Assembly (NCBI GenBank): GCA_947311535.1
Contig: CAMZLP010000155.1
Coordinates: 1 to 35,466 of the forward strand
Direction of reading: 5' to 3'
Origin: an uncultured Deinococcota bacterium
Lineage (GTDB): Bacteria > Deinococcota > Deinococci > Deinococcales > Trueperaceae
DNA: 35,466 bases
Shown: one piece after another, positions 1-35,466 of the stretch
How positions within the stretch are numbered: the stretch's first letter is position 1
Layout of the letters: each line of letters opens with the position of its first letter
Position numbers and translations under genes: made by a program
Notes under the pieces: generated by a model
Database searches by the model: none
Told to the model about the DNA's origin: nothing
The model's input: only the letters and a program-made list of their open reading frames with translations

Positions 1-19
1 ATCCATTTGTGTTCATAAC

Positions 20-81
20 AATTCTTATCCCTTTTTATTTCCTTTGTCAATCTTTGGTCATACGAATTTTCCAGTTGTCTC
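20..81 (-). repeat. 62-bp end repeat, left copy
   Basis: These 62 bases are the exact reverse complement of 35319-35380 near the other end of the window. Identity stops abruptly on both sides, so this is a discrete repeated unit and not a long duplication. One edge reads GAGACAACTGGAAAATTC. It lies upstream of no visible gene and downstream of the MBL-fold hydrolase stop. No transposase is visible. A mobile-element end, a MITE or a dispersed intergenic repeat at which the assembly broke would all fit; the sequence alone does not choose between them. Confidence 0.85.
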
Positions 82-116
82 CCTTATGTCAAGAGGTTTA
101 AAAATCGAATGATTTG

Positions 117-749
117 TTATAACAAAAATGGATTATATTTCTTCTCGTGAGCAATAGTAGTACCTTCACCATGGCCAGAATAGACATTGGTTTCATCGGG
201 TAAAACAAATAGCCTCTCTTTTATACTTTTTAACAACTGCTGATGATCAGCAAAAGGCAAATCCGTTCTACCTATTCCCTCTTTAAACAAGGCATCACCA
301 GATAATAATAAATTTTCAGCTTTTATATAAAAAGCAATATGCCCTGGAGCATGCCCTGGAGTAAAAATACATTCAATTTCAGTATCGCCAAGTTTTAAGA
401 TCTGGCCATCTTTAATTTCTTTTGGTTTTGTAGTGGGTTGTTTTATAGTTATTTCCCAACGGGCTGCTGCCATTGCAGCATTGTCATATAAAACATTGTC
501 ACTTGGGTGCAATAGTACCGGGACTTTAAGAGCCTCAATAATATCTTCCACCGCACCAACATGATCAAAGTGAGCATGAGTTAAAAAGATAGACTCGAGC
601 CTATAGTTTTTTTCTTTTAACACGCCCAAAAGCAAATCAGCTTCATCGCCAGGGTCTATTAAAACGGCTTTTTTGGTTTTTTCATCTGCTAACAAATAGC
701 AATTTTCTTGTAAAGGGCCAACAGTAAATAAATAAACAGAAAGATTCAC
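117..749 (-). CDS. MBL-fold metallo-hydrolase, glyoxalase II-like
   Basis: This 210-residue protein is a compact metallo-beta-lactamase fold hydrolase of the GloB/YcbL type. The zinc ligands are all visible: THAHFDH at residues 57-63 (H58, H60, D62, H63), PGH at 131-133, GD at 151-152 and SGHG at 191-194. Its length fits the short YcbL-like branch that lacks the C-terminal helical domain of classical glyoxalase II. No signal peptide is seen, so it should be cytosolic. Hydrolysis of glutathione or other thiol esters is the usual role of relatives, but the substrate cannot be read from the sequence. A persulfide dioxygenase (ETHE1) role would suit the sulfur genes in the window, yet nothing specific supports it. 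It is the last gene on the minus strand before the end repeat, 18 bases after the glycosyltransferase stop. Confidence 0.88.
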   Translation of the reverse strand: MNLSVYLFTVGPLQENCYLLADEKTKKAVLIDPGDEADLLLGVLKEKNYRLESIFLTHAHFDHVGAVEDIIEALKVPVLLHPSDNVLYDNAAMAAARWEITIKQPTTKPKEIKDGQILKLGDTEIECIFTPGHAPGHIAFYIKAENLLLSGDALFKEGIGRTDLPFADHQQLLKSIKERLFVLPDETNVYSGHGEGTTIAHEKKYNPFLL

Positions 750-767
750 AGTGTTTATACTAGCCTA

Positions 768-1451
768 TTATTGCTTATTTGTTCTAATTGTAAACCACGT
801 TTGTAAAATATCTCGGTACATTCCCAATCGAATTTTAAAGCCCGCCCAAAAACCACGTTTTTCTTCTTTCATTACCTGTGAAACATCTTTTAAATCTATA
901 TTGGCTGTGCGCCAATTATCTTTTTTGGCTCCCTTAGTAATAGCTATTTCTATACCATATCGAGATTTGGAAAAATCAGGCAATGCCAATAGCTTTTCAC
1001 GCAATATTCCTCGTTGACCATTTAGCTGGGGGCTAATATTTTGGGCAGCAGTTGTTTGCCATCTTCCGCCACTAAAATTGCCTCTGGTCATATCAACTTC
1101 ATCATTTAAAACTGGCTTTGCTAGGTCAATAACATGCTGGCTTTTAAGACCTGTCAAATCAGCATCTATGAGTACAATGGCTTTTGTTTGCAGAGTTTTG
1201 GCAGCAAGCCAAACTGCTCCACCTTTGCCAACGTTTTCTATTATTTCTAAAACTGCTGCACCAGCAGCAAGTGATTTTTCTTTGGTTTTGTCAGTTGAGC
1301 CATCATCTACTACCAAAACCAAACCCAAATTAGCTTCTAGAGCAAGTTTTACAATACTAGCAACTGTTGCTTCTTCATTGTAAGCAGGAATTACAACAGC
1401 ACAATCCCCAGTTAAATCTAAATCTTTTGGAAAAAGATTAAAATTAGCCAC
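768..1451 (-). CDS. Family 2 glycosyltransferase
   Basis: This is a 227-residue GT-A fold glycosyltransferase. The nucleotide-sugar site is clear: VIPAYNEE at residues 20-27, VVDDGSTD at about 47-54, GKGGAV at 75-80 and the metal-binding DAD at 96-98. There are no membrane helices, unlike dolichol-phosphate mannosyltransferases with C-terminal anchors. The C-terminal part has amphipathic stretches that may bind the membrane. Its start overlaps the end of the RseP gene by 8 bases, which suggests translational coupling and one transcript. The donor and acceptor are unknown; a lipid carrier or cell-surface glycan is likely from the family. Confidence 0.87.
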   Translation of the reverse strand: MANFNLFPKDLDLTGDCAVVIPAYNEEATVASIVKLALEANLGLVLVVDDGSTDKTKEKSLAAGAAVLEIIENVGKGGAVWLAAKTLQTKAIVLIDADLTGLKSQHVIDLAKPVLNDEVDMTRGNFSGGRWQTTAAQNISPQLNGQRGILREKLLALPDFSKSRYGIEIAITKGAKKDNWRTANIDLKDVSQVMKEEKRGFWAGFKIRLGMYRDILQTWFTIRTNKQ

Positions 1452-2544
1452 TTAAAAACAAACCACCGAGTTCTTTAAAAGTAATTAACAACATCAATAC
1501 TATCACTGACATAAAGCCAATAAAATGGATGAATTCTTCTCGTCCTGGGGGTAGTGGTTTGCCACGCAAAGAAGTAATTGTAGCCAAAACCATACGTCCA
1601 CCATCTAAGCCTGGTATTGGTAATAAATTAAATACCCCTAAAGACAGATTGATAAATGCCGCAAGTGCCAAAACTGGAATAATACCAACCTTTCGGGCAC
1701 TATCTACCATTTTCACTATGCCTACAGGACCTGCAATATCTTCTGATTGTTTTGCAGACAATGCTGATGCAAAACCTTTTACAAAGCCTTTAACAACATC
1801 TGGCACTACCTTAAACGAAAATACTACGGTCTCAGCAATTGCCTGAAAAAAGTTAATCTTTGGCAAATCTTTAACAACTAATGGGGCTATTTGAACACCC
1901 AATAGGGGTCGTTCTTGACCTTCTTTTAGTTCTGGTGGCCACGGGCTGGCAATGTTTATAGTTTTTTCACCACGTTTAAAAGTAATTAATAATTTAGGGC
2001 TGGCATCACGGATTGATTGGCTAACTTGGCTAGCGTTAGGATCTTTTATGCCATTAATTTCCAAAAATATATCACCAGCTTCTATCCCTAGAGCTTCAGC
2101 TGTATAACCTTCCATAATGCCATCTACTATTGCACCGCTATTTTCAGCAACTAGGCCAGATGTTAAACTTCGATAGTTTGGCACTATTGTTATAACAGTT
2201 GACAATAAAATAATAAATAATAAGTAATTTGCTACAACCCCAGCAACTAAAATAAATAGCTTTTCCCAAAGTTTTTTTGTCGTAAAACCATCTTCATAAT
2301 ATTCGTAGTTTCCGTCTTCATCTGCTTTTGCGCCCATACTTGGGATATCAACATAACCACCAAGTGGCAAAAGGGAAATTCGCCATTCGGTATCTCGCCA
2401 TTGTTTTTTAAATATCACTGGGCCCATACCAATACTAAATGCTCTGACAGGTACACCTACAGATTTAGCGCTTAAGTAATGAGCTGCCTCATGAACCATA
2501 ACTGCTGTTGTAAGAATTAAAAGAAATATAATTGCTGTAATCAT
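1444..2544 (-). CDS. rseP: RseP-type site-2 membrane zinc protease (M50)
   Basis: The 366-residue protein is an intramembrane metalloprotease. The zinc motif HEAAH sits at residues 18-22 in the first membrane helix, a PDZ-like domain lies around residues 120-205 (including DIFLEINGIKD and a SIRDASP stretch), and the third-ligand motif PIPGLDGGRM is at about 309-318. A last membrane segment spans roughly 338-355. The single PDZ domain and the length fit Gram-positive and Deinococcota RseP proteins (E. coli has two PDZ domains and about 450 residues). It cleaves membrane-spanning anti-sigma factors or leftover signal peptides. The downstream glycosyltransferase overlaps its stop codon. Confidence 0.93.
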   Translation of the reverse strand: MITAIIFLLILTTAVMVHEAAHYLSAKSVGVPVRAFSIGMGPVIFKKQWRDTEWRISLLPLGGYVDIPSMGAKADEDGNYEYYEDGFTTKKLWEKLFILVAGVVANYLLFIILLSTVITIVPNYRSLTSGLVAENSGAIVDGIMEGYTAEALGIEAGDIFLEINGIKDPNASQVSQSIRDASPKLLITFKRGEKTINIASPWPPELKEGQERPLLGVQIAPLVVKDLPKINFFQAIAETVVFSFKVVPDVVKGFVKGFASALSAKQSEDIAGPVGIVKMVDSARKVGIIPVLALAAFINLSLGVFNLLPIPGLDGGRMVLATITSLRGKPLPPGREEFIHFIGFMSVIVLMLLITFKELGGLFLSG

Positions 2545-2691
2545 TTGCTTAAGTATGGCAGATTACTGTGAGAACTGGTTAAATTAGGATACTGGGGGAA
2601 TATTTAGTGCATTTATTAAAAACACAATCTCTTGCATCAAGTAGCCCGTCGGTCTATGGCTAGCCTTTTAAATCTTAAAGAGGGGCTTTTA

Positions 2692-3840
2692 TTAAGCTAA
2701 AGCGTGTGGGTCAAATAGCCTTGAATATTCGGCACTTGCAAATCTATCAGTCATACCTGCTATATAGTCTGTTACTGTTCTTTCTAGGCCTTTTTTCTTG
2801 GCCTTTTCTTGCATTTGGGTTGGTAGCATATTTGGTGATGACAGATAGGCATTGTAAATTCGCTCTAAGATATAGTCGGCTTTTTTGGTCATGCGAATAA
2901 GGCGATAGTGAAAATAAAAGTTCTGATATAAAAAACTCTTTAATTCTTTTAATTCTTGTTTCATTTTTGGCGAAGGGCTTGCTAATTTAGACTTTGCACT
3001 GCGTACATCTTCTAAGGTTTTAATTTGATTTTGCTCGAGCCTATCCGCCGTAAATCTAATAGCATCAGTTATCTCCAAACCTAAAATCTCACGGATTAAA
3101 GCGTAGCGGTCTTGATCACTAAAATCAATTGGCGATACTCCAAAGCCTTTCATTATTTTGCCAATAATGGGTACTTCATAAATCTGTTTGGGCGTAAGTG
3201 TTCCGCTACGCAAGCCATCATCAAGGTCATGAGCGTTGTAAGCAAATTCATCGGCAATATTAACTACTTGAGCTTCTAAGCTGGGTTGTTTATCTGGTTC
3301 CCATTCAATATTGGGTACATCATAGTCGGTTTCATGCTTCATAATTCCTTCTAGAGTTTCCCAACTCAGGTTTAAGCCTTGGAACTTCGGGTATCTGTGC
3401 TCGAGCTGAGTCACAACCCGCAGTGATTGTTTATTATGCTCAAATCCTCCAGCAGCCTTAGCTAACCTATTTAATGTTTTCTCGCCAGCATGGCCAAATG
3501 GCGGATGCCCTAAATCATGAGCTAGGGCAATTGTTTCAGCTAAATCTTCATTTAAACCCAAAGCCCTAGAAATGCTTTTAGCAACCTGAGCCACTTCTAT
3601 GGTGTGGGTTAATCTAGTGCGATAGTAATCACCGGCAAAATTCACAAAAACTTGCGTTTTATATTCTAAACGCCGAAAAGCGCTTGTATGTATTACCCTT
3701 GCTCTATCTTTTTGAAAAGCAGTTCTGTATTCACTTTCACTCTCAGAATAAACCCGACCCCGAGATTCTCCAGCTAGGCTGGCATACGGGGCTAGGCTAG
3801 CCTTTTCATTGTCTTCTAGAGTTTTTCTTGTGTAAATCAT
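2692..3840 (-). CDS. dgt: dGTP triphosphohydrolase, HD superfamily
   Basis: This 382-residue HD-domain enzyme removes triphosphate from dGTP or other dNTPs and helps balance nucleotide pools. Visible motifs: FRRLEYKTQVF at 55-65, RLTHTIEVAQ at 76-85 with H79, the HD pair at 108-109 within LAHDLGHPPFGHAGE, and the later NIADEFAYNAHDLDDGL with its metal-binding Asp. The length fits the short dGTPase-like group found in Thermus, where the enzyme is a hexamer acting on several dNTPs. The start codon lies inside a 15-bp inverted repeat (3837-3878), and no Shine-Dalgarno sequence is seen, so translation may be controlled by RNA structure. Confidence 0.94.
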   Translation of the reverse strand: MIYTRKTLEDNEKASLAPYASLAGESRGRVYSESESEYRTAFQKDRARVIHTSAFRRLEYKTQVFVNFAGDYYRTRLTHTIEVAQVAKSISRALGLNEDLAETIALAHDLGHPPFGHAGEKTLNRLAKAAGGFEHNKQSLRVVTQLEHRYPKFQGLNLSWETLEGIMKHETDYDVPNIEWEPDKQPSLEAQVVNIADEFAYNAHDLDDGLRSGTLTPKQIYEVPIIGKIMKGFGVSPIDFSDQDRYALIREILGLEITDAIRFTADRLEQNQIKTLEDVRSAKSKLASPSPKMKQELKELKSFLYQNFYFHYRLIRMTKKADYILERIYNAYLSSPNMLPTQMQEKAKKKGLERTVTDYIAGMTDRFASAEYSRLFDPHALA

Positions 3841-3878
3841 AAGCTATCATAGCAAATTAGCAATATGATAGCTTATGA
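3837..3878 (-). promoter_or_regulatory. Perfect 15-bp inverted repeat over the dgt start codon
   Basis: Arms at 3837-3851 and 3864-3878 are exact reverse complements, separated by 12 bases. On the minus strand the dgt ATG is in the downstream arm. In the mRNA this would fold into a hairpin that hides the start codon; in DNA it could be an operator. It is not followed by a T-run on the minus strand, so it is a poor terminator for the gene upstream. Confidence 0.7.
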
Positions 3879-3911
3879 AATTACATATCTTATTTTTAAG
3901 CTTAAAAAATC

Positions 3912-4190
3912 TTAAGCAACTTCAAATCTAGTACTAACTGGTTTTTTACTAATAATAGCCATTAGCCTTTGTTTTATTTCTCCATGCTCTGGGCTATTAT
4001 GCCAATCTTTAAACGAATCCATTGAACTAAATTCTAGTAGAAGGTGGTTTTCATCAGGTGCAGCAAGACTAACTAAGCGCCTTCCTGATGCATCAAAAAC
4101 TTTCATCTGTTCACAAAGGTCTGCTACAAGCTCAAGATATTCTTCTTGACTACCTTCTTTTATAAAATGCTCTACTTTGGCAATAATCAT
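3912..4190 (-). CDS. Small antibiotic-biosynthesis-monooxygenase-like protein
   Basis: This 92-residue protein has the look of the ABM/YgiN dimeric alpha-beta barrel: an opening strand MIIAKVEHFIKEG, a helix EEYLELVADLCEQM, strands with HLLLEFSSMDSFKDWHNSPEH, and a closing strand. The W-x-x-SPEH stretch is typical of this fold, where a residue near it packs in the active site. Relatives include quinol monooxygenases, heme-degrading enzymes and many proteins of unknown role. It stands alone between dgt and the AIM24 gene. A good Shine-Dalgarno sequence (AGGAGG on the minus strand, just upstream of the start) supports the start codon. The substrate is unknown. Confidence 0.72.
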   Translation of the reverse strand: MIIAKVEHFIKEGSQEEYLELVADLCEQMKVFDASGRRLVSLAAPDENHLLLEFSSMDSFKDWHNSPEHGEIKQRLMAIISKKPVSTRFEVA

Positions 4191-4275
4191 AATTCCTCCT
4201 TTTATATGCCTATTTTTAGGCTAATTGCAAGGCAAGTATATTATTTTCTAATGGGTACATTTGTCACTAAAGCAA

Positions 4276-4314
4276 AAATTTCCAAAAGGCCTAAAAGTGT
4301 CCTTTTGGAAATTT
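4276..4314 (-). terminator. Intrinsic terminator candidate after the AIM24 gene
   Basis: Arms 4276-4289 and 4301-4314 form a perfect 14-bp stem with an 11-base loop. On the minus strand the 3' arm ends in T-rich sequence (TTTTTGCTTT), which suits the end of the AIM24 transcript. On the plus strand only a weak T-run follows. Confidence 0.5.
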
Positions 4315-4429
4315 GTTGTTTAATAAATAATAGCAAATTCAACTAGCAGATTAAAAAAAGAAGTTATATAAATAAATGAAGAGCTAGTAGATAGAGCTAA
4401 AAAGGAAAGAGAAAAATATATTTTAACTC

Positions 4430-5131
4430 TTAAGTAGTTGCAGCGTAAACAATCTCTTCATAAGGCTGCATAACTATCCAACCATCACCTTCAAATTTCA
4501 TTTGGAATGATTCACCGCTACCACGACCTACAAATGTCCTAAATGACATATCCATTTTAAGCTCAGGCATTAGGCTACCAGACCAAGCAACAGTTGCATT
4601 AGGATCAGTAAAGACTGGTTGACCTGGTTTTACTAAAAGTGTAAGTGGGTCATAATGAGTTGTAATTGCTAGTAAGCCAGAGCCAGACATTTTTACACTA
4701 AACAAGCCACCAGCCATCATGCTCGAAACTCTCTTCATCATAGTTATATCCCACTTTAAGTTACCGTCTTCAAAGGCCAATAAATCATTACCATTTACAT
4801 AGATTGTTTCATTTTGTAAATTAAGTATTTGTACCTTTTTACCAGAATCAGCAAAATATACTCTACCCTCACCATCAGCATGCATTAAGCTTGTACCTTC
4901 ACCGGTTACCGCTTTTTTGAGTAATTTACCCAAGCCTTGCTTACGCATACTTTCTCGTTCAAATTTCACATTGCCAGTATAAGCAATCATAGAACCAGCC
5001 TTAGCCCAAACCCGACCATTTAGATTGACCTCGAGCATGTAGGCGCTTTCCAATTCAAAATGCCCTCTTGCGTCTTCATCTTGACGAGTTTCTTGCACAA
5101 ATTCATTAATTGTGTATCTTGCTTCTTGCAT
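4430..5131 (-). CDS. AIM24 family protein
   Basis: The 233-residue protein matches the AIM24 / TIGR00266-type family, which has a beta-rich fold related to the tryptophan RNA-binding attenuator protein. Signs of this are the repeated short beta strands with the motifs VWAKAGSMIAYTGNVKFE, LMHADGEGRVYFADSG, VNGNDLLAFEDGNLKWDI and the late SGSLMPELKMDMSFRTFVGRGSGESFQMKFEG. It has no signal peptide. The molecular function is unknown in bacteria; the yeast relative is a mitochondrial inner-membrane protein. It has its own Shine-Dalgarno sequence (AGGTTA-like) and sits between an aquaporin-family gene and a small ABM-like gene, with no obvious operon partner. Confidence 0.82.
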   Translation of the reverse strand: MQEARYTINEFVQETRQDEDARGHFELESAYMLEVNLNGRVWAKAGSMIAYTGNVKFERESMRKQGLGKLLKKAVTGEGTSLMHADGEGRVYFADSGKKVQILNLQNETIYVNGNDLLAFEDGNLKWDITMMKRVSSMMAGGLFSVKMSGSGLLAITTHYDPLTLLVKPGQPVFTDPNATVAWSGSLMPELKMDMSFRTFVGRGSGESFQMKFEGDGWIVMQPYEEIVYAATT

Positions 5132-5192
5132 AAATTAACCTCCAAATGGTTGATTTAACTATAGACTATTTTTGACTTTTTAACAAACTAAA

Positions 5193-5864
5193 CTAGCTTT
5201 CTTCAAAAATATTCTTGTAAACTTGAGCAGCTATTAGCCCACCAGTTACTGGAGCCAACCAATAAAGCCAAATCTGCGAAGCAGCAGCCCCACCCGCAAA
5301 AAGAGCAGGCCCAAGCTGTCTGGCTGGGTTCATGGCTGCACCCGTGATTGGACCACCCATCAAAATGGCAATAGTGACCATAAAACCAATGAATAATGCA
5401 GCCACTGAATAACCATTTTTATCTATGGCAGTTGCATAAATAACAAATACCAAGAAGAAACTGAGCACAATTTCAATGATAATTCCACTCAATATCCCAA
5501 CCCCATCGGCCAAATGTGGAGCCCCCATGCCAACCGATTTTAGTTGATCAGGAATAACAACTAAGAGCAATGCAGTTGCAGCAATAGCAGCTAAGATCTG
5601 GCTAATTATATAGCCAATAGAATCACTTAAGCCTATTTTGCCAACTGAGAATAGGGCAATAGTTACTGCAGGATTAAAATGTGCCCCGCTTATAACCCCT
5701 AAGCCAGCTATCATAACAGCAATAGTTAAACCATGCGCCAAAGCCACCCCCAATAGGCTCGAGCCTGGCCCAAGCGCTATTGCATTAGATGCAATTGCCC
5801 CAATACCTATGAAACATAGCGCAAAAGTTCCAATAAACTCTGCTAACAAGGCTTTTGTATTCAT
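5193..5864 (-). CDS. Aquaporin / MIP-family channel
   Basis: This 223-residue membrane protein has six helices and two NPA boxes: HFNPAVTIA (NPA at 64-66) and GAAMNPARQLGP (NPA at 179-181, followed by the selectivity-filter Arg182). The helix-five position that is His in water-specific AqpZ appears to be aliphatic here (AILMGGPITGAAMNPAR), so a wider or less water-specific pore is possible. The residues around the second NPA resemble the common bacterial GPITGAAMNPAR group. Length is normal. It lies in the inner membrane. No glycerol kinase or other metabolic partner is nearby, so the solute is undecided. Confidence 0.92.
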   Translation of the reverse strand: MNTKALLAEFIGTFALCFIGIGAIASNAIALGPGSSLLGVALAHGLTIAVMIAGLGVISGAHFNPAVTIALFSVGKIGLSDSIGYIISQILAAIAATALLLVVIPDQLKSVGMGAPHLADGVGILSGIIIEIVLSFFLVFVIYATAIDKNGYSVAALFIGFMVTIAILMGGPITGAAMNPARQLGPALFAGGAAASQIWLYWLAPVTGGLIAAQVYKNIFEES

Positions 5865-5931
5865 ATATTTCCCTTCTCTATATCTCCAAAATAGCTTAAC
5901 ATCATTTGCAAATAATAGTTTAGCAAGATAC

Positions 5932-5960
5932 TTGCATCAGCCAATCAAAAGTGCTAAGCT
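5932..5960 (+). promoter_or_regulatory. Putative sigma-70 promoter for the 6009 gene
   Basis: TTGCAT at 5932-5937 and TAAGCT at 5955-5960 are separated by 17 bases. The -35 is fair and the -10 is weak. The placement just before the TetR-type palindrome supports it, since the operator would then lie over the start of the transcript. Confidence 0.4.
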
Positions 5961-5972
5961 CGGAATTAAATA

Positions 5973-5996
5973 ATTACTGACCGTTCGGTCAGTAAT
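5973..5996. promoter_or_regulatory. TetR-family operator
   Basis: A perfect inverted repeat with 11-bp arms and a 2-base centre; each half reads ACTGACCG from the outside in, giving the classic TGACCG-NN-CGGTCA core of TetR/AcrR operators. It lies 12 bases before the start codon of the 6009 gene, right next to its ribosome binding site (AAGGAG). A regulator bound here would block transcription. No TetR gene is present in the window. Confidence 0.75.
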
Positions 5997-6008
5997 AAGG
6001 AGAAATTC

Positions 6009-6398
6009 ATGATTGATAGTATTATTCTTAATTCTAATGTCCACATTTGGACTGGTACATTTGTTTTAGTTTCGGTGTTGTTTGCAACAATTATTAGTTT
6101 GTTTTATGCAATCAAGAAAAAGGCTCATGATAGGCTCTTCCATTTTGCCTTAATTCTGGCACAAATAAGTATAGTAATTCAAGTGTTGGTAGGTATAAAA
6201 CTCTTAGACCAAGGCTTAGGAGTCTTGCAATTATATATACATTATATAGGTGGCATAGGGGCAATATTCTTTTTGATTTTATATTACTGGCTACCCGAAA
6301 AAATAAGAACAGGTCGCTGGCTCGGTTTTAGCTTAATAATGATGTCATTCTTATTTGCCTTACAAACTTTTGTAATTGGCAGTATTTACGTAGCTTAA
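6009..6398 (+). CDS. Four-helix membrane protein under TetR-type control
   Basis: I do not recognise this 129-residue protein with certainty. It has four predicted membrane helices, at about 13-35, 43-65, 75-95 and 102-127. Histidines sit near helix ends (VHIWTG, LFHFALILAQ, LYIHYIGGIG), a layout seen in small b-heme or quinone-linked membrane proteins, but that is only a resemblance. An AAGGAG ribosome binding site lies 6 bases before the ATG. The gene sits alone behind a TetR-type operator, so it is probably induced by a small ligand. Its stop overlaps the end of the convergent helicase gene by 4 bases. Confidence 0.8.
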   Translation: MIDSIILNSNVHIWTGTFVLVSVLFATIISLFYAIKKKAHDRLFHFALILAQISIVIQVLVGIKLLDQGLGVLQLYIHYIGGIGAIFFLILYYWLPEKIRTGRWLGFSLIMMSFLFALQTFVIGSIYVA

Positions 6399-7942
6399 GG
6401 GCCAGAAATTGCTTCTAAAAACCAAATAGGTAAATTATTTTTTTGTCTATTTAAAAAACTTGGAAAATCAGCATCTAATATATATGTAACCGCAAAATCA
6501 TCTCTGCTTCTTATGCTGCGACCATAAGCTTGAACTATTGTTAAGCAAGTACGCCAATCATACCAAGAGCTATCTAAATTTTTACGCCTATAGACTTGCG
6601 GGTCACCTAAAAATGGATAAGGAATTTTGGAAATAACCTGCCAACGGCTTAGGTCGCCTGCCAAGTCTATGCCCTCAGTCATACTAGGGCTTAACAAAAC
6701 TGTGGCTGTTCTTGAGCGGATATGTTTATCCAAAGCGGCGTCTCGGGCATCACCAGAGAAATGAGTTACAATTCTTTTTTTGTGCCGAGCGGGCAAGTTT
6801 TGGGCAATATAGCTAGTGTTTTTATAAGAATGTGCATGAATCAAACCTTTATCATCTGGATGAGCATCCATTATTTCCGAAATTTCAGCAACTAACTTTG
6901 GTAAATCTCGTTCTATATAATTACGGGTCAATCTAGCAACTGGGCGCAAATATATTGGTCTATTTTCCGCAGGAAAGTCAGACTCAACTGAAATTATTTC
7001 CGCCTCTTCAGGTCTTATGCCTAAACTACGCAAAAATGTTGGCGCATTTAAGATTGTTGCCGAGAGCATCAATATATTTTCGGCAAAATCAAATAAGAAG
7101 TTACGAGCAAAACTGTCAACCATTACCGGTTTATAGCGAATCCAATTGCCTTCTTTGTTTCTACCCTTTTCAACAACCCATTCTGTAAAGTTTTCATCGC
7201 GGCTATGCACAAGCATTTCTAAGCGAGTAAATTGATTATCTAGATAGTTTTTATTTTGCATTTGAGCTAGGGCAGCATCAGGCCCTAAATTATCTTTTTT
7301 GAGTAAAAAATCAATCTCTTTACTACGGCCACGCAATAGTGGCATTATATCTTCTGCAAAGTCAAAATAACCCATTTGCTCAGTACTATTTGGCACTCTT
7401 TCCGGAATACCGACTCGAGCCAAAGCCGAGTCAGAAATTGTTATCTGGATAAAGTTCATTAATTGTGCTTCTGAGTTATGGGCTTCATCTAAAACCAAAA
7501 GCTCACGAGGCTGAAAACCACCCGAGTAATTTAATTCTGCCAGATAATAAGCATAATTCATAATGGCGTTATTAGCGGCGATTGCTGTGTCTTTGGCTAC
7601 AAAATAAGGGCAGTCATCACATTCTGGAAACTTGCGTCCAGCAATGCAAGGAGCAGCCGCAGCATGGGTAGGAGCTACCAAGCAAGGGTAATTACTCCGC
7701 CCTTTCATTAAAGCCAAATCAGGAAAGTCTTTGATATACTGCTCTTGTAATATTTTTTGAGCAGTTAGTATATAGGCCGAGTTAGCTTCTCTGGCCATAG
7801 TTACTGCAATTGCAGATTTACCAGCACCTGTTGGTGCTTCTATAACTACAAAGCGCTTGCCATTTTTAAATGCTTGCTGAGCTTTTTTAATGGCTTCTTT
7901 TTGACCTTTTCGGTATGTTTTATATGGAAATGCAGAAGACAC
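6395..7942 (-). CDS. DinG/XPD-family DNA helicase
   Basis: This 515-residue protein is a superfamily 2 helicase of the DinG/XPD type. Walker A is APTGAGKS at 36-43 and the DEAH box is at 152-155. Four cysteines at 87, 99, 108 and 111 lie between them, as expected for the 4Fe-4S cluster of this group. The C-terminal half carries motif V/VI sequences (LSPSMTEGIDLAGD and QAYGRSIRSRDD, with the arginine finger). Relatives unwind DNA 5' to 3' and act on R-loops, forks and G-quadruplexes. At 515 residues it is shorter than E. coli DinG (716), closer to compact bacterial versions without an exonuclease domain. It is transcribed alone, with both neighbours on the plus strand. Confidence 0.9.
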   Translation of the reverse strand: MSSAFPYKTYRKGQKEAIKKAQQAFKNGKRFVVIEAPTGAGKSAIAVTMAREANSAYILTAQKILQEQYIKDFPDLALMKGRSNYPCLVAPTHAAAAPCIAGRKFPECDDCPYFVAKDTAIAANNAIMNYAYYLAELNYSGGFQPRELLVLDEAHNSEAQLMNFIQITISDSALARVGIPERVPNSTEQMGYFDFAEDIMPLLRGRSKEIDFLLKKDNLGPDAALAQMQNKNYLDNQFTRLEMLVHSRDENFTEWVVEKGRNKEGNWIRYKPVMVDSFARNFLFDFAENILMLSATILNAPTFLRSLGIRPEEAEIISVESDFPAENRPIYLRPVARLTRNYIERDLPKLVAEISEIMDAHPDDKGLIHAHSYKNTSYIAQNLPARHKKRIVTHFSGDARDAALDKHIRSRTATVLLSPSMTEGIDLAGDLSRWQVISKIPYPFLGDPQVYRRKNLDSSWYDWRTCLTIVQAYGRSIRSRDDFAVTYILDADFPSFLNRQKNNLPIWFLEAISGP

Positions 7943-8144
7943 AAGTTAGCCTAACATATCAAGGATAATTGATTTGGAAAAGTAAAGACTTATAATTTTG
8001 GCTAGCTATTTTATTATTTTATTGCTATATTTTACCCAGTACAGAAGTATTTATAGGTTTAAACCCAGCTAGTCTTAATCTCTTGCTGTGTTTTTTTTCT
8101 TTTACTTGTTCAAGGCTCATATAACCATTCAAATGGAGGGAAAA

Positions 8145-9156
8145 ATGAAAAGATTTATCATATTAGTTGCTGTCTTATTAGTGCTGCTTGCAAGCTGCAA
8201 GCCCAATACCGAGCCAAGCATTGCAAAATGTGTTAATTAACGTTAATTTTGCAAGTGAGAACTTAAAATCAGAAGTTGCTAAAGCCCTTGGTGTAAGTGC
8301 TGAAGTAAGTTGTGAGAAAATATTAGAATTAAAAAAGCTAAAGATAATCTTTAAAGATATAGGAGCTTTGGATGGGCTCGAGCATGCCCAAAACTTAATA
8401 AGTATCGATATTGGTATCGGAAAGGTATCCGATATAAGCCCTTTATCAAAGCTTAAAAAGCTTCGGGAGTTGCGCCTTTTTAGCAATTCAATCTCTGACT
8501 TAAGCCCGCTAAAAAACCTAAGCGAGCTTCAAGTTTTGATTCTTCAAGATAATCCACTAACAGATATTTCAGCAATTGCTAATTTAGGTAAATTAAATTC
8601 CTTAAATATTGGTGCAAATAAAGATGGTAAAAGCCAAGTTAGTGATATTAGTGCTCTAGAGAATCTTAGCAATTTAAGAACTTTAATTATCAACAATAAC
8701 CCTTTGGACGCAAACGATTTAAAGGTACTAAATAAACTAACTAAGCTGACTAGCCTTGACCTCGATAAATTAGGAATTAGCGATATTTCTTCAGTAAAAG
8801 GTTTAAGCCAATTGACTAGACTAATCCTAAGCAATAATAAGATTTCCGATATTACTGCCTTAAAAGATTTGAGTCAGCTTAAAGAACTTAGATTGAAAGA
8901 TAATCAGATTAAAAATATTGATAGCCTAAAAACTCTGGTAAATCTAAAAGATCTTGATTTGGATTCTAATCTAATAACAGATATCTCAGTATTTGATGAA
9001 AACCTTGGCTTGCATGACAGCGGTGACAAAATTAGAATTAGTTTTAACTGCTTAGATACTTCTAAAGGCTCTAAAGCTTATAAAACTATCCAAAAGCTAA
9101 TTGCCTTGGGTGTAAAAATTAGCTATGATTCAGCAAAAAATTCTGACTGTCCGTAG
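8145..9156 (+). CDS. Leucine-rich-repeat lipoprotein, apparent frameshift
   Basis: The gene reads in two frames. ATG 8145, behind a GGAGGG ribosome binding site, starts a lipoprotein signal (MKRFIILVAVLLVLLASC, lipobox LASC) that hits TAA at 8238-8240. The following +1 frame holds an internalin-like repeat protein to 9156: a start-cap sequence (NFASENLKSEVAKALG), about eight 22-residue leucine-rich repeats of the SDISPLxxLxxLxxLxLxxNxI kind, and a C-terminal cap with two Cys. Removing one T near 8237-8238 joins the frames smoothly. So this is either a sequencing error or a recent null allele. If intact, the product would be a surface-anchored LRR lipoprotein for protein or ligand binding. The repeat frame could alternatively start at TTG 8188, but that would lack the signal. 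Confidence 0.78.
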
Positions 9157-9257
9157 CTATAAATCATTTGTTGTTTGTAGAAAAATAAAATGACCAAGCT
9201 ATTTAAATAGGTATAAAGGCTAGTTTTTTGGCTAAAACTAAGCCCAAAACCCTAAGG

Positions 9258-9305
9258 ATATAAGCTCTTTACTAGAAAACTAACTAAAGAGCTTATATTT
9301 TATAA
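9258..9305 (+). terminator. Intrinsic terminator after the LRR lipoprotein gene
   Basis: Arms 9258-9271 and 9285-9298 are a perfect 14-bp inverted repeat with a 13-base loop, followed by a T-rich stretch. Confidence 0.7.
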
Positions 9306-9378
9306 GATTTTGTTATAAAAGCCCAATACTACAATCATCAAAGAATCGCCAATAAATTATAATGGTGTTTAATAGGAT

Positions 9379-9392
9379 TAGGCTCGAGCCTA
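9379..9392. repeat. Intergenic copy of the iterated palindrome
   Basis: TAGGCTCGAGCCTA is a perfect 14-bp palindrome, the longest version of the iterated GCTCGAGC element, here outside any gene and about 100 bases upstream of the first SQR gene. Confidence 0.85.
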
Positions 9393-9395
9393 TTG

Positions 9396-9464
9396 TTGCC
9401 ATATGTCCCTACTACCATCTGGCAAAATAATTTATATTAGTGATAATGAAAACCTTGCTTATCA
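9396..9464. promoter_or_regulatory. Regulatory region of the first SQR gene
   Basis: It contains the motif GCCATATGTCCCTA (9398-9411), also found before the second SQR gene with one change. Around it is an inverted repeat TTGCCA-N18-TGGCAA (9396-9401 and 9420-9425). Downstream is a second weak inverted repeat TGATAA-N12-TTATCA (9441-9464). A TATATT at 9433-9438 could be a -10 box. Which of these is a regulator site is unknown. Confidence 0.45.
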
Positions 9465-9486
9465 TTAAATGAAATGAGGAGAACCT

Positions 9487-10704
9487 ATGAAAAACCAGCA
9501 TCAAATTATAATAATCGGCGGTGGTACCGCCGGAATAACCGTTGCAGCTCGTCTAAGAAAAGCAATGCCTCAAGCTGATATTGCAATAATCGAGCCATCA
9601 GAAGAACATTATTATCAACCGCTTTGGACCTTAGTAGGTGGTGGCGTCATGAAAAAAGAAGTCACCATGAAAAAAGAAAGCAAATATATACCTAAAAATG
9701 TAAAATGGATAAAAGACTATGCTGAAGATATAGATCCAGATGCCAATACTGTAAGCTTACGAAATGGTGGCATACTAAGCTATGAGTATTTAGTAATTGC
9801 TCCAGGGATACAATTAGATTGGGACAAAGTAAAAGGGTTAAAAGAAGCAATTGGCAAAAATGGGGTTTGCAGTAATTATAGCTATAAAACTGTTGATTCA
9901 ACTTGGAAAGCATTAAGTGAGTTTAAGGGTGGTAATGCTGTTTTTACAAACCCACTTGGTCAAATCAAATGTGGTGGTGCCCCGCAAAAAATAATGTATT
10001 TAGCCGAGCACTATTTACGCAAAAACAATCTTAAAGATAAGTCGAAAGTAATTGGTGCCTTTGCTGGTACTGTCATGCTTGGCGTACCAGAAATTAACGA
10101 AGTGTTAAATGGCATCGTTGAAAAACGTAATATTGATATGCGTTTTTATCACAACTTGGTAGAAGTGAAAGCTAGAGAGCAAATTGCTGTTTTTGATGTC
10201 CGAGATGCCAAAACTGGCGAGGTGTTAAAACAAGAAGAAATAGAATTTAATATGCTTCATGCAACACCGCCCCAAAGCGCCCCAGACTTTCTTAAAAAGA
10301 ACGCTAAATTAGTTCTTCCTAATGGCCCTCATGTTGGCTTTGTAGATGTTGATAAACACAGCCTACAACATAATACTTATAAAAATATTTTTAGCCTTGG
10401 TGATTCAGCTGCCCTACCTACTGCCAAAACAGGGGCAGCGGTTCGTAAGCAAGCTCCAGTATTAGTTGCAAACATGAAAGACCTAATGGCTGGTAACAAT
10501 CTTAGTGCTTCATATGATGGCTACTCGTCTTGCCCATTAGTCACAGGCTACAATAGCCTAGTCTTAGCAGAGTTCTTATACGAAAACAAATATAAACCGA
10601 CATTCCCTATCAATCAGGCAAAAGAACGCTATGACATGTTTTTATTAAAACGATATATATTACCAATTCTCTATTGGCAATTCATGTTAAGAGGCAAAGC
10701 TTAA
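9487..10704 (+). CDS. sqr: Type II sulfide:quinone oxidoreductase, first copy
   Basis: This 405-residue flavoprotein oxidises hydrogen sulfide and passes the electrons to the membrane quinone pool. It strongly resembles mitochondrial SQOR (type II): an N-terminal FAD site IIIIGGGTAGITVAARL, GIQLDWDKVKGL, SNYSYKTVDSTWKAL, NPLGQIKCGGAPQKIMYL, the second flavin contact NIFSLGDSAALPTAKTGAAV, and a late GYSSCPLVTGYNSLVLAEF. The two catalytic cysteines of type II enzymes are C162 and C349. A third cysteine, C128 (NGVCSNYS), is present here but is Gly in human SQOR and in the neighbouring paralogue. No membrane helix is seen; a C-terminal amphipathic part (YILPILYWQFMLRG) should bind the membrane. 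A good GAGGAG ribosome binding site precedes ATG. Confidence 0.94.
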   Translation: MKNQHQIIIIGGGTAGITVAARLRKAMPQADIAIIEPSEEHYYQPLWTLVGGGVMKKEVTMKKESKYIPKNVKWIKDYAEDIDPDANTVSLRNGGILSYEYLVIAPGIQLDWDKVKGLKEAIGKNGVCSNYSYKTVDSTWKALSEFKGGNAVFTNPLGQIKCGGAPQKIMYLAEHYLRKNNLKDKSKVIGAFAGTVMLGVPEINEVLNGIVEKRNIDMRFYHNLVEVKAREQIAVFDVRDAKTGEVLKQEEIEFNMLHATPPQSAPDFLKKNAKLVLPNGPHVGFVDVDKHSLQHNTYKNIFSLGDSAALPTAKTGAAVRKQAPVLVANMKDLMAGNNLSASYDGYSSCPLVTGYNSLVLAEFLYENKYKPTFPINQAKERYDMFLLKRYILPILYWQFMLRGKA

Positions 10705-10804
10705 TAGCAGCTTCTTTGGCTGGTAAATACCGTTATCAAGCATTTGCAAATTTATAAAAATATCAATAATAAGCAAGTTTCTTTATTAATTAATCACTAT
10801 TATT

Positions 10805-10823
10805 AAAGAAGCTTAGCTTCTTT
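10805..10823 (+). terminator. Weak hairpin terminator after the first SQR gene
   Basis: AAAGAAGC and its complement GCTTCTTT form an 8-bp stem with a 3-base loop, followed only by GCTTATTT, so termination may be partial. Confidence 0.35.
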
Positions 10824-11067
10824 GCTTATTTCGGTATAAAGATAAGCCAATACCAAAGTCAATTCATAAATACTCTTATGAAAACTATTTTCTCAACTGA
10901 TTTTCCTGTCTATTATTTAGAGTTTCGCAGTTTGCGACTTTATCCTTTCTAATCATTTGACATTGATTAGAAAATCAAAAGAAAGACCTTTCTTGAGTTT
11001 GCTATAAAATTTAAAAATACTTCCTCTAAAAAACCTAGCTAATAGTACGCACAAGGCTTGTATTACA

Positions 11068-11081
11068 GCCATTTGTCCCTA
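11068..11081 (+). promoter_or_regulatory. Shared upstream motif of the second SQR gene
   Basis: GCCATTTGTCCCTA matches 13 of 14 bases of the motif before the first SQR gene. It sits about 100 bases before the preferred start of this gene (76 before the first). The surrounding DNA is otherwise different apart from an AT-rich TTATCATTA nearby, so the match is a candidate operator for a common sulfide-responsive regulator or a duplication remnant. Confidence 0.5.
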
Positions 11082-11182
11082 ATTATCATTAATAAAATGA
11101 ATTAGAATCATGGTAATTAAAATTAACTATGGTCTTTAAAAAACCATTGTTCTTTAAAATGATGAAAAGAGGAAAACACATT

Positions 11183-12397
11183 ATGGCAAGCCGACAACAA
11201 ATAGTAATTATTGGAGGTGGCACTGCTGGTATTACAGTTGCCGCACGTATACTTAAAGCTATTAAAACCGCCGATGTTACAATAATTGAACCAGCTAAAA
11301 AGCATTACTACCAATCATTTTGGACATTAGCTGGTGCTGGCATGATGAAAAAAGAGGCTACCGTAAAGAACGAAGCCCCATATATTCCCAAAAAAGTAAA
11401 CTGGGTAAAGGATTATGCAACAGACATTGATCCGGACAATAATAGCGTAAGCCTAAAAAATGGTAGCAACGTTAGCTACGATTACTTAATAGTTGCCCCA
11501 GGCATTCAGTTAGATTGGGATAAAGTAAAAGGCTTAAAAGAAACAATGGGCAAAAACGGTGTTGGTAGTAACTACAGCTATGAAACCGTAGGTTACACTT
11601 GGAAAGCTTTACAAAACTTCAAAGGTGGTAATGCAATATTTACTAATCCACTAGGACAAGTAAAATGCGGTGGGGCACCACAAAAAATAATGTACTTATC
11701 TGAAAGATACATAGCAAAAAATGGCTTAAAAGATAAAAGCAATGTTATAGGAGCATTTGCTGGCACTATTATGTTAGGTGTTCCAGAAATTAACAAAGTA
11801 CTTAACAAAATCGTTGCTGAACGCAATATCGATATGCGCTTTTATCATAATTTGGTAGAAGTTAGAGGTAATGAAAAACTAGCAATATTCGATGTTCGTG
11901 ATCCGCAAACCGGAGAGCACATCAAACAAGAAGAAATTGAATTTAATCTTTTGCACGTAACTCCACCACAAAGCTCACCCGATTTTATTAAAAATACTAA
12001 AATAGCAGTTGCTGACGGGCCCCACAAAGGCTATGTCGAAGTAGATTCTAAAACTATGCAGCATCCAAAGTACAAAAACGTATTTAGCTTAGGTGATGCG
12101 TCAGCATTACCCACAGCTAAAACTGCCGCAGCAATTCGTAAACAAGCACCTGTATTAGTTCAAAACTTAAAAGATGTAGTAGAGGGCAAAGAACCTAGTA
12201 AAGCCTACAAAGGTTATTCTGCCTGTGCAATTATTACCCAGCCTAAAAAGGTTGTTTTTGCTGAATTCTTATATGGCAATAAATACAAGCCCACCTTCCC
12301 AATGGATCAAGCAAAAGAACGTTTTGATATGTACCTAATGAAGCGCTATATGCTGCCATTCATGTACTGGAATTTTATGCTTAAGGGCCTAGCCTAG
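11183..12397 (+). CDS. sqr: Type II sulfide:quinone oxidoreductase, second copy
   Basis: This is a close paralogue of the gene at 9487. I chose ATG 11183 (404 residues) because it follows an AGAGG ribosome binding site and lines up exactly with the first copy (MASRQQIVIIGGG against MKNQHQIIIIGGG); a longer frame from 11129 would add an unlikely basic leader. C162 (QVKCGGAPQK) and C348 (GYSACAIITQP) are the catalytic pair. The position of C128 in the first copy is Gly here (NGVGSNYS), as in human SQOR, and the residues after the last cysteine also differ. This copy leads a probable operon with the YeeE/YedE pair, 8 bases before the next gene, and so is probably the one tied to transport. Confidence 0.93.
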   Translation: MASRQQIVIIGGGTAGITVAARILKAIKTADVTIIEPAKKHYYQSFWTLAGAGMMKKEATVKNEAPYIPKKVNWVKDYATDIDPDNNSVSLKNGSNVSYDYLIVAPGIQLDWDKVKGLKETMGKNGVGSNYSYETVGYTWKALQNFKGGNAIFTNPLGQVKCGGAPQKIMYLSERYIAKNGLKDKSNVIGAFAGTIMLGVPEINKVLNKIVAERNIDMRFYHNLVEVRGNEKLAIFDVRDPQTGEHIKQEEIEFNLLHVTPPQSSPDFIKNTKIAVADGPHKGYVEVDSKTMQHPKYKNVFSLGDASALPTAKTAAAIRKQAPVLVQNLKDVVEGKEPSKAYKGYSACAIITQPKKVVFAEFLYGNKYKPTFPMDQAKERFDMYLMKRYMLPFMYWNFMLKGLA

Positions 12398-12405
12398 GTA
12401 TTATT

Positions 12406-12975
12406 ATGGATATCATCAGCGTTTTAAAACAACCTTGGCCTTGGTGGATAGTAGGCCCCCTTATTGGTCTTTTTGTACCAATACTGCTTATTCTTGATAA
12501 CCGGCAATTTGGTGTTTCTGCTAATTTACGACACTGCTGTGCAATTATCCCCAACAAAGTTAGTTTTTTCAACTACGACTGGCGCAAGGCTGGTACTTGG
12601 AACCTCTTTTTTGCAGCAGGAATCATGCTTGGTGGCTTTATAGCCCACTATTTGTTAGCAGATCCAGAACCAATAAAAGTAGCAGAATCTACTGCTCGAG
12701 ACTTATCTGCATTAGGCGTAGTACCAGATGGTAAATTAATCCCAGAGAGCTTATTTAGTTGGGCTAGTTTGTTTACCTTGCGAGGCTTTATAATGATAGT
12801 TGGCGGTGGGTTTTTGGTTGGTTTTGGTGCACGCTATGCAGGTGGTTGTACCTCTGGCCATGCTATTTCTGGCATCTCGGACTTACAAATCCCTTCAATT
12901 GTTGCTACAACTTTCTTCTTTGTCGGTGGTCTAATCACCACCTTTTTAATCTTCCCGATTTTACTTAGGTTATAG
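12406..12975 (+). CDS. YeeE/YedE-family sulfur transporter, first half
   Basis: This 189-residue membrane protein is an N-terminal half of the Sulf_transp (TsuA-like) family. Helices span about 14-30, 66-83, 126-142 and 165-187. The family signature GGCTSGH with C148 is present (YAGGCTSGHAISG). In full-length TsuA, conserved cysteines in the two halves relay thiosulfate through the membrane. Here the protein is split into two genes, an arrangement common near SQR and sulfur-oxidation genes. It starts 8 bases after the SQR stop and ends 8 bases before the second half. An internal loop at about 85-120 is longer than usual. The cargo could be thiosulfate or another sulfane-sulfur compound; direction is unknown. 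Confidence 0.88.
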   Translation: MDIISVLKQPWPWWIVGPLIGLFVPILLILDNRQFGVSANLRHCCAIIPNKVSFFNYDWRKAGTWNLFFAAGIMLGGFIAHYLLADPEPIKVAESTARDLSALGVVPDGKLIPESLFSWASLFTLRGFIMIVGGGFLVGFGARYAGGCTSGHAISGISDLQIPSIVATTFFFVGGLITTFLIFPILLRL

Positions 12976-12983
12976 GTTAAGTT

Positions 12984-13436
12984 ATGAATGAAAATCAAAA
13001 TCAGAGTTTTGCAAAAGTATTTATCAAGAATCTGCCATATCTACTACTGGGCACTGTATTTGGCATTTCATTTGTCAAAGGTGAACTAATTTCTTGGTAC
13101 CGTATGCAAGAAATGTTTCGCTTTCAGTCTTTCTACATGTACGGTGTTATCATCTCAGCAATTCTTGTGGGTATGGTATCACTCCAAATTATCAAACGTG
13201 CAAAAATGAATTCGTTTAGTGGCAAAAAGATTTACATTGCTTCAAAAGCTCATACATATATTCGCTACATAGTTGGTGGCACAATTTTTGGCTTGGGTTG
13301 GGCAATGACAGGTGCCTGCCCTGGTCCTATGATAACCTTAATGGGGTACGGGGCAAGTATTTACTTTATTTTGTTCTTAAGTGCCTTGGCCGGTACTTGG
13401 GCTTATGGCGTATTACGCTCTAAGTTACCCCACTAA
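12984..13436 (+). CDS. YeeE/YedE-family sulfur transporter, second half
   Basis: This 150-residue protein is the partner of the gene just upstream. It has about four membrane helices (roughly 18-33, 52-70, 94-112 and 122-144) and the second family signature GACPGPM with C112. The pair probably forms one transport unit equal to a single long TsuA protein. The gap to the upstream gene is 8 bases and to the PH-like gene 15 bases, so the three genes should be cotranscribed with the second SQR gene. Confidence 0.88.
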   Translation: MNENQNQSFAKVFIKNLPYLLLGTVFGISFVKGELISWYRMQEMFRFQSFYMYGVIISAILVGMVSLQIIKRAKMNSFSGKKIYIASKAHTYIRYIVGGTIFGLGWAMTGACPGPMITLMGYGASIYFILFLSALAGTWAYGVLRSKLPH

Positions 13437-13451
13437 TGAAGGAGGTCAAAA

Positions 13452-13823
13452 ATGCCAATTACTGATCTATTAGAAGAAAATGAAGTTATTGAAGGAGATT
13501 GGGCTGTTCATGTAGTATTCCCATTTCATCGTGAAGAATTCTATAGTGGTGAACTGTTTATGACCAACAAACACTTTCATTTTAATTCTAAATATGGCTT
13601 TGGCAAAGAAGAAGAAGAAATTGAAGAGCACTTTAGAGTAGTAGATCATGACAAGCACATAATTATTGAATATGATCAAATAGAAACAGTTGAAATAAAA
13701 AAACGGGCAATACTAATGAATGATCTTGTTGTAAAGCTAAAATCAAATGAGCTTGTCACCTTTAGATTTGGCTTTGTGTCGGCAAATAAAGCATTAGCAG
13801 TTGCTCAAAAGCACTTAGCCTAA
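13452..13823 (+). CDS. PH/GRAM-like domain protein
   Basis: This 123-residue soluble protein looks like a bacterial PH or GRAM domain: a run of beta strands (YSGELFMTNKHFHFNSKYGF, KHIIIEYDQIETVEIKKRAI, DLVVKLKSNELVTFRFGFVS) closed by a helix (ANKALAVAQKHLA). A strongly acidic stretch (GKEEEEIEEHF) sits in one loop. The GELFMTNKHFHF phrase is the usual start of this fold. It follows the transporter genes behind an excellent AAGGAGG ribosome binding site (13439-13445), so it should be well expressed with them. It has no membrane segment or known catalytic site. The link to sulfur metabolism rests only on position. Its stop overlaps the convergent HerA-like gene by 9 bases. Confidence 0.78.
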   Translation: MPITDLLEENEVIEGDWAVHVVFPFHREEFYSGELFMTNKHFHFNSKYGFGKEEEEIEEHFRVVDHDKHIIIEYDQIETVEIKKRAILMNDLVVKLKSNELVTFRFGFVSANKALAVAQKHLA

Positions 13824-15638
13824 AATATCAGCTGCTTCATCATCGCTAATATCTTCGTGCCATTCTGCCCTTCTGGTTGCCCAGCTAGGAAACGGAAAGT
13901 TAACCATAATAGGGCTAGGAATATCAGGTTGATGAACAATCATAGTTCCTGGTGCTAAGATTGTTGAACGCATTCTAAAGCTTGATGGCATAAACCTGTA
14001 TTCACTGCGTTCTGCCTCTGCGGCATCTAAACGACCAACTATCCGAACTGCTGCATTACCTACAATACGCCGTTCTACTTCAGAAGCTGTTTGCTGTGCA
14101 CCAATTAAAATAATACCCAAACTCCTACCACGTTCAGCAATGTCTAACAAAATATCTTTTATTGGGCTACTACCTTCTGATGGCGCATATTTATTTAACT
14201 CATCTAAAACAATAAATATTTGTCCTTGGCCTGCTACTCGGTTTTCAAATACTTGTCTAAGCAATACCCCAACTACAAACATTTGAGCTAATGGGGCTAA
14301 GCTATTAATATCTATAACGTGCACCTGTTTGGAGCTTTCTAATATATTAAGCTTGGCTCGAGCATAAGCCTTGGCGGGCAAGTCACCACGTACTAATCGA
14401 CCTATGTGTTTAGAAGCACCTCTTAAGCGGCGAATCAAAGCCTCCCGAGTACCTCTAGCTTGTTGAGCAGTCCAACGGTTATCACCTCCACCTTTGCCAT
14501 CATCATCAATATCTTTTACTAATAATTTATATTCTAAATAGCTCACTAAATCAAGAAAAGTCTTTAGTTTTAGCCTGTTTTCTAAATCATCAAAGCCTAA
14601 ACCTGTATTTATATCTTTTGGCTTACCATCAATCTCTAACACAAAATCTTCATCACCCTCTTCTACTAGTAAATAGGGGGTATTTTGCTTAGCAGCTAGT
14701 TTTGCCAGTTTTTCTTCTAAATGGCTAACCAAAAACCCAAGGTTAGTCATAGCATCACGTTCTGTTAAAACAAAAGGTAGCATTCGTTGCTGAGCAAACT
14801 CCCGAACCGTCCAAAGGTATGGGCTTACCTCTTCTCGTGAACGCACATCTGCCCTTAAGTTTTCACCTTTCATAGCTGGGGCATGTAGCTCTACACTAGG
14901 AAAAGCACCAATTGGCAAATTGCAAATTTGATAGCGATTCTTTTCCATACGTCTTTTTGTTTGCCATTTTCCCTCTTCTTTTGCAAAGCGACTGTTTTCT
15001 TTATCTAGAAATAGTAAGTCTTCACCTTTTACATTAAATACGATGGCTTTTGATGAATTTTGGTCTTTTATTAAAGCCCTATTAGTATTTTTATCTTTAG
15101 AGTTAAAAATACTATAGAGTAAAAATAAAGCATAGCTCGTTTTGGTAGCAATACCAGAAATCCCTGAAATATTTACGTGTGCCCCTTTAGTTCCATTTAT
15201 AAAATCGTAATTTAAATAAGCTACTTCACCATTCCTTAAAACCCCGGCTGGTAAACTTGCATCCATATTGTCAAAATAAAGAGCTTTTTCTAAAGCTTCA
15301 TCTTCTGCCAAAAATACCATATCCCCTGGTGCAGGTGGAATGAAATCTTCTGGCTCTACCCTAGTTACTAAAACATGGGCAGCATAGCTAGTACTAGCTG
15401 GCAATAAACCACTAGCTACTAATTCGGTGTCACCTTCAAACTGTATACCTTCATAGCGCCTACGCACCTCATCGACAATGCCATAAAAATTTACATTATT
15501 ACCCTCTTCAGATGGATCTTGAACTCTTACAAAAATAATATCATCCAATTGGATTTTTATGTTCTCAGCAACAGCAAACCAAAATTGGAGTGGCGTTGCA
15601 TCTTCAGTTCCTAAAACTATTCCTACCTTTGTATCCAC
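13815..15638 (-). CDS. HerA-like / DUF87 ATP-binding protein
   Basis: This 607-residue protein belongs to the HerA-FtsK group of P-loop ATPases. It opens with an OB-like HAS-barrel region (about 1-110, VGIVLGTEDATPLQFWFAV). The nucleotide site GISGIATKT at 159-167 is the Walker A of this subgroup, which carries Thr where most have Gly. Walker B is QIFIVLDE at about 473-480, followed by LIGAQQ at 511-516 and a late arginine-rich part. It strongly resembles the Deinococcus HerA protein. HerA hexamers pump DNA and work with the nuclease NurA in end resection; no NurA gene is in the window. The gene stands alone on the minus strand. Confidence 0.88.
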   Translation of the reverse strand: MDTKVGIVLGTEDATPLQFWFAVAENIKIQLDDIIFVRVQDPSEEGNNVNFYGIVDEVRRRYEGIQFEGDTELVASGLLPASTSYAAHVLVTRVEPEDFIPPAPGDMVFLAEDEALEKALYFDNMDASLPAGVLRNGEVAYLNYDFINGTKGAHVNISGISGIATKTSYALFLLYSIFNSKDKNTNRALIKDQNSSKAIVFNVKGEDLLFLDKENSRFAKEEGKWQTKRRMEKNRYQICNLPIGAFPSVELHAPAMKGENLRADVRSREEVSPYLWTVREFAQQRMLPFVLTERDAMTNLGFLVSHLEEKLAKLAAKQNTPYLLVEEGDEDFVLEIDGKPKDINTGLGFDDLENRLKLKTFLDLVSYLEYKLLVKDIDDDGKGGGDNRWTAQQARGTREALIRRLRGASKHIGRLVRGDLPAKAYARAKLNILESSKQVHVIDINSLAPLAQMFVVGVLLRQVFENRVAGQGQIFIVLDELNKYAPSEGSSPIKDILLDIAERGRSLGIILIGAQQTASEVERRIVGNAAVRIVGRLDAAEAERSEYRFMPSSFRMRSTILAPGTMIVHQPDIPSPIMVNFPFPSWATRRAEWHEDISDDEAADILG

Positions 15639-16011
15639 AATAATTTACCCCGTCTAAGTTTAGATTGGATTAAAATTCCTTATCAATCGAAAGTAATCAT
15701 AACAAATATTGAGAACAATGCGTTTTTTACTATATTTTTTACACAAATAAAGTCAATAATTCAAACACTAAATTCACATAAACATGTTAAACTTTTGGGT
15801 ATTGTTTAAATTGCTTATAGTAATTTAAAGATTTTAATTATATTAAGAAAGACTTAGTGGTGCGCCCGACAGGAATCGAACCCGTGACCTTTCGCTCCGG
15901 AGGCGAACGCTCTATCCAACTGAGCTACGGGCGCATGTCTAAAAAGCTTATCACTGTTAGCCAAGAACTAGAATCTAACAGCTAACAAACTAAGCTTCAT
16001 TAGGAGGAATA
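15639..16011. other. Intergenic region around tRNA-Arg
   Basis: Apart from the tRNA at 15858-15934 this AT-rich stretch holds the upstream regions of the HerA-like gene (minus) and the SurA-like gene (plus). I saw no further ORF or strong hairpin. Confidence 0.6.
15858..15934 (-). tRNA. tRNA-Arg (anticodon CCG)
   Basis: The minus strand folds into a full cloverleaf of 77 bases, including an encoded CCA end. The acceptor stem is GCGCCCG with CGGGCGC, the D-loop reads AGCTCAGTTGGATAGAGC, the T-arm contains GGTTCGATTCC, and the anticodon loop is CTCCGGA, which gives anticodon CCG and decodes CGG arginine. It is GC-rich against an AT-rich background, as normal for tRNA. Confidence 0.97.
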
Positions 16012-18036
16012 ATGAAAACCAGAAAACGAACCCAGTTTATATTACTACTTGTAACTTTAGGTTTACTTGTCAGTATGATTATATCTTTTACTCCATCATT
16101 TGGTGCTCTTTTTGGAAATCAAAATAACACGACCGAAGACCCTTCTGCACTTTTAATAAATGGTCAAGCTATAACCGAAAACCAAGTTGCAATAGCCAGA
16201 CGTAACCCACCTTTTCAAACTAATTTTGAAGGAGAGGTTGGAAAAGACTTGGATACTCTATTAGTTGACAACCTTATTCAAACAGAGCTTATCAGGCAAG
16301 CCTCTGCCAACGAAAAAGTTACTGGTGCTGAGGTAAAGCAAGCAGTAAACGACTGGCGTGATAGCCAAGGTGTCGGTGGTAGAAAAAATGATGGTGAATA
16401 TATTAACCTAATTAACCGTTTTGGTTACACTGATGCTAGTTTTAGAGATGTTTTTAAAGAGCAATTGCGTATGGATAAATATCGTGAAAGCTTAACAGAT
16501 AGCGTCGAAATTAGTAATGACGAAATTGAAAGCTTTTATGAAGTCAATAAAAATAGGTATCTATCAGGCGAGCAAATTATTGCTCGAGAAATTGTGCTAG
16601 ATGACAGTGACAAAGCAAAGCAAGTATTAGAAGAGCTTAAAAATGGCACTGATTTTGCTGAATTAGCAACAAACAATTCTATAGAAAAAGCTGACAGAGC
16701 AGGTGCATTAGGTGCAGCTAAAGATACTACTGAACCTAAAGCTGTTGGTCGTGCAGCATTACCCACAGCAGTTTCTAGTGCTGCTTTTAATCTTCAGGCT
16801 GGTGGTATTACTGATATTATAGAAGCAAACGATAAATTCTATATTGTAAAAGTTGAAAAATACTTAGCAAGCGGCCCACAACCACTTGATGATGTCCGCG
16901 AACAAGTTAAAAACGATGCCTTAGATGCAAAAAGAGCTGGGGTTTTTGAAATAACTATGACTAATTTACGCCAAGAAGCTGATATTGAGATTCCCGAAAC
17001 TAGTACAATTAGTTACGATAATTCTGCAGTTGCTAAAGTAAATGATTCTACAATTACTCGAGCAGAACTTGCTCGAGCCGTTTACAATAACCCTCAAATT
17101 GCCCAAGCTCTTAGACCTGACACTACCCAGATTATTACTAGCTTATTTAAGCCAAGTATTTTAGAAAGCCTAGTTGATAGAGAGTTGGCTTATCAGGGTG
17201 CTCAAAAACTAGATGCTAAATTTATTGGTTCAAAAGATACCATTGCTCTAAGCGCTCTTGGCTACATCAGTAAAGATGCCACCGTTAACGACGATGAGAT
17301 TAAAGAATACTATGATTCTAATATTGCTCGTTACACCATTCCTGCTAAAGCTGTTGTGAATCGCATTAATTTTGATTCTCAGGAAGCTGCTAATAGCTTT
17401 AGGGAAAAAATGATTGCAGGCAAAGACTTAACATCTAGTATGGAGGAATTGGCTGGAACTCAGGTAGACTTAGGTACGGTAAATCCTGGTAACTTACCTT
17501 CAGAATTAGATACAATCCTATTTAGAACTGATGCCTTTAGCAAATTACCAGACTCTGCCGAAGAGATTTCTGACGTATTAGTTTTAACTGAAGATATTCC
17601 TTTAGAAGACGGTGCTAGTGAAAATATTATTACTGATGAAGAAGCAAACTCAAATAATCCAGATGATGCAACAAATGCTGATAATGCCACCACAAATACT
17701 AGCAATACCGAAGATGCTGTAATTGAACCACAAACTAAAAAAGTCTATGTTGTCCTCATTGCTGAGAGAAGCTCTGAAGTGATTAGACCTTTAAATGAGG
17801 TGCAAGAACAAGTAGAAGCGGCTGTTTTAGCTCAAAAGCAGCAAGACTTACAAACAACTTGGCTAGATGAGCTACGTAGTTCAGCTGAAATTGAAACATT
17901 TATAAGCTCAGAGGATTTAATAACAACTCCTGATACTAGCTCAACAGTAACAACTACTGATGAAGGTGTATTTGAAACAACCCCACTACCTGAAGAAACC
18001 GCACCAGCTGACCACAATAATTCTATGGGCAATTAG
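16012..18036 (+). CDS. Membrane-anchored SurA/PpiD-like peptidyl-prolyl isomerase
   Basis: The 674-residue protein has one N-terminal membrane helix (about 9-27) after a basic start, then an exported part. Residues 46-170 form a SurA_N-like chaperone region (LINGQAITENQV). A parvulin domain spans about 186-286 (IIAREIVLDD, FAELATNNS, ADRAGALG, AFNLQAGGITDIIEANDKFYIVKVE). A second similar chaperone-parvulin half follows from about 337 (AKVNDSTITRAELARAV), but with a degenerate isomerase part. Near 545-585 lies an Asn/Asp/Thr-rich linker, and the tail is also low-complexity. The layout matches Deinococcus SurA-like foldases that help proteins fold in the periplasm. An AGGAGG ribosome binding site precedes ATG. 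Confidence 0.9.
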   Translation: MKTRKRTQFILLLVTLGLLVSMIISFTPSFGALFGNQNNTTEDPSALLINGQAITENQVAIARRNPPFQTNFEGEVGKDLDTLLVDNLIQTELIRQASANEKVTGAEVKQAVNDWRDSQGVGGRKNDGEYINLINRFGYTDASFRDVFKEQLRMDKYRESLTDSVEISNDEIESFYEVNKNRYLSGEQIIAREIVLDDSDKAKQVLEELKNGTDFAELATNNSIEKADRAGALGAAKDTTEPKAVGRAALPTAVSSAAFNLQAGGITDIIEANDKFYIVKVEKYLASGPQPLDDVREQVKNDALDAKRAGVFEITMTNLRQEADIEIPETSTISYDNSAVAKVNDSTITRAELARAVYNNPQIAQALRPDTTQIITSLFKPSILESLVDRELAYQGAQKLDAKFIGSKDTIALSALGYISKDATVNDDEIKEYYDSNIARYTIPAKAVVNRINFDSQEAANSFREKMIAGKDLTSSMEELAGTQVDLGTVNPGNLPSELDTILFRTDAFSKLPDSAEEISDVLVLTEDIPLEDGASENIITDEEANSNNPDDATNADNATTNTSNTEDAVIEPQTKKVYVVLIAERSSEVIRPLNEVQEQVEAAVLAQKQQDLQTTWLDELRSSAEIETFISSEDLITTPDTSSTVTTTDEGVFETTPLPEETAPADHNNSMGN

Positions 18037-18052
18037 TAAAAATAGCAAAGCT

Positions 18053-18089
18053 AAAAGTACGAGTTGAAATAACAACTCGTACTTTTTTT
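18053..18089 (+). terminator. Intrinsic terminator after the SurA-like gene
   Basis: A perfect 14-bp stem (18053-18066 with 18073-18086), a 6-base loop and seven T bases: a textbook terminator. It lies 24 bases before purH, so purH must use its own promoter or readthrough. Confidence 0.85.
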
Positions 18090-18113
18090 ATGCTTTCTTG
18101 TTAGACTTTACAA

Positions 18114-19622
18114 ATGAAAAAAGCACTCTTAAGCGTATCAGATAAAAGGGGTTTAGTTGAATTTGCAAGAGGTCTAGAAGAATTGGCTTATGAATTAATT
18201 GCAACTGGTGGGACTTTTAAAGTTTTGGATTTGGCTGGGCTCGAGCCTATCCAAGTTTCAAATATAACTAGCTTCCCAGAAATTTTAGATGGCCGAGTAA
18301 AAAGCCTTCACCCTAGAATCCATGCGGGTATTTTAGCAAAAAGAAATCAAAAGCATTTAGCAGAAATAAAAAAACACAGCATCTCCCCTATTGATATAGT
18401 TGTAAGCAATCTCTACCCATTTAAAGAAGCCATAAAAAACCCAGATATTAGCATTGAAGAGGCTTTAGAAAACATCGATATTGGTGGCCCTACAATGATT
18501 CGGGCTGCTGCCAAAAATTATCAAAATGTCTTGGTCATAACAAGCCCTGATGACTATCAGCAAGTGCTAGAAGCCTTAAAAGCTAAGCAAACTGATAGTT
18601 TAAGAAAAGACTTAGCCCGCAAAGCTTTTGCTCATACAGCAAGCTATGATGCAGCTATTGCCAATTGGTTTAATAGCAAAGAAAGCTTACCAGCAAGCTT
18701 GCATTTATCTCTTAGTAAAAACAAAGAACTCCGTTATGGTGAAAACCCACACCAGCAAGCTGGGCTTTATACAACCGACAACAGTTTTTGGTCTGAGATT
18801 ATCCAGCATAAAGGCTCGAGCCTATCTTATTTAAATATCTATGATGCTCAGGCTGCGTGGCAACTAGTAGCTGAATTTAATAAACCTTGCTGCGCAATTA
18901 TAAAACATGCTAACCCTTGTGGCTTGGCCATTGCGAATAATATTCAAACTGCTTATAAAAAAGCTTTTGCTGGCGACCCCTTATCAGCCTTTGGCGGTGT
19001 GATTGCCTTAAATCAAGAAATTGATAAAGTAAGCGCTGAGGCAATAATGGCTAACCACAAGGCCGATGTATTAATTGCAACTAGCTATACTAAAGAAGCT
19101 TTAAAAATTTTAAAAGCCAAACGCAAGAGCATGCGAGTTTTAGAAGCAAACAAGCCAACAGAATATAAACTAGAAATCAAACAAGTTGGCAATGATTACT
19201 TAGTGCAAAACCCAGATCAAATAAGTGCAGATAGAGCAAACTGGCGTGTTGTAACAAAAGCTAAACCCAGCCAAAAGCAATGGCAAGACCTTGAGATGGC
19301 TTATATTGTTTGCACTTATACAAAATCAAATGCCATTGTTTTAATAAAAGATAATCAGGCTATTGGTGTTGGGGCTGGCCAGCAAAGTAGAGTTGATGCT
19401 GTAGAACTAGCTAGCAAAAAAGCTGGGGCTAAGGCCATTAATTCAAGCCTTGCCAGCGATGCGTTTTTCCCATTTAGAGATGGCCTAGATGCCGCTGCCA
19501 AAGCCGGAGTAAAAGCAGTTATTCAGCCGGGTGGCTCAATCCGAGATGAAGAATTAATTGCTGCTGCCGATGAACATGGCATTGCAATGGTATTTAGTGG
19601 CAAACGGCACTTTAAGCATTAG
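18114..19622 (+). CDS. purH: Bifunctional AICAR transformylase / IMP cyclohydrolase
   Basis: PurH catalyses the last two steps of purine synthesis, from AICAR to IMP. The 502-residue protein has an N-terminal MGS-like cyclohydrolase domain ([41 protein letters not shown]) and a C-terminal transformylase domain ([64 protein letters not shown] end). Length is normal. It stands apart from other pur genes here. It contains two copies of the iterated palindrome at 18240 and 18815, read in different frames (LEP in one, GSSL in the other). Confidence 0.96.
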
Positions 19623-19712
19623 TAATATTTTTATAAGCTATAAAACAAAGACTATCTATAATTCTAATAATTATCCATTTATGAACTCTAAACTCAAGTT
19701 ATATCTTTAGCT

Positions 19713-19745
19713 GCATAAGCAAAAAAAATATTAATTTGCTTATGC
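19713..19745. terminator. Hairpin between convergent purH and DinB-like genes
   Basis: GCATAAGCAAA and its complement form an 11-bp stem with an 11-base AT-rich loop. No clear T-run follows on either side, so it may end either transcript weakly. Confidence 0.4.
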
Positions 19746-19765
19746 CTTTGCCATGCTTCTAACAA

Positions 19766-20245
19766 TCATTCTTTATCCAAATCCAAGATTAAATTATTAA
19801 GTTGAAAACTGTGCCTAATGGGGTGCATTACAGCATGCTCGAGCATAGCCTCGATAGGTAATTCCATGCCCCAATTTGTAGTATATATTTCAGCATATCG
19901 GCTAGTCTCCACATCTACAAGAGGCAAGCGCCAGCACTCTAAAAGATGTTCGATATAATCGGCTGCTTCTAGTTCTATATTAGCAATATCTGGTTCTATT
20001 CTAATTTTCGGGTCATCAAGCTCGAGCCTATCGCAAATCCAAAGCATATAACCCCTAGCAGCTCGTAAATTATGAATTATTAAGGTCTCGAGCGATTTAT
20101 AATCTCTATCATCAGTTTTTGGCAAGGCAACATTTCTAGCCTTGGCAAGCTTCCAGGTATCTAAAAAGATTCGTAAGTGCTGCTCGTGTAATAAAACTAA
20201 AGCCCTTGCCCCAGCATATTTATAATTTCTCAATTGATTATTCAT
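19766..20245 (-). CDS. DinB-like four-helix protein
   Basis: This 159-residue protein has the helix pattern of the DinB/YfiT superfamily: helices around 5-35, 48-72, 90-115 and 130-155. Relatives use three histidines to bind a metal and act as thiol-dependent transferases or have unknown roles. Here the likely ligands are an N-terminal His (H18 or H23), H54 and the late pair in AVMHPIRHSFQL, but the classic spacing is only partly kept. The family is expanded in Deinococcus. It lies 7 bases after the TauE/SafE gene, so the two are likely cotranscribed. I am moderately sure of the family and not of any function. Confidence 0.65.
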   Translation of the reverse strand: MNNQLRNYKYAGARALVLLHEQHLRIFLDTWKLAKARNVALPKTDDRDYKSLETLIIHNLRAARGYMLWICDRLELDDPKIRIEPDIANIELEAADYIEHLLECWRLPLVDVETSRYAEIYTTNWGMELPIEAMLEHAVMHPIRHSFQLNNLILDLDKE

Positions 20246-20252
20246 AGCACTC

Positions 20253-20966
20253 CTAAAAAAGCATTTTTATGCCTATAACTAAAAGTAGCACTAAAACTAC
20301 TTTACGAAAAATCTCTGGCTTAATAAATTTGGAAACATATATCCCAAGGCTATTTCCTAAAAGAACAAATGGCAATGCAAAAAAGATTTTAGGAAGCATA
20401 GAGCTTTGAAAATTCCCAGCAGCTAAATGGCTAAAATTTGCCATGATGGTTGTCATTAAAAAATAGGCTTGCAAATTGGCCTTAAACTCTTTTACTTCCC
20501 ACTTCTGACTATGGGCATAAGCCACAATTGGTGGGCCACTGGTATTAAAAGCACCGCTCATTATGCCCCCAAAAAAGCCTGCTACAAAAGCCCAAGCTTG
20601 ATTTTTTAATTCAGGTAGTTTTAAACCCATAAGGTTATAAACTGCATAAAAAACAATAAATACTCCAAAAATTGGCAAAGTAATTGTCTCAGAAATATGC
20701 CTTAAAATATATAAACCAAAGGGTATTCCAAAGAGTGTAGCAATAGCCAATCTCCAAACTGCTTTAAAATTCATGGAGCTTCTGTAACGAATTAGCATGA
20801 TAGACATTAAAAATAAAAATATTGGTGCCATTAAAGGTACTGCCGTTTGTGCACCAAGCATTTTCATAACTAACGGCATAGCAATTAGAGCAGCCGCAAA
20901 ACCTGCAATACCTTGAACAAAAGTTGCAAAAAAGATAATAAGCCCAAAGCTAATATAAAAAGACAT
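20253..20966 (-). CDS. TauE/SafE (TSUP) family permease
   Basis: This 237-residue protein has about eight membrane helices in two similar halves, each opening with the family's glycine-rich re-entrant motif: FVQGIAGFAAALIAMPL near 17-33 and AGFFGGIMSGAFNTSGPPIVAY near 129-150. The second motif with SGPP is characteristic. TSUP proteins carry sulfite, sulfoacetate, thiosulfate or other organic and inorganic sulfur anions. Its presence about 7 kb from the SQR cluster makes export of an oxidised sulfur product reasonable, but that is inference. It is the first gene of a probable pair with the DinB-like gene. Confidence 0.9.
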   Translation of the reverse strand: MSFYISFGLIIFFATFVQGIAGFAAALIAMPLVMKMLGAQTAVPLMAPIFLFLMSIMLIRYRSSMNFKAVWRLAIATLFGIPFGLYILRHISETITLPIFGVFIVFYAVYNLMGLKLPELKNQAWAFVAGFFGGIMSGAFNTSGPPIVAYAHSQKWEVKEFKANLQAYFLMTTIMANFSHLAAGNFQSSMLPKIFFALPFVLLGNSLGIYVSKFIKPEIFRKVVLVLLLVIGIKMLF

Positions 20967-21115
20967 TAAGCCATTACTATACTACTAAACACAGCATTAA
21001 TCTATATTGAGCAGCTATAAAAAACTTTCCAAGTTATACTCTGTTTTTTCGGCATAAAAGGTGGCACTTGCAATTAAGGATAATTAAAAAATCAAATCTA
21101 AGAGGTTAAATCTTA

Positions 21116-21478
21116 TTAGCTATTAAAAATAGAATCTCTTTTGGACTCTTGTGAATAATATTTTCTATGCTGCAATTTCATTCGGCGTTCCGGGCTTCTT
21201 AAAGGTTGTTTGATAATCTTTTGGGTAATAACCAAAAGCAACAAGTAATCTCCACCGCGGCGACCAGTTTGCACAAATTCTATATCTACATCTTGTAGAT
21301 GCTCGAGCATCTCAAAAGGAACTTTTAAAACAGCAGACCTCTCACCCCAAATACTAAGAAACATTATATCTGTTTCACGCTTACTATCAGCCGAGTACAT
21401 ATTAACTCGATGTTTTTGAACTAGGTGATTAGCCACTTTTACTAATTGCTTTACTAAATCCTCTTTTGAAGCTGTCAT
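21116..21478 (-). CDS. Small protein of unknown function
   Basis: I do not recognise this 120-residue protein. It begins with a helix (EDLVKQLVKVANHLVQKH), then beta strands (DIMFLSIWGERSAVLKVP, VDIEFVQTGRRGGDYLLLLVITQ), and ends in a basic, disordered-looking tail (RSPERRMKLQHRKYYSQESK). There is no signal peptide or membrane helix. The basic tail would suit nucleic-acid or ribosome binding. It lies between the ProRS terminator and the TauE/SafE gene, alone on the minus strand, with no clear ribosome binding site. It is real by codon pattern and its uninterrupted frame, but no role can be given. Confidence 0.65.
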   Translation of the reverse strand: MTASKEDLVKQLVKVANHLVQKHRVNMYSADSKRETDIMFLSIWGERSAVLKVPFEMLEHLQDVDIEFVQTGRRGGDYLLLLVITQKIIKQPLRSPERRMKLQHRKYYSQESKRDSIFNS

Positions 21479-21538
21479 ATAAGATAAATTTTAACATTGG
21501 AAACAAGAAGTGTTTTGGGCAATCGTCACAACATTAAG

Positions 21539-21575
21539 TAAAAAAAGAGCTCAGTTTTGGATAGAAACTAAGCTC
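21539..21575 (-). terminator. Intrinsic terminator after proS
   Basis: On the minus strand an 11-bp stem (one G-U pair, 21547-21557 with 21565-21575) with a 7-base loop is followed by seven T bases. Confidence 0.75.
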
Positions 21576-21591
21576 AATAAATTAAACGATT

Positions 21592-23034
<1,443 letters not shown>

Positions 23035-23181
23035 TTAGCCAGTGTAACAAAGAAACACAAAAATATTATTGATGTAAGTAGCAAGCACAAACACCCCACC
23101 CTAACGGACAGTCCTCTAAGGCTAGATGGAAACTTACACTATCTAACGGTAATTTCTTTTAAAAAGCGTAAACTTATTAGC

Positions 23182-24324
23182 GTGGAATTAATAAACTTAG
23201 TTTTTAGAAATTTAAAATCTCGCCCAGTCAGAAGCTTTTTGACTTGGCTAGGTATATTAGTAGCAACAACTTCAATGATTCTTTTTTTGTCTTTTGGTGA
23301 GGGTTTGCGTAAGGCATTGGATAGTGAAATGCAAAATTTTGGCCCAGAAATTAGAATTGTAGCAGCGGGTACTAGTGCTTTTTCTGCACCACTACCAGAG
23401 CTCAGCCCCGACATGCTACCTCAGCTAGAAGCGCTTAAAGACGAAATTGGCATTGAAACAATTTCACCACTCGTGGTGATGGTAAAAGGTGGTGGCTTTA
23501 GCCCAACAAGTGGTTTTTTATTTTATGGCTTAAACCAAGAAACTAGTCCAAAACTATTTTTACCTGATGCAAAGCCAATTCAAGGACGTTTGCAACCTCA
23601 TCCTGATGGTGCAGTAGTCGGCTTTAAAAAGGCAGAGCAAAGCAACTTAAAAATCGGCAAAACCCTTCGATTAGGCCGAGACCAAGAGGTAGAAATTGTT
23701 GGAATTTTAGAAGAAACGGGCACCTTGTCAGATTCGGCAATTTTTGTTCCTTTAACTGTTTTACAAGATGCAATGGGTACAAAAAATTACGGTACTTTTT
23801 TATTGAATTTAAACAATAATGTTGATATTGAGAAAGCTAGCCAAAAATTAGAAGCTGCTTTTGAAGGCATAGAGGCCCAGAGCATGTCTGAGGCAATGGA
23901 ATTTGCCAAAAAGAGCTTACGAATTGGCGACTTTATCCGTTTTGGGATTAGTGCTGTTGCTTTAATTGTAGGAGCATTACTAATTGCCAATACTATTATG
24001 ATGAGTGTGTTTGAGCGGACTCGAGAATTTGGCCTTATGCGTGCAATCGGTGCAAAACAGCAATTTATCTTTGGCTTAGTATTAACCGAAGCTTTGTTTT
24101 TAGCTCTAACAGGTGGCCTAGCAGGTGTGCTTTTAGGCTATATTGGTACAATCATAATTAATATCATTAGTGTAAATTATGTTGGTATCGCACTCTCTGC
24201 TCTAACTTTTCGATTGGCGTTTTTTGCTCTTTCTGTCGCTCTTGTTTTGGGGCTATTATCTGGTCTTTTACCAGCTCGTAATGCCAGCAAAATGCCAGTG
24301 ATAAAAGCATTGGGGCGTGCATAA
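23182..24324 (+). CDS. ABC transporter permease, MacB/FtsX type
   Basis: This gene is open from 23002, but the upstream part overlaps proS and reads as nonsense. The family's start (VELINLVFRNLKSRPVRSFLTWLGI) fits GTG 23182, giving 380 residues. The layout is one N-terminal helix, a large periplasmic MacB_PCD domain (about 45-240), then three helices with the FtsX motif (MMSVFERTREFGLMRAIGA). It belongs to MacB/LolC-like mechanotransmission exporters, not pumps with a lumen, and may move lipoproteins, lipids or peptides. The next gene, its ATPase, starts inside its stop codon (TAATG). No Shine-Dalgarno sequence was seen before the GTG, so the exact start is uncertain. Confidence 0.88.
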   Translation: MELINLVFRNLKSRPVRSFLTWLGILVATTSMILFLSFGEGLRKALDSEMQNFGPEIRIVAAGTSAFSAPLPELSPDMLPQLEALKDEIGIETISPLVVMVKGGGFSPTSGFLFYGLNQETSPKLFLPDAKPIQGRLQPHPDGAVVGFKKAEQSNLKIGKTLRLGRDQEVEIVGILEETGTLSDSAIFVPLTVLQDAMGTKNYGTFLLNLNNNVDIEKASQKLEAAFEGIEAQSMSEAMEFAKKSLRIGDFIRFGISAVALIVGALLIANTIMMSVFERTREFGLMRAIGAKQQFIFGLVLTEALFLALTGGLAGVLLGYIGTIIINIISVNYVGIALSALTFRLAFFALSVALVLGLLSGLLPARNASKMPVIKALGRA

Positions 24325-24998
24325 TGCTTCAAACAAAGCACCTAAGTAAAGACTTCATACAAGGCGACTCAACAATACATGCCCTGATTGATTTTAGCTT
24401 TGACTTCCCCAAAGGCATTACCGCCATCATGGGGCCTAGTGGCTCGGGTAAAACAACCTTACTAAATCTTTTAGCAGGCTTTGACCAACCCAGCCAAGGG
24501 GAGGTCCATTTGGCTGGCAAAAGGATAGACAACCTAAGTGAAGACGCTCGCTCTGATATTAGGCTGCATCATAGTGGTTTTATTTTTCAAAATTGGAGCC
24601 TACTACCAACCCTAAACGCCATAGAAAATGTTGCTTTTCCTATGCTATTAGCAGGTGCAAGCAAAGAAAAGCGACTAGCCAAAGCCGAGACATTGCTTGA
24701 GAGTTTTGGTTTAAAACATCGAGCCAAACACAAGGCCTCGCAGCTAAGCGGTGGTGAACAGCAGCGCATTGCCATTGCCAGAGCTTTAATCTTAGAACCC
24801 CAAGTACTATTTGCCGACGAACCAACCGGAAACTTAGATAGTGTTTCTGGTGAAATTGTCTTAGAGCTTTTACGGCAACATACCCAAGACGAAAGGCGTT
24901 TGGTGTTGGTTACCCATGATGCCGAAGTAGCCAAAATGTCCGATAGGATTTTGTATTTTAGAGATGGTAAATTTGAAAAAATTGAGGAATTAAAGTAA
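24324..24998 (+). CDS. ABC transporter ATPase, LolD/MacB type
   Basis: The 224-residue ATPase powers the permease upstream and overlaps its stop by one base. Motifs: Walker A GPSGSGKTT at about 37-45, the signature LSGGEQQRIAIARAL at about 141-155, Walker B VLFADEPTGNLDS, and H-loop VTHD. The NLDS after Walker B is typical of LolD/MacB/FtsE exporters. A normal-length, complete subunit. The substrate is unknown; no accessory membrane-fusion protein lies beside it. Confidence 0.94.
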   Translation: MLQTKHLSKDFIQGDSTIHALIDFSFDFPKGITAIMGPSGSGKTTLLNLLAGFDQPSQGEVHLAGKRIDNLSEDARSDIRLHHSGFIFQNWSLLPTLNAIENVAFPMLLAGASKEKRLAKAETLLESFGLKHRAKHKASQLSGGEQQRIAIARALILEPQVLFADEPTGNLDSVSGEIVLELLRQHTQDERRLVLVTHDAEVAKMSDRILYFRDGKFEKIEELK

Positions 24999-25082
24999 TA
25001 GTCAAATCCTAGATAAGAGCTTAAGCCAAAAGCTACTGCAGGCACAAATTAATTTACTTTGGCAGTATTTCTAAAGCTAAAA

Positions 25083-25139
25083 ACTCCTCAGAGCAGATTT
25101 TGAATTGTGAAAATGCCTTAGACAGTGCTTAAGAGGAGT
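25083..25139 (+). promoter_or_regulatory. Hairpin that masks a Shine-Dalgarno sequence
   Basis: ACTCCTC (25083-25089) pairs exactly with GAGGAGT (25133-25139), which is the ribosome binding site of the nine-codon ORF at 25145. The 43-base gap is large, so this is only a candidate. It precedes the membrane gene at 25235. Confidence 0.3.
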
Positions 25140-25144
25140 AAACT

Positions 25145-25174
25145 ATGGTTATGAATTGGCTTTTATGGTTTTAA
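25145..25174 (+). CDS. Nine-codon upstream ORF
   Basis: ATG 25145 has a near-ideal AGGAG ribosome binding site 6 bases upstream and encodes MVMNWLLWF, then TAA. It is in the same frame as the membrane gene downstream, with no other stop between them, so a single stop codon separates it from that gene. It may be a leader peptide, a relic of an older start, or chance. Low confidence. Confidence 0.3.
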   Translation: MVMNWLLWF

Positions 25175-25234
25175 ACCCGCAAAAACCAATCAAAAAATAC
25201 AAACTGGCATTTTAGCCTGATATTGGTAGGCACA

Positions 25235-26458
25235 ATGAAAATAATTTGGATTAAAGTAAGTCTATTTTTCTTATTCATGATAGCTTTTATAGGCTCTTCT
25301 TTGCGAGCCGTATATTTAATCAAACTTCCGCTAAAATATGCTAACTTGGTTCATGCTCATTCACACACAGCATTTCAGGGCTGGATATATACCCTAACCT
25401 TATTACTAATAACTAGCCTTTATTTAAATAAAGCACAGATAAAAAAGGGTCGCTATGCTTTGCAATTTATGCTTACAACTTTGGTGATTGTTGGCATTCT
25501 TGTATCATTTTCGTTGCAAGGTTATGCACTATTTTCTATTGCTTTTTCTACAATTTTTGGCCTAATGAACTATTGGTTTATTTTCAGGTTTTTACGAGAT
25601 AGCAAAGATATGGAGCCAGCAGTAGAACAATCTATATCCTTGCGTTTTATAAAAACTGGCATGTTTTTGGGGTTGCTTTCAACCCTATTGCCTTTTGCTA
25701 TTGGCATGCTGGCAGCAAAAGATCTAAAAACTACCGAAGCTTATCCATCATTTATCTATAGCTTTTTGCACCTTCAATACAACGGCTGGTTTTTATTTAT
25801 TGCTATCGGCTTACTGTTCAAATTGCTAGAAAAAGACCAAATACTATTTGATAAACAAAAAGCTAACATATTTTATTGGCTTTTTAGTATTGCTGTTATC
25901 CCAGCACTAAGCTTGTCATTTTTAGGAATGAGCTTTAGAGGGCTAGTAATAATACCAGCTGCGATTGCTGCAATTTTGCAAATTCTTGGTATTGGATTTT
26001 TCTTTTTGGCGCTTAAACCGGTACTACTGCAATGGCTACAGGCAAAAAACATCTGGTTTCAACTATTCTTATCTGCCTCTTTATCATCCTTTATATTAAA
26101 AGTAAGCTTACAATTCTTGTCAATATTCCCATCACTAAGTTCATATGCATTTCATAACAAAAACATGGTCTTGGCATATTTGCATCTAAGCCTAATTGGT
26201 GTACTAACATTTTTACTATTGGCAATACTCATAGATTTAAAATGGCTAAGTTTAAACTGGCTTAGCAAATCTGGGCTTTCCTTGTTTTTGACAGGCTTCG
26301 TTATAACCGAGCTTATCCTGTCCTTGGGTGGCATGGGGGTATTTTATGATTACAAAATACTGTTTTATGGCAGTGTTGCAATGTTACTTGGGGTGTTTTT
26401 ACTGCTGCTTAGTCCGCAAGCAGCCCCAGAACATCGTTATCAAATTAAATCACTATAA
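25235..26458 (+). CDS. Polytopic membrane protein with HAHSH motif
   Basis: This 407-residue integral membrane protein has about 11-12 helices. Start ATG 25235 is preferred; TTG 25223 would add four residues. Histidines of interest: VHAHSHTAFQGW near 38-49, on the first periplasmic edge, and FLHLQYNGWFLF near 180-191. The HAHSH..GW plus H-x-QxNGW pattern recalls proteins I know in Bacteroidetes that look like distant heme-copper oxidase subunit I or NnrS-like proteins. A metal or heme is therefore possible but not shown. No ribosome binding site of strength is visible, while the tiny ORF upstream has one. It follows the ABC genes after a 236-base gap. Confidence 0.8.
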   Translation: MKIIWIKVSLFFLFMIAFIGSSLRAVYLIKLPLKYANLVHAHSHTAFQGWIYTLTLLLITSLYLNKAQIKKGRYALQFMLTTLVIVGILVSFSLQGYALFSIAFSTIFGLMNYWFIFRFLRDSKDMEPAVEQSISLRFIKTGMFLGLLSTLLPFAIGMLAAKDLKTTEAYPSFIYSFLHLQYNGWFLFIAIGLLFKLLEKDQILFDKQKANIFYWLFSIAVIPALSLSFLGMSFRGLVIIPAAIAAILQILGIGFFFLALKPVLLQWLQAKNIWFQLFLSASLSSFILKVSLQFLSIFPSLSSYAFHNKNMVLAYLHLSLIGVLTFLLLAILIDLKWLSLNWLSKSGLSLFLTGFVITELILSLGGMGVFYDYKILFYGSVAMLLGVFLLLLSPQAAPEHRYQIKSL

Positions 26459-26619
26459 TAAGCTATTAGTACATTATGAAAATGAAGCGTGAAATATTTG
26501 GATAAATATTCCTTAAAATATTTACTAGCCTATAATGCAATACTTAGAAAACATGAGGCAATTAGCATTTACATTTTATCCCTATCAAGATAATATGAAA
26601 ATGAGGTTGAATAGAAATT

Positions 26620-27588
26620 ATGACTATAAAAGAAGCTATTATCAAGGTACTTAAAGAGCAAAAGCTAGCTTTAACATACTTGGAAGTTACTGATAAAATC
26701 ATTGAACGTAATTATATTGATTGGAGTAACGCTAAAACACCTGCTGACACTGTTTCGGCGCAGCTAGGCTCATTTATAAGAAAAAATGATACCCGAGTTA
26801 AAAGAATTAAAGGAAAAAGAGGATTTCAATATTATTTATCGGAGTTCGAAAGTGAGCTAAATCTGATAAATATCATTGACGAGAAGGTGAATCTACAGGC
26901 TACAAAATCATCGAAAACATATCATGAAAGAGACTTACATAAATTACTAAGTAGCTATCTTAAAAACCAAAGTATTTTTTCTAAAACAATATTTCACGAA
27001 AAATCTACTAATAGCAAAGACAATCATCAAAAATGGATACATCCAGATATGATTGGAATAAGATTCCTAAATTTAAAGAATAAATCTAGCCAAGCCTTGA
27101 TGAAAGTTATCAATAAATCAGATGCTTTTGAATTAGTATCTTACGAATTAAAGCGAGAAATCAAATCAGACCATGACCTCAAAAGAACTTATTTCCAGAC
27201 TGTTTCAAATTCAAGCTGGGCAAATTTTGGATACCTTGTTGCATTTGAAATAAATAGCAATTTAATAGAAGAGATGGAAAGACTAAATCAATCTTTTGGA
27301 ATCGGAATGATCGAGCTAAAGGCAAATCCATACGAAAGTAAAATCTTATTTCCAGCAAAGTATAAAAGCTTAGACTTTCAAACAATAGACAAATTGTGTG
27401 CTATAAATCGTGACTTCGAAAAATTCATACAGCAAACCGAAAGTCTTTTAACTGCCACAGAAAAATACATCAAAGGAGCTCGAAAAGAGTTTACAGAATT
27501 CTGCGATGACTTTTTTATGAAAGACTCTGAAATTGAGAAATATTGTGCCGAAAAGCATATACCCTTTGAAATGGAAGAGGCTATATAA
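26620..27588 (+). CDS. HARE-HTH plus PD-(D/E)XK nuclease-like protein
   Basis: The 322-residue protein joins two modules. Residues 1-80 match the HARE-HTH winged helix (TIKEAIIKVLKEQKLALTYLEV, AQLGSFIRK, RGFQYYL), a domain found with restriction enzymes and in RNA polymerase delta subunits. Residues 100-270 look like a PD-(D/E)XK nuclease: HPDMIGI with D143 and, after a helix, YELKREI with E176-x-K178, followed by helices. The final part is a likely coiled coil (about 265-300). This is the COG2958-type protein, thought to be a standalone DNA-binding nuclease or defence protein. No methyltransferase is near. Two small genes follow it. Confidence 0.78.
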   Translation: MTIKEAIIKVLKEQKLALTYLEVTDKIIERNYIDWSNAKTPADTVSAQLGSFIRKNDTRVKRIKGKRGFQYYLSEFESELNLINIIDEKVNLQATKSSKTYHERDLHKLLSSYLKNQSIFSKTIFHEKSTNSKDNHQKWIHPDMIGIRFLNLKNKSSQALMKVINKSDAFELVSYELKREIKSDHDLKRTYFQTVSNSSWANFGYLVAFEINSNLIEEMERLNQSFGIGMIELKANPYESKILFPAKYKSLDFQTIDKLCAINRDFEKFIQQTESLLTATEKYIKGARKEFTEFCDDFFMKDSEIEKYCAEKHIPFEMEEAI

Positions 27589-27615
27589 AAACGAATAAGG
27601 AGGAGGATAATAAAA

Positions 27616-28182
27616 ATGTGCAGATACGGAGTGTCGACATACAAACCACACTACGCTTGTTTTAAATGTCGCAAAACATTTAAAAGGCGGCTAATAATAG
27701 ATATAGCTCGAGACGAAGCATATTCTAAAGATTGGCAAGATAGCCCAGCAAAATGCCCAGAATGCGGTAACCTTATGGCAAATATGGGCTTAGACTTTGA
27801 GTCACCAAAGAAAAACGATAAAAAGGCATGGCAACATGTCGAAAACCTTTATGAAACTGGCATTAGCTTTCATTCTTGCGGTTGCACCGGCCCTGGTTAT
27901 ATTCCTAAAGATAAAGAAGCTCTTTTAGTTCTTTTAAAAAAGCTGCATAAAGATTATATTGAGCAACGCAGATTTTGGTCTAATCGGGTTGAACCTAAAA
28001 CCGCCAGTGAAGAAGCCAAAGATAGAGAAATGAATGCCAAATTTTTGTATAGTTTGCCAAGAAAGTTTATATATGGAACTAAGCGTAATAAAAAGAGGGA
28101 TATTGAAAGGGCCGTTGTATATTGGGCTGATAAAACAAAGCAAATTGAGCAATATATTAATGGACTATCAGCAAAGAACTAA
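27616..28182 (+). CDS. Zinc-ribbon protein of unknown function
   Basis: The 188-residue protein starts 27 bases after the nuclease-like gene with an excellent AAGGAGGAGG ribosome binding site. Cysteine pairs C15/C18 (YACFKCRK) and C47/C50 (CPECGNLM) form a zinc ribbon. A third C88-G-C90 lies in SFHSCGCTGPGY. The C-terminal half is helical and basic (KKLHKDYIEQRRFW, PRKFIYGTKRNKKRDIERAVVYW). I have seen such proteins annotated only as hypothetical in diverse bacteria. The spacing suggests it is cotranscribed with the upstream gene, so a shared role in DNA binding is possible but unproven. Confidence 0.75.
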   Translation: MCRYGVSTYKPHYACFKCRKTFKRRLIIDIARDEAYSKDWQDSPAKCPECGNLMANMGLDFESPKKNDKKAWQHVENLYETGISFHSCGCTGPGYIPKDKEALLVLLKKLHKDYIEQRRFWSNRVEPKTASEEAKDREMNAKFLYSLPRKFIYGTKRNKKRDIERAVVYWADKTKQIEQYINGLSAKN

Positions 28183-28373
28183 TCAAAATTATATTGCTTT
28201 AGTGCTTAAGCATAGTTTTAATTAAGCACCTTAAAAAACATAGGCATCATACTAGTATCAATAGTTAATAGTAGAATCTTTTAAATATAGTATTCCGCTT
28301 TTTTAAAAGCATAACTACTATATATAAGTGCTTAGATTAAAAAAATTCTATGGTAGCTAAAAGGGGGTAAAAA

Positions 28374-29270
28374 ATGGCATCAGGATTTTTTGCGTTGTTT
28401 GATGATATTGCAGTACTAATGGATGATGTAGTTGCAATGAGTAAGATAGCAACTAAGAAAACGGCAGGCATTTTAGGTGATGATTTGGCAGTCAATGCTG
28501 AAAAAGCTTCAGGCTTTGTTTCTGATCGAGAAATACCTGTTTTATGGGCGATAGCTAAAGGCTCATTTATTAATAAATTAATTATTCTACCTATTGCTTT
28601 TCTTTTAAGCGCATTTTTGCCTAACGCAATTATCCCTATTCTTTTAATTGGTGGGGTATATTTAGCATTTGAGGGAGCAGAAAAAATATACGAGTTCTTT
28701 TTTCCACATAAGCATACTAAACCACAGCTTAAGAAACAAGAAATGACTCCAAAAGAAGCATTAGAATACGAAAAAACAAAGATTAAATCAGCCATAGTCG
28801 TCGATTTTATCTTATCGATTGAAATTATTATCATTGCACTTAGTGCTGTTGTCGGTAAAAGCCTTAGTGTCCAAATTATGGTAGTTTCTATAGTTGCAAT
28901 AATTGCCACTGTTGGGGTATATGGCATTGTAGCCCTAATTGTAAGAATGGATGATTTTGGCTATAGACTAATCAAATCAAGTAACAACCAAAAGGGCTTT
29001 TTGAATACTATTGGTCACATCCTTGTAAATACCTTACCGATAGTAATAAGAAGTTTGGCTGTTATTGGAACTTTAGCTATGCTTCTGGTAGCAGGTGGTA
29101 TCTATAACCATAATATTAGTTTTTTACATGATTTATTTAAAAATGTCCCCACAATAATAAGAGATTTTATAGTTGGTTTAGCTGTTGGTTTAGTAGCCTT
29201 AGTCTTTGTTAAAGTATTTACTAGTTTATTCTCAAAAACTAACTCCAAACAATCAAAATCACATAGCTAA
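28374..29270 (+). CDS. DUF808 (YedI-like) membrane protein
   Basis: This 298-residue protein matches DUF808: SGFFALFDDIAVLMDDVVAMSKIATKKTAGILGDDLAVNAEKASGF at the start is the family's hallmark (segments given in part), and GGVYLAFEGAEKIYEF follows near 92-107. Six or so membrane helices cover about 62-82, 86-102, 138-160, 165-185, 213-240 and 250-275. E. coli YedI is the best-known relative; its function is not established. A strong AAGGGGG ribosome binding site lies before ATG. It is alone between the zinc-ribbon gene and the convergent regulator. Confidence 0.9.
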   Translation: MASGFFALFDDIAVLMDDVVAMSKIATKKTAGILGDDLAVNAEKASGFVSDREIPVLWAIAKGSFINKLIILPIAFLLSAFLPNAIIPILLIGGVYLAFEGAEKIYEFFFPHKHTKPQLKKQEMTPKEALEYEKTKIKSAIVVDFILSIEIIIIALSAVVGKSLSVQIMVVSIVAIIATVGVYGIVALIVRMDDFGYRLIKSSNNQKGFLNTIGHILVNTLPIVIRSLAVIGTLAMLLVAGGIYNHNISFLHDLFKNVPTIIRDFIVGLAVGLVALVFVKVFTSLFSKTNSKQSKSHS

Positions 29271-29310
29271 ATAAGAACCAGCATCTATTTTCTCACTAGG
29301 TTTTTTAATA

Positions 29311-30786
29311 TCAAATCTCATATTCCTTTATTAATGAGACCATTTTCTTAACTCCAGAAATTATCAAATGCTCATCAACTGCACCATAACCAAGTACCAA
29401 ACCCATTTTGTGGCTATCGTCCAGACTGTAATTAGACAAAGGAAAGGCTTCTATGCCGTTTTCTTTTAGTTTTTTGGCAACTACTACATCATTTAAATTT
29501 GCAGGTAAGTACAAAACAAGATGCATACCGGCTGGGCTCGAGCCTAGCTCAAATTCAGCTAATAAGTCAGCTAACAGGCTAATCAATAGCTCTCTGCGTT
29601 GGGCATAAATAACTCGCATTTTTCTAATATGCCTAGCAAAATGACCCTCGGCAATAAAATCAGCTAAAACCATTTGGTTTATCCACGGTGAACCACGGTC
29701 AAAATGCAAGCGTGCTTTTACAAATGCATCTGTCATGGCTTGGGGTACAACTACATAGCCAAGCCTAAGAGCTGGGAATAAAACCTTGCTAAAGCTGCCT
29801 ATATATACCACCGAATTAGCTTGGTCTAAACCTTGCAATGCTGCTAGGGGTTGGCCCTTAAACCTAAACTCACTGTCATAGTCGTCTTCTAAAATCCAAG
29901 AATTATTGGCTCGAGCCCATTCTAATAATTCCAAGCGTCTAGCTAGGCTCATAATTACACCCATTGGGTATTGATGAGACGGTGAAACATAAGCAAACTT
30001 GGCTTTTGGGGCTTTGCTTATAGCAGTTTTTACACTTAAGCCCTCGCTGTCAATTGCTATCGGAACCATTTTTAACATTGCAGATTTAAAGGCAGCTTGG
30101 GCACCGGTATAGCCGGGGTTTTCTATCCATACTTGGTCATTAGCATCAGCTAATAAATAGCTAGCAATTTGCAAGGCTTGCTGGCTACCATTGACAATTA
30201 TCACTTGTTCTGCCGAGCATTTGACTCCGCGGGCAAGTTTTAAATAATTTGATATTTCTTGCCGTAAAGGCAAATAACCTGCCCCTGAGCCATAAAACAG
30301 GTTTTTGGCTTCTGGTTTTCGCCAGTGCTTATTTAGTAGTCTGCGCCAAATTTTAAATGGGAACTCATTAGTCTCTGGTATGCCTGGCCTAAAAGCTGGA
30401 GTTGAGCTATTATCATAAACTCGGCTAGAAATAAAAGCATCTGCCCTATTTGATAATTTAATGGCGGTATTTAAGCTAACTTGCTTTTGTTGAAAAGTTT
30501 TTACTTTTAAATCTGGTAAATGCTGGCTTACAAATGTGCCTTTACCAACATAGCTTTCTAAATAGCCCTCGGCAATCAACTGCTCTATGGATAGTAATAC
30601 CGTGGAGCGTGACAGCTTTAGTTCGTTAGCAAAGGCTCGAGTCGAAGGTAATCTAAAACCACTACTAAAACGTCCGCAAAGTATGCCCTCTTTTAAATAA
30701 TTATAAAGCTGTTTGTATAAAGGAAGCTCTAAGTCTTTATTTAAAGAAATACCAGCAATTGTCAAAAAGGATTCTTGTTTAGCCAT
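29311..30786 (-). CDS. MocR/PdxR-type GntR regulator
   Basis: The 491-residue protein fuses an N-terminal GntR winged helix (about 10-85, LYKQLYNYLKEGILCGRFSSGFRLPSTRAFANELKLSRSTVLLSIEQLIAEGYLE in two pieces) to a fold-type I aminotransferase domain. PLP-site marks are NPGYTGA, YVSPSHQYPMGV, DDYDSEF, and GSFSKVLFPALRLGY with its Schiff-base Lys. MocR proteins sense PLP or amino compounds and control pdx, gab or other genes. No PLP-synthesis gene is next to it; its divergent neighbour region leads to metG and a possible tiny gene. It likely also controls its own promoter in 30787-31150. Confidence 0.92.
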   Translation of the reverse strand: MAKQESFLTIAGISLNKDLELPLYKQLYNYLKEGILCGRFSSGFRLPSTRAFANELKLSRSTVLLSIEQLIAEGYLESYVGKGTFVSQHLPDLKVKTFQQKQVSLNTAIKLSNRADAFISSRVYDNSSTPAFRPGIPETNEFPFKIWRRLLNKHWRKPEAKNLFYGSGAGYLPLRQEISNYLKLARGVKCSAEQVIIVNGSQQALQIASYLLADANDQVWIENPGYTGAQAAFKSAMLKMVPIAIDSEGLSVKTAISKAPKAKFAYVSPSHQYPMGVIMSLARRLELLEWARANNSWILEDDYDSEFRFKGQPLAALQGLDQANSVVYIGSFSKVLFPALRLGYVVVPQAMTDAFVKARLHFDRGSPWINQMVLADFIAEGHFARHIRKMRVIYAQRRELLISLLADLLAEFELGSSPAGMHLVLYLPANLNDVVVAKKLKENGIEAFPLSNYSLDDSHKMGLVLGYGAVDEHLIISGVKKMVSLIKEYEI

Positions 30787-30908
30787 ATTGGTATGGATAA
30801 TAGCATAATAATAGTTTTTTTGATAATACCAATTATATATTAGGGAAAAACCAAGTAAAATGAAACCATTTGTGTCTTGGAGATCTTTTAGGAAATTAAA
30901 ATCGACTA

Positions 30909-30918
30909 GGCTCGAGCC
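30909..30918. repeat. Intergenic GGCTCGAGCC copy
   Basis: A 10-bp perfect palindrome upstream of the MocR-type gene, outside coding sequence, identical to the core of the iterated element. Confidence 0.85.
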
Positions 30919-30941
30919 CTTTTAGAGAATAATTGGGAATA

Positions 30942-30973
30942 AAAAAAGCAAGGACTAAATATTTTTAGTCCTT
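30942..30973 (-). terminator. Minus-strand intrinsic terminator
   Basis: A 10-bp perfect stem (30950-30959 with 30964-30973) and 4-base loop; on the minus strand it is followed by GC and seven T bases (30942-30948 on the plus strand). The plus strand has no such run. A minus-strand terminator here needs a transcript starting between 30974 and about 31290, which supports the small gene at 31022-31129. Confidence 0.6.
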
Positions 30974-31021
30974 ATAAAATAATTAACTTGAGTTTAGAGT
31001 TGTACAAAACAAAGAGCCCCC

Positions 31022-31129
31022 CTAATCCCTCTGAAAAGCAATAGTTTTTAGATAAAGAGCTTTGGAAAAACCACAATTAGGACATATTTTAGGTCTATAT
31101 TTAGTTTTTCTGATAACAAGGTATCTCAT
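31022..31129 (-). CDS. Possible 35-residue CPNC zinc-knuckle protein
   Basis: This short minus-strand ORF (ATG at 31129, TAG ending at 31022) encodes a basic peptide with a zinc-knuckle pair: YLVIRKTKYRPKICPNCGFS, then about 15 more residues. The ICPNCG phrase is typical of zinc ribbons. In favour: a clear terminator 48 bases downstream in the correct direction. Against: no ribosome binding site, and only one Cys pair, so it could be a remnant of a larger protein or chance. The frame is open further upstream to a TTG (adding hydrophobic residues). Not recognised. Confidence 0.35.
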   Translation of the reverse strand: MRYLVIRKTKYRPKICPNCGFSKALYLKTIAFQRD

Positions 31130-31155
31130 TTTAGGATTTAATAGAAAAATTAATA

Positions 31156-31184
31156 TTGGCAATTAATATAAAATTTGCTATACT
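31156..31184 (+). promoter_or_regulatory. Sigma-70 promoter of metG
   Basis: TTGGCA (31156-31161), a 17-base spacer and TATACT (31179-31184) make one of the best promoters in the window. Transcription should begin near 31190-31192, giving a leader of about 120 bases before metG. Confidence 0.75.
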
Positions 31185-31191
31185 CTTTGAC

Positions 31192-31233
31192 ATGAATAAG
31201 CGAATGATAAGTTCAAACCCTGTTATCGAATAA
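31192..31233 (+). CDS. Possible metG leader peptide
   Basis: ATG 31192 begins at the expected transcription start and encodes MNKRMISSNPVIE, then TAA. It would be leaderless, with a second Met codon at position 5. Its end overlaps the arm CCCTGT of the leader structure. Ribosome stalling at its Met codons could in principle set the fold, but two Met codons including the start are weak evidence. Chance cannot be excluded. Confidence 0.3.
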   Translation: MNKRMISSNPVIE

Positions 31234-31255
31234 CATCTTGTTAATCATTACAGGG
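31203..31255 (+). ncRNA. Possible pseudoknot in the metG leader
   Basis: AATGAT (31203-31208) can pair with ATCATT (31244-31249), and CCCTGT (31218-31223) with ACAGGG (31250-31255). The order of the four arms is A-B-A'-B', which is an H-type pseudoknot of two 6-bp stems. ACAGGG also overlaps the 5' arm of the following terminator, so the two folds exclude each other. This is the layout of a riboswitch or attenuator. I see no match to the T-box sequence. Confidence 0.4.
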
Positions 31256-31294
31256 CGCTTTTTTAAACTAATTAAGAAGCGTCCTTATTTTTTT
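31252..31294 (+). terminator. Attenuator-type terminator before metG
   Basis: A 12-bp stem (31252-31263 with 31274-31285, including two G-U pairs) with a 10-base loop is followed by a run of T bases ending at 31294. It lies between the promoter and the metG ribosome binding site, so it can only act on metG itself, which means it must be conditional. Confidence 0.75.
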
Positions 31295-31310
31295 GTTTGA
31301 AAGGTTAAAA

Positions 31311-33218
31311 ATGACTAAAGGAAAAGAAACATATTATGCCACAACCCCGATTTTTTATGCGAATGCTGAGCCGCATATCGGCCACGCTTACACAACTACA
31401 CTTGTTGATGTTGCCACACGCTTCCATAGATTAAAAGGTGACAACACTTATTTTTTGACAGGAACTGACGAACACGGCGAAAAAATTCAAAAGGCAGCTG
31501 AAGCCAATAATATGAGCCCCCAAGAATACACCGATATGATTGCAGGAAAGTTTAAATCAACTTGGGATTCATTAGACATTCGCTATGATGATTTTGTACG
31601 AACAACCCAAGAACGTCATAAAAAAGTGGTGCGAGAGATTTTGCAAAAGGTTTATGACAATGGCGATATCATTTTTGGTGAATATGGTGGTTTATATTGT
31701 CTTGGTTGTGAACGCTATTACACAGATAAAGAATTAAAAGACGGCAAATGCCCACAGCATGATACTAAGCCAGAATATCGTAGCGAAGAAAACTACTTTT
31801 TCCGCATGGAAAAATATCGCCCTTGGTTACAAGATCATATTAAACAAAACCCCGACTTTATAAGACCAGAAAGATATGCTAATGAAGCCTTAGGGATTTT
31901 GCGTGAACCAATTGGGGACCTGTCAATTAGCCGTCCACGTAACCGAGTACCTTGGGGCATACCACTACCGTGGGACGAGAATCATGTAACCTATGTTTGG
32001 TTTGATGCTTTAATCAATTATTACTCTGCCCTTGACAGTAAAAATTTGATAGATGAGTACTGGCCACATGTCAATCATTTTATCGCCAAAGATATTTTAA
32101 AACCTCATGGGATTTTTTGGCCAACTATGCTAAAATCGGCAGGTATTGATATTTACCCACATTTAAATGTACATGGTTATTGGCTAATAGATCAAGGTAA
32201 AATGAGTAAGTCTAAGGGCAATGTTATAAACCCATTAGATTTAAAAGATAAATATGGCGTTGACGCTTTTAGATATTATTTATTAAAGGATATGCACTTT
32301 GGCTCTGATGCTTCCTTTTCGGAAGAGGGTTTAGCTGAGCGTATTAACAGTGATTTAGCTAATGATTTTGGTAATCTTCTAAATAGGACCTTAGGCATGC
32401 TCGGTAAATATACCGAGGGCAAAGTACCTGGCATAACCAAAATTGAAGAGATTGATCATGATTTAATATCTTCTTTTACAAAATTACCAGAAATATTTAC
32501 AGAGTACTTTGATAATTTAGAATTTGATAAAGCAATTTCGGCAGTGCTCGAGGCTATCCGAAAAGCTAATAAATATATAGCTGACACCGAACCTTGGGTT
32601 TTGGCTAAAGATGAAAACAAAAAAGCTAGATTAGAAACAGTTTTAACTAACTGTGTCGAGGCTTTACGATGTGCTTCGATTTTGCTCGAGCCTGTAATGC
32701 CAAATAAAACAAGGGAGCTAAGAAAGCAACTTGGCATTAAAAATATCCCCTTTAATTTAGCAAGTGCCGCTGAGTGGGATTTGGTACCTGTTAATACCCA
32801 AACTCAAAAAGGCGAACCACTATTTCCTAGAATAGATTTAGAAGCCCTTAAAGAAGAGACTGTAGTAAAAGAGGTTGTGCTCGAGCATAAGCCCGAGGTC
32901 ACAATTGACGACTTTGCCAAATTAGAATTTAGAGTAGCTGAAATTTTAAGCGCTGAAGAGCATCCAAAAGCAGATAAACTATTGGTATTAAACGTGCAAC
33001 TAGGCCCAGAAAAACGCACCATAGTCTCTGGCATAAAAGAATGGTACAAGGCCAAAGAGTTAGCTGGTAAAAAGGTGATAATTGTTGCTAATTTAAAACC
33101 AGTCAAGCTGCGTGGAATACTATCGGAAGGTATGATTATGGCTGCCGAAGATGAAGATGGTAATTTGAGTATTTCTAGCTTGGATAGAGATATTATTTCG
33201 GGTAGTGAAGTTCGTTAG
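31311..33218 (+). CDS. metG: Methionyl-tRNA synthetase
   Basis: This class I enzyme charges tRNA-Met. I chose ATG 31311 (635 residues) with a GAAAGG ribosome binding site 7 bases upstream; TTG 31293 would lie in the terminator's T-run. HIGH is at 22-25 and KMSKS at 297-301. The zinc knuckle has the C130-x-x-C133...C147-x-x-H150 pattern of the Thermus enzyme, and the stretch NYFFRMEKYRPW, GDLSISRPRNRVPWGIPLPW follows Thermus closely. After the anticodon domain, residues from about 520 form a C-terminal tRNA-binding EMAP/Trbp111 domain (DFAKLEFRVAEILSAEEHP), which dimerises in other species. The gene is under its own attenuator-like leader. Its neighbours face away or toward it and are unrelated. 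Confidence 0.97.
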   Translation: MTKGKETYYATTPIFYANAEPHIGHAYTTTLVDVATRFHRLKGDNTYFLTGTDEHGEKIQKAAEANNMSPQEYTDMIAGKFKSTWDSLDIRYDDFVRTTQERHKKVVREILQKVYDNGDIIFGEYGGLYCLGCERYYTDKELKDGKCPQHDTKPEYRSEENYFFRMEKYRPWLQDHIKQNPDFIRPERYANEALGILREPIGDLSISRPRNRVPWGIPLPWDENHVTYVWFDALINYYSALDSKNLIDEYWPHVNHFIAKDILKPHGIFWPTMLKSAGIDIYPHLNVHGYWLIDQGKMSKSKGNVINPLDLKDKYGVDAFRYYLLKDMHFGSDASFSEEGLAERINSDLANDFGNLLNRTLGMLGKYTEGKVPGITKIEEIDHDLISSFTKLPEIFTEYFDNLEFDKAISAVLEAIRKANKYIADTEPWVLAKDENKKARLETVLTNCVEALRCASILLEPVMPNKTRELRKQLGIKNIPFNLASAAEWDLVPVNTQTQKGEPLFPRIDLEALKEETVVKEVVLEHKPEVTIDDFAKLEFRVAEILSAEEHPKADKLLVLNVQLGPEKRTIVSGIKEWYKAKELAGKKVIIVANLKPVKLRGILSEGMIMAAEDEDGNLSISSLDRDIISGSEVR

Positions 33219-33235
33219 ATTAAACTTTAAATGAG

Positions 33236-33269
33236 ATGGGCAGGTTTAATATCTGCTCATTTTTGTTTT
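33236..33269. terminator. Terminator between convergent metG and PqiA-like genes
   Basis: ATGGGCAG pairs with CTGCTCAT (8 bp, one G-U) over a 9-base loop, followed by TTTTGTTTT on the plus strand. It ends the metG transcript and overlaps the end of the PqiA-like gene. Confidence 0.6.
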
Positions 33270-34075
33270 AGGTAAAATCTATCAAAAATTTGACTGGCTA
33301 ACATAGACAATAAAACATAGCTAGCAAAGTAATATAAACCAATACCGGCTCGAGCCTCTGTTAGTCCATCTTGCTCTAAGGCAAATAGGGTAAGAAATAC
33401 TGCAACTACAAATACATCTAACATAGACCACTTGCCAATACCGTGAATAAACTTGGCTATTTTATTAACTCTTGACTTATTTTTATCTACAATAATAAAA
33501 AATGACAACGCCAGCTTAATAAGTGGTACAACTATACTAAATAAAAATAACATAGCAGCGACAAAGAAAGTTTTGCTTTCAAATAATTTCCTAATTGTAC
33601 CTAGTATCCCCTTAGAATCGTATTTAAAAACCACTTGCCCTAAAACCGCTAAGTCTTGGTAAGCTACAAACGATAAAACAGGTGTCAACAAACCAACTAC
33701 CAAAGCAATAAGCGATAAAACAATCAAGTGTTGAAAGACATATTGCCGAAAATAGATTAAACTAATAGCAATTAGTACTAGGCTCATAGCCAGCAAAATA
33801 AAACTATTTGACCTTACTTGTCCTCTATAAATATTCATTTGGATAACAAGTTCTTCAATTGATGCTATCTTTTCTTCACCGCCATCATAAATGCCAAAGC
33901 TTATAGTATCTAATAAAACCTTCCATTCGGTATCTATTTTTTCTTCTATAGTATTATATTTATTTACCTGTATAGAATATTTGGCAGCTGTATTTGCAGC
34001 ATCAATAATAAAAAAAGCCAATATAACAGTTATGCCGTAGAAAATAACAGTTATAATCCCTAGTACAATCTTCAT
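33257..34075 (-). CDS. PqiA-like (paraquat-inducible protein A) membrane protein
   Basis: The 272-residue form starts at the ATG at 34075, which has AGGA 6 bases upstream; a longer frame to 34114 would add 13 residues. Helices: about 5-25, 86-103, 111-130, 176-200 and 233-260. The phrase GKWSMLDVFVVAVFL near 222-236 is the strong PqiA mark. PqiA proteins work with MCE-domain proteins (PqiB) in moving lipids between membranes, but no MCE gene is in the window. An extended loop at about 32-80 lies outside the membrane. It is divergent from the kinase gene, with only 63 bases between starts, so their promoters overlap. Confidence 0.82.
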   Translation of the reverse strand: MKIVLGIITVIFYGITVILAFFIIDAANTAAKYSIQVNKYNTIEEKIDTEWKVLLDTISFGIYDGGEEKIASIEELVIQMNIYRGQVRSNSFILLAMSLVLIAISLIYFRQYVFQHLIVLSLIALVVGLLTPVLSFVAYQDLAVLGQVVFKYDSKGILGTIRKLFESKTFFVAAMLFLFSIVVPLIKLALSFFIIVDKNKSRVNKIAKFIHGIGKWSMLDVFVVAVFLTLFALEQDGLTEARAGIGLYYFASYVLLSMLASQIFDRFYLKQK

Positions 34076-34138
34076 AAAAAATCCTATAAGTGCAAACTCT
34101 CGCAGCACAATCATCTTTTAAAGCCTAAAATAATAATT

Positions 34139-34930
34139 GTGAACCTAATAGGCAAACAATTTGATGACTTTCACATAATACAAGAAATTGCTCGTGGTAG
34201 CCGTTCTCATATATTTGTTTGCAGTGATGGCGTGCTTATTAAGGCTCTAAAAGTTTTTACATTAAATAATGAACGTTTTGCTAAACGAGAGTTAGAACTA
34301 GGGCAAAATTTAAAACATCCTAATATTAATCCCATAGAATCATTAGTAAAAATAGATGGCTATACAAGTTTACTAATGCCTTATATTGGTGGAAAACAAT
34401 TAAGTGATTTCTATGAGGGCAGCTTAAGTGAATTTATTAGACTATTTTCAGAGCTTCTCTCAGCAATTAATTATCTACATGAAAATAATATTATCCACCG
34501 AGATATTAAACCAGATAATATTATCATCAATGACAAAGGCCATGTCAAACTAATAGATTTTGACCTTGCTATAAGATCTGGTCAAGAAAGTTCAAAAGAT
34601 TCTGTAGCTGGCACAATTGCTTATATTAGCCCAGAACAAGCCTTTGGAACTGCCGCTACAAAAGCGAGTGATTTATATTCGGCTGGTATTATTTTGTATA
34701 GGGCAATCACCGGCGAAGTACCGTTTACAGGCACTGCTACCGAAGTAACTTTAGCTCATAGGCGAGTTATGCCTTTATTGCCATCACAATTTAGCCCCAA
34801 GCTAAAAATATTTGACAAATTAATCAAAAAGATATTAGCAAAAGATAAATCCAATCGCTATCAAAGTGCATCTGAGGTTATTAAAGATCTTATTCCACTT
34901 AGTGCCTATGCTGATAGAGTTAGCTTATAA
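34139..34930 (+). CDS. Small Ser/Thr protein kinase with DFD motif
   Basis: The 263-residue protein is a Hanks-type kinase domain without extracellular or membrane parts. It starts at GTG 34139. Visible: Lys35 (IKALKVF), Glu51 in helix C, catalytic loop HRDIKPDN (120-127), activation segment end YISPEQA (about 162-168) and DLYSAGIILYRAITGEVPF. Two departures: the metal motif is DFD (140-142) in place of DFG, and the glycine-rich loop is degenerate (RGSRSHIF, only one of three Gly). Catalytic residues K35, D122, N127 and D140 remain, so activity is likely but regulation may differ. The target is unknown; the neighbour is a PqiA-like protein on the other strand. Confidence 0.88.
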   Translation: MNLIGKQFDDFHIIQEIARGSRSHIFVCSDGVLIKALKVFTLNNERFAKRELELGQNLKHPNINPIESLVKIDGYTSLLMPYIGGKQLSDFYEGSLSEFIRLFSELLSAINYLHENNIIHRDIKPDNIIINDKGHVKLIDFDLAIRSGQESSKDSVAGTIAYISPEQAFGTAATKASDLYSAGIILYRAITGEVPFTGTATEVTLAHRRVMPLLPSQFSPKLKIFDKLIKKILAKDKSNRYQSASEVIKDLIPLSAYADRVSL

Positions 34931-35228
34931 AATATAAATGGCTTTTTTACAAAAAACGCAAGTAATTCGTTAGAATCTTTAAACAACATGATAATAAGCA
35001 AAAGCAAAAAATAAGTAGCAAGAAGCTGATAGTTTTTTTATTTATATGCCATTAAAATGCTAATAGAACATAAAATGTTTTTTACAACTCATTATCAAAC
35101 GGTTTTTACGCTCAAGCGTCTTGTGTATCGTTTTGGGGTGAATATTTATTTGCAGGCACTTATGCAAAAACCCTAAAATATCGGACTTGTAATAAATTTG
35201 TAAGAAGGATTTGTCTATTATTTATTAC
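34931..35228. other. 298-base gap after the kinase gene
   Basis: AT-rich DNA with the small palindrome ACGCT-CA-AGCGT near 35110. I saw no convincing ORF, terminator or RNA gene. Confidence 0.5.
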
Positions 35229-35342
35229 ATGAATAAGCGTCTTTTTATTACTTTATCCGCCCTACTTATTCTAATTTTATCTTCTTGTAGTAGCCCTAAA
35301 CAAACTATTAATAGTACAGAGACAACTGGAAAATTCGTATGA
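35229..35342 (+). CDS. Lipoprotein gene start, interrupted by the end repeat
   Basis: ATG 35229 encodes a clear lipoprotein signal, MNKRLFITLSALLILILSSC, with lipobox LSSC, followed by SSPKQTINST and then by residues encoded inside the 62-bp repeat, ending at TGA 35342. Only 37 residues remain. The natural explanation is that a mobile repeat or a rearrangement cut an authentic lipoprotein gene shortly after its signal sequence. The rest of the protein is not in the window. Confidence 0.65.
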   Translation: MNKRLFITLSALLILILSSCSSPKQTINSTETTGKFV

Positions 35343-35466
35343 CCAAAGATTGACAAAGGAAATAAAAAGGGATAAGAATTTTCCGGTTGTCTCTGTACTA
35401 TTAATAGTTTGTTTAGGGCTACTACAATAAGATAAAATTAGAATAAGTAGGGCGGATAAAGTAATA
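35246..35466. repeat. Terminal foldback: 91-bp inverted repeat
   Basis: 35246-35336 and 35376-35466 are reverse complements at 89 of 91 positions, with a 39-base gap. The outer arm runs to the last base of the window. The two differences are at the pairs 35327/35385 and 35284/35428. It includes most of the lipoprotein start and its inverted copy. A chimeric or foldback contig end, a true inverted duplication, or a hairpin-ended replicon are the possible readings; the first is most likely. Confidence 0.9.
35319..35380 (+). repeat. 62-bp end repeat, right copy
   Basis: This is the reverse complement of 20-81. It forms the centre of the terminal foldback. Its GAGACAACYGGAAAATTC edge occurs in inverted orientation on both sides here, but only once in the left copy, so the left copy ends differently. 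This fits either a terminal-inverted-repeat element or a foldback. Confidence 0.85.

What the first reader, a model, noticed from the sequence alone, without database searches (positions are those of the whole stretch)
594..33354. A HIP1-like highly iterated palindrome, GGCTCGAGCC, in an AT-rich genome
I counted 32 CTCGAG sites against roughly four expected for this composition, and about 20 GCTCGAGC octamers where far fewer than one is expected. Sites occur in different reading frames (LEP, GSSL, ARA and others), on both strands and between genes, so protein sequence does not explain them. Rare codons CTC and GAG are used at these sites against TTA and GAA elsewhere. The known parallel is HIP1 (GCGATCGC) in cyanobacteria, tied to a solitary methyltransferase. 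I know of no such element described in Deinococcota. It could mark a methylation, repair, segregation or uptake signal.
Basis: partly seen in the sequence, partly recalled or inferred. Interest (0 to 1): 0.85.

Follow-up and report, generated by a model that had tools for sequence, protein, structure and literature searches.

The report
Deinococcota-wide iterated CTCGAG palindrome
One short DNA palindrome, CTCGAG, is repeated far more often than chance in this genome and in many relatives across its phylum, usually where the bacterium also carries an enzyme of the type that methylates that sequence without the matching DNA-cutting enzyme, so the cyanobacterial 'HIP1' phenomenon has a counterpart in a second major lineage and can be tested there.

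Summary
The window has 32 CTCGAG, 20 GCTCGAGC (0.18 expected) and 8 GGCTCGAGCC. The genome (a Trueperaceae MAG) has 1592 GCTCGAGC and 495 GGCTCGAGCC; reversed controls give 41 and 0. A codon-preserving shuffle leaves GCTCGAGC 28-fold in excess.

The unit is CTCGAG, not the decamer. It is iterated in parts of all five families of the order, with lineage-specific flanks: GGCTCGAGCC here, S-CTCGAG-S in Meiothermus, CCTCGAGG in one f2 genome, flat in family f3 (one site per 160 bp). Some genera lack it.

In relatives it goes with CTCGAG-type N6-adenine methyltransferases lacking an endonuclease. Lineage Y is up to 69% identical to M.PaeR7I; lineage X sits beside dnaG in Trueperaceae. In Trueperaceae, 10/10 carriers of X or Y have the element versus 2/29 non-carriers (p=1e-7). 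Every Meiothermus-like genome has X or Y, never both. A Myxococcota MAG with X has 18,912 CTCGAG against 162 GAGCTC.

Not settled: no CTCGAG methyltransferase was found in this 92%-complete MAG; f2, f3 and f4 genomes are iterated without close X or Y; X's specificity and the function are inferred. Best reading: a HIP tied to orphan CTCGAG methylation, a new variant of a known kind.

The parts
5756..5765 (.). GGCTCGAGCC, in ORF 5193-5864(-), frame GSSL
9381..9390 (.). GGCTCGAGCC, intergenic
18238..18247 (.). GGCTCGAGCC, in purH-like ORF 18114-19622(+), frame LEP
18813..18822 (.). GGCTCGAGCC, in purH-like ORF 18114-19622(+), frame GSSL
29535..29544 (.). GGCTCGAGCC, in GntR/aminotransferase ORF 29311-30786(-), frame GSS
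29908..29917 (.). GGCTCGAGCC, in ORF 29311-30786(-), frame ARA
30909..30918 (.). GGCTCGAGCC, intergenic
33347..33356 (.). GGCTCGAGCC, in ORF 33257-34114(-), frame ARA
3033..3040 (.). GCTCGAGC, in HD-domain ORF 2692-3840(-)
3399..3406 (.). GCTCGAGC, in HD-domain ORF 2692-3840(-)
8376..8383 (.). GCTCGAGC, in ORF 8188-9156(+)
14356..14363 (.). GCTCGAGC, in ORF 13815-15638(-)
17071..17078 (.). GCTCGAGC, in PpiD/SurA-like ORF 16012-18036(+)
19837..19844 (.). GCTCGAGC, in ORF 19766-20245(-)
20020..20027 (.). GCTCGAGC, in ORF 19766-20245(-)
21301..21308 (.). GCTCGAGC, in ORF 21116-21478(-)
21867..21874 (.). GCTCGAGC, in proS ORF 21592-23031(-)
21981..21988 (.). GCTCGAGC, in proS ORF 21592-23031(-)
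32684..32691 (.). GCTCGAGC, in metG ORF 31293-33218(+)
32879..32886 (.). GCTCGAGC, in metG ORF 31293-33218(+)
594..599 (.). CTCGAG core only
5030..5035 (.). CTCGAG core only
7414..7419 (.). CTCGAG core only
12695..12700 (.). CTCGAG core only
16583..16588 (.). CTCGAG core only
17057..17062 (.). CTCGAG core only
20087..20092 (.). CTCGAG core only
22476..22481 (.). CTCGAG core only
24020..24025 (.). CTCGAG core only
27707..27712 (.). CTCGAG core only
30636..30641 (.). CTCGAG core only
32547..32552 (.). CTCGAG core only

Best explanation
The repeat is a highly iterated palindrome (HIP) built on the hexamer CTCGAG and found across Deinococcota. It accumulates in lineages that keep a solitary (endonuclease-less) CTCGAG-specific adenine methyltransferase as a housekeeping gene. 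The mechanism I think most likely: CTCGAG, methylated and transiently hemimethylated after replication, is read by DNA-maintenance machinery, probably as a strand or self mark in replication-coupled repair; genomes gain from having a site about every 0.15-1.5 kb, and a secondary reader or repair bias sets the lineage-specific flanking bases. Shown: the iteration, its spread, its core and its flanks. Shown by association only: the link to the methyltransferases. Inferred: that X methylates CTCGAG, that the sites are methylated in vivo, the repair role, and that this MAG's own methyltransferase is missing from the assembly or belongs to another family. The 0.6 is for the HIP-plus-solitary-methyltransferase reading; for the repair role itself about 0.3.
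For: (1) CTCGAG is the top over-represented hexamer or palindrome in most lineages sampled; in family f3 the flanks are nearly flat, so the unit is the hexamer itself, 6.0-6.3 per kb. (2) Y is 46-69% identical to plasmid-borne M.PaeR7I over its length in most carriers; PaeR7I recognises CTCGAG (established knowledge, not tested here). The G031 Y gene has no endonuclease beside it. (3) X is an intact NPPF gamma-class N6 methyltransferase (PF02384, PF07669, PF22837) with no endonuclease-like neighbour at any Deinococcota locus examined, but with one at most loci in other phyla. It lies beside or near dnaG in four Trueperaceae. In G099 (reported 100% complete, 2625 octamers) X is the only hit to PF01555, PF00145, PF07669 and PF02384. 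(4) In Trueperaceae, X or Y present: 10 of 10 iterated; absent: 2 of 29; Fisher p=1e-7. (5) In Meiothermus-like g29 (18 genomes, all iterated) 14 carry X, 4 carry Y, none both, none neither, p=3e-4. (6) A Myxococcota MAG carrying X, with no such neighbour in the 570 bp left on the contig, has 18,912 CTCGAG against 162 GAGCTC genome-wide. (7) One-off deviations fall at the outer bases, as for HIP1 (PMC4390886).
Against: No X or Y in this MAG, and dnaG here is not followed by X. Families f2, f3, f4 (g25) and genus g27 are iterated without close X or Y; they carry other methyltransferases of unknown specificity. X without the neighbour gene and without iteration exists (an Elusimicrobia MAG; two Rhizobiales with divergent X). 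Genomes and genera are not independent; by genus the association is weaker (p=0.004). The ~20-bp palindrome in this genome exceeds what a 6-bp methyltransferase would read. No methylation data were available.
Confidence: 0.6

Rival explanations
1. A DNA uptake or self-recognition signal: CTCGAG, perhaps methylated, marks kin DNA for natural transformation, and sites spread because they are preferentially taken up and recombined in.
For: Sites are scattered near-randomly in coding and non-coding DNA. The phylum is known for natural competence (established knowledge). Flanks vary by lineage, as uptake signals do. A methylated uptake mark has a precedent in Campylobacter (recalled, not looked up).
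Against: Strictly palindromic, unlike the known Neisseria and Haemophilus signals; one site per 160 bp in f3 is far denser than uptake should need; co-variation with methyltransferases needs an extra assumption. Competence genes were not profiled.
Confidence: 0.15
2. A binding site of a chromosome-organising or segregation protein: a dimer reads a ~20-bp palindrome whose centre is CTCGAG.
For: In this genome flank preferences extend symmetrically to G(-7) and T(-10) and exceed a codon-matched control, z 5-20.
Against: Flanks are nearly flat in f3 and weak elsewhere; density in genes exceeds that between genes here; no candidate protein; origin-terminus distribution not tested.
Confidence: 0.12
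3. A by-product of biased mismatch repair (Elhai's ratchet): methyl-dependent repair converts near-sites to sites without any function for the sites.
For: In this genome some one-off neighbours are depleted (TTCGAG 24/60, CTAGAG 80/148; total 0.89 against 0.99 for the control word).
Against: In f3 and others one-off neighbours are not depleted (1.2-1.5). Elhai's version needs a methylated cytosine after G, whereas X and Y are adenine-type enzymes.
Confidence: 0.13
4. Codon or dipeptide usage (CTC-GAG) makes the word common.
For: This does explain much of the CCTCGAGG excess over its reversed control in a GC-rich Trueperaceae genome without X or Y (G092, 1.1-fold after codon shuffling).
Against: In this genome all frames are used and the codon-preserving shuffle leaves a 28-fold excess.
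Confidence: 0.02

Closest known systems
HIP1 (GCGATCGC) and alternate HIPs of cyanobacteria (Elhai 2015, PMC4390886)
   Same: GC-rich palindrome at hundreds per Mb with O/E about 58 here (HIP1: 300-2700 per Mb, O/E 55-228, by a simpler expectation); palindromic extensions; outer bases switch between lineages; absent in some lineages; goes with orphan methyltransferases whose site is the inner hexamer.
   Different: Different core (CTCGAG), different phylum, N6-adenine gamma-class enzymes instead of CGATCG and GATC enzymes; up to 6-7 sites per kb in f2/f3; extension to about 20 bp in this genome.
PaeR7I / XhoI-type R-M systems (CTCGAG)
   Same: Y is a full-length homologue of M.PaeR7I, up to 69% identity.
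   Different: No endonuclease beside it except an apparently broken one in G108; the site is enriched, not avoided.
Orphan CTCGAG methyltransferase of Nocardia (Blow 2016, PMC4752239)
   Same: Solitary methyltransferase of the same recognition sequence.
   Different: There the motif is reported clustered near dnaA; here it is iterated genome-wide. Homology of that enzyme to X or Y was not tested.
DNA uptake sequences of Neisseriaceae and Pasteurellaceae
   Same: Genome-wide over-represented short word.
   Different: Those are not palindromic; there is no uptake evidence here.

Membership tests
HIP (highly iterated palindrome) | short GC-rich palindrome, strongly over-represented genome-wide | tested here: met
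   1592 GCTCGAGC against 41 reversed; O/E 58 (order-2), 28 (codon shuffle)
HIP (highly iterated palindrome) | in all reading frames, both strands, and between genes | tested here: met
   frames 129/78/39, 12 non-coding sites in 308 kb; window list
HIP (highly iterated palindrome) | one-off deviations concentrated at the first and last base of the octamer | tested here: met
   outer-base variants 16-33 against 3-5 expected; inner variants near or below expectation
HIP (highly iterated palindrome) | a cognate methyltransferase in the same genome | tested here: inconclusive
   met by homology in many relatives (X or Y), not found in this 92%-complete MAG nor in iterated f2, f3, f4 g25, g27 genomes
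HIP1 proper | sequence GCGATCGC | tested here: not met
   its inner CGATCG is depleted here, 2 against 11 expected in 308 kb
M.PaeR7I family (enzyme Y) | full-length homology to a CTCGAG methyltransferase | tested here: met
   46-69% over about 535-565 aa in most members; 39% for the truncated G073 copy
M.PaeR7I family (enzyme Y) | methylates CTCGAG | not testable with these tools
   needs methylation data
Enzyme X as a CTCGAG methyltransferase | recognises CTCGAG | not testable with these tools
   inferred from co-occurrence, X/Y complementarity and the Myxococcota case
DNA uptake sequence | enhances uptake by a competent cell | not tested
   no experiment; competence genes not profiled

The most novel reading that the evidence does not exclude
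CTCGAG, methylated by interchangeable solitary enzymes (X, Y and still unknown ones), is a phylum-wide maintenance or self mark with its own reader protein. The same arrangement arose separately in Myxococcota when X was kept without its endonuclease.
Probability: 0.25. Interest if true: 0.9.

Novelty: new variant of a known kind. Interest (0 to 1): 0.76.

Why it matters
The function of HIP1 has long been open and its study was tied to one phylum. A second system with a different core, adenine-type instead of cytosine-type enzymes, natural losses, and two interchangeable methyltransferases within a cultivable genus (Meiothermus) turns 'what are HIPs for, and does methylation make them?' into a direct comparison and a knockout experiment. 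If the link holds, a solitary methyltransferase can go with reshaping of genome composition to one site per 160 bp.

Tried and rejected
PF01555 and PF00145 methyltransferases as the common factor: PF01555 is absent here and in G096, G097, G099; PF00145 is in only 29 of 111 genomes. CCTCGAGG counts against the reversed word suggested the element everywhere; the codon-preserving control showed that in a GC-rich Trueperaceae genome without X or Y this is mostly CTC-GAG dicodon usage, so that reading was dropped. The reversed word is an imperfect control, since GAGCTC is itself avoided in f3, G003 and G122. Four methyltransferase candidates in this MAG were weighed: C152 (DUF7814-Eco57I-TaqI_C, looks like a bifunctional type), C40 (MmeI-like, interrupted by an IS200-like transposase domain), C169 (contig-edge piece in a helicase-associated system, apparently broken), C87 (C-terminal piece of a C5 enzyme at a contig end); none is a convincing CTCGAG enzyme. 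The ~250-aa neighbour of X outside the phylum was tested for a known identity: no Pfam, NCBIfam or PDB match. Avoidance of CTCGAG in genomes with X plus this neighbour: none clear. Regular spacing: only slight. Literature: no paper found in the held library describing such a repeat in Thermus or Meiothermus.
Full report
OBSERVATION. The window holds 32 CTCGAG (2.8 expected, order-2 Markov), 20 GCTCGAGC (0.18 expected in shuffles) and 8 GGCTCGAGCC. The sites use all reading frames and also occur between genes. Genome-wide there are 495 GGCTCGAGCC against 0 of the reversed word and 1592 GCTCGAGC against 41, i.e. about 590 octamers per Mb. In 308 kb of this genome CTCGAG is the most over-represented hexamer (10-fold), GCTCGAGC the most over-represented octamer (58-fold) and GGCTCGAGCC the top decamer (419-fold). 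Shuffling synonymous codons inside genes, which keeps proteins and codon usage, gives 6.0 GCTCGAGC against 165 observed.

ANATOMY. Variation around the core is graded. Outside CTCGAG the preferences are G(-1) 84%, G(-2) 52%, A(-3) 51%, T(-4) 58%, G(-7) 46%, symmetric on both sides. Since most sites are in genes, I held the core codons fixed and shuffled the others synonymously: the excess remains at every one of these positions (z 5-20). So in this genome the preferred form is a palindrome of about 20 bp, roughly GnnTAGGCTCGAGCCTAnnC. Spacing is close to random (CV 0.88 against 0.96 +- 0.05) and density is higher in genes (0.94/kb) than outside (0.41/kb).

DISTRIBUTION. The window's genome belongs to a family (f1) whose members match contigs named Trueperaceae or Truepera in the GTDB collection (by matching contig lengths). 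All 111 genomes searched as its phylum fall in one order; whether Deinococcus-type genera are among them could not be told, and none looked like them by size and number. GCTCGAGC exceeds its reversed control in part of f1, in f2 g19 (3176/1, 2981/3), all of f3 (1814-3827 against 0-3), f4 g25 (about 2-4 fold) and f5 g27-g29. In the Thermus-sized genus g30 GCTCGAGC is avoided and CCTCGAGG common. The reversed word is a flawed control: in GC-rich genomes CTC-GAG dicodons inflate the signal, and in f3 GAGCTC is itself avoided. With the codon-preserving control the element is real in G000 (28x), G099 (24x), G083 (3.9x), G011 (3.3x), G031 (5.7x, and CCTCGAGG 4.0x), G001 (CCTCGAGG 5.5x) and G052 (CCTCGAGG 2.7x, while CTCGAG as a whole is 1.0x), and absent in G092, G105, G110 and G004. 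In f3 CTCGAG occurs once per 160 bp with nearly flat flanks. The common unit is therefore CTCGAG; the flanking bases are a lineage-specific addition.

METHYLTRANSFERASES. Searches for four methyltransferase families over the 111 genomes led to two solitary gamma-class adenine-type enzymes. X (about 555 aa, NPPF, PF02384/PF07669/PF22837) is full-length in nine f1 genomes and 14 Meiothermus-like genomes. In Trueperaceae loci L139, L163, L165 it lies next to dnaG, in L146 near it (dnaG named from its zinc-finger and primase sequence). Outside the phylum X relatives are mostly followed at once by a ~250-aa gene that matches no family and looks like an endonuclease ('KRVDVSYSDDQNGLLLAVSIK'); that gene is missing at all Deinococcota X loci examined. 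Y (about 535-595 aa) is a homologue of M.PaeR7I, up to 69% identical, found in a plasmid record with its endonuclease gene alongside; that PaeR7I recognises CTCGAG is established knowledge. The G031 genome (3,097,457 bp, which I recall as the size of M. ruber DSM 1279) has Y between an amidase gene and an exchanger gene with no endonuclease.

ASSOCIATION. In f1, all 10 genomes with X or Y are iterated, and 2 of 29 without (this genome, and G100, which has a diverged X-like protein); Fisher p=1e-7. Three of the ten (G082, G098, G108) are only weakly iterated, by reversed control. In Meiothermus-like g29, 14 genomes have X, 4 have Y, none has both or neither (p=3e-4). That complementarity is what replacement of one CTCGAG enzyme by another would give. 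By genus over the whole order the association is 10/19 against 0/12 (p=0.004). G099, reported 100% complete and strongly iterated, has X as its only hit in the four families searched. Outside the phylum, a Myxococcota MAG with X has 18,912 CTCGAG against 162 GAGCTC in 7.0 Mb; among 19 other X-bearing genomes none is comparable (largest ratio 5.2). Three of these have X without the neighbour gene and no excess, so X alone is not sufficient.

THE WINDOW'S OWN GENOME. Neither X nor Y was found. Its dnaG is on contig C160 and is followed by unrelated genes, so X is not at that place. The other methyltransferase pieces are two large bifunctional-type genes, one interrupted by a transposase domain, and two fragments at contig ends. 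Completeness is 92.4%, so the cognate gene may be unassembled, of another family, or lost recently. This is the main weakness for this genome. The same-family genome G073 (67% complete), with the same decamer form, does hold a Y piece.

MECHANISM. I favour selection for, or repair bias towards, methylated CTCGAG read by DNA-maintenance machinery, because the element follows solitary methyltransferases, is indifferent to reading frame, and sits at a density similar to that of HIP1. Elhai's ratchet (PMC4390886) needs a methylated C preceded by G; an adenine enzyme does not fit it as written, and near-sites are not depleted in f3. Uptake and nucleoid-protein models remain open. The 20-bp form in this genome hints at an additional reader.

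NOVELTY. Elhai 2015 covers cyanobacteria, with no mention of these taxa or CTCGAG. Blow 2016 reports an orphan CTCGAG enzyme in Nocardia with motif clusters near dnaA. No paper found in the held library describes a CTCGAG iteration in Deinococcota; the library is partial, so novelty is likely, not proven.

Noticed in passing
L221-L229 (family f3: G005, G007, G008): Extreme avoidance of other 6-bp palindromes: 0.27-0.37 of expectation overall, dozens at zero (e.g. GCGCGC 0/131, CAGCTG 0/45 in G008), while CTCGAG is once per 160 bp.
   Followed up: partly
L160, L238-L240 (Myxococcota MAG Dive96_bin1.27, G122): 18,912 CTCGAG against 162 GAGCTC genome-wide; in 43 kb TTAA is at 0.00 and CTAG at 0.15 of expectation.
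   Followed up: partly
L141:11578-12336, L140:2646-3344 and 12 other loci: An unannotated ~250-aa gene overlapping or directly following X outside Deinococcota; no Pfam, NCBIfam or PDB match; possibly an undescribed restriction endonuclease family.
   Followed up: partly
L013:194-2884 (-) (G000 contig C40): An MmeI-like methyltransferase ORF of 897 aa with an IS200-like transposase domain (Y1_Tnp, residues 591-671) in the middle of its catalytic part, in frame.
   Followed up: no
window and L001-L020 (G000): GATC at 0.32, CCGG and GGCC at about 0.57 of expectation, suggesting past or present restriction at these sites.
   Followed up: no
L103-L106 (G001): A word AGGATTTGAA present about 50 times in 80 kb, possibly a CRISPR array.
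   Followed up: no
L128 (G108): A PaeR7I endonuclease homologue beside Y matches in two frames, so it looks frameshifted; this genome also has X.
   Followed up: partly
G045-G071 (Thermus-sized genus g30): CCTCGAGG is common while GCTCGAGC is avoided (2-33 against 14-194), and a TaqI-size methyltransferase ORF is present in most.
   Followed up: partly

What the first reader, a model, noticed from the sequence alone, without database searches (positions are those of the whole stretch)
31156..31310. Attenuator-like leader of metG with promoter, tiny ORF, possible pseudoknot and terminator
Within 155 bases are a strong promoter (TTGGCA-N17-TATACT), a possible leaderless 13-residue peptide, two interlocking 6-bp pairings that make an H-type pseudoknot, and a 12-bp terminator with a U-run placed just before the metG ribosome binding site. 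The ACAGGG arm of the pseudoknot overlaps the terminator stem, so the folds exclude each other. A terminator there would shut off metG unless conditional. It lacks the T-box core that usually controls synthetase genes, so this may be an undescribed methionine, SAM or tRNA sensor.
Basis: partly seen in the sequence, partly recalled or inferred. Interest (0 to 1): 0.78.

Follow-up and report, generated by a model that had tools for sequence, protein, structure and literature searches.

The report
Leaderless methionine-codon attenuator before metG
A 13-codon reading frame that starts at the very first base of the metG message appears to let the ribosome measure charged methionine tRNA and switch the methionyl-tRNA synthetase gene on or off, a control not found described before and seen in five families of the Deinococcus-Thermus phylum.

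Summary
The leader is real and conserved, but it is not a riboswitch and not a pseudoknot. The window is from an AT-rich Trueperaceae (Deinococcota) genome. Between a promoter and metG lies a leaderless ORF (31192-31233, MNKRMISSNPVIE*). Its last codons form the 5' arm of an antiterminator hairpin, whose 3' arm is the base of an intrinsic terminator. The same layout precedes metG in 54 of 69 examined Deinococcota genomes (five families), against 0-2 of 69 shuffles, 1 of 64 metG regions from other phyla and 0 of 92 other stretches. All 54 ORFs hold an internal Met codon, almost always 9-14 nt before the antiterminator, while ORF length varies 7-27 codons. Folding with ribosome masks predicts readthrough when the ORF is untranslated and termination when a ribosome reaches the stop. 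Best reading: ribosome-mediated attenuation sensing Met-tRNA. Unlike the Trp type it has no protector hairpin, so its default is ON. That suits methionine, because initiation on leaderless messages itself needs fMet-tRNA. The same scan finds leaderless ORFs with cognate codons before pheS, and in single genomes before tyrS, trpS, thrS, proS and serS.

The parts
31156..31184 (+). promoter, TTGGCA-N17-TATACT with extended -10 (TG)
   Evidence: a TANNNT -10 box lies 6-11 nt before the leader ORF start in all 54 positive genomes
31192..31233 (+). leader ORF MNKRMISSNPVIE*, predicted leaderless (ATG 7 nt after the -10 box)
   Evidence: leader ORF conserved in 54 of 69 Deinococcota metG regions
31204..31206 (+). 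regulatory Met codon (codon 5), after the conserved CGA Arg codon
   Evidence: an internal Met codon in 54/54 leaders; in the window it begins 14 nt before the antiterminator arm
31218..31223 (+). antiterminator outer stem, 5' arm CCCUGU (overlaps codons 9-11 of the ORF)
   Evidence: covariation
31231..31243 (+). antiterminator inner hairpin UAACA/UGUUA, includes the ORF stop codon
   Evidence: 6 of 7 pairs of this helix change on both sides in relatives
31250..31255 (+). antiterminator outer stem, 3' arm ACAGGG; AGGG is also the base of the terminator 5' arm
31252..31294 (+). intrinsic terminator: stem 31252-31263 with 31274-31285, then U-run
   Evidence: mean z -3.5 over 37 leaders
31299..31304 (+). 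GAAAGG, probable ribosome binding site of metG
   Evidence: sequence
31311..33218 (+). metG, methionine--tRNA ligase (TIGR00398, NF008900)

Best explanation
It is a ribosome-mediated transcription attenuator of metG whose sensor is a leaderless leader peptide with an internal methionine codon. (1) Transcription starts at or next to the ATG, so a 70S ribosome with fMet-tRNA loads on the 5' end (inferred from promoter spacing). (2) When Met-tRNA is ample the ribosome reads to the stop codon, which lies inside the antiterminator hairpin. It covers the CCCUGU arm, the GGGCGC segment pairs with the terminator 3' arm, and transcription stops before metG (folding supports this; not measured). (3) When elongator Met-tRNA is scarce the ribosome stalls with Met5 in the A site. 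Its leading edge then lies at the base of the antiterminator, so CCCUGU:ACAGGG forms, removes the base of the terminator stem from the U-run, and metG is transcribed (geometry shown, function inferred). (4) When fMet-tRNA is so scarce that no ribosome loads, the antiterminator forms by default, so metG is also on (folding supports this). Unlike the Trp type there is no protector hairpin. This suits methionine, because the start codon depends on the same synthetase.
For: Conservation: the layout is in 54/69 Deinococcota metG upstream regions over five families; controls gave 0-2/69 shuffles, 1/64 metG of other phyla, 0/92 other stretches, 0/69 reverse strands. A leader model hits 25 of 31 genera, nearly all strong hits at metG. 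All leaders have an in-frame internal Met although start-to-Met distance varies 6-48 nt; where codon 5 has changed codon 6 is Met and the reverse. First-Met-to-arm distance 11.9 +/- 1.6 nt over 42 leaders, the A-site-to-leading-edge length of a ribosome. Antiterminator 84% paired, covariation 0.283 against 0.160 shuffled and at most 0.154 slid; terminator 95% paired; both mean z about -3.5. Masked folding: P(terminator base) 0.19 untranslated, 0.93 with ribosome at stop; window 0.01, 0.10 at Met stall, 0.96 at stop. No protector pairing: z -0.09. More fMet-tRNA strongly raises leaderless translation but hardly canonical translation (PMC9031893). Cognate codons in leaders of other synthetases.
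Against: No transcript ends, expression data or starvation response were available. In the equilibrium calculation the Met stall only partly frees the antiterminator on average (P(terminator) 0.61), and lineages with Met only at codon 6 leave 9-10 nt, so the ribosome edge should overlap the arm by about 3 nt. The compact Thermus form (MKGMPRR*) does not give a clear stall-dependent switch. A few leaders (L011, L119, L128) favour the terminator even when untranslated. The Met spacing is partly shared ancestry within families. 15 of 69 genomes, including one whole Trueperaceae genus, lack the leader.
Confidence: 0.83

Rival explanations
1. Only initiation is sensed. The leaderless start codon measures fMet-tRNA or free 70S ribosomes, any translating ribosome breaks the antiterminator, and the internal Met codon merely reinforces this.
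For: Untranslated RNA favours antitermination in 34 of 44 leaders. Leaderless initiation is especially sensitive to fMet-tRNA (PMC9031893). In Thermus the ORF has 7 codons and a stall at Met4 would mask the arm. There is no protector hairpin.
Against: The internal Met codon is kept in 54/54 leaders at a ruler-like distance from the arm, which initiation sensing alone does not need. pheS leaders carry cognate internal codons in the same leaderless layout.
Confidence: 0.12
2. A metabolite- or tRNA-binding RNA (methionine, SAM or uncharged tRNA sensor) with a pseudoknot.
For: In the window alone two 6-bp pairings interlock, and the RNA folds better than shuffles.
Against: The pseudoknot pairing is at chance in relatives. 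No Rfam riboswitch or T-box. The region between Met codon and arm is not conserved as an aptamer would be. Start, Met and stop codons are kept in frame through many length changes.
Confidence: 0.03
3. A regulatory nascent peptide: the R-M(-M) motif stalls the ribosome in response to free methionine or SAM (TnaC-like), rather than to uncharged tRNA.
For: CGA-ATG (Arg-Met) is kept in most Trueperaceae, Meiothermus, Calidithermus and family f5 leaders.
Against: Arg is lost in several genera and in Thermus while Met is never lost. The ORF is often too short for the motif to have entered the exit tunnel far, and the residues around it vary.
Confidence: 0.07
4. A constitutive 5' terminator and UTR without regulation, the ORF being fortuitous.
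For: No expression data are available, and some genera have lost the element and live without it.
Against: The scan finds the layout in 54/69 metG regions and almost never in controls. Antiterminator covariation. Cognate codons in other synthetase leaders.
Confidence: 0.02

Closest known systems
Trp/His/Leu/Thr-type ribosome-mediated attenuators (Yanofsky type), including the E. coli pheST leader peptide
   Same: Short ORF with codons of the cognate amino acid, mutually exclusive antiterminator and terminator, terminator just before the gene.
   Different: No 1:2 protector hairpin, so the untranslated default is antitermination. Often a single regulatory codon. The antiterminator 5' arm lies inside the ORF rather than after the stop. 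The regulatory amino acid is methionine, which is also the initiator.
Leaderless trpL of Sinorhizobium meliloti (rnTrpL/peTrpL, PMC7298713)
   Same: Leader peptide whose AUG is the transcript 5' end, feeding a transcription attenuator.
   Different: Tryptophan, a biosynthetic operon and an alphaproteobacterium; here Met and a synthetase in Deinococcota.
T-box
   Same: The usual regulator of synthetase genes by antitermination; D. radiodurans has two, for ile and gly synthetases (PMC2494555).
   Different: No T-box match here. The switch works through a translated ORF. Ile/Leu/Val synthetase regions lacked the leaderless layout, 0 of 23.
Corynebacterium ilvB-II motif (PMC10272879)
   Same: A conserved RNA motif upstream of a gene that proved to be a leader-peptide attenuator rather than a riboswitch.
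   Different: Branched-chain amino acids, biosynthetic operon, no leaderless start reported there.

Membership tests
Ribosome-mediated (leader-peptide) transcription attenuator | short ORF with start and stop in the leader, containing codons of the regulated amino acid | tested here: met
   54/69 genomes, all with an internal Met codon
Ribosome-mediated (leader-peptide) transcription attenuator | mutually exclusive antiterminator and intrinsic terminator | tested here: met
Ribosome-mediated (leader-peptide) transcription attenuator | a ribosome at the control codon leaves the antiterminator free, a ribosome at the stop blocks it | tested here: inconclusive
   Geometry fits. Masked folding is clear for the stop state and for the window, but mixed for the stall state over all leaders
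Ribosome-mediated (leader-peptide) transcription attenuator | readthrough rises when the amino acid or its charged tRNA is scarce | not testable with these tools
   needs reporter or RNA-seq under starvation
Trp-type leader in the narrow sense (Rfam Trp/His/Leu/Thr leaders) | 1:2 protector or pause hairpin giving termination when untranslated | tested here: not met
   ORF-start to arm complementarity z -0.09; untranslated state antiterminated in 34/44; no Rfam match
Leaderless mRNA | transcript 5' end at the start codon | tested here: inconclusive
   -10 box 6-11 nt before the start codon in all positives; no mapped 5' ends
T-box | specifier hairpin and T-box antiterminator bulge (UGGN) | tested here: not met
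   no RF00230 match in the window or leader
SAM or other metabolite riboswitch | conserved aptamer, Rfam class match | tested here: not met
   pseudoknot not conserved

The most novel reading that the evidence does not exclude
A methionine-specific, default-ON attenuator in which the leaderless start codon is itself a sensor. Initiator (fMet) and elongator Met-tRNA are both read on one 13-codon ORF, and the protector hairpin of classical attenuators is absent because it would shut the synthetase gene off exactly when methionine fails. More broadly, Deinococcota use leaderless leader peptides with cognate codons as a common control of aminoacyl-tRNA synthetase genes.
Probability: 0.45. Interest if true: 0.82.

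Novelty: new variant of a known kind. Interest (0 to 1): 0.7.

Why it matters
Synthetase control in Deinococcota is largely undescribed apart from a couple of T-boxes; this gives a testable mechanism in thermophiles and radiation-resistant bacteria that use leaderless messages widely. Methionine is a special case for attenuation because translation must start with it. A default-ON design on a leaderless ORF would show how evolution solves that, and would make leaderless initiation a measurable input to gene control. The finding also names new leader peptides that annotation pipelines miss.

Tried and rejected
Pseudoknot AAUGAU/AUCAUU with CCCUGU/ACAGGG: rejected, at chance in relatives. T-box, SAM or other Rfam class: no match. 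Protector pairing of ORF start with antiterminator arm: absent (z -0.09). Pairing of ORF start with the terminator 3' arm (1:4): strong in some GC-rich leaders (mean z -0.96) but not supported by covariation (62% paired against 60% when slid); left open. A leader elsewhere in the genomes: weak model hits before rplS (L161), a HAD hydrolase (L163), inside ilvD (L166) and others; those inspected lack the ORF and were taken as chance. RNAalifold structure for the model was poor (4 bp), so the model is mainly a sequence profile. The pheS antiterminator could not be identified: pheS leaders fold into the terminator in every ribosome state tried. Literature: full-text searches for metG/Met leader-peptide attenuation found nothing; the 2010 comparative survey by Lopatovskaya et al. 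and the D. deserti leaderless-mRNA paper are not held and could not be read.

Full report
What was checked. The window is 36% G+C, while related loci run from 40 to 70%. The promoter, the 13-codon ORF, the CCCUGU/ACAGGG pairing and the terminator are all at the stated place. The gene after them is methionine--tRNA ligase. No Rfam family matches.

Conservation. The metG upstream regions of 61 relatives were collected, then more Thermaceae. A mechanical scan asked for a -10-like box (TANNNT), 5-11 nt, ATG or GTG, an ORF of 6-32 codons, and a terminator after the stop. It finds this in 54 of 69 Deinococcota metG regions: Trueperaceae 25/32, family f2 2/3, f3 1/6, Thermaceae 22/24, f5 4/4. Shuffles give 0-2 of 69, the reverse strand 0, metG of other phyla 1 of 64, other stretches of the same loci 0 of 92. 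All 54 contain an internal Met codon. A profile of the leader finds 25 of 31 genera, with the strong hits at metG; off-target hits that were inspected lack the ORF.

Structure. In 24 Trueperaceae leaders the antiterminator (CCCUGU/ACAGGG plus the inner hairpin around the stop codon) is paired in 84% of cells. Its covariation score is 0.283, against 0.160 in shuffles and at most 0.154 when slid. The terminator is paired in 95%. Per-sequence folding gives mean z about -3.5 for each over 37 leaders. The antiterminator sequence itself diverges (CCCUGU/ACAGGG, CCUUG/CAAGG, CCUGG/CCAGG, CCGGUU/AACCGG, CUCGAG/CUCGAG) while staying complementary.

The ruler. The first Met codon of the internal Met(s) begins 12-14 nt before the 5' arm in most leaders, 9-10 nt in those with Met only at the next codon (mean 11.9, sd 1.6, n 42). 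The start codon lies 6-48 nt before that Met and the stop 5-17 nt after the arm start in nearly all. From established ribosome footprints (toeprint about 16 nt from the first P-site base), a ribosome with that Met codon in the A site ends about 12 nt into the sequence, just at the arm. A ribosome at the stop codon covers the arm. This is what a stall-sensing attenuator needs. It is not what an RNA aptamer needs.

Default state. Masking the ribosome footprint in a partition-function calculation gives a terminator base-pair probability of 0.19 untranslated, 0.61 with a Met stall and 0.93 with a ribosome at the stop. For the window the values are 0.01, 0.10 and 0.96. The stall value is an equilibrium figure; during transcription the antiterminator is complete before the terminator 3' arm exists, which should favour it further (inference). 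There is no pairing between ORF start and antiterminator arm (z -0.09), so the protector hairpin that gives termination without translation in the Trp type is missing. For methionine this makes sense: MetRS charges both initiator and elongator tRNA, and leaderless initiation is reported to be strongly enhanced by more fMet-tRNA (PMC9031893). Whether the start codon really acts as a sensor is inference.

A wider class. The same scan upstream of pheS in 28 genomes gives leaderless ORFs with Phe: MRSIIASLFTN in the window's own genome, MRSLLASPFIT, MVGLTASPFSS, MNVLRSPFTG, MRAYGFFFSY, MVNALSPFTRFA, and by eye MRPYGFFFP and MAGGWFFS. Single genomes show MNFSKRYYPRAF before tyrS, MSSRLVVWWPGSTSG before trpS, MRRPASTTTTWGRGGS before thrS, Pro-bearing ORFs before proS and a Ser-rich one before serS (genes confirmed). 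The Ile/Leu/Val synthetase regions give none (0 of 23); published T-boxes of D. radiodurans serve ile and gly synthetases (PMC2494555). The pheS leaders do not show the metG-type antiterminator and fold as terminated when untranslated, so the class shares the leaderless ORF and cognate codon but not one fold.

Known or new. Leader-peptide attenuation is classical, and a leaderless leader peptide is known from S. meliloti trpL (PMC7298713). No description of a methionine-codon leader peptide, of a metG attenuator of this kind, or of such leaders in Deinococcota was found in the held literature. Two relevant papers could not be read. I therefore call it a new variant of a known kind.

Limits. 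All evidence is comparative and computational. The compact Thermaceae form and the leaders with Met only at codon 6 do not fit the stall geometry perfectly. Family and genus names beyond those matched to named contigs are inferred.

Noticed in passing
L195 (G000:C152, upstream of pheS) and L198-L222: Leaderless ORFs with a Phe codon, often S-P-F, and a terminator precede pheS in most Deinococcota examined; the alternative fold that would relieve termination was not found.
   Followed up: partly
L249 (tyrS), L251 (trpS), L276 (thrS), L301 and L302 (proS), L303 (serS): Single-genome leaderless ORFs with cognate codons (YY, WW, TTTT, P, S) and a terminator before the matching synthetase genes.
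   Followed up: partly
L016, L017, L022, L024, L127 (Trueperaceae genus g7) and L010: One Trueperaceae genus has lost the metG leader; L010 (G003) keeps a promoter and a terminator remnant but no ORF.
   Followed up: partly
Thermaceae genus g20 metG leaders (L112, L116, L175-L178, L187-L190): Leader ORF shrunk to 7 codons, MKGMP.., and its ATGCCCC repeats the terminator 3' arm ATGCCCC, so the terminator 5' arm can pair with either copy.
   Followed up: partly
L005 upstream of metG: Leader ORF extended to 27 codons by an in-frame insertion that carries a second internal Met 10 codons before the stop, near the usual spacing.
   Followed up: no
window 30949-30974: Strong AT-rich palindrome followed by a T-run on the - strand, upstream of the divergent MocR-like gene 29311-30786; no - strand gene ends there.
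   Followed up: no
L038 (Bacillota MAG), about 50-70 nt before metG: A T-box-like antiterminator (GGGUGGUACCGCG) precedes metG, showing the usual Firmicutes control of the same gene.
   Followed up: no
window 15858-15934 (-): tRNA-Arg (anticodon CCG), the only RNA gene in the window.
   Followed up: no
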